Positions 1 to 41,308 of a DNA stretch of 41,308 bases are shown in pieces; position 1 is the first letter of the stretch, and the number at the start of each line of letters is the position of its first letter. Position numbers and translations under genes: made by a program. Under the pieces are notes generated by a model. It made no database searches and was not told where the DNA came from. It worked only from the letters and a program-made list of their open reading frames with translations. This DNA comes from a virus. Location of the stretch: the IMG/VR virus record IMGVR_UViG_3300042516_002750, positions 1 through 41,308 of that record. One strand, written 5' to 3'.

Positions 1-95
1 CCCCATTCAATAGGTGTTCGTGCAACTGTCCACCTATCATTACCTTCACAGCTAACATATTGTATTTCCCAATAACCATATTCAATATTTTCCAT
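1..95 (-). CDS. Partial small protein, 3' end beyond left edge
   Basis: The reading frame starts at ATG 95 and is open to the window edge (31 codons visible, beginning MENIEYGYWEIQYVSCEG). It is the last visible gene of the leftward cassette array. Codon 14 is a GTT valine followed by AGC and sits in a TGTTAGC string like the cassette cores, so this may be another gene begun inside an att site; no matching right core was found, so that is only a possibility. I do not recognise the protein. Confidence 0.55.
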   Translation of the reverse strand, partial: MENIEYGYWEIQYVSCEGNDRWTVARTPIEW

Positions 96-115
96 CGCTC
101 AAATTTTATTTTACA

Positions 116-436
116 GCTTATAACACGGGCTAAGAAGAAATAAACCCTTCCTACACACCTAAAATAGTTAGCAATTCCTCTACAAATTGAGCTTTTCCAA
201 TGTCCATTCCTAAAGTAAAAGCATCATCAAAATTGCCACCACTAAAATCACTTGCATCAAAAAAACCTTCTTTTTCAATTTCATCTTCGTACATTTTTAA
301 TTTTTTCTCGTTTCTGCGTTTTAGCAATAACTCTTTTACTTTCTCTAATTTTTCCATTTTATTTTGTTTTTATAATGATGTGCAGTTTGTACCCATCGCA
401 CGAAAAGGGTTTAATTCTCTTAGCCCGAAACCGTTA
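116..436. repeat. att site A (long-loop cassette recombination site)
   Basis: The left core GCTTATAACA (116-125) is followed by a stem at 126-149 that pairs with 405-427 (CGGGCTAAG and CTTAGCCCG ends, AAACCC with GGGTTT). A spacer AAACC and right core GTTATAC (433-439) complete it. The loop is unusually large, about 255 bases, and contains the whole gene 151-357. The plan matches the other sites here; the large loop makes it the least typical. Confidence 0.6.
151..357 (-). CDS. Small charged hypothetical protein
   Basis: 68 residues, start ATGGAAAAAT. The N-terminal half is rich in Lys and Glu and probably helical (KVKELLLKRR); the C-terminal half has a GGNFDDAFTLGMDIG stretch that I do not associate with a known family. 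No signal peptide or membrane segment. The whole gene lies in the loop of att site A, unlike its neighbours, which lie between sites. Confidence 0.6.
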   Translation of the reverse strand: MEKLEKVKELLLKRRNEKKLKMYEDEIEKEGFFDASDFSGGNFDDAFTLGMDIGKAQFVEELLTILGV

Positions 437-450
437 TACACAATAAAAAA

Positions 451-645
451 TTATTGTTTTTCATCGATATTAAAATCACTTGATTTACCAATCGTTATTG
501 TGGTATTAATAAATTCAAGTTTTCTCTTCGGCTCAACATTAACATTTAATCCAATACATTCACCATCTTTATAAAGTGGTTCTAACTTGAATTTATTAAT
601 TTCGTATCCAAGTTCTTTTTCAATCATTTCTTTTGTGATTTCCAT
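451..645 (-). CDS. Small hypothetical protein (MEITK...LGYEI family)
   Basis: 64 residues from ATG 645; a frame-compatible TTG two codons upstream is less likely. It is clearly related to the broken gene at 7262-7423: both have an ITK segment, then ELGY or QLGY, then FKLEP(L/I)Y and IGL. The cassette arms GTTATAC (433-439) and GTATAAC (688-694) flank it, so it is a complete cassette between sites A and B. Function unknown; no membrane segment or cysteine motif. Confidence 0.65.
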   Translation of the reverse strand: MEITKEMIEKELGYEINKFKLEPLYKDGECIGLNVNVEPKRKLEFINTTITIGKSSDFNIDEKQ

Positions 646-687
646 AATCAAGTTATTTTAATTTATTTTATAATAATTTTTAACTGG

Positions 688-739
688 GTATAACAAAGTG
701 TAAAAAACATTAAAACGATTTTTTTACACTCAATCGTTA
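688..739. repeat. att site B (short hairpin)
   Basis: Left core GTATAACA (688-695), stem AGTGTAAAAAA (697-707) pairing with TTTTTTTACACT (719-730), spacer CAATC, right core GTTAGCGGTC from 736. At about 52 bases it is the shortest site of the set, and it carries no start codon. Confidence 0.65.
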
Positions 740-743
740 GCGG

Positions 744-935
744 TCAGTTTGGTGAGCCTGCCCACATTTGTTTTTCTAACTCAAAGCGCATGGACCATTT
801 TGTTTTTACGCTAAAATATTCTATCATATCGCTTGGCGTTCTTGCGCTTTCAAACCCTATTAATGCGTAAATATCTTGCCTTAATTTTAGGTTTTCAGCT
901 TTTAATTTTTGGTATGCGCTTAATTTTTTTTCCAT
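744..935 (-). CDS. Small hypothetical protein
   Basis: 63 residues from the MEKKLSAY start at 935. The frame stays open to 1007, but that upstream part is simply att site C read through, so the internal ATG is preferred. The N-terminus (KKLSAYQKLKAENLKLRQDI) looks like a short coiled coil; the rest has no recognised motif. The cassette arms are GTTAGCGGTC (736-745) and a near-complement at 965-975. Confidence 0.6.
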   Translation of the reverse strand: MEKKLSAYQKLKAENLKLRQDIYALIGFESARTPSDMIEYFSVKTKWSMRFELEKQMWAGSPN

Positions 936-967
936 AATTATATTTTTATTTATTAATTCAAACCGAC

Positions 968-1050
968 CCGCTAACACAACCTTGTGGCAAAAAGCGTGAT
1001 TAGTCAAATAGCATTGTTAGGTTTATTTCAGCCACAAGCTCCGTCCGTTA
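968..1050. repeat. att site C
   Basis: Left core CCGCTAACA (968-976), stem CTTGTGGC (981-988) pairing with GCCACAAG (1031-1038), then right core GTTATGCCTC from 1047. The spacers on both sides are longer than in most of the other sites. The stop codon of gene 1048-1317 is formed by the right core. Confidence 0.6.
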
Positions 1051-1317
1051 TGCCTCATTGTGAAATACACACCCGAAATCCTTATGTGTATAGTCCCCAA
1101 AATAATTAGTACCAAAAAAAGTATGCTTACTAAATCCATCCGAATTACAAGAACCATATTCTTTATAAGGTAAATCCATATAATCTTTGTGCTGTTTATT
1201 CCAACTTGTTTCTGAATCTGAATTATTCCAAAATTTACAAGTAGAACAACGAGGCATAACAGCACCTAAACAAGATGGCTGGCTTTGTGCTTCTAATAAA
1301 CTTTTTTCTGTACTCAT
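1048..1317 (-). CDS. Cys-rich small protein with att-encoded N-terminus
   Basis: 89 residues. Residues 1-19 are encoded inside att site D; codon 20 is the core GTT (Val), and the cassette-specific part follows. That part has CxxCxFW near residues 24-29, then GxC and a late FGC, a spacing that suggests a small metal-binding fold, though I cannot name the family. The cassette arms GTTATGCCTC (1047-1056) and GAGGCATAAC (1251-1260) are perfect 10-base complements, the second lying inside the reading frame. The TAA stop is made by core C. Confidence 0.65.
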   Translation of the reverse strand: MSTEKSLLEAQSQPSCLGAVMPRCSTCKFWNNSDSETSWNKQHKDYMDLPYKEYGSCNSDGFSKHTFFGTNYFGDYTHKDFGCVFHNEA

Positions 1318-1378
1318 AATTTTGTGCTTTTAATTAAGTTTTGTGGTGGAATACGCCACCTCGTTTAGCTGCCATACG
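1251..1378. repeat. att site D (long loop carrying a start codon; degenerate right core)
   Basis: Left core GAGGCATAACA (1251-1261); the stem AGCACCTAAACAAGATGGC (1261-1279) pairs imperfectly with 1355-1372. The expected right GTTA is replaced by GGCTC around 1378, so this copy is degenerate. The loop holds the start codon (1317) of gene 1048-1317. The right stem also encodes the last residues of gene 1365-1544. Confidence 0.5.
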
Positions 1379-1544
1379 GCTCAAGCCACCACCAACTATT
1401 TTCTTCACCACTTTCTTCATCCCAAATCTCATCATATTTAACAGTCATTTTATTCCCACAATTAGGACATTCTATATATTCTTCACATAGTGTATCCCAA
1501 TTCATTAAATCGGAGACATCGTGTTTACATTTTAAGCATTCCAT
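1365..1544 (-). CDS. Small zinc-ribbon-like protein
   Basis: 59 residues from ATG 1544 to TAA at 1365. Two cysteine pairs, CLKC at residues 3-6 and CPNCG around 30-34, suggest a small zinc ribbon; an acidic and Trp-rich tail (SWWWLEPYGS) follows. The tail is partly encoded by the right stem of att site D. Function unknown; small ribbons of this kind are common in phage and plasmid accessory genes. Confidence 0.65.
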   Translation of the reverse strand: MECLKCKHDVSDLMNWDTLCEEYIECPNCGNKMTVKYDEIWDEESGEENSWWWLEPYGS

Positions 1545-1555
1545 AATAAAACCTA

Positions 1556-1649
1556 CCGCTAACAGCGTGTTTATGCAAGCGGGCGGACAGCTTGCGGTTA
1601 ATAATTAAGTTCGTGCTATGCCCGCCTGACATAAACACGCAAAACGTTA
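1556..1649. repeat. att site E
   Basis: Left core CCGCTAACA (1556-1564), outer stem GCGTGTTTATG (1565-1575) perfectly paired with CATAAACACGC (1630-1640), inner stem GCGGGC (1579-1584) with GCCCGC (1620-1625), spacer AAAAC and right core GTTATGTGCC from 1646. It is one of the best examples of the family. A second core, GTTATAGG, starts only 14 bases further on, at 1660. Confidence 0.7.
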
Positions 1650-1673
1650 TGTGCCGTTAGTTATAGGTAATGC

Positions 1674-1904
1674 CTATGAAACCTTAGAAAGAACTGTATT
1701 GCATTTTGACCACAATTTAAACTCAAAAGAATTTATATTCATTTCCTTTTCATCGAGCAGTTCTGCAACTTCGCTTAAAGTTTCAATAGTTCCTTGAAGT
1801 TTATTTTCTAACCAATCTTTATAATTATCGAGGTCAAAATGTTTATCAGTTTCTCCAATTGTTAGTGGATTTTTTTTTCTAAATTGTTGTTCAAATTTAT
1901 ACAT
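1674..1904 (-). CDS. Small hypothetical protein
   Basis: 76 residues, start ATG 1904. Probably all-helical and charged, with a central DYKDWLENKLQ helix and an acidic LDEKE segment; no known motif. Its cassette arms are GTTATAGGTAATGCC (1660-1674) and GGCACTACCTATAAC (1949-1963), complementary over 15 bases with one mismatch. Confidence 0.6.
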   Translation of the reverse strand: MYKFEQQFRKKNPLTIGETDKHFDLDNYKDWLENKLQGTIETLSEVAELLDEKEMNINSFEFKLWSKCNTVLSKVS

Positions 1905-1953
1905 GATTTATAGTTTTAATTATTAATATTCTTTTAGTCTTTACTTTTGGCAC

Positions 1954-2028
1954 TACCTATAACAGCACCTAATAAACAAGCGGACATCAACTATATTTCC
2001 ACCGCCCGATTTATTAGCTGCAACCGTA
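1954..2028. repeat. att site F (right core altered)
   Basis: Left core ACCTATAACA (1955-1964), stem GCACCTAATAAACAAGCGG (1965-1983) pairing imperfectly with 2002-2021 (TAATAAA with TTTATTA), then AACC and GTATG where other sites have GTTA. The right half also encodes the C-terminus and stop of gene 2014-2493. Confidence 0.5.
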
Positions 2029-2493
2029 TGACACAGCATCCGACCAACATATAATTTGACCATTGAAAGATTTATTAAACCAATCTAATAAGTCTTTGTA
2101 AAGTAATCCATCATTTTGTGCCAAATCAATTCTTTCAGCACTTGACATTTCAACTCCATTCACATACCATTTATCACTTATTAAATCTTTTGAAAAATCA
2201 AATGTTTTTTTAATCTCAATATCGGCTGCAATGATTATTTGTTTAGACATTCTTGGTGTTTCACTCCAAACTATTGGACTGAATTTATCGCCAACTTTCC
2301 AACTGTTGCCATTTAGGATAGTGTGGTGTTTAGGTTCAAAACTATCTACTGAAAGTCTTGGATTAAATTGTCTATCTTCATCATAATATTTGTAGTTTAT
2401 TGAAGATAAAAATTTTTCTACAAAGTATGTAGGTTGCCCTGCTTTTGGGTGGTACTGTGGAAATACCCTGCTAAACGTTATTACTTTACTCAT
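2014..2493 (-). CDS. ASCH/PUA-like domain protein (probable)
   Basis: 159 residues. The core region HHTILNGNSWKVGDKFSPIV followed by SKQIIIA around residues 55-90 resembles ASCH-type, PUA-like domains, small beta-barrels thought to bind RNA or modified bases. Similar proteins beginning MSKVITFSR are frequent hypothetical genes in Bacteroidota phages. No catalytic residues can be assigned. It sits in the cassette array just downstream of the Mom-like gene, so a base-related role is possible, but that is inference. Confidence 0.6.
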   Translation of the reverse strand: MSKVITFSRVFPQYHPKAGQPTYFVEKFLSSINYKYYDEDRQFNPRLSVDSFEPKHHTILNGNSWKVGDKFSPIVWSETPRMSKQIIIAADIEIKKTFDFSKDLISDKWYVNGVEMSSAERIDLAQNDGLLYKDLLDWFNKSFNGQIICWSDAVSYGCS

Positions 2494-2525
2494 ATTTATT
2501 TATTTTAATTATTTTTTCCACCGCA

Positions 2526-3242
2526 CTAAAACAATTCCATTTGAATAGTCGGTTCAAAACTTGCATCATAATTTTTGTTTTCGTTTTTTGGATACGGTTG
2601 TGATTTGTAAATCATATCTTGAATAAGTTGTTTTTTGTTTTTTGCGTTTATAAAAATGTATCGGTGTTTGTTTTTTTGTGAAATAACCTCACCACCATTA
2701 GCAATAATATTCTCATCAAATTTTAAATCAGGGTTATATTTATTCCCAAGTAGTTTTTTCATCATTGATAAATTCATGCTTCTACCATGATATTTTTTGC
2801 CATTAAAATACCAATCTTTAGATTTAAACATTGCTTTAGCCTCGCCAGTATAAATAAAATTACAAGCCTGATAAATATACCCTGTATGGTTTTGGTTTGT
2901 GTCGGCATAAGATACAATAACATTTGGTCTTGGCAATAATTTCAAACATCCGCTAACAAAAAATGAAGTCAAGTTTTTTTCGTGATTATCATTTAATACT
3001 AATCTGCTCAATTCCATCACATCAATAGTATGTTTATCATTAAATAATTTACCGCCATTATTCCAAAATCTTGAAGGCGCAGGAGAAAAAACACAAACAC
3101 CAACTATAATATTGTTTTCATCATACAAACCAAAAATATACATCATAATTGGAGTTGTACGTGCGTAGTGTTTTTTTAGCAACCATTCTATTGCAGTAGA
3201 ATTGCTAATTGATTTTATTTTATATTTTTCCTTAATTGCCAT
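2526..3242 (-). CDS. Mom-like GNAT-fold protein, putative DNA base modification
   Basis: 238 residues from the MAIKEKYKI start; a GTG start at 3275 would add a hydrophobic stretch read from att site G and is not preferred. The order of motifs is that of phage Mom-like proteins: an early KKHYART segment, GLYDENNIIVGVCVFSPAPSR, then ELSRLVL and SYADTNQNHTGYIYQACNFIY. Mu Mom is a GNAT-fold enzyme that modifies adenines in DNA and protects it from restriction; the same role is inferred here. Its length matches the family. It is one of two likely anti-restriction genes in the cassette region, the other being the methyltransferase at 40368. Confidence 0.68.
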   Translation of the reverse strand: MAIKEKYKIKSISNSTAIEWLLKKHYARTTPIMMYIFGLYDENNIIVGVCVFSPAPSRFWNNGGKLFNDKHTIDVMELSRLVLNDNHEKNLTSFFVSGCLKLLPRPNVIVSYADTNQNHTGYIYQACNFIYTGEAKAMFKSKDWYFNGKKYHGRSMNLSMMKKLLGNKYNPDLKFDENIIANGGEVISQKNKHRYIFINAKNKKQLIQDMIYKSQPYPKNENKNYDASFEPTIQMELF

Positions 3243-3272
3243 CGCACAAATAATTATTAAAAATTTTACAGA

Positions 3273-3366
3273 CACATAACAGCAGATTTGCGTTATTGCT
3301 TGCCAACTCTAAACCAACCGCACAATGCCAAAGCTATTTGTGCCTTCGCTTATCTGCAAAACGTTA
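3273..3366. repeat. att site G
   Basis: Left core CACATAACA (3273-3281), stem GCAGATTTGCG (3282-3292) pairing with CGCTTATCTGC (3347-3357) with two mismatches, spacer AAAAC and right core GTTAGTGGC from 3363. It lies just upstream of the Mom-like gene. Confidence 0.65.
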
Positions 3367-3375
3367 GTGGCAACC

Positions 3376-3756
3376 TTAAAAACACCGCTCATATTGATAG
3401 AGTGTCTTTGAAATCATTGACAACTCATTTTCTTTATCCTGCTTTATTTTACCAATTCGCTCAATTTCAGACTTGATAAAACTTTCAGAATGATAAGCCC
3501 CAGCACTTCTAAATGTGGTATCTTTTACGTGAATAAGTTTTAATTTTTCTGCAACCTCAATAGTCTGTTCTTTTGAAATTTGAGTTTTGCAAAGCCTTGT
3601 ATTCTTTCGTTTACCATTTACTACAAATGTGTATTTTTCTTCATTGTCGTTTATCCAAGTGCAAATTGAAAATCTATCGTTCCAATCTTTGCAAACCAAA
3701 TCAACATTTATAGTTGAATTGCCTGTTTGCTGAAAATCTGTAATGTATTTGCTCAT
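3376..3756 (-). CDS. Hypothetical protein
   Basis: 126 residues. The N-terminal half looks like beta strands (STINVDLVCKDWNDRFSICTW); the C-terminal half looks helical (KSEIERIGKIKQDKENELS). Not recognised. It is the last gene of its cassette run: instead of an att site, its leader runs into the TTTAGTTAATGTTATACGGTA element at 3788. That leader resembles the sequence at the 3' end of the spanin gene near 40325-40367. Confidence 0.6.
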   Translation of the reverse strand: MSKYITDFQQTGNSTINVDLVCKDWNDRFSICTWINDNEEKYTFVVNGKRKNTRLCKTQISKEQTIEVAEKLKLIHVKDTTFRSAGAYHSESFIKSEIERIGKIKQDKENELSMISKTLYQYERCF

Positions 3757-3787
3757 TTTATGTTTATTTTTTTATTTACAAAAGTTA

Positions 3788-3812
3788 TTTAGTTAATGTT
3801 ATACGGTAGTTA
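3788..3812. repeat. Array-boundary element 1 (attI-like)
   Basis: TTTAGTTAATGTTATACGGTA followed by core GTTA (3809-3812). The same element recurs at 6559, 9133 and 40346. It is not palindromic and stands where a folded att site would be expected, at the beginning (plus direction) of a cassette run, which is the position of attI in integrons. Calling it attI-like is inference. Confidence 0.55.
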
Positions 3813-3824
3813 ACAGCAAGCTTA

Positions 3825-4034
3825 CTAGCAACGTGAAATAAAAACTGTATCGTAATATTGAAGCATATTTATGACTTCCTCGTAAGAATGCTTTACTTTA
3901 AAATTTTCTTCTGCACTCAATACGATAGTGCAAAAACCATCAGCATTATCAAAAAAGTCCATAATTTTTGAAACATTAACTACTACTTTTCTTTCGCATC
4001 CATAAAGATTAAATTCAATAAATTTTGTGTTCAT
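3825..4034 (-). CDS. Small hypothetical protein
   Basis: 69 residues; alternating hydrophobic residues (KFIEFNLYGCERKVVVNVSKIMDFF) suggest a small alpha/beta fold. Cysteines at positions 13, 35 and 69 show no metal-site spacing. The cassette is bounded by perfect 10-base arms, GTTAACAGCA (3809-3818) and TGCTGTTAAC (4055-4064). Function unknown. Confidence 0.6.
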   Translation of the reverse strand: MNTKFIEFNLYGCERKVVVNVSKIMDFFDNADGFCTIVLSAEENFKVKHSYEEVINMLQYYDTVFISRC

Positions 4035-4053
4035 AATTTTAAGTATAAAAAGC

Positions 4054-4179
4054 CTGCTGTTAACAAGTGTTTGCCGTCAGTGGCAGGCTTGGTTTGTGTC
4101 CGAAATCACTCGGATAGTGTTTTGTGTTTGTAATCGTTAGTTCTGAAATTGCCACCGAACGGCAAGCCCCAAACCGTTA
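4054..4179. repeat. att site H
   Basis: Left core CTGCTGTTAACA (4054-4065), stem TTGCCGTCAGTGGC (4071-4084) pairing with GCCACCGAACGGCAA (4151-4165) with a bulge, then CCCCAAACC and right core GTTATAAGT from 4176. The right core supplies the TAA stop of gene 4177-4413. Confidence 0.65.
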
Positions 4180-4413
4180 TAAGTCAGTTTGCTTATTTTC
4201 GTTTATTAATTTAGTTATGCAATCCATACAAATTTCGTGTATCTCTTTTTCTTCATCGCATGAAACGCAAACCGAACTTATAACAAGCGGTTGGCGCAAT
4301 GCTAACACCTCGTTTTCTAACCACATTACATATTCATCTGAATACTTACCACTACCTTTGTAGTTGACATTAGCTTGGTAGTATTCTTTTTGTAATTCAC
4401 ATCTTTTACTCAT
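4177..4413 (-). CDS. Chimeric small protein: att-encoded helix plus Cys-rich tail
   Basis: 78 residues. Residues 1-43 are encoded inside att site I and end in a YVMWLENEVLALRQPL helix; codon 44 is the core GTT (Val), followed by the cassette part VISSVCVSC...HEICMDC, with two CxxC pairs typical of a small zinc knuckle. The stop codon comes from core H. The cassette arms are GTTATAAGT (4176-4184) and ACTTATAAC (4276-4284). The two halves differ sharply in composition, consistent with fusion of unrelated modules. Confidence 0.65.
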   Translation of the reverse strand: MSKRCELQKEYYQANVNYKGSGKYSDEYVMWLENEVLALRQPLVISSVCVSCDEEKEIHEICMDCITKLINENKQTDL

Positions 4414-4461
4414 TCTAATTTAATTTATCGTTAATAATCGCACTGCGCCAACCGCTCATTA
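4276..4461. repeat. att site I (long loop with start codon)
   Basis: Left core ACTTATAACA (4276-4285), stem AGCGGTTGGCGCA (4286-4298) perfectly paired with TGCGCCAACCGCT (4444-4456), then CA and TTAGCAG, so the G of the right core is missing or changed. The loop of about 145 bases holds the start codon (4413) and 43 codons of gene 4177-4413. Confidence 0.65.
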
Positions 4462-4470
4462 GCAGAAATG

Positions 4471-4722
4471 CTAATCAGCAATCCAATCAACGACACATTG
4501 CAAATCGAAAATACTTTCACAATGAATAGTTATGTAATCTGTGTCAGGATTTAACCTACACAATTTAACTTCACACCAAGGGTCGACAAGTAAATGATAC
4601 ATTTCGTTTCGGATATTGTAATCAATACCTCTTGGGTCTTCGCTTCCATCGTTTTCTTCGATAAAGCCCATTTCAATCAACTTTTTAGGAGTTGCAACCT
4701 TTAATAATTCTGTGTTTACCAT
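4471..4722 (-). CDS. Small hypothetical protein
   Basis: 83 residues with a high proportion of acidic residues. Contains KLIEMGFIEENDGSED and an alternating YHLLVDPWCEVKLCRL stretch that suggests a small mixed alpha/beta fold; family not recognised. It is a complete cassette between sites I and J with complementary arms TTAGCAGAA (4459-4467) and TTCTGCTAA (4754-4762). Confidence 0.6.
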   Translation of the reverse strand: MVNTELLKVATPKKLIEMGFIEENDGSEDPRGIDYNIRNEMYHLLVDPWCEVKLCRLNPDTDYITIHCESIFDLQCVVDWIAD

Positions 4723-4754
4723 TTTGTTTATATTTAAAATTTATCAAAAGCAAT

Positions 4755-4826
4755 TCTGCTAACAGCACATACACGCTATTTCCCTCCCTCAATCCAACGC
4801 TCACAGCGTGTATCTGCAAAACGTTA
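4755..4826. repeat. att site J
   Basis: Left core TCTGCTAACA, stem GCACATACACGCT (4765-4777) pairing with AGCGTGTATCTGC (4805-4817) with one mismatch, spacer AAAAC, right core GTTACCTGC from 4823. It is almost identical in sequence, loop included, to site L (5640-5712), although they separate different genes. Confidence 0.7.
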
Positions 4827-4835
4827 CCTGCAAGG

Positions 4836-5198
4836 CTACCTTGACACTTCGATAACAGCATCAGGATATTTTTTACAGGCTTCTAAATACTTTTCGACAA
4901 AAAGAACAAAATGCTCATACATTCCCCATCCATTAGGCGAATTGAATTTCTCAAAATGTTCGGGTCTTTCTTTTAAATCGTTCAATCCTTTTTCAAGTAA
5001 TTCAACTATTTCGCTTGCCTTTGTTTTGCCAATTTCTTCGGGTCTCCAAAGTGCTTCGTAAATTCCTGATTCTCCTGCCATTTCACCTAAGTTATGGGTA
5101 ATGTTTGCCCAATAAACTTCTTCGTTTTCTTCGGTGTGGGTTTTAGCTTCATCGTAGATTCCCCATTTTTTACGTGTTAAATAAACATCTAAACCCAT
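4836..5198 (-). CDS. Conserved hypothetical protein (MGLDVYL family)
   Basis: 120 residues. The start MGLDVYL, the central VYWANITHNLGEMA, GIYEALWRPEE and the NGWGMYEHFVLFVEKYLEAC segment match a family I recall as widespread hypothetical proteins in phages and plasmids; its function is not known to me. It is a complete cassette with perfect arms GTTACCTGC (4823-4831) and GCAGGTAAC (5237-5245). Confidence 0.72.
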   Translation of the reverse strand: MGLDVYLTRKKWGIYDEAKTHTEENEEVYWANITHNLGEMAGESGIYEALWRPEEIGKTKASEIVELLEKGLNDLKERPEHFEKFNSPNGWGMYEHFVLFVEKYLEACKKYPDAVIEVSR

Positions 5199-5236
5199 TT
5201 TGTTCCTTTTTTAAATCCTGCTGAATAAACCGCCCA

Positions 5237-5328
5237 GCAGGTAACAGCGGTTTGGCAAAAGCTGCCATTAAAATTTGTGCGAAAATTGAGCATCCGTTAG
5301 GCAGCCTTCGCCAAGCCGCAAAACGTTA
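5237..5328. repeat. att site K
   Basis: Left core GCAGGTAACA (5237-5246), a 20-base stem at 5247-5266 pairing with 5300-5319 (GCGGTTTGGC with GCCAAGCCGC; GCTGCC with GGCAGC), spacer AAAAC and right core GTTAGCAGA from 5325. A further GTTAGGC lies in the loop at 5296. Confidence 0.7.
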
Positions 5329-5338
5329 GCAGAAAGCA

Positions 5339-5593
5339 CTACTGACCTTCTCCGTTTGACAATTCTACCAATAACTTATCAGCCATTATAACAGATTCTT
5401 CTGCTATTCTTTTACATTCAAGTATTCCTAAATCAGTTTCTCCATTATGTCTATAAGGAACTCTTGTCAACAACCCCTGCATTGCTAATCCTGCAAAGTA
5501 TTCACGTTTTGTAAGTCCTTTTTCTTCAACGTGAGAACTTCCATCTGCGGTTGTAAAGCCATAACCGAATGCTGTTTGTTTTGAATTTTCCAT
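5339..5593 (-). CDS. Conserved phage-type hypothetical protein
   Basis: 84 residues. The central GLTKREYFAGLAMQGLL motif followed by an alpha-helical tail ending in ADKLLVEL is a pattern I know from small phage proteins that begin with a FxxGF/SxDGG-type N-terminus; they have no established function. Cassette arms are GTTAGCAGA (5325-5333) and TCTGCTAAC (5640-5648). Confidence 0.68.
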   Translation of the reverse strand: MENSKQTAFGYGFTTADGSSHVEEKGLTKREYFAGLAMQGLLTRVPYRHNGETDLGILECKRIAEESVIMADKLLVELSNGEGQ

Positions 5594-5639
5594 TTTATTT
5601 ATTGTTTTAAATTAAGTTTTTACTAATTGTACCGTGCCA

Positions 5640-5712
5640 TCTGCTAACAGCACATACACGCTATTTTTCCTCCCTCAATCCAACGCTCACAGCGTGTATC
5701 TGCAAAACGTTA
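5640..5712. repeat. att site L
   Basis: Same plan and nearly the same sequence as site J: core ..TCTGCTAACA, stem 5650-5662 pairing with 5691-5703, spacer AAAAC, right core GTTAGCGGT from 5709. The loop differs from site J by only one or two bases in its T-tract, suggesting recent copying or shared origin. Confidence 0.7.
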
Positions 5713-5738
5713 GCGGTAATTGCACCCAGCCGCACGGG

Positions 5739-6002
5739 TTACTCGTCCTTGAATCTTATAGGTCGTGAAGACATCATAATCATTTCAGTAAATTTTTTCT
5801 GCATCTCAATATTTTGTTTTGTCATTATAACCATAGCATCATAAGGCGTTATAGATTCTCTAATTAGCATTTCGTAACAAGCCTTAAATGTCGCATCCAT
5901 TAATGAAAACTTTACATCTTCAATACTTGTTTTGTCTGTTAAAAATTTACCGAATAATCTATCAAATAGTTCTCGGTAGTGGTCTTGGTCTTCGATTTTC
6001 AT
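5739..6002 (-). CDS. Small hypothetical protein
   Basis: 87 residues, probably mostly helical (YRELFDRLFGKFL, KFSLMDATFKACYEML), ending in a basic SSRPIRFKDE tail. It was not recognised. The right core of site L precedes its 3' end. It is followed closely upstream by gene 6033-6515 with no att site between, so the two probably form one two-gene unit. Confidence 0.6.
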   Translation of the reverse strand: MKIEDQDHYRELFDRLFGKFLTDKTSIEDVKFSLMDATFKACYEMLIRESITPYDAMVIMTKQNIEMQKKFTEMIMMSSRPIRFKDE

Positions 6003-6032
6003 TTGTATATTGTTTTAAGCGGGATTTGTGTG

Positions 6033-6515
6033 CTACTTGTCGGACACATCCCATTCATCAATAGGCATTACCTCATATTCGACATCAAAGTCTGTAATTT
6101 GAACATTTGCCTTTGACCGAATAAAAGTTTCATATTCCTCTTTTGACATTAATTTTAACGATAAAATTTCTTCGTCTGTCAATTCAATGCTCACTTGAAT
6201 TTCGCCTATTGTGTCTTTGCTTATGTATGGTAAGCATTCAAATCTTTTTGTTCTCATTTGAGAAACATAATCTTTAATCTTTTGTGCATTTTCTTTTGAC
6301 AAGCCCCAGCCAACCATTTCAAAAGGGTCTTCACATTTTAAAATACTAAAGTGTTCAGGTAATGGGTTGGGTACGTTTTCGCAATTCCAAAACCACCATT
6401 GGTCGCCCATACTTTGCGGTGTAGCGTGTTGATAGGTAATTCCTAATCTTTTCATTGTTTGCTGTGGATGTTCATCGTAACCCATATAGCAATTAAGTCT
6501 TAAATGTGTTGTCAT
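6033..6515 (-). CDS. Hypothetical protein
   Basis: 160 residues, acidic. Contains TYQHATPQSMGDQWWFWNCENVP in the first third and a C-terminal stretch of alternating charged residues (FDVEYEVMPIDEWDVSDK). No signal peptide or membrane segment and no family recognised. Last gene of its run: its leader ends in boundary element 2 at 6559-6580 rather than in an att site. Confidence 0.6.
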   Translation of the reverse strand: MTTHLRLNCYMGYDEHPQQTMKRLGITYQHATPQSMGDQWWFWNCENVPNPLPEHFSILKCEDPFEMVGWGLSKENAQKIKDYVSQMRTKRFECLPYISKDTIGEIQVSIELTDEEILSLKLMSKEEYETFIRSKANVQITDFDVEYEVMPIDEWDVSDK

Positions 6516-6558
6516 AATATTACTTTAATTTATGTAGTGGCTAATGTGTTCAATTTTT

Positions 6559-6580
6559 GTTTAAGGTTATACGGTAGTTA
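6559..6580. repeat. Array-boundary element 2 (attI-like)
   Basis: GTTTAAGGTTATACGGTA followed by core GTTA (6577-6580). The last 18 bases are the same as in elements 3 and 4. The following cassette has arms GTTAGCGGC (6577-6585) and GCCGCTAAC (6903-6911). Confidence 0.55.
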
Positions 6581-6589
6581 GCGGCAACC

Positions 6590-6877
6590 CTAAACGACCA
6601 CGAACCCAACAGGCTCAAATTTGACGTGAGAAAATCCACTAAAACCATTCAAATCTTTTTGGACAAAATGTGTCCACCAGCAAATGAAACTTGCTATATC
6701 TCTTGAATAGATTTGTAAACTTACTTCCGTGGGGTCTCCATAAGGTATAACCTTTATTGGCTGTGATAAATCCAAGCAAGTTTCAAATGTGAAGTAATCG
6801 CAACCGTGTTGTAAAGGTGCTTTTCTGTTTTCGGCTGTAAGTAAGCCAATTTTGTTAAGGATGTTTATTTTGTCCAT
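6590..6877 (-). CDS. Hypothetical protein
   Basis: 95 residues from the MDKINILNK start at 6877. The frame is open upstream to 6913, but that part reads through the leader into the left core of att site M, so the internal ATG is preferred. Contains a GDPTEVSLQIYSRDIASFICWWTHFV segment; not recognised. Complete cassette between boundary element 2 and site M. Confidence 0.58.
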   Translation of the reverse strand: MDKINILNKIGLLTAENRKAPLQHGCDYFTFETCLDLSQPIKVIPYGDPTEVSLQIYSRDIASFICWWTHFVQKDLNGFSGFSHVKFEPVGFVVV

Positions 6878-6900
6878 TTTATTTGATTTGTGAAGAAGGG

Positions 6901-7034
6901 CAGCCGCTAACAAGTGCTATACAATATGGCGGCTGACGTGCTTCGATTAAACATTTATTTTAAATTCAAATTTGGTGCTTCGTATTGGGCTTTCGTACTG
7001 AAAATCCGCCACATCGTATAGCACCGATACGTTA
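6901..7034. repeat. att site M
   Basis: Left core CAGCCGCTAACA (6901-6912), stem starting AGTGCTATAC at about 6913 and running to GGCGG at 6932, pairing with CCGCC...GTATAGCAC (7006-7024), spacer CGATAC and right core GTTATGTGC from 7031. The loop of about 73 bases shows no start codon used by a neighbour. Confidence 0.65.
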
Positions 7035-7043
7035 TGTGCAAGG

Positions 7044-7244
7044 CTACAATTCGTAATTTGAATAAAAAGCAGCCTTACCATCATTTACCCATTCGTCAAT
7101 TAAGTCACTAACGTCATTAATGTATTGTTCATTTTTACCTGTTAATTTAGTTGCTTTTAGATTTTCCCAAAATTCACCACTAAATTCATCCATATTATTC
7201 ATGTAGTGAACAACAATTTCAAGTTTCTCTTTTAAGTTTTCCAT
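7044..7244 (-). CDS. Small hypothetical protein
   Basis: 66 residues, acidic and helical (ENLKEKLEIVVHYMNNMDE, INDVSDLIDEWVNDG). Not recognised. It has the right core of site M at its 3' end but no matching left core upstream; from here to 9106 no att site is seen, so the stretch looks like ordinary operon sequence. Confidence 0.58.
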   Translation of the reverse strand: MENLKEKLEIVVHYMNNMDEFSGEFWENLKATKLTGKNEQYINDVSDLIDEWVNDGKAAFYSNYEL

Positions 7245-7261
7245 TTCGTATTTAATAGCAG

Positions 7262-7423
7262 CGGAGTGCAGTTAGCAGTTATTTCTTTAATGATTTTTAT
7301 AGGAACAACTTGAACAGATAAGCCGATAAAAACTTTACCTTCATAGATTGGTTCTAATTTAAAGTCTTGTATTTTATATCCAAGTTGTTGTTCAAGTTGT
7401 TATTTCGTTATTTCTAATTTCAT
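7262..7423 (-). pseudogene. Broken paralogue of gene 451-645
   Basis: From ATG 7423 the frame reads MKLEITK, meets TAA at 7400-7402, then continues QLEQQLGYKIQDFKLEPIYEG...IGLSVQVVPIK. This aligns with gene 451-645 (MEITKEMIEKELGYEINKFKLEP...IGLNVNVEP) without gaps across the stop, so a Glu or Gln codon has become TAA. No in-frame start follows the stop soon enough to rescue it. The original 3' end is not clear. Confidence 0.6.
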
Positions 7424-7431
7424 AATTATAT

Positions 7432-7806
7432 TTAATTAGTTAAGGTTATAGTTCCATCTGAATTAGTTGCAGGCTCTAAAAATTCTTTCATTTTAAATGG
7501 CACAAATTCAATTTTCATTTTACCACCTTCTATATTTGTATTTCTGTAAACAGTTCCCAACTTTAAATTTTTGTAAGACAAATAGTATTTATCAAATTCG
7601 CCTTCTTGCCAAAACGTATGCAAGTGTTTTGCATCTTCTAAAGTTGGCTCACGTTTTAGTATTCGTCTCAATACATCTTTAATTACATTTTCCTCTGCCT
7701 CTGCAAAGTTCTTAGTAATTTGTGCCATCATATCCGATAAGGCACTAGTAATAACAGCACCCTTGTTTAATTCGGGGTTTTCGTCTCCGTAATAAAGTTT
7801 TTCCAT
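7432..7806 (-). CDS. Hypothetical protein
   Basis: 124 residues. The middle (NVIKDVLRRILKREPTLEDAKHLHTFWQEGEFDKYYLSYKNLKLGTVYRN) is a pattern I have seen in small Bacteroidota phage hypotheticals, without a function. No membrane segment. Nine bases upstream of the broken gene 7262-7423 and just downstream of the broken gene 7823-7984, so part of one minus-strand operon. Confidence 0.62.
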   Translation of the reverse strand: MEKLYYGDENPELNKGAVITSALSDMMAQITKNFAEAEENVIKDVLRRILKREPTLEDAKHLHTFWQEGEFDKYYLSYKNLKLGTVYRNTNIEGGKMKIEFVPFKMKEFLEPATNSDGTITLTN

Positions 7807-7822
7807 TTTATTAATTTTTCGT

Positions 7823-7984
7823 TTATAATTTCTCGCCTAAAAAATCGTAACATTTTTTTTGTACTGCATCTTTACCTCCGTGCAAATCTAAAACGGATTA
7901 TTTAATAAATAAATACACTGTAACTTTTTTATCTTCCAAAGGTTTTCTGCCTGCGTTTGATTTTTTGTTTGTTTTTTTTTTCAT
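7823..7984 (-). pseudogene. Small GRKPLEDKK-type phage protein, interrupted by TAA
   Basis: From ATG 7984 the frame reads a Lys/Asn-rich N-terminus, NAGRKPLEDKKVTVYLFIK, then TAA (7898-7900), then SVLDLHGGKDAVQKKCYDFL to a second stop at 7823, all in one frame of 54 codons. Intact relatives that I recall have an uninterrupted VxxSV(I/L)DxHGGK segment, so a CAA to TAA change is the simplest explanation. The start is followed by a run of ten A, another possible slippage point. Confidence 0.55.
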
Positions 7985-7987
7985 TGC

Positions 7988-8272
7988 TTAATTTACCTTA
8001 AACCATTTAGAGCTAATTGCTTGACTTGTTGTTAATGAGCAACTTTTAGGAGATAAATAGTTATCTAAGTTGTAATATTTATTAGTGTATAGGCTGTTAA
8101 TGCCATCGCTATTTATTTCTACAATAACGAAGCCGTAATCTGTATTAGCTAATACGTCCCCTTTTTTATAGTTTTGTAATGGTTCAAATGTTTTTGAATT
8201 ATCTCTAATATCAAATACTTGCTGAACTGTTAAGCCGAATGCGGCTGTGATTGTGTGGGTTGAATTTTCCAT
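7988..8272 (-). CDS. Hypothetical protein
   Basis: 94 residues. N-terminus MENSTHTITAAFGLTVQQVFDIRD; the rest is rich in Asn, Tyr and Ser (LYTNKYYNLDNYLSPKSC) and probably beta. Not recognised. A Bacteroidota-type -7 box (TATATTTG on the minus strand, 8311-8318) lies about 40 bases upstream. Confidence 0.6.
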   Translation of the reverse strand: MENSTHTITAAFGLTVQQVFDIRDNSKTFEPLQNYKKGDVLANTDYGFVIVEINSDGINSLYTNKYYNLDNYLSPKSCSLTTSQAISSKWFKVN

Positions 8273-8310
8273 TTTGTTTTTTTTAGTTGTTATTAGCTTA
8301 ATTGCCTGTA

Positions 8311-8318
8311 CAAATATA
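8311..8318 (-). promoter_or_regulatory. Possible -7 box for the 7.0-8.3 kb minus operon
   Basis: Minus strand reads TATATTTG, a match to the Bacteroidota TAnnTTTG box. No clear TTTG box lies 19-21 bases further upstream, so this is tentative. The rest of the 8273-8414 gap is AT-rich with no gene visible. Confidence 0.35.
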
Positions 8319-8414
8319 AAGGCATTTAATTATAATAAAAAATAATTTAATTAGTATTTTGTCATAATTAACGTAACTCGTTGTAAATCAATTAGAATAA
8401 TTTTATTTTATTAT

Positions 8415-8819
8415 TTAACTCCATAACGTTAATTGGTTTTTTTCTAATTTAATTTTCGCAAATCCAAAAATTTTATAATAAAAAGTTGTTATATCTTCGC
8501 CGTCAAGTCGAGCCGCTTCAATGTTTAAAACAGCATTTATTAATTTATAAATACTTTCATTTTCTTTATGGTAATGAATAAAAAACTTAACCGTTTCTAA
8601 TTTTTTTGTCGGTATCAAATCCGACCAATTGTAAGTGAAATTTTTTTTATTAATTTTAGATTTATCATTAACCTCATACCACCAGTACTCATAATTTTCA
8701 GGAGTTAATTTTGAATATTTTAACATTCCTAATTCAACCAACTCAACACCTAAACTTTTTGGGATTAAATCAAATTTTCCCTGCAAAAAAAGTTGTAAAT
8801 GTTTTATTGTAAATTTCAT
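8415..8819 (-). CDS. Hypothetical protein
   Basis: 134 residues. Contains KYSKLTPENYEYWWYEVND and a C-terminal LNIEAARLDGEDITTFYYKIFG segment; basic N-terminus. No family recognised. Its start overlaps the stop of gene 8816-9106 by 4 bases (ATGA arrangement), so the two are translationally coupled. Confidence 0.62.
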   Translation of the reverse strand: MKFTIKHLQLFLQGKFDLIPKSLGVELVELGMLKYSKLTPENYEYWWYEVNDKSKINKKNFTYNWSDLIPTKKLETVKFFIHYHKENESIYKLINAVLNIEAARLDGEDITTFYYKIFGFAKIKLEKNQLTLWS

Positions 8820-9106
8820 TTTTTTTCAGTATTAAATAATTCGTGTGTATCTATATTTGTGTATTTCTTTACTATTTGCCTAATTTCTTTACCTGCTTGA
8901 CTTGCCATGTCCTCCATAATCCAATGGGGCATTTTTTGTAATTTTTGCAACTCAAACATTTTATCGAGTAAAACACTCGAAAATATACAACTTGCAGACC
9001 TTAGTGCATAGTCAATGTAGCAAGGTTTCTCACCTACTAAAGCATCGTGTTCTAAAATTAAGTACTCTATTTCTGCGAGTACTGGACTTATTTTTTCTCC
9101 TATCAT
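8816..9106 (-). CDS. Hypothetical protein
   Basis: 96 residues, helical (SPVLAEIEYLILEHDALVGEKPCYIDYALRSASCIF); no motif assigned. Its leader (9111-9143) is identical over 33 bases to the 3' end of gene 10557-10724, and it is last in its run before boundary element 3. Confidence 0.6.
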   Translation of the reverse strand: MIGEKISPVLAEIEYLILEHDALVGEKPCYIDYALRSASCIFSSVLLDKMFELQKLQKMPHWIMEDMASQAGKEIRQIVKKYTNIDTHELFNTEKK

Positions 9107-9110
9107 AGTT

Positions 9111-9143
9111 ATTTGTTTTTACTTTTAAATTTTTTAGTTAAGG
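9111..9143. repeat. 33-bp direct repeat, left copy
   Basis: Identical to 10559-10591 over 33 bases (begins atttgttttt, ends tttagttaagg). The two copies flank the cassette run 9144-10558. After the repeat this copy continues into GTTATACGGTA and the cassettes, the other into phage early-gene sequence. Confidence 0.75.
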
Positions 9144-9157
9144 TTATACGGTAGTTA
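9133..9157. repeat. Array-boundary element 3 (attI-like)
   Basis: TTTAGTTAAGGTTATACGGTA followed by core GTTA (9154-9157); identical over all 25 bases to element 4 at 40346-40370. It begins the cassette run 9155-10537. Confidence 0.6.
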
Positions 9158-9406
9158 GCGGTCATTGCCTTTCGACCTTGACAGCATATCTGTTATTGCT
9201 TTACAATTATTATCAAACTCTTCATCGGACATTTCAGCTATTTCTCTACCTATTTTATGTATTTCGCTATTCTCGTCATCTAATGGGTCAATAGATGGCA
9301 ACGAACCGCTAACACTAAATAAAAGCAATAGCTCGCTTAGTGCTTGTTGAACAGGCATCGTGCCTTCATCAACCTTTATCAATATATTTTCAATTTGTTC
9401 TTTCAT
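9155..9406 (-). CDS. Chimeric hypothetical protein with att-encoded N-terminus
   Basis: 83 residues. Residues 1-31 (KEQIENILIKVDEG...LLLLFS) come from att site N; codon 32 is the core GTT (Val), reading on as VSGSLPSIDPLDDENSEIH into the cassette part. The VSGS read-through is the same as in the methyltransferase at 40368. The stop TAA is made by the GCTAAC of element 3. The cassette arms are GTTAGCGGT (9154-9162) and ACCGCTAAC (9305-9313). Function unknown. Confidence 0.6.
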   Translation of the reverse strand: MKEQIENILIKVDEGTMPVQQALSELLLLFSVSGSLPSIDPLDDENSEIHKIGREIAEMSDEEFDNNCKAITDMLSRSKGNDR

Positions 9407-9436
9407 ATCGCTACTGCTTTTATTATTTTACCGTTA
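9303..9436. repeat. att site N (long loop with start codon)
   Basis: Left core GAACCGCTAACA (9303-9314), stem AATAAAAGCAATAGC (9318-9332) pairing with GCTACTGCTTTTATT (9410-9424) with one mismatch, spacer ATTTTACC and right core GTTATAGGGC from 9433. The start codon of gene 9155-9406 (9404-9406) lies in the loop right beside the right stem. Confidence 0.68.
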
Positions 9437-9444
9437 TAGGGCAT

Positions 9445-9765
9445 TTACCAAAAACCAAACCGCTCTTGAAATGGACGATAAACCTTATAATAATAGTCAT
9501 TGTCCATGTCTTCATTTACGAATGGTTCATTTTTCCAAGCTTCATATTTTTCGGGAAGAAAAGCTTTAATTACTATACGCCCAAGCCGCTGATTCGGATT
9601 AAGATGGTCATCAAATTCGGCATCTAAACTTGTTGAAGCAATTATTTCATTTCCGATTTTGTCAATTATTTCTAAAGCCTTTTCCTGACTCATATTGTCT
9701 ATTTCATCATCTGATAATATTGAAATGCCAGTTACGAACATTTTACCTACATAGTGATTTCCCAT
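9445..9765 (-). CDS. Hypothetical protein
   Basis: 106 residues beginning MGNHYVGKMFVTGISILSDDEIDNMSQEKALEIID; later an acidic-aromatic AWKNEPFVNEDMDNDYYYKVYRPF stretch. Not recognised. Complete cassette with perfect 10-base arms GTTATAGGGC (9433-9442) and GCCCTATAAC (9784-9793). Confidence 0.62.
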   Translation of the reverse strand: MGNHYVGKMFVTGISILSDDEIDNMSQEKALEIIDKIGNEIIASTSLDAEFDDHLNPNQRLGRIVIKAFLPEKYEAWKNEPFVNEDMDNDYYYKVYRPFQERFGFW

Positions 9766-9782
9766 GATTTTTATAAAATAAA

Positions 9783-9912
9783 CGCCCTATAACACTGTAT
9801 AGCCACAAGCGGGGCGTGTTCTCGCTTGTTAGCTTTCTGCTTTCTATTCGTTTTTAGCGGTCGGAAAAGGAAAGCATTTCTAATCCCCGCCTTTGGCTAT
9901 ACCTGTCCGTTA
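9783..9912. repeat. att site O
   Basis: Left core CGCCCTATAACA (9783-9794), stem 9795-9814 pairing with 9885-9905 (TATAGCCA with TGGCTATA; GCGGGG with CCCCGC), spacer TCC, right core GTTAGGCGTA from 9909. The loop is about 70 bases and carries no start used by a neighbour. Confidence 0.68.
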
Positions 9913-9921
9913 GGCGTAATT

Positions 9922-10236
9922 TTAAATATCCGTATTGCCAATCCCTAACAAATCGACAAGTTCAAACATTTCATTACTGCCCCACTCATTGACAATATTA
10001 AACTGCCATTCATTATCATAAAGCTGATCTTGTATTTCGGCATCTTTTACTTTTACGCTCCACCAATTACCATCTGATGCCAATGTTATAATATCGCTAT
10101 TCTTTTGAATAATCAGTATCTTATCACGAAACGACATTTTATTAAATCGGTCTGCCATTTGACGATACTGCTCCAAAGAAAAACTACGCCTAACATCGGT
10201 TTGGCAAGATTGGGGGTTCTGTGGTAAATTGTTCAT
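9922..10236 (-). CDS. Chimeric hypothetical protein with att-encoded N-terminus
   Basis: 104 residues. Residues 1-14 (MNNLPQNPQSCQTD) are encoded by att site P; codon 15 is the core GTT (Val), followed by RRSFSLEQYRQMADRFNKM. The att-encoded NPQSCQ is matched by NPQYCQ in the methyltransferase, whose own att site has the related sequence TTGGCAATATTGGGGG. The arms GTTAGGCGTA (9909-9918) and TACGCCTAAC (10185-10194) are perfect complements. The cassette part is acidic and ends in a FELVDLLGIGNTD helix; function unknown. Confidence 0.63.
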   Translation of the reverse strand: MNNLPQNPQSCQTDVRRSFSLEQYRQMADRFNKMSFRDKILIIQKNSDIITLASDGNWWSVKVKDAEIQDQLYDNEWQFNIVNEWGSNEMFELVDLLGIGNTDI

Positions 10237-10315
10237 TTGTATTTCTATTTAAGTTATTACTAATTTGATAATTTGTGCTTCTAAATCCGCAACTAAATAT
10301 AGCTGCAAACCGTTA
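10184..10315. repeat. att site P (hybrid halves, start codon in loop)
   Basis: Left core ACTACGCCTAACA (10184-10195); right end AAACC then GTTAGCACC (10312 on). The left stem GGTTTGGCAAGATTGGGG resembles site Q, but the right half does not complement it beyond a few bases (GGTTTG with CAAACC), so the site looks like a join of two different att halves. The start codon of gene 9922-10236 is in the loop. Confidence 0.5.
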
Positions 10316-10324
10316 GCACCAATT

Positions 10325-10537
10325 TTAAGAACGCTGTTTAAAAACTTTGATGCCATAAGACAAAGCAAACATCGGTGTCAATCCTGTTGCGTAAACTGAC
10401 TTGTTAATGTAACACATATATTGATAGTCTTCACCTCTAATAATCTGAACATCATTTTCAAGTTGAAATGCAAGTATCTCATCTAAATCAAACATTTGCT
10501 TTGTTAATTCATTTTCTTCTATAAAGTAATCTGACAT
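10325..10537 (-). CDS. Small hypothetical protein
   Basis: 70 residues, acidic N-terminal half (SDYFIEENELTKQMFDLDEIL) and a basic C-terminus. Contains GEDYQYMCYINKSVYATGLTPMFALSYGIKVF, unrecognised. Last cassette gene before the phage early region; its leader ends in the right copy of the 33-bp direct repeat, not in an att site. Confidence 0.6.
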   Translation of the reverse strand: MSDYFIEENELTKQMFDLDEILAFQLENDVQIIRGEDYQYMCYINKSVYATGLTPMFALSYGIKVFKQRS

Positions 10538-10556
10538 AATAAAAATGATTTGTTTT

Positions 10557-10724
10557 TCATTTGTTTTTACTTTTAAATTTTTTAGTTAAGGAAATTTTTA
10601 TCGATCGCAATACTATCTCACGTTCTATTAAATCATTAATTTCTTTTTCAAACGCATCATCTAACTGTTTGCGTTTTGGGTTAAGTATCCACCAGTTTGA
10701 CCATTTACTTATAAATTCTTTCAT
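10557..10724 (-). CDS. Small basic hypothetical protein at the phage boundary
   Basis: 55 residues from ATG 10724 to TGA at 10557: KEFISKWSNWWILNPKRKQLDDAFEKEINDLIERE, then a basic tail ending LTKKFKSKNK. The tail is encoded by the 33-bp direct repeat (10559-10591). Replaying the left repeat copy would give the same tail, a TAA stop, then the start of gene 8816-9106, so the two genes may once have been adjacent. Confidence 0.55.
   Translation of the reverse strand: MKEFISKWSNWWILNPKRKQLDDAFEKEINDLIEREIVLRSIKISLTKKFKSKNK
10559..10591. repeat. 33-bp direct repeat, right copy
   Basis: Identical to 9111-9143. Here it lies in the 3' end of gene 10557-10724, and the sequence beyond it changes from GGTTATACGGTA to GGAAATTTTTATCG, marking the edge between the cassette run and the phage early operon. 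Confidence 0.75.
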
Positions 10725-10734
10725 TCTATTTATT

Positions 10735-10938
10735 TTAAATGTTTAAAAAATCATTTTTTATTTCTACATCTTTGTAAAATACGGAATAGTTTTTTTGTAT
10801 TTTTACTAATCTTTTGGCGTGTTCTAAATTTTTTATTTTAAATTTTTGTTTAGGAAAATCAGGAGACGTTATTTCATTTCCTATGCGGTTACAAAACCAA
10901 GCTAATTGCTTAAACGTTTCATTGTTTGTTAATCTCAT
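10735..10938 (-). CDS. Small phage hypothetical protein
   Basis: 67 residues from the MRLTNNETFKQLAWF start at 10938; another ATG at 10962 would lengthen the overlap with gene 10919-11668 to 44 bases. Contains FCNRIGNEI and a basic KQKFKIKNLEHAKRLVKIQ segment. Not recognised. First gene past the cassette boundary that is clearly coupled to the replication genes. Confidence 0.6.
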   Translation of the reverse strand: MRLTNNETFKQLAWFCNRIGNEITSPDFPKQKFKIKNLEHAKRLVKIQKNYSVFYKDVEIKNDFLNI

Positions 10939-11668
10939 AATCTTTAAGTTTAATTTCTGCATATTCCAATTCGTTTATATTCTTACCATTATATTCTATA
11001 AACCGACCGTAAACATTTTTAACTGGATTTTTAAGCCAAATTTTATAATGTTCGTTAAAACAGTTTTGTATAAAAAAATCACGCTCTGATTTAACTGGTT
11101 TTGGTTTTTCTTTTTTAACGACTTCTGTTTTTTCAGCAACCGATTTTAAAATTTCAATAATTTTTTTCTGTCCTTCGGGATTAATTTCTATTTCGTTTAC
11201 AATACCTTTTTTCTGTTTGGAATGTAACTGTATAGCCAGCTGTTCGTTTAAATCCATTCTTTCGTCCATATAAGCGTTTAACCACTCAAATACTATTTGA
11301 CCATCAACCCTATCAAAAGAACGCCCGTAATAGCCTTTTTTTGCGTTTTCAAAGCATATTTTAAAGTCGTCTGGTTTTAGGTTTTTAGTTCTGTGGTCTT
11401 TTAAGATTAATTTTGAGGTGGCTAAAATTTGCTCTGCACTCATTGTTTTACCTAAGTTTAGAAACATTACAACGTCAGCCAATAGTATGTTAATCAAAGA
11501 TATAGCCCCAACTTCGCTAACTAAGCCAATTTTAAATATTGTAGGACTATTGCTATAAATCGCATCCTTAACCGTTAGAGCTGAAATGTTCGTTAATGCC
11601 TCGTGAGGAAATTTCAACCAATGCACGTATTCCGTCCTCTCGGCTATTTTTAATATTTTGTTTTCCAT
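10919..11668 (-). CDS. Replication-region protein (conserved in Bacteroidota phages)
   Basis: 249 residues. The middle shows LLADVVMFLNLGKTMSAEQILATSKLIL, DFKICFENAKKGYYGRSFDRVDGQIVFEWLNAYMDERM, a signature I associate with a conserved family next to replication initiators in Bacteroidota phages (possibly DUF6633-like; its function is not established). The C-terminal third is Lys-rich and probably flexible. The start overlaps the end of gene 11568-12332 by 101 bases, long for a phage operon, but no closer in-frame ATG keeps the conserved N-terminal part. Confidence 0.62.
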   Translation of the reverse strand: MENKILKIAERTEYVHWLKFPHEALTNISALTVKDAIYSNSPTIFKIGLVSEVGAISLINILLADVVMFLNLGKTMSAEQILATSKLILKDHRTKNLKPDDFKICFENAKKGYYGRSFDRVDGQIVFEWLNAYMDERMDLNEQLAIQLHSKQKKGIVNEIEINPEGQKKIIEILKSVAEKTEVVKKEKPKPVKSERDFFIQNCFNEHYKIWLKNPVKNVYGRFIEYNGKNINELEYAEIKLKDYEINKQ

Positions 11669-12332
11669 TTTGTGTATTTTTTAAATTATCAATCCATTCC
11701 CATTTAAACCCCGACCAGCTTTTTTCAACGCAAGTTTCTAAAACCTCATTAATGTTTATGTTGCTTCGGATTTCTATTTCAGCAATAAATTTTTTATATG
11801 CGGTTTCTGTGTTTGTTGCTTTTTTGTTTTTTCTAACAAGTATCCAATCGTTTACTAAATTTTCTTTAAAGCCGTATTCTAAAAGAGAATTTTTAAAATT
11901 GAATTTGTCCTTTACTACTATTCCTTTTTCTTCTACTATTCCTTTTTCTTCTACTACTACTTTTACTATATGAGTATAATATACTCTATTAGATACTCTA
12001 TCATATAGACTATACCTTTCTAAAATGTTAATTATTTTTTGATGTACTGGACTTTTAGGATTTAAAGAGCTGCCGTTTTGAAACTCAACAAAATCTTTAA
12101 TTATGTACCTTTTTTCATCAATTTTTAATAACTGTTTAGAAAATTCTTTTAAAACATCTTGCTCGGTTATAGTTTCGTTTATAAAAAAATTAGCAGCCTC
12201 AAAATCTTTTTCCCAAATCCCAGCTAAATCACAATTACATAAAACGTAAAACCAAAAACTCTTATACTTTGGACTTAATTTTCTAAACCAAACTTTATTA
12301 AACATTTCTGTATCAAAAAACCTTTTACCCAT
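11568..12332 (-). CDS. Replication initiation/loader-like protein
   Basis: 254 residues. The N-terminal domain begins MGKRFFDTEMFNKVWFRKLSPKYKSFWFYVLCNCDLAGIWEKDFEAANFFI, the usual winged-helix start of DnaD-type or phage replication proteins (lambda O position). A repeated EEKGIV stretch acts as linker, then a helical KNSLLEYGFKENLVNDWILVRKNKK...FIAEI domain typical of their C-terminal half. Predicted to recruit the host helicase at the phage origin. The 11-bp repeat array at 16204 is a candidate binding site, not demonstrated. Confidence 0.65.
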   Translation of the reverse strand: MGKRFFDTEMFNKVWFRKLSPKYKSFWFYVLCNCDLAGIWEKDFEAANFFINETITEQDVLKEFSKQLLKIDEKRYIIKDFVEFQNGSSLNPKSPVHQKIINILERYSLYDRVSNRVYYTHIVKVVVEEKGIVEEKGIVVKDKFNFKNSLLEYGFKENLVNDWILVRKNKKATNTETAYKKFIAEIEIRSNININEVLETCVEKSWSGFKWEWIDNLKNTQNGKQNIKNSREDGIRALVEISSRGINEHFSSNG

Positions 12333-12335
12333 TGT

Positions 12336-12476
12336 TTAAAATAATTTTAATTGACTTGTTTTAATTGTTAGCTGATATTTATTCCAATCGGACATTAATA
12401 TTTTCATTGCCTTTATTGTAGAGGGTAGCTTACACCATTCGTCATAATCCATTGGATATTTTAATTTATTTTTCAT
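12336..12476 (-). CDS. Small hypothetical protein (46 aa)
   Basis: 46 residues from ATG 12476 to TAA 12336: a DYDEWCKLPSTIKAMKILMSDWNKYQ core with basic ends. Its start overlaps the end of gene 12466-12834 by 11 bases and its stop lies 3 bases before the start of the initiator gene, so it fits the operon spacing well. Not recognised. Confidence 0.6.
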   Translation of the reverse strand: MKNKLKYPMDYDEWCKLPSTIKAMKILMSDWNKYQLTIKTSQLKLF

Positions 12477-12834
12477 TTAAAAAAACAAATAAGTTGAAAT
12501 CTCCAAAGTTATTACCGCCTATCATTTTGAAATTGTAAGTAGCATTGCAACTGTAACATTTAACAGTATTATTAATAAAGCCATCATAGTTCCCATCTTC
12601 ATTACTACTACATACTTTTTCAACTATTTTACCACACGCACAAAAAAATTTAACGGATTGCGTTACTCTTACATTTTCATAAACTTCAAGTTCTAAGCCC
12701 TCATTTATTAATAAATCTTTCTTTTTTTCGTATTCCCTTAATGCCTTTATTTGGTCGGAGTTACCGTGTTCTAACTTAACTTTTTGATTAAGTTGATTAT
12801 AAACTCCGTTTTTTTTTATAAATAATTTTTCCAT
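12466..12834 (-). CDS. Zinc-ribbon phage protein
   Basis: 122 residues. A Lys-rich helical N-terminal half is followed by a C-terminal ribbon: CACGK near residues 69-73, then KVC, then CYSC near residues 95-98, ending in an aromatic FNLFVFLNEK. The cysteine spacing suggests one zinc site. Located between the winged-helix protein and the replication genes; a DNA-binding role is plausible but not shown. Confidence 0.62.
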   Translation of the reverse strand: MEKLFIKKNGVYNQLNQKVKLEHGNSDQIKALREYEKKKDLLINEGLELEVYENVRVTQSVKFFCACGKIVEKVCSSNEDGNYDGFINNTVKCYSCNATYNFKMIGGNNFGDFNLFVFLNEK

Positions 12835-12845
12835 AGTTTTTATTT

Positions 12846-13124
12846 TTATTGGTTTACTATTAATTGATATTCGTACAAGCCTATATTTAAACTGCCCTTT
12901 CTGCGTTTGTAAAGTCTATGCCCTCCAAACTTTTGTTTTTTCAAGTTTCTTAATTGAGCCGAAATGCTTGCCTGCGGATAGCCTGTTAATGTTTCTATCT
13001 CGCTTAAAGTCCTAAACTGGCTATCTTTCATTAACTCAAATATTCTGCCCATTTGAGTATTTAGTCGGTCGAAGTCTAAACGGTGGACGTAATCTGCACC
13101 GTTAAATGTTAATTGTGTTTGCAT
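12846..13124 (-). CDS. Winged-helix DNA-binding protein
   Basis: 92 residues. RIFELMKDSQFRTLSEIETLTGYPQASISAQLRNLKK is a canonical winged helix-turn-helix, with recognition helix around PQASISAQLRNLKK, followed by a wing (GGHRLYKRRKGSLNIGLYEY). Small proteins of this type are common in Bacteroidota phage early operons. Probable regulator or replication accessory; its target is unknown. Confidence 0.72.
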   Translation of the reverse strand: MQTQLTFNGADYVHRLDFDRLNTQMGRIFELMKDSQFRTLSEIETLTGYPQASISAQLRNLKKQKFGGHRLYKRRKGSLNIGLYEYQLIVNQ

Positions 13125-13133
13125 AGTTTTTTT

Positions 13134-13403
13134 TTAATTAGTTTTATAAACGTTGTAGAATACCCAAAACACACAGACAAAGCCAACCAACAAGCAATAA
13201 AGAAATGCTAACATTAAATAAGTTTTAATAACTTCTTTTTTTGCAAACATATATTCATCTCGCTCATCTATCCTATAAGAATGAAGCCATTTAAATTTTT
13301 TGTATTTATAATTGAAACTTTTAGAAAAAAGTTTTTTGTGCCACTTTATAATTAAGTAAATATTTGTAAGGGCGTAGAATGAAGTAATTAATATTATAAT
13401 CAT
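13134..13403 (-). CDS. Small two-helix membrane protein
   Basis: 89 residues with two predicted membrane segments, about residues 2-19 (IIILITSFYALTNIYLI) and 63-83 (YLMLAFLYCLLVGFVCVFWVF), separated by a basic loop of some 40 residues. Both ends would face the same side. Function unknown; such genes in early operons sometimes act in superinfection exclusion, which is speculation here. Confidence 0.6.
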   Translation of the reverse strand: MIIILITSFYALTNIYLIIKWHKKLFSKSFNYKYKKFKWLHSYRIDERDEYMFAKKEVIKTYLMLAFLYCLLVGFVCVFWVFYNVYKTN

Positions 13404-13449
13404 ATTTTTTGTTTTTAAAATGTTTGTTTTAATTGGTTAATTATTTTGG

Positions 13450-13593
13450 TTATCTTTTATCTTCGTAAAGTGCGTCTAATCTACTTTGTAAATCACTTAT
13501 TAATTCTTTTAATAATTCTTCATAATCATAATAACTTAGTCCTTTGGTTTCTGTGGTTATTAAATTTTGAATTTTTTCTATTTTTTCTTCCAT
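13450..13593 (-). CDS. Small acidic hypothetical protein (47 aa)
   Basis: 47 residues from ATG 13593 to TAA 13450: EEKIEKIQNLITTETKGLS, then a YEELLKELISDLQSRLDALYED helix. It is one base from the end of the VRR-NUC gene and so fits the operon. The heptad-like pattern suggests a short coiled coil. Not recognised. Confidence 0.58.
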   Translation of the reverse strand: MEEKIEKIQNLITTETKGLSYYDYEELLKELISDLQSRLDALYEDKR

Positions 13594-13594
13594 T

Positions 13595-13957
13595 TTATAT
13601 TTGTTTTAATTGTTTGCCTAAACTGAAATAAACATCTATCACATTCTTTGCCGTTTCAAAGTCGTAGCAAACTTTAGTGTACCAGTTTATTTTTTCTAAC
13701 TTGTTTATAAAATTTATTTGATTTTCGTTTACTCTATTTGGTTTTATTTTTAGTTCAATAGCTAAACCGTTATAACTACCCATTGGATTAAGTACAAGCA
13801 CATCACAAACACCTGCTAACACTCCCATTTTTTTTAGTTTACTCGCTTCTATAACATTTCTACTACCTCCATTTGGGACGTGAAAAAATATTTTTTCTTT
13901 GTATTGTATTTGTAAATAGCGTATAACCTGTATTTGTAGTTGGTCTTCCTTAGTCAT
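13595..13957 (-). CDS. VRR-NUC domain nuclease
   Basis: 120 residues, the usual size of stand-alone VRR-NUC proteins. The PD-(D/E)xK core is visible: FFHVPNGGSRN near residues 28-38, GVCDVLVL with the metal-binding Asp near 56, and LAIELK with the Glu and Lys near 67-70. Phage members are thought to be structure-specific endonucleases acting on replication or recombination intermediates (Holliday-junction type). The neighbours, an ERF-like annealing protein and replication genes, fit that role. Confidence 0.85.
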   Translation of the reverse strand: MTKEDQLQIQVIRYLQIQYKEKIFFHVPNGGSRNVIEASKLKKMGVLAGVCDVLVLNPMGSYNGLAIELKIKPNRVNENQINFINKLEKINWYTKVCYDFETAKNVIDVYFSLGKQLKQI

Positions 13958-14306
13958 TTAGTTTCTGTTTAAAATGTTCAATTACTGTATTAGAAATGTG
14001 CGCATAGTAGTCTTTAAACTCGGTAAAGCCTTTATTATCCTTTTGCCAGTTTAGAAACCAAACCGCCCTTAATCTTTGGCTTTGCGTTTTTTTGCTGTCG
14101 TACAAGTCCAAATCAATCTTATCTAATTCAATCAACTCATCTTTATTTATTTTATCCTGCCCTTTAAAATAGAGTATGCCGTGTGTTTGAAATAAATCAT
14201 CTAACTCTTGTTTTTGTTCTTTAGTTAATTCAAGTGTGTTAAATGTTATACTAAATGATTTGTCGGACTTTGGTCGGTAGTTGGTTAATGTGCAAGCGAT
14301 TAGCAT
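13950..14306 (-). CDS. Conserved hypothetical protein of the recombination module
   Basis: 118 residues. ELTKEQKQELDDLFQTHGILYFKG and the later KTQSQRLRAVWFLNWQKDNKGF segment form a pattern I have seen beside ERF or RecT-type genes in Bacteroidota phages; no biochemical function is known to me. Overlaps the VRR-NUC gene by 8 bases and gene 14300-14530 by 7, so expression is coupled. Confidence 0.6.
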   Translation of the reverse strand: MLIACTLTNYRPKSDKSFSITFNTLELTKEQKQELDDLFQTHGILYFKGQDKINKDELIELDKIDLDLYDSKKTQSQRLRAVWFLNWQKDNKGFTEFKDYYAHISNTVIEHFKQKLND

Positions 14307-14530
14307 ATATTGTGGCGCATTTTAAATTCATAATCTTTTAGCTGTTTGTAGGCGTTTATGGAGGCTTTTTTTAATCTTTTGTATTCCTCATCAATTTGAA
14401 AAAAATCGTCCTTTACTTCAACAGATTTTATTTCATAATCGTATTCATTAACTAAATGGCACTCGTTGCGTATAGCCTCCCATTTGTAAAGTTCTAACCT
14501 TACAGTTATGTATTCGTTCTCATTAATCAT
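14300..14530 (-). CDS. Small hypothetical protein
   Basis: 76 residues, highly charged: VRLELYKWEAIRNECHLVNEYDYEIKSVEVKDDFFQIDEEYKRLKKA. Probably a beta hairpin plus a long helix. Not recognised. Overlaps the ERF gene by 8 bases and gene 13950-14306 by 7, a normal position for small partners of annealing proteins. Confidence 0.58.
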   Translation of the reverse strand: MINENEYITVRLELYKWEAIRNECHLVNEYDYEIKSVEVKDDFFQIDEEYKRLKKASINAYKQLKDYEFKMRHNIC

Positions 14531-15074
14531 TTGTAAACCCTTTCTTTATTGCTTTAGAGTGAAGTATAATTATTTCGTGTTGTTTAAGTTCGCTATCTAA
14601 TTGAATGAAGTTTGATTTTAATTCAGCATCGTTTTTGCTTTTGCTTAAAAATGATTTAGCTTCTTCAATACGGACGTGCAAGGGTTTAGGCTCATTAATT
14701 GTTTGTGCTTTAGGTGCTACATTTGTACTTTGTGCATCATCATCATCTATTTCTAATGCTAATAGCGAAGCGAGTGTATAACGTCTAAAGTAAGTAATAG
14801 CACTGCCTAATTGCTGTGGAGTTAAATTACTGGGTAAGTCAATAAAGCTAACCTCTTTATTTCCGTTATAACTCAACTGTGTACCAGCTTTGTTATCAAA
14901 TATTGGTTGAGTAATTAATACGCCAACTTCATTTAATATAGGCTTAACCTCGCTTAGTATTTGAGTTAATGAAGCGTAGGTATTTTTGAAATGTGGATTT
15001 TTACTATCCTTTTTTATTACTGAAATTTTCTTTTGAAATTCGAGTAGTTGAGTTTCTAACGTTTGTTTTTCCAT
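14523..15074 (-). CDS. ERF-family single-strand annealing protein
   Basis: 183 residues. The N-terminal domain has SKNPHFKNTYASLTQILSEVKPIL followed by GVLITQPI and LTPQQLGSAITYFRRYTLASLLALEIDDDDA, the signature of the ERF superfamily (P22 Erf type). These proteins anneal complementary single strands in phage recombination. The domain ends near residue 115; the rest is a charged linker and a helical tail. Next to a VRR-NUC nuclease, it forms a typical phage recombination module. Confidence 0.87.
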   Translation of the reverse strand: MEKQTLETQLLEFQKKISVIKKDSKNPHFKNTYASLTQILSEVKPILNEVGVLITQPIFDNKAGTQLSYNGNKEVSFIDLPSNLTPQQLGSAITYFRRYTLASLLALEIDDDDAQSTNVAPKAQTINEPKPLHVRIEEAKSFLSKSKNDAELKSNFIQLDSELKQHEIIILHSKAIKKGFTND

Positions 15075-15092
15075 TTTTTTATTTTTTAATTG

Positions 15093-15338
15093 TTAATAGT
15101 TTAGATATATGTTTGTGTTTTTTTTCATTACTTCAATAGCTTTTTTTAATCGGAGTTCAAGTAATTCACTATTTCCTTTACTTAACTCCGTTGCTATTTC
15201 TAAACAGTGTTTTTCATTGTTGCTAATTGTTTGTAAAAGCATTTCGTGCCGTGCCACCCTTAAAATTGGTACATAAATTTCATCGAGCCTCATTGTACCT
15301 TTTAAATGATTTGAATAGTTGATGTTTACATTTGGCAC
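15093..15338 (-). CDS. Small hypothetical protein
   Basis: 81 residues: an Asn-rich start, then RLDEIYVPILRVARHEMLLQTISNNEKHCLEIATELSKGNSELLELRLKKAIEVMKKN, which looks like two long helices. Not recognised. Lies 18 bases upstream of the ERF gene in the same operon. Confidence 0.58.
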   Translation of the reverse strand: MPNVNINYSNHLKGTMRLDEIYVPILRVARHEMLLQTISNNEKHCLEIATELSKGNSELLELRLKKAIEVMKKNTNIYLNY

Positions 15339-15417
15339 TATTCCAGTTAATAATTCCGTTAATTCCGAACGCTTTTAAAAAATTTTTAATCACGTTTGTT
15401 TGATATTTTTTTTTCAT
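15280..15417 (-). CDS. Possible small protein (45 aa)
   Basis: From ATG 15417 to TGA 15280: a basic KKKYQTNVIKNFLKAFGINGIINW start. It overlaps gene 15093-15338 by 59 bases and gene 15386-15532 by 32 bases, and contains no motif. It could be real, since this operon is dense, but the overlaps make it doubtful. Confidence 0.25.
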   Translation of the reverse strand: MKKKYQTNVIKNFLKAFGINGIINWNSAKCKHQLFKSFKRYNEAR

Positions 15418-15532
15418 TTAAAAATTTGTTTTTAATCGTTACATTGTATTTACTTTCTAATACTCTTAAATAGAGTGAAATATCAAACCTGTCCCAAAAC
15501 TGTATAGCTGATACTAATTGCGTTGTATTCAT
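15386..15532 (-). CDS. Small hypothetical protein (48 aa)
   Basis: From ATG 15532 to TAA 15386: TTQLVSAIQFWDRFDISLYLRVLESKY, then a basic tail. Its start overlaps the stop of gene 15529-15789 by 4 bases, the ATGA-type coupling usual in this operon, which favours it being real. Not recognised. Confidence 0.5.
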   Translation of the reverse strand: MNTTQLVSAIQFWDRFDISLYLRVLESKYNVTIKNKFLNEKKISNKRD

Positions 15533-15789
15533 TTTTTTAGAATGTATAAAAATTTATTTACTTCGGCTTTAATTATTTCAAAGTCCCTTTGATTTTCATT
15601 TTCCGCAACCAGTTCCAAATACTCGTTTACGTTATCAATGTTTATCCAGTCTCCTTTGTAGGTAACAAAAATCATTTCGCTTTCTCGGTATAAAGCACCA
15701 TCAACAAAGCAGTAATGTTCTGGCTCGTTGCTCATAATACTGTCCAAGTATTCTAAATGATTGTTTGCGCCCTCTGTTAAATAACACAT
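15529..15789 (-). CDS. Small hypothetical protein
   Basis: 86 residues: CYLTEGANNHLEYLDSIMSNEPEHYCFVDGALYRE, then DWINIDNVNEYLELVAENENQRDF. Acidic; not recognised. Second gene of the early operon, 15 bases downstream of the HTH regulator. Confidence 0.58.
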   Translation of the reverse strand: MCYLTEGANNHLEYLDSIMSNEPEHYCFVDGALYRESEMIFVTYKGDWINIDNVNEYLELVAENENQRDFEIIKAEVNKFLYILKK

Positions 15790-15804
15790 ATCTTTTTTTT
15801 TAAA

Positions 15805-16053
15805 TTAATTTGATAATTGTGTATTGATAAATACTATTGATTTCAATTCCTCTTCGTTTTTTTTATTAACCTCTATTGCTTTTTTATTGTAATAAGCCTT
15901 AATAGCTTCATAAGTCTTTTCGCTCGTTTGATTTGAGTTTAAAGCGTTACTAATAGTAGTTCGGCTTATGCCTGTTTGATTATGAATAAGTGCAATGTCC
16001 CCAAATTCATATAATGCTTTCCAGTTCAATTTTACTCGTTTGTGTATTTTCAT
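15805..16053 (-). CDS. HTH regulator, first gene of the early operon
   Basis: 82 residues. FGDIALIHNQTGISRTTISNALNSNQTSEKTYEAIKAYY is a helix-turn-helix of the Cro or LacI kind (turn at QTGIS, recognition helix TTISNALNS), followed by a helical tail. As the first gene after the early promoter at 16088-16119 it is well placed to control that promoter. The similar promoter at 26605 may be a second target. The short length suggests a Cro-like repressor rather than a full-length CI-type protein. Confidence 0.7.
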   Translation of the reverse strand: MKIHKRVKLNWKALYEFGDIALIHNQTGISRTTISNALNSNQTSEKTYEAIKAYYNKKAIEVNKKNEEELKSIVFINTQLSN

Positions 16054-16087
16054 ATTATATTGTTATCTTTGTTTTTAATTAATAATG

Positions 16088-16119
16088 CAAATATACAAAC
16101 ATTTTTACTAAAATACAAA
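16088..16119 (-). promoter_or_regulatory. Early leftward promoter
   Basis: On the minus strand TTTG (16119-16116) and TATATTTG (16095-16088) are separated by 20 bases, matching the Bacteroidota promoter pattern TTTG-N19-21-TAnnTTTG. The gene start at 16053 is about 35 bases downstream. The motif GTTTGTAT occurs twice in this stretch, 20 bases apart, and could be an operator. Confidence 0.6.
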
Positions 16120-16203
16120 CTTTTTGGAATAAAGTTATTAACAACGCTATGTTAAAAGTTATTTAAAGTCCGAAAACTAATTCAAAGTTAATTGGTACAA
16201 CTC

Positions 16204-16313
16204 GGGAACGGTTTGGGAACGGTTTGGGAACGGTTTGGGAACGGTTTGGGAACGGTTTGGGAACGGTTTGGGAACGGTTTGGGAACGGTTTGGGAACGGT
16301 TTGGGAACGGTTT
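16204..16313. repeat. Ten perfect tandem 11-bp repeats (iteron-like)
   Basis: Ten uninterrupted copies of GGGAACGGTTT occupy 16204-16313, followed by a partial unit. GGTACAAC occurs on both edges, at 16194-16201 and 16315-16322. The 11-bp period is close to one helical turn, so the copies face the same side of the DNA. The location between the divergent early and late units, and the initiator-like gene nearby, suggest an origin or operator array; that is inference. Confidence 0.7.
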
Positions 16314-16397
16314 GGGTACAACGCTCTACCCAAATAAAATAGGGCTTACACTAAATTAAGTTTTGAGGCGGAAAAACAAAACACAAACATTTGTATT

Positions 16398-16429
16398 AAA
16401 AAAAACCTAAAGACGGCAATCTTTAGGTT
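16398..16429 (-). terminator. Intrinsic terminator (leftward)
   Basis: AACCTAAAGA (16404-16413) and TCTTTAGGTT (16420-16429) form a perfect 10-bp stem with a 6-base loop, followed on the minus strand by a run of T overlapping 16405-16398. No T-run follows on the plus strand, so it acts leftward. Confidence 0.75.
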
Positions 16430-16515
16430 CTACTTCATAAAGTCTTGCTTACAAAGGCGGAAGAAAAAACACTTAAACAGGGCGTTTAGTTAATATTTTT
16501 TTTTAGTGGAACTTT
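16398..16515 (-). ncRNA. Candidate small RNA in the control region
   Basis: A well-formed leftward promoter (16522-16552) is followed about 110 bases later by an intrinsic terminator (16429-16398), with no reading frame longer than a few codons between. The stretch also has a short TAAAC/GTTTA hairpin near 16473-16487. Together these predict a non-coding RNA of about 115-120 bases; start and end are estimates. Confidence 0.5.
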
Positions 16516-16521
16516 ACATTA

Positions 16522-16552
16522 CAAATATAGTTTATTTTTTAATTATAACAAA
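16522..16552 (-). promoter_or_regulatory. Leftward promoter for the candidate small RNA
   Basis: Minus strand TTTG (16552-16549), 19 bases, then TATATTTG (16529-16522): a good Bacteroidota promoter. No protein gene starts between it and the terminator at 16429. It is back-to-back with the rightward TATATTTG at 16562. Confidence 0.55.
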
Positions 16553-16561
16553 TTTTTAACG

Positions 16562-16569
16562 TATATTTG
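16562..16569 (+). promoter_or_regulatory. Probable rightward (late) promoter, -7 box
   Basis: TATATTTG on the plus strand matches the TAnnTTTG box. The upstream -33 box is not clear: the position is a T-run. It is the only such match between the repeats and the terminase genes, so it is the best candidate for late transcription. Transcripts from it would meet the terminator at 16597 before the first gene at 16812. Confidence 0.45.
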
Positions 16570-16596
16570 TACTCATTTTAAACCAAAAATAATACA

Positions 16597-16639
16597 CCTC
16601 CCATGCTTGCGTTTATGCAGCACACTTGGGGGGTTTTTT
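16597..16639 (+). terminator. Leader terminator/attenuator before the late genes
   Basis: CCTCCCA (16597-16603) pairs with TTGGGGGG (16626-16633), with a small inner TGC/GCA stem, then T6 (16634-16639). It lies about 30 bases after the predicted late promoter and 170 bases before the terminase gene. The remaining 16640-16811 stretch is AT-rich with no other structure seen. Confidence 0.6.
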
Positions 16640-16811
16640 CTTTTATTAGCGAATATTTAGAGAAAAAATGTAACAAATAACAAAATTAGTTTATTGTTTA
16701 TTTGCCTTATCAAATATACAGATTATTTTTTTTTTATTCTTTTTGTTAGGAACTTTAAAAGTTTAATTTTTAATTAAATACAATCCTTACAAGGACGATA
16801 TTTACTTTAAT

Positions 16812-17261
16812 ATGGCGAAAAACTATAATATTCACCCTACTCGAATTTTCAAAACTCCGTCCGATTTAGAAAAGGCTTGGAACGAATATAAATTAAATAT
16901 TGTTGAACAGTCTAAAGAATGGCTTAAAGTTCAATTCGTTGGTAAAGATGGAGAAAGGGTTGCCGAGCCTACAAAAGTACCTTATACAATGGAGGGCTTT
17001 GAAAGATTTTGTTATAACAACTATGGAACGGTTGACCAGTACTTTAAAAATAAAGATGGGTATTATACTGACTTTGTCCCTATCTGTTCGCATATAGCCC
17101 GTGAAATACGTGAAAATCAAATTATAGGCGGAATGATGGGCTTCTATAATCCAAGTATAACACAACGCTTAAATAACCTTACGGAAAAAACCGACATTAC
17201 AACAAATGGAGAAGCGATAAAGCAAATTTTTAAAATAGGTGATACAGAAATTGAACTTTAA
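16812..17261 (+). CDS. Terminase small subunit
   Basis: 149 residues. The order KTPSDLEKAWNEYK, PYTMEGFERFCYNNYGTVDQYF, FVPICSHIAREIRENQIIGGMMGFYNPSITQRLNNL and the final TDITTNGEAIKQI match the small terminase family of Bacteroidota phages (P22 gp3-like or similar). It recognises packaging start DNA and recruits the large subunit, which is the next gene. Confidence 0.83.
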   Translation: MAKNYNIHPTRIFKTPSDLEKAWNEYKLNIVEQSKEWLKVQFVGKDGERVAEPTKVPYTMEGFERFCYNNYGTVDQYFKNKDGYYTDFVPICSHIAREIRENQIIGGMMGFYNPSITQRLNNLTEKTDITTNGEAIKQIFKIGDTEIEL

Positions 17262-17312
17262 AAATAAATTTTCCTTTAAAATTGCGACACTCACCGTCGG
17301 ACAAAACGCACT

Positions 17313-18704
17313 TTGAGTAAAGAAACACAAATACTTTTTAACCCATTCCCAAAACAATTAGAATTTTTAAAAGCCGTGTTTAGTAATGATTATAATTTTA
17401 TTATGTATGGAGGTAGTATAAGGGGTGGAAAAACTTTTGCTGGGCTTGGCGCATTACTTTTATTAGCTAAAAAATACCCTAACTCTAAATGGGTAATAGT
17501 TCGTAACACATTACAAACGCTTAAACTTAATACAATACCGTCATTCTTTAAAATATGCCCTATATCTTTTATAAACGCATATAACCAAGACACGCAAACA
17601 GTAACATTAAGCAACAAATCAAAAATTATTTTTTTTGGTGAGAATTTTTCGGATGATAAAGAATTAAACAGATTTAAGGGATTGGAGTGCAATGGTTTTT
17701 TGTTTGAAGAAATAAACGAGTGCCAAGAAAAAACATTTTATAAAGCTATTGAGCGTGCAGGGTCTCACATTATTTCAAATATGCCAAAACCGTTAATTAT
17801 GGCAACTTGTAACCCTGCAAACAACTGGGTTAAAGATTTGATTTATGATAAATGGAAAACAAACGACCTGCCTAAACAATGGCTTTACATACCTTCTAAA
17901 ATAACAGATAACCCATTTATACCAAACGAGTATTTAGATAGCTTAAAAACAATGCCACGTTATGAATATCAAGTATTTGTTGAGGGTGATTGGGATTTAC
18001 AATTAAAAACAGGGGCTGAATTTTATAAAGAGTTTAGTTTGGATAAACACGTTAAAGACGTTAGTTATAAACCCGAATTGCCTTTATGGTTAAGTATTGA
18101 TGAAAATGTACACCCTTATTTCAGTTGTACTGTTTGGCAAATACAAGGTAAAACAGCTACCCAAATTGATGAATTATGTATGCGAAACCCTAACAATACA
18201 ATTAAAGGTTTGTGTAATGAAATTAACGAGCGTTACAGAAATCATACAAGCGGAATGTTAATTACTGGTGATGCTACTTCAAAAAAAGAAGATGTTAAAG
18301 TTGAAAAAGGGTTTAACCTTTATACTTTAATCCGTAATGAATTACAAAAATATAGACCTCAATTAAAGGTATTAAACTCAAACGCAAGTGTATATGTTCG
18401 TGGGCAATTCATTAATAGTTGTTTGTTTAGTAACTTCAAAGGGATAAATATAGTAATTGGTTCAAATTGCAAAGAAAGCATTAAAGATTGGTTAAATACT
18501 AAACAGGATAGTGATGGCACAAAGCTAAAGAAAAAAATTAAAGATAATTTAAGCGGTGTAAGTTTTGAAGAGTTTGGACACTTAACCGATACGGCTGATT
18601 ATTTATTAACTACTGTTTTTCCAAATGAATACGCACTATTTCAAAATGGTGGCAGTTTAATTAAAATATCTTTTGGAAAAACCAAACATAAGAACTTCTA
18701 CTAA
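17313..18704 (+). CDS. Terminase large subunit
   Basis: 463 residues from a TTG start at 17313; the first in-frame ATG would remove the start of the ATPase domain. Walker A-like GGSIRGGKTFAGL is near residues 31-43 and Walker B-like GFLFEEINEC near 127-136. The C-terminal nuclease domain includes LWLSIDENVHPYF (acidic residue near 250) and LITGDAT, ending with the GHLTDTADYLL segment. It pumps DNA into the prohead and cuts it. Confidence 0.9.
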   Translation: MSKETQILFNPFPKQLEFLKAVFSNDYNFIMYGGSIRGGKTFAGLGALLLLAKKYPNSKWVIVRNTLQTLKLNTIPSFFKICPISFINAYNQDTQTVTLSNKSKIIFFGENFSDDKELNRFKGLECNGFLFEEINECQEKTFYKAIERAGSHIISNMPKPLIMATCNPANNWVKDLIYDKWKTNDLPKQWLYIPSKITDNPFIPNEYLDSLKTMPRYEYQVFVEGDWDLQLKTGAEFYKEFSLDKHVKDVSYKPELPLWLSIDENVHPYFSCTVWQIQGKTATQIDELCMRNPNNTIKGLCNEINERYRNHTSGMLITGDATSKKEDVKVEKGFNLYTLIRNELQKYRPQLKVLNSNASVYVRGQFINSCLFSNFKGINIVIGSNCKESIKDWLNTKQDSDGTKLKKKIKDNLSGVSFEEFGHLTDTADYLLTTVFPNEYALFQNGGSLIKISFGKTKHKNFY

Positions 18705-18763
18705 AAAAATTTTACTGGTACAAAACAATTTATATGTTATTAATCTTTTTATTTTAGCACACT

Positions 18764-19642
18764 ATGGCTTATCTAAGATATTTTGACTATTTAAAATCTA
18801 TTCAAGACGTTAATATTCAACAGATTATTAGCCAAGATGATAGCATACGACTTACTGCCGAAGCCGAAGCACAAGCCGAAGTTATTAGCTACTTAATTCA
18901 AAAATACGACATCCAAAAAGAATTTACTGATACTACTATTTGGAGTCCATTAACTGTTTATTATGGAAATAATTTAGTAGAGTTAAACTACCTAGATTAT
19001 ACACCCTCAAAGGCTTACGTTATTAACGATTTAGCCACGCAATTAGGCAACTGTTATATTTGCACAGCTAATACAACTGGCGTATTTGACTCAACTAAAT
19101 GGACTTTACTCGGAAAAAAATTTGATTTGTTTTATATCACTTTGCCAAACCCCGAATTTTATTATAAAAATCTTTATAACACAGGAACTACCGTTTGGTG
19201 GAAAAACAAAAATTATACTGCATTAAAACCGTCTCAATTATTAACACACGATACAGCTTTGCAATACGCTATAAACGAAAATTTACCAAGCGTTAATGTA
19301 TTTCCAGACGACAACCAAAACGGCACTACTTATTGGGGAACTGGTACTACTTATTCAGTAAGCGCAGGAACATTACCAACAAATACAGCCAAATGGACCA
19401 AAGGCGACAGTAGGAGCGTTCAAATAGTGCAAAAGGTAGTTGATATATGTTTATACCATCTACATAGTAGAATTGCACCTCGTAACATACCAGCGTTAAG
19501 AGATAACAGGTATAAAATGGCTATTGAATGGCTACAAATGGCAGGGCAAGGACAAATAACAGCCGACATTCCTTTATTACAAACCAAAACAGATGGGGGT
19601 ATTCGTTGGGGTAGCCAAGTTAAACGTATAAATGATTATTAA
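18764..19642 (+). CDS. Mu gp36-like head-tail adaptor with inserted domain
   Basis: 292 residues, about twice the usual size of gp36/DUF1320-type proteins. The ends (YLRYFDYLKSIQDVNIQQII...AEAEAQAEVISYLIQKYDI, and VDICLYHLHSRIAPRNIPALRDNRYKMAIEWLQMAGQGQITADIP) match the family; the middle (about 60-215) is an insertion with two similar GTTVWWKNKNYTA and WTLLG/KW-type repeats that look like small carbohydrate-binding modules. Stop and next start overlap as TAATG. Confidence 0.75.
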   Translation: MAYLRYFDYLKSIQDVNIQQIISQDDSIRLTAEAEAQAEVISYLIQKYDIQKEFTDTTIWSPLTVYYGNNLVELNYLDYTPSKAYVINDLATQLGNCYICTANTTGVFDSTKWTLLGKKFDLFYITLPNPEFYYKNLYNTGTTVWWKNKNYTALKPSQLLTHDTALQYAINENLPSVNVFPDDNQNGTTYWGTGTTYSVSAGTLPTNTAKWTKGDSRSVQIVQKVVDICLYHLHSRIAPRNIPALRDNRYKMAIEWLQMAGQGQITADIPLLQTKTDGGIRWGSQVKRINDY

Positions 19643-20973
19643 TGACTAAACAAAATATATTCAAATCAATAACTAATTATTTTTTTCCTACAAAGGGATT
19701 AGGCAACGCTAACAATACCCAACGAACAAGCAACGCAAAAAACCCACAAAATTATTTATCCAAAGTTCAATTTCAAAGGGTTAGGGTAGATATACAGGCG
19801 TGGCGTGATGCTGTTAGTGAAGCTGAACAAGCATTTTATCCTCATAGGGTTAAAATGCAACGTATCTACCAAGATACTATACTAAACGGACAAGTTACAG
19901 CAGCAATGCAAAAACGTAAAAATTTAGTGCTTTTAAAAAACTTTTGCTTTTATGATAGTGAGGGAAACGAAAATATTGAGCAGTCTAAAATATTAAATAC
20001 ACAATGGTTTAAACAAATAGTTGATTATTGCTTAGATGCTAAATGGTTTGGTTATTCTTTGGTTTCTTTTGGAGACGTTATAAATAATAGTTTACCACAC
20101 GCAAATATTATTAAGCGGTGGCATATTAGCCCTGACAGAAAAAACATAGCAAGTTATATTTATTCATTAAGTGGTTTAAACTTTGAAGATGAAAATGTTA
20201 AAGATGATAACGGATTAAGTTATGCAGACTGGTTGTTGTATGTAGATACTCCAAATGAAACAGGGGCTTCTATCTGTGGTTATGGGTTACTTTACAAAAT
20301 TTCACTTTATGAAATATATATCCGTAACAATATAGGATACAATGCCACAGCTTTAGAGTTGTTTGGACAGCCTATTCGTGTTGGTACTACTTCAAAGACT
20401 GATGAGTATGACCGTGAAGAATATGCAAACGCCCTACAAAATATGGGTAGTAATAATTGGATTTTAAAAGACCCTACCGATGAACTTGAAATAATATCAG
20501 GCACAACGGGAGCAGGTAAAAATCAAGGCTTTGATAACTTTGAGGAACGCTGTTTAAAAATGATTAATAAAATTGTTTTTGGGCATAGCGATGCAATGGA
20601 ACAAGTGGCTGGTAAGTTAGGGGCGGAGGATGCAAGTAAAGAAAGTATTGAGCAAGTAGAGAAAACCGATATATCGTGGGTAGAAAATTTAGTTAATGAT
20701 GTTTTAATTCCAAAATTATTAAAAATAGGTGTAAATATTCCTGTTGGTTTACGTTTTGGCATTGCTAATAATAAAGAAAAATTTGAGAGTGAGGAACGTG
20801 CTATAAAATTAAATAAAGATTATAGCGAGATAGCATCTACAATGGCAAATGCAGGATTACAGATGTCCGCTGAATATTTTACAGAAAAAACTGGTATTCC
20901 TACGGAAAAAATAGAACAACCTATTAAGGCGGTAGAAAGTACAAAAAAGAAATTGGAAAATCTTTATAAATAA
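19642..20973 (+). CDS. Portal protein (Mu gp29/DUF935 type)
   Basis: 443 residues. QVTAAMQKRKNLVLLKNF, KRWHISPDRKNIASY, GYGLLYKISLYEIYIRNN, FGQPIRVGTT and FDNFEERCLKMINKIVFGHS are in the order found in DUF935 portal proteins of Mu-like phages. It forms the ring at the capsid vertex through which DNA enters. Directly followed by the gp30-like gene, the usual order. Confidence 0.85.
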   Translation: MTKQNIFKSITNYFFPTKGLGNANNTQRTSNAKNPQNYLSKVQFQRVRVDIQAWRDAVSEAEQAFYPHRVKMQRIYQDTILNGQVTAAMQKRKNLVLLKNFCFYDSEGNENIEQSKILNTQWFKQIVDYCLDAKWFGYSLVSFGDVINNSLPHANIIKRWHISPDRKNIASYIYSLSGLNFEDENVKDDNGLSYADWLLYVDTPNETGASICGYGLLYKISLYEIYIRNNIGYNATALELFGQPIRVGTTSKTDEYDREEYANALQNMGSNNWILKDPTDELEIISGTTGAGKNQGFDNFEERCLKMINKIVFGHSDAMEQVAGKLGAEDASKESIEQVEKTDISWVENLVNDVLIPKLLKIGVNIPVGLRFGIANNKEKFESEERAIKLNKDYSEIASTMANAGLQMSAEYFTEKTGIPTEKIEQPIKAVESTKKKLENLYK

Positions 20974-20977
20974 TTAA

Positions 20978-21739
20978 TTGTTAGGGCTAACGGATAAAGA
21001 AATAAACGAGATACTTCGCAAAATTTACGAAGGCGGTTATACTACGTCCACATTACCTAAAAAATTATACTATAAAACAGCAAAAGCATTATTAAAGGCG
21101 TTAAAAGAGGGACAAGCTAAAGCAATACTAGATATTGAATTTTTAAACGAACTTAAAACTAATTTATGGTTGTTTAGTGCAGCCAAAACATACACTCAAG
21201 TAAAGGATATTCAAAGTTTAATTACAATAGATAAACAATTAGTGCCGTATAATAAATATAAAAAATTAGCAAAAGAAAGGTTTATTATTTATAATGAAAA
21301 TTATTTAAAAACTGAATACGATACTACAATAGGACAAGTGCAAAACGCTGTTAAATGGCGTGAAATTGAAGCTAACAAAGAATTATTTCCATACTTGCGT
21401 TATAATGCGGTACTCGATAGCCATACAAGCGAAATATGTAAACCTTTACACGGTGTTACTTTGCCAGTTGATGATAAGTTTTGGAATAAGTTTATGCCTT
21501 TAAATCATTTTAACTGCCGTTGCTTGGTTGAAAAAATTGATAAATATGAAGATGTAAAATTAACAAAGTTGAGTAAAGTAGATAGAGTAAGTAGTGAAGT
21601 TGATAAACAAATGCAACCATTATTTAAAAGTAATGTTGGAAAAATAGGAGAGATTTTTGATAAGTCGCACCCTTATTATGATGTCTCAAAAAACGATAAA
21701 AACTTAGCTAAAAGAAACTTTAATTTACCAATAGAGTAA
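20978..21739 (+). CDS. Phage head morphogenesis protein (Mu gp30/SPP1 gp7 type)
   Basis: 253 residues from a TTG start 5 bases after the portal stop. The diagnostic C-terminal part RYNAVLDSHTSEICKPLHGVTLPVDDKFWNKFMPLNHFNCRC is near residues 145-186 (D..T..C...HG, PLNHFNCRC). These minor head proteins bind the portal and are needed for head assembly. Both the fold and the position beside the portal support the call. Confidence 0.85.
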   Translation: MLGLTDKEINEILRKIYEGGYTTSTLPKKLYYKTAKALLKALKEGQAKAILDIEFLNELKTNLWLFSAAKTYTQVKDIQSLITIDKQLVPYNKYKKLAKERFIIYNENYLKTEYDTTIGQVQNAVKWREIEANKELFPYLRYNAVLDSHTSEICKPLHGVTLPVDDKFWNKFMPLNHFNCRCLVEKIDKYEDVKLTKLSKVDRVSSEVDKQMQPLFKSNVGKIGEIFDKSHPYYDVSKNDKNLAKRNFNLPIE

Positions 21740-21752
21740 ATATTTTTGTGTT

Positions 21753-21944
21753 ATGGAAAATAAATATGTTTACGCAACACATAATCAAGGAACTGGTTAT
21801 GATGCAAGGGCAAAAGAAAGATTATTTGAAGCTAATAAATTAAACGAAAGTTTATATAATGTAGAGTTTGGATATTGTGATAAAACAAAAACTTGGAGGT
21901 ATGTTAAACTAATTAAAAAAGAAACTTTAAAACATGATAACTAA
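21753..21944 (+). CDS. Small hypothetical protein
   Basis: 63 residues: NKYVYATHNQGTGYDARAKERLFEANKLNESLYNVEFGYCD. Probably a small mixed fold. Not recognised. It lies in the head module between gp30-like and the next small gene, overlapping that gene by 11 bases, so co-translated. Confidence 0.55.
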   Translation: MENKYVYATHNQGTGYDARAKERLFEANKLNESLYNVEFGYCDKTKTWRYVKLIKKETLKHDN

Positions 21945-22245
21945 TCCACACGCATACAGACACGGTTATGTACCGACAGGAATATTAGGAGTTGATATGG
22001 TTGCCGCTGCTGTTACCCATTACAAAAACTATTGGTTGAAATATCAAAAACCTATTAAAACAGTTTATTTAACTAAAGAATTATATAACCAGTTTACAAG
22101 TTGGGTACGCAAAAACCAAACAGAGGAACACGCTGATAGAACTGAACAGGTTTACACATTTGAGGGGGTTGAAGTAAAAAAAGGTAGTTGGTTAATGGAT
22201 AGGGTTTATTTTGATTTTTACGATACTACAAAGCCCGAAGCATAA
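21934..22245 (+). CDS. Hypothetical head-module protein
   Basis: 103 residues. ITNPHAYRHGYVPTGILGVDMVAAAVTHYKNYWLKYQKPIKTVYLTKELYNQFTSWVRK, then a VYTFEGVEVKKGSWLMDRVYFDFY segment. I do not know a function; small proteins of this size here can be head decoration or completion factors. Its stop overlaps the start of the next gene by one base. Confidence 0.55.
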   Translation: MITNPHAYRHGYVPTGILGVDMVAAAVTHYKNYWLKYQKPIKTVYLTKELYNQFTSWVRKNQTEEHADRTEQVYTFEGVEVKKGSWLMDRVYFDFYDTTKPEA

Positions 22246-22838
22246 TGGCAGTACATAAAGACTTCAATAGCGCATTTAGAGCATTGTACCGAAAAATAAG
22301 TTCGGTTCAATCAACATTGCCTAATGTTTTAGCGAATGAAGGTACTGAATTTTTTGTAAGCAATTTTGAGCTAGAGGGGTTTACAGATGTTGGTTTTGAT
22401 GCTTGGACTCCACGTAAAACGAAATCAAAAAAAAGTAAGAAAAAAATATTAGTTCAGTCGGGTAGATTAAGACGTGCGGTTAATAAAAGCGTTACTGAAA
22501 AATCGTTTAAGCGCATTGTTTGGCAAGTAAATAAGAGCGAAGTTCCTTATGCAAGTGTGCATAATAACGGCGAAACAATTAATAAAGGCGCATCAAGTAA
22601 AGTACTATACTTTAGAGATACGAGTACAAATATTGAAACAAGAAAAGTAACTGGTGTTTTTGCAAGTAATAAAAAAGGAACAAAAAAAATATTTAGGGCT
22701 ACAAGGGGAATGAAAGTAAATATTGGAGCGCATTCAATACAAATGCCACGTAGGCACTTTATGGGAAAGTCGGAGTTTTTGAATAAAAGATTTAAGTTAA
22801 GAATTAAAGAAATTTACGCTAAAGCATTTGGTAAATGA
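22245..22838 (+). CDS. Virion morphogenesis protein (Mu gpG-like)
   Basis: 197 residues. GTEFFVSNFELEGFTDVGFDAWTPRK near the start, LVQSGRLRRAVN, PYASVHNNGETINKG and the late GAHSIQMPRRHFMGKSEFLNKR are the ordered motifs of the phage virion morphogenesis family (tail completion, gpG of Mu). Very Lys/Arg-rich, as usual. It joins tail and head or completes the tail in related phages. Confidence 0.8.
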   Translation: MAVHKDFNSAFRALYRKISSVQSTLPNVLANEGTEFFVSNFELEGFTDVGFDAWTPRKTKSKKSKKKILVQSGRLRRAVNKSVTEKSFKRIVWQVNKSEVPYASVHNNGETINKGASSKVLYFRDTSTNIETRKVTGVFASNKKGTKKIFRATRGMKVNIGAHSIQMPRRHFMGKSEFLNKRFKLRIKEIYAKAFGK

Positions 22839-23329
22839 AACAGTTATTTATAGATATTAAAACACAGTTATTAGCGCAAGTGCCTGAACTCGCATTTATT
22901 CAAATGTATAATAATCAATTTGATTTAATTGAGAAACAGGAAACATACTCATTCCCTTTCCCTTGCTGTTTTATTGAATTTGTTACAGAAACAATACAAC
23001 AACTCGGTAATGGTGTACAAATTTACGACCCATTAACAGTAAGGGTACACATAGGAAATGATTTTTATAACGCTATTGATGGCACACAGGAACAAGATTT
23101 AATAGTATTTGAGTTAAAGCAAAAAATATTTAAAGCGTTAAACAAATTTGAACCTTTGGGCGCAACTGTCTTTATTAGGTTTAGCGAAACGCAAGATATT
23201 AACCACTCAAATATTTATCATTTCATTCAAGATTATAAAACGAATTATATTGACCAAGATAGAAGCGAGCCATTGAATAAAACGCAAATAAACCCTCCTA
23301 TTGAATTAATAATTAACCATACTCCATAA
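22835..23329 (+). CDS. Tail terminator/gp37-like protein (tentative)
   Basis: 164 residues. Alpha/beta pattern with PFPCCFIEFVTETIQQLGNG, then a DPLTVRVHIGND strand and a FELKQKIFKALNKFEPLG helix, as in tail-terminator proteins and Mu gp37. The position after gpG and before the baseplate J gene fits a tail terminator. The family match is by layout, not by strong motif. Confidence 0.55.
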   Translation: MKQLFIDIKTQLLAQVPELAFIQMYNNQFDLIEKQETYSFPFPCCFIEFVTETIQQLGNGVQIYDPLTVRVHIGNDFYNAIDGTQEQDLIVFELKQKIFKALNKFEPLGATVFIRFSETQDINHSNIYHFIQDYKTNYIDQDRSEPLNKTQINPPIELIINHTP

Positions 23330-23330
23330 T

Positions 23331-24212
23331 ATGACACCAAGAACAATAGCAGCTATACAGGCTCAAATATTAGCAGAAAAAACGGCACAGCCTGAATTAA
23401 GCGGATTGACAAGCCCCTCACAAGTTGCCATTTATAAACTTTGGGCTTATATTGTAGCAGTTGCAATTTCATTATTTGAAAATGTTTTATCTATTTTTCA
23501 AAAAGAAATTGAAGATACAATATCTAAGGCGGCGGTTGGTAGTGATGCTTGGCTCAAAGCAAAAATTTTGGAATTTCAATACGATGCCGTTACACCACAG
23601 GTATTAACGCTTGTTAATTTTGTCCCACAATATCCAATTATTAACCCTGCTTTAAGAATTATAACAAGATGTTCGGTTAAAACGACTGGAGCAAAAATAG
23701 GAGTTGTAAAAGTAGCAAAAAGCAATCCACCAGTTGCATTAACAGCACCCGAATTAGTTGCATTACAAAGTTATTTAACAAATGGAGGGGACGGAACTTA
23801 TGGCGGACGTGGCGTTGGTATTGGCTTTGCCGGTGTTCAAATAAATGCCTTTAGCTTTACAGCTGATAAATTATACTTTAAAGCAACCATTTACTATAAT
23901 GGGCAATATCAAACTGTTATACAGGCAACGGTAGTTGCTGCAATAGAAAATTATTTATCTAATATTGATTTTGACGGAAATATTAAAATTAATTCATTAA
24001 TAGACTATTTGCAAAAAGTACCCGGAGTTAGCGATGTAAAAATAGAAGATTTGGCAATAAGGGCAGATGCTGTGGCGTTTGGCAGTAAAACATATTTAAT
24101 ACAAGCGTTTACAGAAATATACAATATATTTCCTACTTATGCTGGGTATGTAGTAGGAGAAACTACAAGTAGTAATACATTAAATGATACAATAACTTAT
24201 ATACAAGATTAA
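23331..24212 (+). CDS. Baseplate J-like protein
   Basis: 293 residues. A helical N-terminus (YKLWAYIVAVAISLFENVLSIFQKEIEDTI) and the C-terminal QATVVAAIENYLSNIDFDGNIKINSLIDYLQKVPGVSDVKIEDLAIR are the pattern of baseplate J/gp47-type proteins. It builds the baseplate wedge of contractile tails. Followed with one-base overlap by the putative protein I, the usual pair. Confidence 0.75.
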   Translation: MTPRTIAAIQAQILAEKTAQPELSGLTSPSQVAIYKLWAYIVAVAISLFENVLSIFQKEIEDTISKAAVGSDAWLKAKILEFQYDAVTPQVLTLVNFVPQYPIINPALRIITRCSVKTTGAKIGVVKVAKSNPPVALTAPELVALQSYLTNGGDGTYGGRGVGIGFAGVQINAFSFTADKLYFKATIYYNGQYQTVIQATVVAAIENYLSNIDFDGNIKINSLIDYLQKVPGVSDVKIEDLAIRADAVAFGSKTYLIQAFTEIYNIFPTYAGYVVGETTSSNTLNDTITYIQD

Positions 24213-24904
24213 TGAGTATTTATAATATAAATTTTTCTTTAGCTTGGAACAATTTACTTCCAACAACTAAGCGAAAAGCTAAAATGTTAGCTTGGGGCAA
24301 AGCATTGTTAAAGCCTTTACAATGGTTAAGAGATTTGATTTTTGGAGGTTATGCCGATAATGTTTATGATTTAACTAATTTATACCCTTATTATAATAAC
24401 GGTTCATTATACACGCCCGGACAAAGAATACTATCGACAGATAAAAAAGTATATGAAAATATACTTGCTTGTACTGGAGTAGTGCCAAGCCCTGTTAATT
24501 CTAATAATTGGTTACTTGTATTAGATAACTTTATTGGCGTAAGGGTTAGAGCAAAATTTAATTCTCAAATTATTGTATTAGAAAATGCGCTTAATCAATG
24601 GTTTTTAACAATAGGATTTAGTTCAAGTACGGCACAAATTTACATTCAAAACAATAATGTTGCAAATGGTTTTTTAATGGGTGCGACAAGTGCAACAAGT
24701 TCCACTATGGCTAACAATAGCTTATATACAACGTCTTATATGGGACTTACTTATACGCCTACTGCTTATGATTTTACGGTATATGTACCAAATTCAACTT
24801 GGTCTATTTTAGGCACAACCACACAGGATAAAATAAACAATGTAAGGCGGTTTGTAGATAAATATAAATTAACAGGAATAACTTATAACGTAGTAAATTT
24901 TTAA
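24212..24904 (+). CDS. Baseplate/tail protein, likely I-type
   Basis: 230 residues. N-terminus WNNLLPTTKRKAKMLAWGKALLKPLQWLRDLIFGGYADNVYD, a middle YTPGQRILSTDKKVYENILACTGVVPSPVNSNNWLLVL that resembles a small carbohydrate-binding repeat, and a C-terminal INNVRRFVDKYKLTGITYNVV. The position after J and before a fibre suggests the P2 I/gp48 role; sequence support is modest. Confidence 0.55.
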   Translation: MSIYNINFSLAWNNLLPTTKRKAKMLAWGKALLKPLQWLRDLIFGGYADNVYDLTNLYPYYNNGSLYTPGQRILSTDKKVYENILACTGVVPSPVNSNNWLLVLDNFIGVRVRAKFNSQIIVLENALNQWFLTIGFSSSTAQIYIQNNNVANGFLMGATSATSSTMANNSLYTTSYMGLTYTPTAYDFTVYVPNSTWSILGTTTQDKINNVRRFVDKYKLTGITYNVVNF

Positions 24905-24915
24905 AAAAAACAATT

Positions 24916-25761
24916 ATGAATAATATAAACACATCATTAATAATAGACCCAACAAGACAGCAACCCTTTTTAGGAGGTAGTTTAGCATTTTTACAAAACG
25001 CAAACAAAGAAACTGTAAAGGGTATTTGTCGCTCAATTATGGGGGACACTAAATACGGTTCAGCAGCTATAAATGGTGTTGCAATGGTAGGTTGTAAATT
25101 CAGTTCTAATTTAGATACTATTTTTGACGGCTTTATTTTTTTCAATGATGAGTTGTTTTATTTTGGTGGCAAAAGTGGTTTAAATGCTTTTTCAAACATT
25201 CCAGTATTTGTTTTAGACTCCACTTATTTAAGTCCCGACCCTATCACATTTAGCGATGGAACTACTGGAAATGTGCATAATCAAAGACGTTTAAAAATAG
25301 TAGACCAAGCAACTGGAACTGGTTTGTTTGATGTTTCTACTTTAGTTTACGTTAATAGTAATGAAGGCACAAATATTAGTTTCTGGGGTTTTGCAACAAC
25401 TTCGGCATCTCCAGTTAATGTAACTAGTTTTTCATATACTACTCCAAAAGGACTAACAGGAATGACACGTAATTTTAGATTAAGAGTGGTTGGGCAGATA
25501 ATTCTTAATTTAGCGAATTCTAATGTAAATGGAGCGTACATAGAGCTATATAATTCAACAACATCGACAGTATTAATCTATACACAACCAAGATTAACAA
25601 CTACTGGTACTGCGCACATTTCAACGTTTATTGTGCCTTTATATTTAGAATATAAGGGTACATTTAATGCAGGTAACGTTATACTTGTTAGAATTGCCTC
25701 ACAGGGAGGCATTACAGTTTCTTTAGATACTTGTAATTTTATAGTTGAGGAATACAACTAG
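24916..25761 (+). CDS. Tail fibre/collar-type protein
   Basis: 281 residues, rich in Gly, Asn, Ser and Thr with few charged residues. The N-terminus QQPFLGGSLAFLQNANKETVKGICRSIMGDTKYGSAAINGVAMVG reads like a fibre or baseplate-attachment domain; the rest is beta-rich (NVTSFSYTTPKGLTGMTRNF...RLRVVG). Its TAG stop overlaps the TAG stop of the opposite-strand gene in a shared CTAG (25758-25761). Confidence 0.6.
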   Translation: MNNINTSLIIDPTRQQPFLGGSLAFLQNANKETVKGICRSIMGDTKYGSAAINGVAMVGCKFSSNLDTIFDGFIFFNDELFYFGGKSGLNAFSNIPVFVLDSTYLSPDPITFSDGTTGNVHNQRRLKIVDQATGTGLFDVSTLVYVNSNEGTNISFWGFATTSASPVNVTSFSYTTPKGLTGMTRNFRLRVVGQIILNLANSNVNGAYIELYNSTTSTVLIYTQPRLTTTGTAHISTFIVPLYLEYKGTFNAGNVILVRIASQGGITVSLDTCNFIVEEYN

Positions 25762-25973
25762 CGGTGCGGTCTTTTAATTTGTTCCGCCTTTAACCCATCA
25801 TATATCTTTATTAAATCCATTTGCTCTAATTCAGATAAGCTGTCGTAATGCTTTTTTATTATTAATCTACACATTACAGATATTGATTTCTGACAACCCT
25901 TAAAAAGTGTATTAAAAACGCTTAATGGAATATCCGTTTTAACGCAATATTCAAGCCAGTTAAGTTTATTCAT
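25758..25973 (-). CDS. Moron gene: small hypothetical protein
   Basis: 71 residues: NKLNWLEYCVKTDIPLSVFNTLFKGCQKSISVMCRLIIKKHYDSLSELEQMDLIKIYDGLKAEQIKR, mostly helical and basic. Not recognised. Last gene of a four-gene minus-strand unit inserted between plus-strand structural genes; it ends tail to tail with the fibre gene. Confidence 0.58.
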   Translation of the reverse strand: MNKLNWLEYCVKTDIPLSVFNTLFKGCQKSISVMCRLIIKKHYDSLSELEQMDLIKIYDGLKAEQIKRPHR

Positions 25974-25994
25974 TATAAAGTATTTTTTAATTTT

Positions 25995-26228
25995 TTAAGT
26001 TCCAAAAATATCTACACTCATAATCCATTTATAGGGGTATTTATCTTCATTTATAGTTAATTCAGTACCTGTTTTTTGTGGCTCTATTTTTAAATTCCAA
26101 AACCAATTTTCGATTTTCTCCAAACCTTTTATATATTTTTCAATAATTGCTTTTTCAATAATTGTTTTTTTAAATTCATTTTCCCAAAAATATTGACACT
26201 CGTAATCCATTTTAATTGCTTTTATCAT
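25995..26228 (-). CDS. Moron gene: small hypothetical protein
   Basis: 77 residues: a CQYFWENEFKKTIIEKAIIEKYIKGLEKIENWFWNLK helical part and a KTGTELTINEDKYPYKWIMSVDIFGT tail. The Lys/Glu-rich helix may be a coiled coil. Not recognised. Its start overlaps gene 26212-26343, so it is translated from the same message. Confidence 0.58.
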   Translation of the reverse strand: MIKAIKMDYECQYFWENEFKKTIIEKAIIEKYIKGLEKIENWFWNLKIEPQKTGTELTINEDKYPYKWIMSVDIFGT

Positions 26229-26343
26229 AGTAGTTTAAAATTAACATTCTTAAATAAGTTGATTTTTTATAACCGTTGATATAACAGTCTGCAATGAACA
26301 TTTTATAATATCGTGGAGTGAAATAAACGATTACTTGCTTCAT
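26212..26343 (-). CDS. Moron gene: small hypothetical protein (43 aa)
   Basis: From ATG 26343 to TAA 26212: KQVIVYFTPRYYKMFIADCYINGYKKSTYLRMLILNYY, basic and aromatic. It fills what would otherwise be a 120-base gap, starts 6 bases after the stop of gene 26349-26546 and overlaps the next gene by 17 bases. Not recognised. Confidence 0.45.
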   Translation of the reverse strand: MKQVIVYFTPRYYKMFIADCYINGYKKSTYLRMLILNYYDKSN

Positions 26344-26348
26344 ATTTA

Positions 26349-26546
26349 TTACTTTATCATTGATTTTATAAAACTTTTATTTTTTAGTGCCTGTAAAGTA
26401 TCTACCATTACACGATCAATCGTTAAATTATTTTCAATTGCGTACTCTACGCATTTTTGAATTATGCTATTATTAGTAAACATAGTATTGTCAAACTCCG
26501 CATAAATGTAATCGCCGTAATTATTTTTAACATACGCAAACATCAC
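26349..26546 (-). CDS. Moron gene: small hypothetical protein
   Basis: 65 residues: MFAYVKNNYGDYIYAEFDNTMFTNNSIIQKCVEYAIENNLTIDRVMVDTLQALKNKSFIKSMIK. First gene of the minus-strand moron, about 60 bases from the predicted promoter. Not recognised. A small alpha/beta fold is plausible. Confidence 0.58.
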   Translation of the reverse strand: MMFAYVKNNYGDYIYAEFDNTMFTNNSIIQKCVEYAIENNLTIDRVMVDTLQALKNKSFIKSMIK

Positions 26547-26604
26547 TTACAATACTTTCTTCATTAATCGATTTTTGTTTTTTTAAAAAAAAAGTAAAAC
26601 ATTA

Positions 26605-26631
26605 CAAATATAAACATTTTACTAATACAAA
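26605..26631 (-). promoter_or_regulatory. Moron promoter, similar to the early promoter
   Basis: Minus strand TATATTTG (26612-26605) with a TTTG at 26631-26628. The spacing is only 15 bases, shorter than the usual 19-21. Sequence 26605-26632 aligns with 16088-16120 apart from small gaps (CAAATATA, AACATTTT, ACTAA, TACAAAC in the same order), so both may be bound by the same regulator. Confidence 0.5.
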
Positions 26632-26640
26632 CTAACCATT

Positions 26641-27783
26641 TTGATACTTTTTTTATTTCAAAATAAGCAAATTTACAAAGTGGAATTATTGTACACAATA
26701 GATGCCAATGCCGACGTTCCGATTATGCTAATTGATAGGCATATTGGATATAATGAAGAAGATGGCGAGGGTATTTTAGGAGATAAGTTTTCACGTGAAT
26801 TAATGTTCCTTGACACTCTTAACAAATCATTAATTCAAATTTGGATTAATTCACCGGGCGGTGCAGTTACCGATGGGCAACAAATCTTTAATACTATTTT
26901 AAAAACTAAAACTAAAGTAGATACTCACAATGTTGGTATGTGCGCTTCAATAGCATTTCCTATTTTTTTGGCAGGTCGTAACCGTTATATGATGGACAAT
27001 GCAATCGCAATGATGCACCCAATTAGCGGAGGAACTGATGAAACACGAAAGGTTTTTGAAGAAACTGTTAATACAATGCTTGTAAGCCGTTCTTTTTTAT
27101 CGCCCGAAAAAATAAAATTAATGATGGATGCCACAACTTGGTTAGACTCCAAGCAATGTGATGTGTTAGGTCTTTGCGAAGTTGAATATTCAGCAGAAAT
27201 GAATAAGCCACGCAAAAACAATGATGTTAAAGAGAGTTGGATTACTTATAAAAATGTACTTAATAAATTAATAGATACAAAAAAACCAAACATAATGAAA
27301 CAAGTAACAAATAAATTAAACCTTAACGAAGCGGCTAATGAAGCGGCTATTGTTGAAGCAATCAGTGCGATTGAAAATAAATTTACCGATAAGGAAAAAG
27401 AAGCAAACGCTTTAAAATCAAAATTAGATAGTTTATCTAATGATTTCAATGAGTTACAAGACAAGTATAATAAAATTTGTGATGAAGTAAAAGCAGAAAA
27501 TGAAGCTAAAGAAATAGCTAATAAACTTGCTATTGTAAACAAAGCCACTGATTTAATTACTAACGCTGTAAAGGTTGGCAAAATTAAAAACGATGCCGAA
27601 GTTATTAAAACTTGGAACGAACAAGCTATTGCTAATTATGATGCTACTAATAAAATACTAGAATCACTAACAGCTACTATTAAATCACCTGTTGTAAATT
27701 CTTCAAATGATTTAAACGAAAAAGCATTAACAAATGTGGTTATAAATAAAATGATTGAGGTTCAAAACAAATTTAAAAATTAA
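26641..27783 (+). CDS. Prohead protease (ClpP/S14 type) with scaffold region
   Basis: 380 residues from a TTG start; GTG at 26680 is an alternative start nearer the conserved domain. Residues about 27-195 are ClpP-like: WINSPGGAV, nucleophile Ser in NVGMCASIAFPIF (about residue 104) and His in IAMMHPISGG (about 126). Residues from about 235 on are Lys, Glu and Asn-rich coiled coil, the scaffold part expected to be removed on maturation. Immediately followed by the capsid gene. Confidence 0.85.
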   Translation: MILFLFQNKQIYKVELLYTIDANADVPIMLIDRHIGYNEEDGEGILGDKFSRELMFLDTLNKSLIQIWINSPGGAVTDGQQIFNTILKTKTKVDTHNVGMCASIAFPIFLAGRNRYMMDNAIAMMHPISGGTDETRKVFEETVNTMLVSRSFLSPEKIKLMMDATTWLDSKQCDVLGLCEVEYSAEMNKPRKNNDVKESWITYKNVLNKLIDTKKPNIMKQVTNKLNLNEAANEAAIVEAISAIENKFTDKEKEANALKSKLDSLSNDFNELQDKYNKICDEVKAENEAKEIANKLAIVNKATDLITNAVKVGKIKNDAEVIKTWNEQAIANYDATNKILESLTATIKSPVVNSSNDLNEKALTNVVINKMIEVQNKFKN

Positions 27784-27803
27784 AAACGTAAAACAAAAAT
27801 AGA

Positions 27804-28847
27804 ATGGCAGATATATTAGACATACAAGACACAACATGGAGCGGTCCAGCCGCATCATATATGTACACTCGTGCAGTAGTAGACGCAAAAACAATCGAGG
27901 AAGGTTGTATTTGGGTTGAGGACGGTATTCGTAAACGCAAAACAATACCTCGCATTGAAGTTTCGGATTTTATGCAAAAAAGAGCAGCTGTACCAATATC
28001 CAAAGGTAAAGTTACTGTTGATGGTGCTGTATTAGAGCCACAAGATGCAATGCTTTATTATGAGTTTAATCCTCGTAATTATGAAACGCATTTTTACGCA
28101 GAGCAATTACAACCTAAATTGTTAGGTCGTGAATTACCAGTTACCGCAGAAACATTTATGGTTATGCAAACTATGAAGCGTTTAAATGAGTTTTGGGAAA
28201 CTTCAATTTGGAGAAGCCGTAAACAATACGACCCTGATGGTGCTGCTATTTTACCAAGTGCAAAAGGCGAGCCAGCAACTGGCACACCGCTATATGATAC
28301 TGATGGAACTCCAGCGGCTTATTATTTTGACGGTTTAATTAAAAAAGCGTTAGATAACGCAAATACAATTTCTGTACCTACACCAGCAACATTAGTGGCA
28401 GGTACAGCAGGTGGAGGACAAGAAAACATTGGAGATGCTTTACTACGTTGTTTAAAATTAGTACCTAAAGCGTTATTATACAGACGTGGTAAAATGGGTT
28501 TAAAATTCCAAATGAGTTATAACACTCGTTTAATTTATGAGGAATTTCTAACAACTACAACTGTTTACAAAAATAATAACACCACTGATAAGTCTTTGGA
28601 TTTATATAAAGGTTATGATGTTGTGGCTTTGCCGGGTATGCCTGATGATACTATTGTTGTTACAATTGCAACGCCTGATATTGAGTCTAATCAATGGTTA
28701 GGAATTAATTCAACCGAAGATAACACTTTGCAATTACAACGTTTACAAAACAATGCTGAATTATTCTTTGTAAAAGGGTTATTCAAAATTGATGCTCAAA
28801 TCGGATTTGCTGACCAATTTGTATTGTACACAAAATTAACCGCATAA
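27804..28847 (+). CDS. Major capsid protein
   Basis: 347 residues. Position directly after the protease-scaffold gene, length, and a HK97-like layout support the call: N-terminal arm (RAVVDAKTIEEGCIWVEDGIRKRKTIPRIEVSDFMQ), FMVMQTMKRLNEFWETSIWRSRK helix (spine), and C-terminal EDNTLQLQRLQNNAELFFVKGLFKIDAQIGFADQFVLYT, frequent in Bacteroidota phage capsid proteins. No motif is absolutely diagnostic. Confidence 0.8.
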   Translation: MADILDIQDTTWSGPAASYMYTRAVVDAKTIEEGCIWVEDGIRKRKTIPRIEVSDFMQKRAAVPISKGKVTVDGAVLEPQDAMLYYEFNPRNYETHFYAEQLQPKLLGRELPVTAETFMVMQTMKRLNEFWETSIWRSRKQYDPDGAAILPSAKGEPATGTPLYDTDGTPAAYYFDGLIKKALDNANTISVPTPATLVAGTAGGGQENIGDALLRCLKLVPKALLYRRGKMGLKFQMSYNTRLIYEEFLTTTTVYKNNNTTDKSLDLYKGYDVVALPGMPDDTIVVTIATPDIESNQWLGINSTEDNTLQLQRLQNNAELFFVKGLFKIDAQIGFADQFVLYTKLTA

Positions 28848-28878
28848 TTATTATTAATAAAAAAACATAAAAGATAAA

Positions 28879-29352
28879 ATGAAAAAAATAATTTTAATTA
28901 CAGTTTTAGGTTTATTTGCCTCATGTGCAATGGCACAAATTACAGCCCCTCGTTTTGGAACTACTAAAAATGATGACAATACAGGGCGCGTATTAAATTA
29001 TGCGGTTATAACAACCACAGATGTTACAGCTGCAACATTAGATACCATTTTAATTACTCCAAACGCTTATGAAACTTTGGTTTGTATGAAAACTGGAACA
29101 GCAATTACTAATTTGGCTGATTCAGTTTGCTATAAATTTTCAAGTAAAACAGCAACTTACAAATTGGGAGACAGAGTTACATTTACAATAAGTAAAGGTA
29201 CTGGTGCAGGTAAAATTAAATTTGGAGGTTCTCAATTTATACTTAGTACAGCTTCGGCAGCAGTTGCATTAGCGGCAAACAAATCGCTTATTATATCATT
29301 TCGTTGGAATGGTTCAAAATGGATTGAATGTGAACGTACAGTACAACCTTAG
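28879..29352 (+). CDS. Signal-peptide protein in the structural module
   Basis: 157 residues. Residues 1-20 (MKKIILITVLGLFASCAMAQ) are a textbook signal peptide with an AMA-Q cleavage site; an FASC string also resembles a weak lipobox. The rest is Thr, Ala and Gly-rich beta sequence (AVITTTDVTAATLDTILITPNAYETLVCMKTGTAITNLADSVCYKF...SFRWNGSKWIECERTVQP) like decoration or fibre domains. A secretion signal is odd between capsid and tail genes. Confidence 0.65.
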   Translation: MKKIILITVLGLFASCAMAQITAPRFGTTKNDDNTGRVLNYAVITTTDVTAATLDTILITPNAYETLVCMKTGTAITNLADSVCYKFSSKTATYKLGDRVTFTISKGTGAGKIKFGGSQFILSTASAAVALAANKSLIISFRWNGSKWIECERTVQP

Positions 29353-29433
29353 TTATGAATGAATTAAAAGAACGCTTAACCTCTGATTTAATTAGTTATG
29401 AATGAATTAAAAGAACGCTTAACATCTGATTTA
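29351..29433 (+). repeat. 43-bp tandem duplication at a gene start
   Basis: 29351-29393 is repeated at 29394-29433 with one difference (C/A at 29381 versus 29424). Each copy has a start codon; 43 is not a multiple of three, so the first copy leads only to a 16-codon peptide stopping at a TGA that overlaps the second ATG. Confidence 0.8.
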
Positions 29434-29577
29434 TCTCACGTTTCTCTAGTGTGGTTTGATGCCGATGGAAATTGGTATTTACACAAAGGCAATCGTACAG
29501 AAAGCAAAACAAAAGATGATATTTTATCAACTGGAGTTGTTGAAGTAGAAACAAAAAAGAAAAAAATTAAAGATTAA
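29398..29577 (+). CDS. Small structural-module protein (59 aa)
   Basis: From the second ATG of the duplication (29398) to TAA 29577: NELKERLTSDLSHVSLVWFDADGNWYLHKGNRTESKTKDDILSTGVVEVETKKKK. The first ATG (29355) gives a 16-residue peptide only. Small proteins with a DADGNWY pattern are found near the capsid genes of Bacteroidota phages, though I cannot assign a function. Confidence 0.6.
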   Translation: MNELKERLTSDLSHVSLVWFDADGNWYLHKGNRTESKTKDDILSTGVVEVETKKKKIKD

Positions 29578-29587
29578 TAATTTAAAG

Positions 29588-29615
29588 GTAAGTATAATAA
29601 AGCTTACATTTTTTT
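29588..29615 (+). terminator. Weak terminator before the sheath gene
   Basis: GTAAG (29588-29592) and CTTAC (29603-29607) form a 5-bp stem followed by ATTTTTTT. The stem is short, so partial termination is the most that can be expected. Confidence 0.4.
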
Positions 29616-29629
29616 AAAACAAAATTATA

Positions 29630-31156
29630 ATGGCATTAAACGACGTTGTTTTTATAAAAGGTCAAGGCGGTTTAGGCAGACCTTTACCGGGTGAAGACTA
29701 TATAAGTGGATTTGTTTTTTATACAGCCACCTTGCCAACTGGTTTTAGTTCGTCTGATAGAATAAAGAATATATTTAGCGTACAAGATGCTGAGGCGTTA
29801 GGAATTACAGCCACTTATTCGGACGAAACAAAAGCAACAGGAACTTATTTATTTACAAACGTTGGGGCAACTGGTGATCCAGTTGAGTTAAAAGTTTTAG
29901 AATACCCAACCGCAAACAATCCAACTGGTAGCGTTTCTTTAGGTGTTTACCCACGTTTAAGCACTGATACAACAGTTACTATATTAGGCGCAAGTTATGC
30001 AGCCTTTATTAATTCGGGTACAGCAACACACGGTTATACAGCCACAGCATCAACAGGAACAGTAACAATTACGGCAAGAGCAGGATTGGGTATATTTTTA
30101 AATACTGGCACTCCATTAAGTGCTACCGTAGGGGGAACTATTGCAGGAACTGTTACTCAATTTAGTGGTGGAGCTTATTCTAAATTAGCACAATGGCACT
30201 ATCATATTAAAGAATATTTTAGAATTAATCCAAACGGAAATTTATATGTAGGGTTTTATCCTGTCCCATCAACTTATGATTTTACAGATGTTCAAACAAT
30301 GCAAAATTTTGCAAACGGTAAAATACGTCAATTTGCAGTTTATTGTGATGGAACAACTTATACAAGCGGTAAAGTTCAAGCGGCTCAAGCTATTGCAACT
30401 GCAATGGCAACAGATAAAAAACCTGCTCAAATATTAGTAACATTTGATTTTTCAGCTGCTTCATTAAATGCTATGACTGATTTAAGTACACTTAATTCAA
30501 ACAATGTATCGGTTGTAATTGGACAAGATGGATTGAATTTAGGGTATAGATTATACAAAGCAACTGGACGGTCAATAACTTGTTTAGGTGCGGTATTAGG
30601 TGCGGTATCATTTGCAAAAGTAAGTGAAGATATTGCATGGTTGAGTAAATTTAATTTAAGTGATGGAAATGAATTAGAGGTAGTAGCGTTTGCAAACGGT
30701 GTTTTATTTAGCGCAACAACTACCGCTTTATTGACAACCTTAGATAACAGCCGTTATATTTTCTTAATGAAGCAAGTAGACTATGCAGGAACGTATGTAA
30801 ATGATTCTAATTGCTGTATTTTAGAAAGTAGCGACTACGCTTATATTGAGAATAATAGAACTATTGATAAGGCGGTTCGCTTATTAAGAGTGGCATATTT
30901 ACCAGCTTTAGCAAGTCCTTTAGTTTTAAATTCAAATGGAACTTTAACAGATACAACCGTTGCATACTTTGAAAGTTTAGGTAATATAGCTTTAGACCAA
31001 ATGGTGAGAGACACTGAATTAAGTGCCAAATCTGTGGTTATTAACCCAACTCAAAACGTTTTAGCAACAAGTGAATTAATAGTTGCTGTAACCTTAGTTC
31101 CAGTTGGTGTAGCAAGACAAATTAAAATAAATATTAAATATTCAACAAGCATATAA
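29630..31156 (+). CDS. Tail sheath protein
   Basis: 508 residues. The start ALNDVVFIKGQGGLGRPLPGEDYISGFVFYT, the central PNGNLYVGFYPVPSTYDFTDVQTMQNFANGKIRQFAVYCDG and the C-terminal DNSRYIFLMKQVDYAGTYVNDSNCCILESSDYAYIENNRTIDKAVRLLRVAYLPAL...DQMVRDTELSAKSVVINPTQNVL match DUF2586-type sheath proteins of Bacteroidota phages. It shows the tail is contractile. The tube gene follows directly. Confidence 0.85.
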   Translation: MALNDVVFIKGQGGLGRPLPGEDYISGFVFYTATLPTGFSSSDRIKNIFSVQDAEALGITATYSDETKATGTYLFTNVGATGDPVELKVLEYPTANNPTGSVSLGVYPRLSTDTTVTILGASYAAFINSGTATHGYTATASTGTVTITARAGLGIFLNTGTPLSATVGGTIAGTVTQFSGGAYSKLAQWHYHIKEYFRINPNGNLYVGFYPVPSTYDFTDVQTMQNFANGKIRQFAVYCDGTTYTSGKVQAAQAIATAMATDKKPAQILVTFDFSAASLNAMTDLSTLNSNNVSVVIGQDGLNLGYRLYKATGRSITCLGAVLGAVSFAKVSEDIAWLSKFNLSDGNELEVVAFANGVLFSATTTALLTTLDNSRYIFLMKQVDYAGTYVNDSNCCILESSDYAYIENNRTIDKAVRLLRVAYLPALASPLVLNSNGTLTDTTVAYFESLGNIALDQMVRDTELSAKSVVINPTQNVLATSELIVAVTLVPVGVARQIKINIKYSTSI

Positions 31157-31157
31157 A

Positions 31158-31580
31158 ATGGCAGCAACAACAGCAGTAATAAATGGAGTTAATTACTCAT
31201 GGGGCAACTTATCAGTTGTATTGTTTGGCAATATTGTAATAGGCATTAAAAAAATTGAATATTTTGCAAAACAAGATAAGGCTAATAATTATGGATTTGG
31301 GCAACAGCCAGTAAGTCGTGGTTATGGACGTTATGAATATTCGGGTTCAATGGATTTATATACAGATGAGTGGAAAAAAATAATTGCTTCAAGTCCAAAT
31401 AACGACCCTTTACAGATTAGTCCTTCGGATATTCAAATAGTTTTTGCAGGTAGTAGAGTGTTGCCAAATAAAGATGTTTTGAGAATGGTTGAGTTTTTAG
31501 AAAACCCATTTACAGCAAGTGAGGGCGATACTTCATTAATGGTAACAATTCCTTTAATAATTGGTTCAATAGATAGATAG
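31158..31580 (+). CDS. Tail tube protein
   Basis: 140 residues. VINGVNYSWGNLSVVLFGNIVIGIKKIEYFAKQDKANNYGFGQQPVSRGYGRYEYSGSMDLYTDEWKKI is the usual N-terminal half of Mu-type tube proteins in this phage group. Spacing of one base from the sheath gene and the following chaperone support it. It polymerises inside the sheath. Confidence 0.82.
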   Translation: MAATTAVINGVNYSWGNLSVVLFGNIVIGIKKIEYFAKQDKANNYGFGQQPVSRGYGRYEYSGSMDLYTDEWKKIIASSPNNDPLQISPSDIQIVFAGSRVLPNKDVLRMVEFLENPFTASEGDTSLMVTIPLIIGSIDR

Positions 31581-31582
31581 TA

Positions 31583-31927
31583 ATGGAAATTTTAGAAAAA
31601 GCAAAAATAGAAGCTGAAGCAAAAGCATTAGAATTAAGTGCTAAATATGGCAAAGAAATTACGCCATTTGTATTTATAATTAATGAAGATCCTATAATTG
31701 GTTATATGCAAGAGCCTGACCGTTTAAGTAAGATGAGAGCGATTGATATGTATGAGGCAAGTAGAACACAGGCAGGGGACGTTATTTTAAGAACTGGATT
31801 ATTGCAAGCTGAAAGCGACAAACGTATTTTAGATGAGAATTCTGCGAATGATGCAATATATTTAGGAGCGATTGATTTTGCTACAAAATTTGTAAAAATA
31901 GCGAGTGAGCAACTAAAAAAAAAATAG
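31583..31927 (+). CDS. Tail assembly chaperone, short form
   Basis: 114 residues: KAKIEAEAKALELSAKYGKEITPFVFIINEDPIIGYMQEPDRLSKMRAIDMYEASRTQAGDVILRTGLL, then EQLKKK and TAG. The position between tube and tape measure and the long run of ten A at its end (31915-31924) identify it as the G-like partner of a frameshifted chaperone pair. Confidence 0.78.
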   Translation: MEILEKAKIEAEAKALELSAKYGKEITPFVFIINEDPIIGYMQEPDRLSKMRAIDMYEASRTQAGDVILRTGLLQAESDKRILDENSANDAIYLGAIDFATKFVKIASEQLKKK

Positions 31928-32088
31928 AGGCTTCGCAGAAACTTGTAGTTAATGGTGAGTTTGTAAAACGAGATGCTTTAATTAGATATTTTTTTCATGA
32001 GGACACAGATAAATTAAGCGAAGATGATTGGTGTACGAGATGGGAGCAATTAAAATACTGTTTAAAAATTGATGGAAAATTCAAATAA
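31924..32088 (+). CDS. Tail chaperone extension by -1 frameshift (G-T like)
   Basis: After CTA AAA AAA AAA a -1 shift reads ATA GAG GCT and stays open for 54 codons (IEASQKLVVNGEFVKRDALIRYFFHEDTDKLSEDDWCTRWEQLKYCLKIDGKFK) to TAA 32086-32088, giving a 168-residue fusion. The extension has no start of its own. The A-run is a known type of slippery sequence; no strong downstream structure was seen. Confidence 0.78.
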   Translation: MEASQKLVVNGEFVKRDALIRYFFHEDTDKLSEDDWCTRWEQLKYCLKIDGKFK

Positions 32089-32112
32089 AGCTGTTTAAAT
32101 ACGGCTTTTTTT
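32089..32112 (+). terminator. Terminator-like hairpin before the tape measure gene
   Basis: AGCTGT (32089-32094) pairs with ACGGCT (32101-32106) around a 6-base loop, followed by T7 overlapping 32106-32112. It begins right after the stop of the chaperone extension and may lower transcription into the tape measure gene. Confidence 0.5.
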
Positions 32113-32122
32113 ATTTATAAAA

Positions 32123-33517
32123 ATGTCAGAAGAGGTTAAATTTATATTTAATATGGATGACCAGTTTAGCGCAAAGGCTAAACAGGCGGAGGCAAATGTT
32201 AGTAAATTAGAGGAGTCTTTAACTGGATTAAAGTCTAAGGCTGCCGCTGCATTTTCTATTGGCGCAGTTGTTAGATTTGGAAAATCAGTTGTTGATTCAT
32301 TAAAAAATTACGAATATTTCCACGCATCTATAAAAACGATGTTGCACGGAAATATTAATATGACAACCGCCTTAGAACATCAATTACAAGATTTAGCCAA
32401 AACAACTCCATTTGAATTAAAAGATGTTCAAGATTCAACAAGGCAGTTAATGGCTTATGGATTTCAAGCAGGAGATATTACAACTACATTAAGAACATTA
32501 GGAGATGTTAGTGCTGGAGTTGGCAGTGATATTAAAGATGTTGTATATTTATATGGTACTTTAAGAACAAGTGGTAGGGTAGCTTTAACTGATGTTAATC
32601 AATTTGCTAATAGAGGTATTCCAATTTGGGAGACGTTAGCAAAACGATTAAATAAGGCGACTGAAGAAGTAAGAGAATTAGTAGGAGCAGGGAAAATTGG
32701 ATTTAAAGATATTGAGGGGGCGTTCAAAGATATGACTAAAGAGGGGGGGCAATTTTTTAACTTAATGAATGACCAAAGTAAAACAATTGGAGGGCAACTA
32801 TCTAGTATGTCTGATAGTTGGGACCAATTAAAGGTTGAAATTGGAAAATCTCAAAAAGGAATATTAAGTGGTACTGTAACTTTCTTTAGTGGAATGGTTA
32901 GTACATTGCAAGAGTTTATTGCTGCTTCAAACAGGCGAGAAAGTGCCTATGATAAGTACGGAGGGAAAGATTTTAATTGGGTTCAAAAAATAGGGGCAAA
33001 CATTGCAAAAATAATTAATCCATACTTAAATCTGCTTGGCGTAAACATTGATTCAGCCGTAAAAGGGCAATCTGATTTTGAACAAGGGTTACAAAATAGG
33101 TATGTAAAAAATGTGAAAACTCCTTTACAAGCAAAAACAAGTGAGGTTGATTTAAGAAACTTATTAGCTGCTCAATATAACGCATTTGAACAAAAAGTAA
33201 TTAGTAAAGATGAATTAGATAGAAGACAAGCGGTTATTCGTTCCACTATTGACGAAGTAAAAAGCTTGTACGATTTAATGAAAACAAAACAAGATCCTAT
33301 TGTTCCTGAACCTAAAGCCAAAGAAACTGACAAAGAAGCCGCCAAAGTAAAACAACAACAATACACAAATATAACTATCAATATTCACGACGGATTGGTA
33401 CATGAGTTTAATGTAAATACGGCAACAGTTGAGGGTGGAGCGCAAAATGCAAAAGCAATAGTTTTAAAAGGTTTAATAGAGGCTGTTAATGATAGCCAAA
33501 TAGTAGCAGGCAATTAG
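32123..33517 (+). CDS. Tape measure protein
   Basis: 464 residues, rather short for a tape measure. The N-terminal part (FNMDDQFSAKAKQAEANVSKLEESL) is followed by the typical tape-measure domain: TALEHQLQDLAKTTPFELKDVQDSTRQLMAYGF, LRTLGDVSAGVG, DVNQFANRGIPIWETLAK, GKIGFKDIEGAFKDMTKEGGQFFNLM. It sets tail length and lies inside the tube. The low length suggests a short tail. Confidence 0.83.
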   Translation: MSEEVKFIFNMDDQFSAKAKQAEANVSKLEESLTGLKSKAAAAFSIGAVVRFGKSVVDSLKNYEYFHASIKTMLHGNINMTTALEHQLQDLAKTTPFELKDVQDSTRQLMAYGFQAGDITTTLRTLGDVSAGVGSDIKDVVYLYGTLRTSGRVALTDVNQFANRGIPIWETLAKRLNKATEEVRELVGAGKIGFKDIEGAFKDMTKEGGQFFNLMNDQSKTIGGQLSSMSDSWDQLKVEIGKSQKGILSGTVTFFSGMVSTLQEFIAASNRRESAYDKYGGKDFNWVQKIGANIAKIINPYLNLLGVNIDSAVKGQSDFEQGLQNRYVKNVKTPLQAKTSEVDLRNLLAAQYNAFEQKVISKDELDRRQAVIRSTIDEVKSLYDLMKTKQDPIVPEPKAKETDKEAAKVKQQQYTNITINIHDGLVHEFNVNTATVEGGAQNAKAIVLKGLIEAVNDSQIVAGN

Positions 33518-33518
33518 T

Positions 33519-34148
33519 ATGGCAAACGAATATAATACTAAAATAGAAAAACCTATAAAGAATGTGGCTAACCCTTACATTATAAAAGGTGCGCTTGTTA
33601 GTGTGCTTCAAACAAGAATATACAAAGCTGGAATTGATTTTGCGGACAGGAAAAAACAATCAGATAAACCGTTATATAATTCCGCACTTGGTACGCCAGT
33701 TTATTGTGATTTAACTGTTGAAGAATTTACATACACAGTTGATAAAGTTTCTTATACTGTCCCTAAAATACAAATTTACGATTTATTAATTGATGTTTCG
33801 AGTAGTAAAAACATTGTAAAAACTCCCATACAAGGGTTAAACGGTACAATAAAGGAATACATTAGTGACGGAGATAGTGAGGTTGTTTTAAAAGGTAGAA
33901 TTACAGGGCAAAACAATCAATACCCTTTTGAAGCTGTTAAAAATTTAGATAAATTGTGCAGTGCGCCAGTTGCTTTTAAAGTTAATAGTAGGTATTTGCA
34001 AAATTTAGACATTGATACTATTGTAATTGAAAGTATTAAATGGGGACAAACAGAGGGAGGGTATAGTTACCAAGAGTTTGAGATTAGTTGCTGTACTGAT
34101 TTTCCAGTTGAATTAAATTTAATTAGTAGCGAATCTAATACAAATTAG
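33519..34148 (+). CDS. DUF6046-like tail/baseplate protein
   Basis: 209 residues. SKNIVKTPIQGLNGTIKEYISDGDSEVVLKGRITGQNNQYPFEAVKNLDKLCSAPVAFKVNSRYLQNLDIDTIVIESIKWGQTEGGYSYQEFEISCCTDFPVELN is a profile I know as DUF6046 in Bacteroidota phages, a protein between tape measure and hub. It probably plays the role of the LysM/gp43-type tail-tip protein. Confidence 0.68.
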   Translation: MANEYNTKIEKPIKNVANPYIIKGALVSVLQTRIYKAGIDFADRKKQSDKPLYNSALGTPVYCDLTVEEFTYTVDKVSYTVPKIQIYDLLIDVSSSKNIVKTPIQGLNGTIKEYISDGDSEVVLKGRITGQNNQYPFEAVKNLDKLCSAPVAFKVNSRYLQNLDIDTIVIESIKWGQTEGGYSYQEFEISCCTDFPVELNLISSESNTN

Positions 34149-34149
34149 A

Positions 34150-35337
34150 ATGTTAAGACTGCTATCAAAAATAACTATAAAACAACAAAAAACGGAGGCT
34201 TACCCTAACCGTAATAAAACATTTATTTTAAATTTTTTAAATGATGTTGAGATTTCTTCGGGGTGGCAAAATATGACGGATACGTGTAAAATTGTTCTGC
34301 CACGTAAAGTTTATTTGCAAGATGAGAATGGAACAAGAATTAATTGGTTTGGAAAAGTTTTTTACGGTGGTGATGAGTTTGGCTCAAACGTTGCACCGTT
34401 AATATTAAGAGGCGATAAAATAAAAATAGAATTAGGGTATAACTACCCAACAGAAAAAGAAGCTGAAGTAATTGAGATTAATACAGTATTTGAGGGGTAC
34501 ATTACTTTTATTAAAAATAAAATGCCGATTACTTTGGAGTGCGAGGATAGAATGTGGCAACTAAAACAAATTAAAGTACCCGACAAAAATTACAGTAATA
34601 AGACATATACTGTTCAATCAATGCTTGATGAAATGTTAAAGCTACAAGATAGTACAAAGGATATTGAATTAAAGACTGGTTCAAGTATAGGGCAAAAAAT
34701 AGAAACTAATTTAAACGCTGAATTTAGAACTCAAAATGATACAATAGGTAGCGTTATAAAACGGTTAAAGGAGGAAGCAAGGCTTTATAGTTATTTTAGA
34801 AATGATACAGAGTTAAGATGTGGCAGTATTGTTTATTTTCCGAGCGATAGAATTACTCACGTTTTTAATTTTCAAAAAAATATTATTTCTGATAGTTTGG
34901 AATACAAAAAACTAGAAGATATTAAAATAGGTGCTACGTGTATTTCCGAAAATGAAACCATTAACGGCACAAATAAAGACGGTAGCCCTAAACGTAAAAC
35001 AATAGAAGTCAAAACGTTTGTAGGCGACAAAGACGGAGAATTAAGAACGTTACATTACATTAATACTTCTATTGAAAAAATGCAAATTTTAGGCAAACGA
35101 GAATTGAAGCGTTATTTATATGAGGGGTATAGAGGTAGCTTTACAACCTTTGGTTTACCAAGAGTTAAACACGGAGACGAAGTTATATTAGAGGATAAGA
35201 TTTTACCTGAGCGTAACGGTTCGTATTTGGTTAAGTCTGTTAAAATTTTTTTTGGAATGGGTGGTTTTAGACAAGATATTGAATTACATTTAAAATTAAG
35301 TGTTTATAAAGATGAGTATTTGAATTACGGTTTATGA
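34150..35337 (+). CDS. Baseplate hub protein (gpD/gp44-like)
   Basis: 395 residues. FLNDVEISSGWQNMTDTCKIVLPRK, KIELGYNYPTEKEAEVIEINTVFEGYITFIKNKMPITLECEDRMWQLKQIKV and the C-terminal GLPRVKHGDEVILEDKILPERNGSYLVKSVKIFFGMGGFRQDIELHLKL are the layout of late-control D/gp44-type hubs. It attaches the spike (next gene, overlapping by 4 bases) to the tube end. Confidence 0.75.
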   Translation: MLRLLSKITIKQQKTEAYPNRNKTFILNFLNDVEISSGWQNMTDTCKIVLPRKVYLQDENGTRINWFGKVFYGGDEFGSNVAPLILRGDKIKIELGYNYPTEKEAEVIEINTVFEGYITFIKNKMPITLECEDRMWQLKQIKVPDKNYSNKTYTVQSMLDEMLKLQDSTKDIELKTGSSIGQKIETNLNAEFRTQNDTIGSVIKRLKEEARLYSYFRNDTELRCGSIVYFPSDRITHVFNFQKNIISDSLEYKKLEDIKIGATCISENETINGTNKDGSPKRKTIEVKTFVGDKDGELRTLHYINTSIEKMQILGKRELKRYLYEGYRGSFTTFGLPRVKHGDEVILEDKILPERNGSYLVKSVKIFFGMGGFRQDIELHLKLSVYKDEYLNYGL

Positions 35338-35930
35338 GTGTAGAAAGCGACCAAATAAAAAAGTGCGTACAACAATTAGCAGACACGTTTAATAAAGATA
35401 GCGTTAAGTTAATTATTGCAACTGTTACTGATAACAGTAAGGCGGAATCTGATTTTATTGTTAGCGTTAAGCCTATTAATGATAGTGCTACAACACCTAT
35501 AAACAATGTAAAATTGAATACAGAAAGTAATGATGGTTGGTTAATTGTTCCTGCGGTTGATAGTACTGTTTTAGTAATTAGTAGTACAATAAATAAATAT
35601 TACTGTTTAATGTATTCCGACATTGAAAAAATAGTTTGCGTTATTGATAGTAATAATAGTTACAAATTTAGTTCAAATGGATTTGTTTGGAATGATGGTT
35701 TGTTTGGAGGAATGGTAAAAATAAACGCTTTATTAACTAAGTTAAACCAATTAGAAATATTTGAAAATACAGTTAAGGCGGCGGTGGTTGCTATTAATAC
35801 GTCCGCAAGTGGTAGTCCATCAACTCCAGTTACTAATGCAACGTTAGCGGCATTTTTTGCAACAATTATACCAACACTAATTACACCAACTTCATTAACT
35901 GAAATTGAAGATATAAAAATTAAACATTAA
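35334..35930 (+). CDS. Baseplate spike/assembly protein (gp45-like)
   Basis: 198 residues. An OB-fold-like region (VKLIIATVTDNSKAESDFIVSVKPIND...DGWLIVPAVDSTVLVISST) is followed by an Ala-Ser-Thr-rich stretch and a short charged end. The position between hub and gp25-like gene is that of the spike or gpV-type protein. Family identity is inferred mostly from order. Confidence 0.6.
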   Translation: MSVESDQIKKCVQQLADTFNKDSVKLIIATVTDNSKAESDFIVSVKPINDSATTPINNVKLNTESNDGWLIVPAVDSTVLVISSTINKYYCLMYSDIEKIVCVIDSNNSYKFSSNGFVWNDGLFGGMVKINALLTKLNQLEIFENTVKAAVVAINTSASGSPSTPVTNATLAAFFATIIPTLITPTSLTEIEDIKIKH

Positions 35931-36238
35931 TGGCATTAGCAAAAGACATACAATTAGAAAATAACGACTTAGTAATTACTAATGGGGATTTTGCTATTGG
36001 ATTTAGCGACCAGCAACACATTGAGGATATTATAAATGATAACGTTGGTAATTGGAAACAGTACCCTACTTGTGGAGTAGGAATAAAGCAATATCAAGCA
36101 AGTTCGGGGCAAGAACAAATAATTGAGCGTTTAATAAAATTGCAATTACAGAATGATGGATACAATGTAGATAAATTAAGGGTATTTTTTGATGCAGATG
36201 GAACTTTAACAATAGACCCACAGGCAAACAGGATATGA
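35930..36238 (+). CDS. GPW/gp25-like baseplate wedge protein
   Basis: 102 residues: LAKDIQLENNDLVITNGDFAIGFSDQQHIEDIINDNVGNWKQYPTCGVGIKQYQASSGQEQIIERLIKLQLQNDGYNVDKLRVFF. This fits gp25/gpW-type proteins (gp46 of Mu), which interact with the J protein in the wedge. Overlaps are one base upstream and 4 bases downstream. Confidence 0.75.
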   Translation: MALAKDIQLENNDLVITNGDFAIGFSDQQHIEDIINDNVGNWKQYPTCGVGIKQYQASSGQEQIIERLIKLQLQNDGYNVDKLRVFFDADGTLTIDPQANRI

Positions 36239-36768
36239 GTGAGTTAGTAATTCAAAATAATTTAACAATATATGATTTAGCTTTACAAACAGGCTATACG
36301 TTGGATTATATTTATAAATTAATTCAGCAAAATGATTTTTTAGAAAGTGTTGATACAACGCCTCCAAAGCTAAAAACAATAACTTACGATAATTCATTTG
36401 TACCAAAAACAATACCTAAACTAACAGTAACAACATCAAATAATACTCAAACAGTTGATTCATTACAGAAATTAGAAGGGCAAAGTATTTACGATATATG
36501 CTTACAAAGTTATGGCAGTTTAGACTTAGTTTATAAATTAATACAAGATAACTTTCTTGTAAATGTGGACGAGACTATTGAAACTGGTAAAGTTTTAAAT
36601 TTTACAATTACGGACATTGTAGATATAGGATTGTATAAATTATTTAAAAAATATTCGACATCAATAACAAGCATACCAATAATACCACCAATTAATTTTA
36701 ACAATTATTTATTACAAGAAGATGGATACTACATATTACAAGAAACTGGATTTAAAATAATATTATAA
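36235..36768 (+). CDS. LysM-like duplicated tail protein
   Basis: 177 residues with an internal repeat: LTIYDLALQTGYTLDYIYKLIQQNDF (about 10-35) and QSIYDICLQSYGSLDLVYKLIQDNFL (about 82-107), each recalling a LysM-like unit as in gpX or tail hub proteins. A short INFNNYLLQEDGYYILQETGFKIIL ends it, frequent as the C-terminal end of Bacteroidota phage fibres or baseplate proteins. Probably at the tail tip. Confidence 0.6.
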   Translation: MSELVIQNNLTIYDLALQTGYTLDYIYKLIQQNDFLESVDTTPPKLKTITYDNSFVPKTIPKLTVTTSNNTQTVDSLQKLEGQSIYDICLQSYGSLDLVYKLIQDNFLVNVDETIETGKVLNFTITDIVDIGLYKLFKKYSTSITSIPIIPPINFNNYLLQEDGYYILQETGFKIIL

Positions 36769-36769
36769 A

Positions 36770-37738
36770 ATGGCAGATTTAAAAATATCAAATTTACCAG
36801 CGGCGACTGGATTAACTGGAGCTGAAATTATTGCTTTAGTTCAAAGCGGAGTAACTGTACAAATAAACATAAATTCATTATCTGATGTATTTCTTCCATT
36901 AACATTTAATGCCGGTTATACAATAGTTACACAAGGCAACGCATTTAAAATAGATGCACAACAAGTAATTGATTTAAACCCTAACAGTTCAAGTGTGGAC
37001 GTTGGTTTTAAAACTAATAGTGGGCAATACTTAATATTTAGCGAAATAAGCGACTCTTCAATTATTGCAGTTGGAAATTATGGTAGCCCAAATTTAAGAG
37101 GCATAAGCATAGAAGGCGACACTACTTATGGCATAACTATTTTTTCTAAAGGCACTTATCTTACAGGATTTAAGGGAGCGTTATACGATGCCGATTACAG
37201 TGCAAACTTTGTAAATAGGTCTTTAGTGGATAAGGAATATGTAGATAATTTAGTGAGTTCATCTTCTGCGAGTATATGGCGAAATGGTGCAGGTGCACCG
37301 AGTAACAGCTTAGGTATTAACGGAGACTATTATCTAGACACGGCAACAGGAAATGTATATTTTAAAGCAAGTGGCACTTATTCGGTAGTGGCTAATATTA
37401 AGGGCGCAGATGCTACAAGCAACCCACGTATAACCTCAATTACTTCGAGTGATATCATACAAGCTGATTGTGGAACTACCGATACATTTACCGTTTTAGC
37501 ACTTGCAAAAAACGCAACACTAGACCCGCCAACAGGCACGCCTGTAGATGACCAGAGTTTGCGTTATAGAATAACGGATAATAATGTAATTAGAACATTA
37601 ACAGTTAGTCCTTTATTTAAACTAATGACCACATCCCCTCAATATACGGTGCCTGGCAAAACCTTATACATTGATACTGCATACAATGCAAATTATGCGG
37701 CATGGGTTATTACTGGCTGGGGGCAAATAACTAATTAA
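36770..37738 (+). CDS. Tail fibre protein
   Basis: 322 residues. The start ADLKISNLPAATGLTGAEIIALVQSGVTVQI is a known N-terminal anchoring motif of Bacteroidota phage fibres. The middle reads NFVNRSLVDKEYVDNLVSS, typical before a trimeric segment, then a NGAGAPSNSLGINGDYYLDTATGNVYFKASGTYSVVANIKG collagen-type repeat. The end is a beta-rich domain. Confidence 0.75.
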   Translation: MADLKISNLPAATGLTGAEIIALVQSGVTVQININSLSDVFLPLTFNAGYTIVTQGNAFKIDAQQVIDLNPNSSSVDVGFKTNSGQYLIFSEISDSSIIAVGNYGSPNLRGISIEGDTTYGITIFSKGTYLTGFKGALYDADYSANFVNRSLVDKEYVDNLVSSSSASIWRNGAGAPSNSLGINGDYYLDTATGNVYFKASGTYSVVANIKGADATSNPRITSITSSDIIQADCGTTDTFTVLALAKNATLDPPTGTPVDDQSLRYRITDNNVIRTLTVSPLFKLMTTSPQYTVPGKTLYIDTAYNANYAAWVITGWGQITN

Positions 37739-37739
37739 T

Positions 37740-38453
37740 ATGGCTTGGCGTACAGTACACCCCCAAATAATTAAAGCTGATAGTACGATTTTAAACCCTA
37801 CTAACATAAAATGGCACGTTGCCTTAGAAAACAATGCAAATGATTTTAGGCAAATTAATAATGGTACAGCCACAAACGTAACTTATGGTAGTAGCTATGG
37901 CAAAGTAAACGACGGAGCTTACTTTAATGGTGCGGGATACATACTTTATAACCCTGCCGATGAGTTTAATTTAACCGACAAAGATTTTACTATTTCATTT
38001 TGGTTTAAAACAACTACATCCGCTTACTGCTCGTTAATAGCTCAAACAAGTAGCAGTGGTAGCATTAGCACAACTTCGTTTGCTATTTTAATGAATGCAG
38101 GGAAAATAATACCTTACCTATGCGTGGCTGGTGCAACTAGGACACTAACAAGTGCTAATTCTTTTAACGATGGTAACTGGCATTTTTGCGCATTTACAAG
38201 GCGAGATAACCTTTACGAGTTATTAATAGATAACAACCTTGAAGCCACATCGGCAACTAATCAAAGTATTTGGAATAGCATTAGTTGGAACTCTGTAAAC
38301 TTTAAATTAGCACTTGGCAAATTTGGCGAATTAGCATCGGGATTGTTTTATACAGGCAGTTTAGACGAGGTTGGAATTTTAAACATAGGCGCAGACAGAA
38401 ATTTATTAACCTATTTATATAACGGAGGCGCAGGTAAAACTCCCCCCTATTAA
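37740..38453 (+). CDS. LamG/concanavalin-like fibre protein
   Basis: 237 residues. YFNGAGYILYNPADEFNLTDKDFTISFWFKTTTSAYCSLIAQ, DGNWHFCAFTRRDNLYELLIDN and SLDEVGILNIGADRNLLTYLYNGGAGKTPPY give the LamG (laminin G-like) sandwich. Such domains bind glycans; it probably contacts the host surface together with the fibre before it. Confidence 0.78.
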   Translation: MAWRTVHPQIIKADSTILNPTNIKWHVALENNANDFRQINNGTATNVTYGSSYGKVNDGAYFNGAGYILYNPADEFNLTDKDFTISFWFKTTTSAYCSLIAQTSSSGSISTTSFAILMNAGKIIPYLCVAGATRTLTSANSFNDGNWHFCAFTRRDNLYELLIDNNLEATSATNQSIWNSISWNSVNFKLALGKFGELASGLFYTGSLDEVGILNIGADRNLLTYLYNGGAGKTPPY

Positions 38454-38469
38454 CTATTAACTTATAACT

Positions 38470-38712
38470 ATGTATTATATACTAACAAACCAACAAGCAA
38501 ACGAAATAGGCGTTACATTAATGGATAACGGTGTTTATTTTAACCCCTTTGTAATGCTACAAAAAAACGGAAATTATTTAGTTCCAAAGCAATTTGTAGA
38601 AGCTAATACAGATTTTTTACACATTGATTTTACTGGCTATGAATTAACCGACGTAGTAAATAATTTTGAACCTGAAATACCAAACGTATTATTAAACATT
38701 TTAAACAACTAA
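38470..38712 (+). CDS. Small fibre-associated protein
   Basis: 80 residues: YYILTNQQANEIGVTLMDNGVYFNPFVMLQKNGNYLVPKQFVEANTDFLHIDFTGYELTDVVNN. No family recognised with certainty. Its position after the fibre genes suggests an accessory part or chaperone. TAATG overlap with the next gene. Confidence 0.58.
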   Translation: MYYILTNQQANEIGVTLMDNGVYFNPFVMLQKNGNYLVPKQFVEANTDFLHIDFTGYELTDVVNNFEPEIPNVLLNILNN

Positions 38713-38993
38713 TGTATATGGCAGAACAGTTTATAAGTAGTAGTTTTTTTAGAAATTTAAGCAGTTTAGCTGTTATTGTTGGTGGTGTGTTTTACATTGA
38801 ACATCATATAACCGAAGTAATAGAGGAAAATATTAATCCTACAAAAATAGAAGTTAAAAAACATGATGAAAAAATAAATAAATTAGAAATAGAAACTAAT
38901 TTGAGTAATTATAAATGGGCGATTTATGAAAATGAAATTAAAGATTTTTTAAAACCCGAAGAAGTTAAAATTAAAATAAGAAATGGAAAATAA
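38712..38993 (+). CDS. Small membrane protein of the lysis region
   Basis: 93 residues; about residues 12-29 (NLSSLAVIVGGVFYIEHH) form one likely membrane segment, and the rest is a Lys/Glu-rich helix (PTKIEVKKHDEKINKLEIETNLSNYKW). It overlaps the amidase gene by 11 bases. It could be a pinholin or another lysis factor; unproven. Confidence 0.58.
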   Translation: MYMAEQFISSSFFRNLSSLAVIVGGVFYIEHHITEVIEENINPTKIEVKKHDEKINKLEIETNLSNYKWAIYENEIKDFLKPEEVKIKIRNGK

Positions 38994-39465
38994 ATTAAAA
39001 TACTTAGTAATTCATTGCACTGCTACGCAAGAAGGCAGGGAACTAACAAAAGACGATATAATAAAAATGCACACATCACCACCTCCAAAAGGCAGGGGTT
39101 GGAAACAAGTTGGCTACTCTGATATGATCCATTTAACTGGCTTAATAACAAACTTAGTGCCTTATAATGAAGACGACATAGTACAACCAAGAGAAGTTAC
39201 AAATGGAGCTTTAGGATTAAACGCAATATCGAGGCACGTTGTTTATGTTGGAGGCGTGGAGAAAGACGGCAAAACTCCAAAGGATACACGCAACTATTTA
39301 CAAATAATTGCATTAACAAACTATGTAAAGCAAGCATTAGCGAACCATAAGGACATTGTAATATTAGGGCATAACCAAGTAGCGCCAAAGGCTTGCCCGA
39401 GCTTTGATGTCCCTAAATGGTTAAAGTCTATTGGTGTTGCAGAAAAAAACATTTATAAAAAATAA
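38983..39465 (+). CDS. N-acetylmuramoyl-L-alanine amidase (endolysin)
   Basis: 160 residues, the usual size. Zinc ligands are visible: His in LVIHCTAT (about 11), His in VILGHNQVAP (about 129) and Cys in KACPSFDVPKW (about 138); HVVYVGGVEKDG is the substrate-side strand. Amidase_2/PGRP type. It cuts the amide bond between sugar and peptide in peptidoglycan at lysis. No signal peptide, so it depends on a holin. Confidence 0.9.
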   Translation: MENKLKYLVIHCTATQEGRELTKDDIIKMHTSPPPKGRGWKQVGYSDMIHLTGLITNLVPYNEDDIVQPREVTNGALGLNAISRHVVYVGGVEKDGKTPKDTRNYLQIIALTNYVKQALANHKDIVILGHNQVAPKACPSFDVPKWLKSIGVAEKNIYKK

Positions 39466-39481
39466 TAACAATAACCAACAC

Positions 39482-39535
39482 CCCCCAACAACACAGTAAC
39501 ACTAAGTGTACACGCAAGGGCGTTGGGGGTTTTTT
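39482..39535 (+). terminator. Intrinsic terminator after the amidase gene
   Basis: CCCCCAAC (39482-39489) pairs perfectly with GTTGGGGG (39522-39529), followed by T6 (39530-39535); a GTGTACAC palindrome lies in the loop. It ends 7 bases before the holin start, so the holin and spanin genes need read-through or another promoter. Confidence 0.72.
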
Positions 39536-39541
39536 AAAATT

Positions 39542-39817
39542 ATGAAAAATATAAAAACATTTTTTAAAGATATAATTGCTTCGTTTAATAACAAAGACGG
39601 AGGGGCTTCAGCTCGCAAATTAACGGCGTTTTGGGCTATTGTGTTAATGGGTGGATACATTACAATTAGATTGTTACCATCGGACTCAATGTTACACGCC
39701 TTGTATAGTTGGCAGTTGTTGGGCTTGTTATGCTTAGGTATAATCACAGCCGAACAAATAATAAAATTTAAAACAGGAACTAATAATAAAAATGAAAATG
39801 AAAAAGAAAATAATTGA
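39542..39817 (+). CDS. Holin-like protein
   Basis: 91 residues from MKNIKTFFKD at 39542; the frame is open to 39506, but that part is the terminator. Two likely membrane segments, about 28-44 (LTAFWAIVLMGGYITIRLL) and 55-75 (ALYSWQLLGLLCLGIITAEQII), then a Lys/Asn/Glu tail. The position between amidase and spanin supports a holin role. It overlaps the spanin gene by 26 bases. Confidence 0.68.
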   Translation: MKNIKTFFKDIIASFNNKDGGASARKLTAFWAIVLMGGYITIRLLPSDSMLHALYSWQLLGLLCLGIITAEQIIKFKTGTNNKNENEKENN

Positions 39818-40367
39818 GTTTTTGCCGTTTATAATAGCTTTACTAACGTTTGTTATATTGCTAAATAGTTGCACGGCTTATAAAGAAAAAATTTGTAAGA
39901 CGTGCGCTATAATTAAAAAAGATAGTGTAAACGAAGCAATTAAAATTACTCCCTTTGATACAAATCTTTTTATTTCTGGCTACAAACGAAAATTTGAACT
40001 AACGGGTAAGTGTTTAGTACTTTGTGATAGCATAAATAAATTAATTGATTTTTATAATAAAAAAGGGCTAGATTTTGTTGTAAGCAAAGGCAACGGAACT
40101 AAAACAACAATAAATAAAAGTGCACAAGGTAATTTTGTTTTTACCACCGAATTAGACAGCCTTAAAAAACTTGTAACCCTTTTAAAGTACGAAAAAAATA
40201 GGACACACTTTGTTTTAGATACCGTTGAGGCTAAATGTACTAAACAGCATTACACTTGGATAGACGGATTTTATAAACGTGGGTTTTGGTTTTTTGTAAT
40301 ACTTTTTGTAATAGTTATGGTTTTATTTTTTATTTACAAAAGGTATTTAGTTAAGGTTATACGGTAG
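39792..40367 (+). CDS. Unimolecular spanin (u-spanin)
   Basis: 191 residues. The N-terminal hydrophobic segment ends in the lipobox-like LLNSC (Cys about 27), expected to anchor the protein in the outer membrane; a C-terminal membrane segment (about 162-181, GFWFFVILFVIVMVLFFIY) with a basic tail anchors it in the inner membrane. Between is a periplasmic helical region. This lipoprotein-plus-transmembrane plan is that of u-spanins such as T1 gp11, which fuse the membranes in the last step of lysis. Its last seven codons and TAG lie in boundary element 4. Confidence 0.75.
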   Translation: MKMKKKIIEFLPFIIALLTFVILLNSCTAYKEKICKTCAIIKKDSVNEAIKITPFDTNLFISGYKRKFELTGKCLVLCDSINKLIDFYNKKGLDFVVSKGNGTKTTINKSAQGNFVFTTELDSLKKLVTLLKYEKNRTHFVLDTVEAKCTKQHYTWIDGFYKRGFWFFVILFVIVMVLFFIYKRYLVKVIR

Positions 40368-40370
40368 TTA
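40346..40370. repeat. Array-boundary element 4 (attI-like) at the spanin stop codon
   Basis: TTTAGTTAAGGTTATACGGTA then core GTTA (40367-40370), the same 25 bases as element 3. It encodes the end of the spanin gene. The first cassette after it carries the methyltransferase. The preceding 20 bases (tatttacaaaa) also resemble those before element 1 at 3766-3787. Confidence 0.62.
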
Positions 40371-41168
40371 GTGGCAATGCTGACCGAACACCCGACCAAC
40401 TGCCAAATCATAATATTTTACCTCTTTTTCAATTCCAATAAAGGAACGGTTCAACTCTTTTGCTCCTAAACAAGTTGTGCCTACTCCCATTGTGTTATCC
40501 AAAACAAGTTCACCCTCATTTGAATAAGTGCTAATAATCCACTTCATCAACTCCAAAGGCTTTTCTGTTGGGTGTTGTTTTGCCTTTTGGTTTGCATTGC
40601 TAATCTCAATAATGGAAGTCGGATAGTATTCATTATTAAATTTTACATCTTCATTATAGCTTCCGTATGTTCCCTTATTGCCACCAACATAACCGCCTTT
40701 TTTTCGTGGCTTTCCTCGTTCTTCCATTATTGGATTATATGTTGTCTTTCCTTTGGCAAAAATCAAAATATCTTCGTGCCTTCTCAATGGCATTTTTTTG
40801 GCGTTTAAAAATCCGCTTGTGCTTTTCTTATCCCATATCAGTTTATACTTAAACCACTTTGGGTTGCTCATCATTAATACGCCTGTAAAAATACCATCAG
40901 CAGTTAAAACTATACAACCATTTTCAGTTAATATTCTACTGTAATTTTGCCAAAGTAAATCCAAAGGCAAAACGCTATCCCACTTGTTTTGTGTCGTTCC
41001 ATAGGGCAAATCTGCCAAAATGAGTTGAACCGATTTATCAGGAATAAGAGGTAAAATATCCATACAATCAGCATTGAACAAAGCACTGCCACTAACACTG
41101 CATTGGCAATATTGGGGGTTTAGTGCTGTATTCAAGTTTAGTGCTTCTATTATCTTTTGTGCTATCAT
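40368..41168 (-). CDS. DNA methyltransferase (beta-class type) with att-encoded N-terminus
   Basis: 266 residues. Motif IV LILADLPYGTTQNKWD (Asp-Leu-Pro-Tyr) is near residues 50-65, and the SAM-binding VLDNTMGVGTTCLGA near 227-241, giving the IV-before-I order of beta-class adenine-N6 or cytosine-N4 enzymes. HPTEKPLELMKWII precedes motif I as usual. Residues 1-24 are encoded by att site Q; codon 25 is the core GTT. Related enzymes normally begin near the LFNADCMD segment, so the extra N-terminus looks acquired. No restriction partner is seen. Confidence 0.88.
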   Translation of the reverse strand: MIAQKIIEALNLNTALNPQYCQCSVSGSALFNADCMDILPLIPDKSVQLILADLPYGTTQNKWDSVLPLDLLWQNYSRILTENGCIVLTADGIFTGVLMMSNPKWFKYKLIWDKKSTSGFLNAKKMPLRRHEDILIFAKGKTTYNPIMEERGKPRKKGGYVGGNKGTYGSYNEDVKFNNEYYPTSIIEISNANQKAKQHPTEKPLELMKWIISTYSNEGELVLDNTMGVGTTCLGAKELNRSFIGIEKEVKYYDLAVGRVFGQHCH

Positions 41169-41217
41169 TCAAGTTTAGTTTTTCAAATTCCCCAACATCG
41201 CCAATGCTTTTACGTTA
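41087..41217. repeat. att site Q (long loop with start codon)
   Basis: Left core TGCCACTAACA (41087-41097), stem GCATTGGCAATATTGGGG (41100-41117) pairing with CCCCAACATCGCCAATGC (41190-41207) with two mismatches, spacer TTTTAC, right core GTTATAAGC from 41214. The start codon of the methyltransferase (41166-41168) is in the loop. The arms GTTAGTGGCA (40367-40376) and TGCCACTAAC (41087-41096) match perfectly. Confidence 0.72.
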
Positions 41218-41244
41218 TAAGCAATAAAATAAAATTGCCTACGC

Positions 41245-41308
41245 TCAATCACAGAAATCCCATCCATAATCATCATTTGATGTTTCAAATACTTCACGAA
41301 CCTCTGCT
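41245..41308 (-). CDS. Partial cassette gene, 3' end only
   Basis: The minus-strand frame reads AEVREVFETSNDDYGWDFCD and stops at TGA 41247-41245; the start is beyond the right edge. It is the next cassette after the methyltransferase, so the array continues outside the window. Confidence 0.5.
   Translation of the reverse strand, partial: AEVREVFETSNDDYGWDFCD

Follow-up and report, generated by a model that had tools for sequence, protein, structure and literature searches.

Probable attC-encoded protein N-termini in an integron-type cassette array of a Bacteroidota-type phage

The question raised by this locus is why two proteins of one phage, with nothing else in common, carry the same short segment near the N-terminus. 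The window (the whole stretch of DNA analysed, 41,308 nucleotides) is a phage genome of 41 kb that carries about 16 attC sites in a cassette array of integron type. A sequence-only reading had placed NPQYCQ at residues 17–22 of the methyltransferase 40368-41168(-) and NPQSCQ at residues 7–12 of the protein 9922-10236(-), each just ahead of a valine at the core, and had inferred a shared N-terminal segment delivered by att sites. Both placements held, and the valines (Val25 and Val15, respectively) are encoded by the core GTT. The claimed relatedness of the DNA also held: TTGGCAATATTGGGGG at 41103 and TTGGCAAGATTGGGGG at 10201 (+ strand) are the sole two matches in the window at ≤2 mismatches (0.09 expected from shuffles). 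The parts after the core, described as unrelated, are indeed without significant similarity (BLASTP E = 0.66).

The NPQ-x-CQ segment is the translated inner arm of attC (CCCCCAATnTTGCCAA), read up to the core GTT (Val). Chromosomal attC of Bacteroidota give NPPFCQTAV in the same frame, and the motif itself is therefore a read-out of the attC arm; the bacterial consensus arm CCCATTTTGCCAAACCGCTGTTA was not found in the viral contigs searched. Delivery by att sites is supported by the search that the sequence-only reading had proposed, i.e. for the segment followed by Val and then divergence. In a DNA-only pattern search of viral contigs, the NPQSCQ-attC DNA runs in frame into at least 8 unrelated bodies (junctions V-SGS, V-SGT, V-SGC, V-RRS, and V-ITR), and 8 of the 9 distinct bodies after this arm have an uninterrupted Val frame starting at ATG (background 0.207, P = 2.5e-5). 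The Val-frame preference is partly forced: in GTTAG cores, one of the remaining two frames is closed by TAG. A strict reading-frame rule was weakened on the same ground, and also because phase 2 is used by some cassettes. One qualification is needed: NPQYCQ and NPQSCQ belong to two different attC types, which have the conserved inner arm in common.

The attC and cassette anatomy, the unit boundaries, the inverted polarity, the exchange of modules and bodies, and purifying selection on one module are shown at the level of sequence. The R'/R'' cores are chained through 9–10 bp of complementarity. Inverted core sites (RYYYAAC ... GTTRRRY) bracket a palindromic arm region, one strand of the palindrome folds better than the other, and the mobile unit ends at the G^TT cores with differing flanks, all as required of a cassette. 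A further requirement, the location of attC 3' of the gene, fails in the viral loci. An identical unit of attC plus body (285 bp, 100%) recurs in 6 further contigs, where the DNA on both sides differs, and a second complete unit is found likewise in 3 loci with different flanks. The attC calls (Table 1) come from an in-house palindrome finder and not from HattCI or IntegronFinder. An Rfam search of the hairpins gave no match. No integron integrase was detected in the window (TIGR02249), and none was found in 22 related records either. The array thus satisfies the definition of a CALIN (≥2 clustered attC, no intI) and fails that of a complete integron (intI beside attI and an array); the window is likely a Bacteroidota-type phage carrying a CALIN. 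Its map is probably circular, since one ORF continues across the contig ends.

Table 1. Coordinates of attC sites, associated genes, and attI-like repeats in the window
Feature	Position	Strand	Remarks
Short attC, 47 bp	691..738	-	upstream of ORF 451-651
attC, 77 bp	972..1049	-	upstream of ORF 744-1007
ORF, 89 aa	1048..1317	-	start upstream of core GTTATG
attC remnant, R'' lost	1258..1383	-	codes for QSQPSCLGAV N-terminus of ORF 1048-1317; 80% to L044 578-695
attC, 88 bp	1560..1648	-	
Mom-like DNA-modification gene, cassette cargo	2526..3275	-	PF25680 7.3e-37; PHROG 1384 4.2e-49
attC, 88 bp	3278..3365	-	upstream of Mom-like gene 2526-3275; arm TAACGTTTTGCAGATAAGCGAAGGCAC identical in L039
attI-like site, copy 4, 1 mismatch	3793..3812	+	flank 88% identical to copy 1 over 58 bp
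attC, 117 bp	4061..4178	-	upstream of ORF 3825-4034
ORF, 78 aa	4177..4413	-	start upstream of core GTTATAAG
attC-like site, degenerate R'' (AAT)	4282..4460	-	precedes ORF 4177-4413
attC, 65 bp	4760..4825	-	upstream of ORF 4471-4722
attC, 85 bp	5242..5327	-	upstream of ORF 4836-5198
attC, 66 bp	5645..5711	-	upstream of ORF 5339-5593
attI-like site, copy 3	6561..6580	+	
attC, 125 bp	6908..7033	-	upstream of ORF 6590-6913; related site in L043
attI-like site, copy 2	9138..9157	+	
ORF, 83 aa	9155..9406	-	attC-coded helical hairpin (predicted) and body without own start
attC	9310..9435	-	codes for 32/33-residue module MKEQIENILIKVDEGTMPVQQALSELLLLFSV; hairpin z = -2.85 on - strand
attC, 122 bp	9790..9911	-	upstream of ORF 9445-9765
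ORF, 104 aa, no known family	9922..10236	-	residues 1-15 attC-coded
Chimeric attC	10192..10314	-	upstream of ORF 9922-10236; codes for MNNLPQNPQSCQTDV
attI-like site, copy 1, TTAAGGTTATACGGTAG^TTA	40351..40370	+	at stop codon of late gene 39792-40367
N6/N4 DNA methyltransferase, 266 aa	40368..41168	-	Pfam PF01555 2.7e-31 (residues 47-256); PHROG 67 (30-260)
attC of methyltransferase cassette, R'' AAC to R' GTT, 124 bp	41093..41216	-	codes for MIAQKIIEALNLNTALNPQYCQCSV

Read in the recombination direction, the array begins at copy 1 of an attI-like repeat, of which the window holds four copies (0 expected by chance). In that direction, every cassette block has one of the four TTAAGGTTATACGGTAGTTA copies at its proper end, without activity data; a function of these repeats as insertion sites is inferred only. 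An empty insertion site was not seen, the sole relative found of gene 39792-40367 being a contig with an identical protein.

The sequence-only reading gave no reason for the location of attC at the 5' end of genes, and the polarity of the phage cassettes offers one: attC lies there because the genes are inverted relative to it. The inverted orientation is found at a ratio of 31:0 in viral loci, whereas the ratio for Bacteroidota chromosomes is 8:76 (Fisher p = 6e-21). A further viral set gives 18:0, and three IntI-bearing loci have canonical polarity. Of 168 attC, 142 fold better on the strand corresponding to gene-sense in the phage arrays than on the opposite strand (p = 2e-21). ORFs running from an attC ATG through the core number 17 of 34 in the viral set versus 10.7 in swapped controls (p ≤ 0.002; above all 500 controls), while in bacterial arrays the 46 read-through ORFs (all sites; 30.6 in swapped controls) are not clearly above expectation. 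The inversion likely reflects the position of the array at the far end of the early operon, transcribed towards the attI-like site, so that inverted genes alone would be expressed; this reason is inferred. The initial model, a canonical array with attC 3' of the genes and each N-terminus borrowed from the preceding cassette, was rejected: the identical units consist of attC plus the downstream body, the polarity is opposite to that of bacterial arrays, and the attC-started ORFs fit within cassettes in the inverted model only.

The ATG of the methyltransferase (41166-41168) lies inside the attC, which forms an 18-bp hairpin on the - strand (-14.5 versus -10.5 kcal/mol on the + strand). Residues 1–25 are attC-coded, the body begins after Val25, and homologues align from about residue 30. 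This body is found behind at least 5 unrelated attC-coded N-termini. Between the window and L204 the attC is 64% and the body 93% identical, with a different N-terminus in L204; between the window and L206 the values are 93 and 70%, respectively. Homologues outside cassettes start 2–5 residues ahead of the LxxGDCL motif, without an attC-coded segment. An in-frame TTG directly after the core could also be the true start. In the homologue comparison the ends of the gene are nearly identical and the middle is divergent.

The attC of ORF 9922-10236 consists, by alignment, of two attC types joined, the 5' arm resembling that of L039-L041 and the 3' arm that of L042/L201. The arms are unpaired and the usual hairpin is not formed. 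The protein has one relative over its full length (L200, 88%) and two over the N-terminus only (L201 and L202); in L200 the 5' arm of attC is lost and the ORF kept. An internal ATG (MADRF) could be the true start of this ORF.

A stronger third case, ORF 9155-9406, had been overlooked by the earlier reading, along with two ORFs starting upstream of the core (1048-1317 and 4177-4413). The attC-coded module of 9155-9406 is predicted by AlphaFold2 to form helices at residues 2–14 and 19–33 (pLDDT about 90), and its loop codons give pN/pS of 0.22; by sequence, it is a conserved hairpin module under purifying selection. In the copies in L028-L036 the core GTT is lost and the ORF kept. A search of bacterial genomes, sequenced phages, and plasmids gave no match to the module.

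In the proposed mechanism, an attC of about 124 bp, often with an ATG in an A-rich leader, would be translated from that ATG; reading would go on through the inner arm, across the core G^TT (Val), and into the body, which often lacks its own start codon. The attC arm would then become the N-terminus, often the first 15–30 amino acids, and exchange of attC, by integrase or homologous recombination, would put one N-terminus on unrelated bodies and give one body several N-termini. A host IntI may act in trans; IntI is absent from 44 bacterial genomes with this attC type and present in 105 of 395 Bacteroidota genomes. R'-side exchange is unexpected from canonical IntI chemistry, which cuts the other end of inverted cassettes. 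This account, an inverted-gene phage CALIN with attC supplying N-termini, is likely as a whole, with translation, the integrase, and any benefit of swapping not shown; no expression or protein N-terminus data stand behind the attC-coded starts, which are inferred from sequence alone.

Delivery by attC would have been refuted had NPQ-x-CQ proved ancestral to either protein family, independent of any att site. This possibility is all but excluded and found no support: the methyltransferase homologues outside cassettes lack the segment, and the L204 body carries another N-terminus, so that an attC-borne origin is very likely. The attC-coded N-termini might instead be artefacts of ORF calling, with attC untranslated, starts after the core (TTG, GTG, or an internal ATG), and the frame open by chance. 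In favor are the in-frame TTG of the methyltransferase and the bacterial read-through ORFs (MFNLALNPPFCQTAV...), which look spurious and do not clearly exceed their swapped controls. Against it, L220 and zinc-ribbon-like bodies have no start codon between the core and the conserved body, the 9155 loop is constrained, ORFs are kept despite loss of the core (L028-L036) or of the 5' arm (L200), viral read-through exceeds each of the 500 controls, and nearly all bodies after the NPQSCQ arm are open. This explanation is considered unlikely.

Harder to set aside is general homologous recombination of the phage, Erf-type and of relaxed homology, in which attC loops, cores, and conserved first codons would be the sites of exchange; in that case the N-termini would be shuffled without an integrase and the attC would be relics. 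An Erf-like annealing protein is among the phage gene products (14523-15074), no IntI is present in these records, the methyltransferase ends are near identical around a different middle, and the chimeric make-up of the 9922 attC, whose arms do not pair, suggests a contribution of homologous recombination. On the other hand, complete units with both boundaries exactly at cores are 100% identical in different flanks, and the arms are paired in most attC, as they would be in live sites. We lean slightly against this explanation as the main one, but cannot rule it out. A role of the hairpins in RNA, as terminators or regulators of translation, instead of in recombination is very unlikely. The better-folding gene-sense strand is indeed the mRNA-like one; however, the R'/R'' complementarity belongs to, and varies with, the cassette body, the flanks switch exactly at cores, IntI-bearing Bacteroidota integrons share the layout, and no Rfam family was matched.

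A bolder extension of the attC account, for which the evidence is evenly balanced, is that Bacteroidota phages hold their own cassette pool, separate from the bacterial one and with inverted genes, in which attC has evolved into a 5' module with a start codon and a selected N-terminal peptide. Recombination would then shuffle protein N-termini with a preferred frame, via phage-borne multi-copy attI-like sites and a host-supplied recombinase. If true, the same recombination sites are usable back to front, attC has become a start module that codes for protein, and recombination alone is enough to diversify the N-termini of small phage proteins and of methyltransferases, which are anti-restriction enzymes. 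The identity of the integrase serving Bacteroidota phages and the crossing of cassettes between bacterial and phage pools become testable.

The searchable literature yielded no description of cassettes with inverted genes or of N-terminal modules coded by attC. Phage attC arrays are already known, and IntI1 recombines 5 of 6 attC tested from three virulent phages, attC2 of P12002L among these (PMC9892861). The window resembles such phage CALINs, e.g. that of Polaribacter phage P12002L (PMC9892861), in its attC array without IntI and in its cargo of DNA methyltransferases and a Mom-like gene. In P12002L attC is also on the 5' side of the gene, and two of its cassette blocks carry at the 3' end a 69-bp repeat that parallels the attI-like repeat, but the P12002L genes start at an ATG of their own behind the core, unlike the attC-started ORFs of the window. 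That study noted divergent attC directions only; systematic inversion and attC-coded N-termini are absent from its relevant sections. The textbook integron cassette is a gene followed by attC. With canonical cassettes, including Bacteroidota chromosomal arrays, the phage arrays share the attC anatomy, core G^TT, boundaries, strand-asymmetric hairpin, and complementary core chain, whereas gene polarity to attC is reversed. Translation through attC into the next cassette, with an N-terminal fusion, has been shown experimentally for GCUF1-OXA-28 (PMC3375312); that is a single clinical case in the canonical orientation, involving the attC of the upstream cassette, whereas in the phage attC forms the 5' part of the gene itself, and does so recurrently. 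ORF-11 of attI1 (PMC8876359) is likewise a short ORF within a recombination site, aiding cassettes with poor translation starts, but it lies in attI and acts by termination-reinitiation, whereas in the phage the ORF is part of attC and forms an in-frame fusion.

The start ATG lies inside an attC, the integron recombination site in which R'' and R' flank two arms, for both the methyltransferase and ORF 9922-10236 (no known family). The inner arm adjoining R' (CCCCCAATnTTGCCAA) translates as NPQYCQ and NPQSCQ, respectively, and the next residue, Val, is the core GTT. The sequence-only reading had described two segments just before a core valine, coded by related DNA, in otherwise unrelated proteins, and had ascribed them to an N-terminal module delivered by att sites. 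All of this held; alignment shows two different attC types with one common arm, and nothing is shared after the core. Bacteroidota chromosomal attC give MFNLALNPPFCQTAV in the same frame, and therefore the NPQ-x-CQ motif reflects a conserved arm.

Searching viral contigs for the DNA of the NPQSCQ arm with its core, irrespective of reading frame, gave matches in 18. The frame is open from ATG through NPQSCQ(T/A)DV in all except L294 and L298 (matching contigs where the attC ATG is absent and the core is GTT-ATG, a possible start at the core itself); contig L300, where the ORF leaves the contig end, is counted as open. The arm reads into at least 8 unrelated bodies (the protein part after the core Val), which is the divergence behind segment and valine that had been anticipated. 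The body V-SGSVS..MFK..KTFSVS is found behind NPQSCQADV in one locus (L042) and behind QSQPSCLGAV in another (L044).

The methyltransferase body (V-SGSALFNADCMDIL...) stands behind five N-termini: NPQYCQCSV, MIIEQMLNNAPKPLLHIADV, MIDRITEQPFCQTRV, MLNLPQNPKWYIARV and MQETNPIEDRPDFIKYSV. Exchange is shown by two loci compared with the window, L204 (93% identity in the body, 64% in attC) and L206 (93% in attC, 70% in the body). Homologues outside cassettes start from a Met of their own, placed just ahead of the LxxGDCL motif, so that the alternative of a segment ancestral in one family, which would have refuted the reading, is not borne out. The segment thus comes with the attC and is not ancestral. 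In the cassette methyltransferases (40368-41168, L203-L221) the body ends are near identical and the middle is divergent, which looks like a possible exchange of the target-recognition part.

Coordinates of the features (window, unless stated otherwise)
Feature	Position	Strand
Module ORF	9155-9406	
ORF with NPQSCQ	9922-10236	-
Methyltransferase	40368-41168	-
Early genes (O-like replication protein, Erf-like annealing protein)	10.3-16.1 kb	-
Late operon (terminase, portal, tape measure, amidase)	16.8-40.4 kb	+
~10 tandem copies of 11-bp repeat GGGAACGGTTT, between divergent early and late operons	16204-16324	
33-bp exact direct repeat (tail of small early gene)	9111-9143 / 10559-10591	
42-bp direct repeat (98%), spacing 43 bp, upstream of ORF 29630-31156	29349-29433	
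69-bp exact repeat, P12002L (L302, NC_028924)	29236 and 37262	-

One ORF is continuous across the ends of the 41,308-bp virus contig, and therefore the map is probably circular. Between the early and late blocks, the minus strand carries small genes separated by palindromic sites built like an integron attC, with R'' (..TAACG), two arms and R' (GTTA..). In each cassette body, the cores at the start and at the end are complementary to each other over 9-10 bp. No integron integrase (IntI) is present in the window record. The 11-bp repeats could be an origin or regulatory region.

Identical units across several contigs consist of attC and the body downstream of it, with different DNA on both flanks; the cassette therefore takes its canonical form (attC 3' of the gene) only when read on the strand complementary to that of the genes. 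Pattern TAACGKTTTGCRGMTWRGCGAAG picks up this attC type in bacterial genomes as well, in no fewer than 117 stretches, whose listed records are almost all from Bacteroidota; genes run into attC there (76 canonical, 8 inverted). The viral loci are all inverted (31, with 0 canonical), as are those of a second, independent viral set (18 and 0). Of the bacterial loci whose cassettes are inverted, three (L056, L067, L106) also hold genes matching phage protein families. Three Bacteroidota integrons that possess IntI confirm the canonical direction through the orientation of their attC with respect to intI. Of 37 viral attC, 35 fold better on the strand that is sense for the genes of the phage arrays.

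On the side where its genes end, every cassette block is bounded by TTAAGGTTATACGGTAG^TTA (4 copies in the window), which is the place expected for attI when the array is read in the recombination direction. The cultured Polaribacter phage P12002L has a repeat of its own where two cassette blocks, methyltransferase and Mom-like, have their 3' ends; it differs from TTAAGGTTATACGGTAG in sequence but is alike in position, and is a candidate phage attI. Both are putative phage-borne attI-like sites, attI activity itself being inferred. The 33-bp repeats on both sides of a ~1.4 kb cassette block resemble, tentatively, a duplication from its insertion.

A stronger case than the NPQ-x-CQ pair is ORF 9155-9406: its N-terminus (MKEQIENILIKVDEGTMPVQQALSELLLLFSV) is coded exactly from R'' to R', and its attC recurs ahead of several distinct bodies that lack a start of their own and are often rich in Cys. 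Its pN/pS is 0.22 in the loop (paired arms excluded), phage genes (L028-L036) that have lost R'' and the GTT of the core still keep the ORF, and the AlphaFold2 model of the module is a helical hairpin (pLDDT about 90). Selection on this module is taken as shown, and these three observations indicate that it acts on the peptide.

Site anatomy, unit boundaries, polarity, exchange and the selection on one module are shown; the order of events is a reconstruction, of which the likeliest version is as follows. An inferred integrase acting in trans would insert cassettes at attI-like sites, towards which early-operon transcription, also inferred, would run; the inverted genes would therefore be the expressed ones. 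The attC, then located in the 5' leader, may supply the start codon (an inferred translation start), and the bodies would then lose their own. Canonical IntI chemistry cuts at the cassette end opposite to the R' side, where attC exchange occurs; in phage attC, top-strand recombination does occur, at lower frequency (PMC9892861). Erf-type homologous recombination is a good, if only possible, candidate for the R'-side exchange, because the chimeric attC of ORF 9922-10236 and the mosaic methyltransferases support it.

In many Bacteroidota chromosomes (L051-L130), attC-like sites that hardly vary in length (mode, 124 bp) are strung in chains, and no integron integrase is recognisable there. None of 44 genomes bearing the attC type described here exceeds the IntI model cut-off. 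Inverted-gene cassettes and attC-coded N-terminal modules have no description in the searchable literature (subscription papers and preprints were outside its scope); phage attC arrays without integrase are already known (PMC9892861). Translation through attC into the following cassette has one demonstrated case in the literature searched, GCUF1-OXA-28 (PMC3375312), and ORF-11 of attI1 is a translational helper (PMC8876359). For Bacteroidetes, earlier only In0 and later, with IntegronFinder 2.0, one complete integron, in Salinibacter ruber, were reported (PMC9024848); among sampled Bacteroidota genomes other than the 44 above, 105 of 395 have a hit beyond the IntI cut-off.
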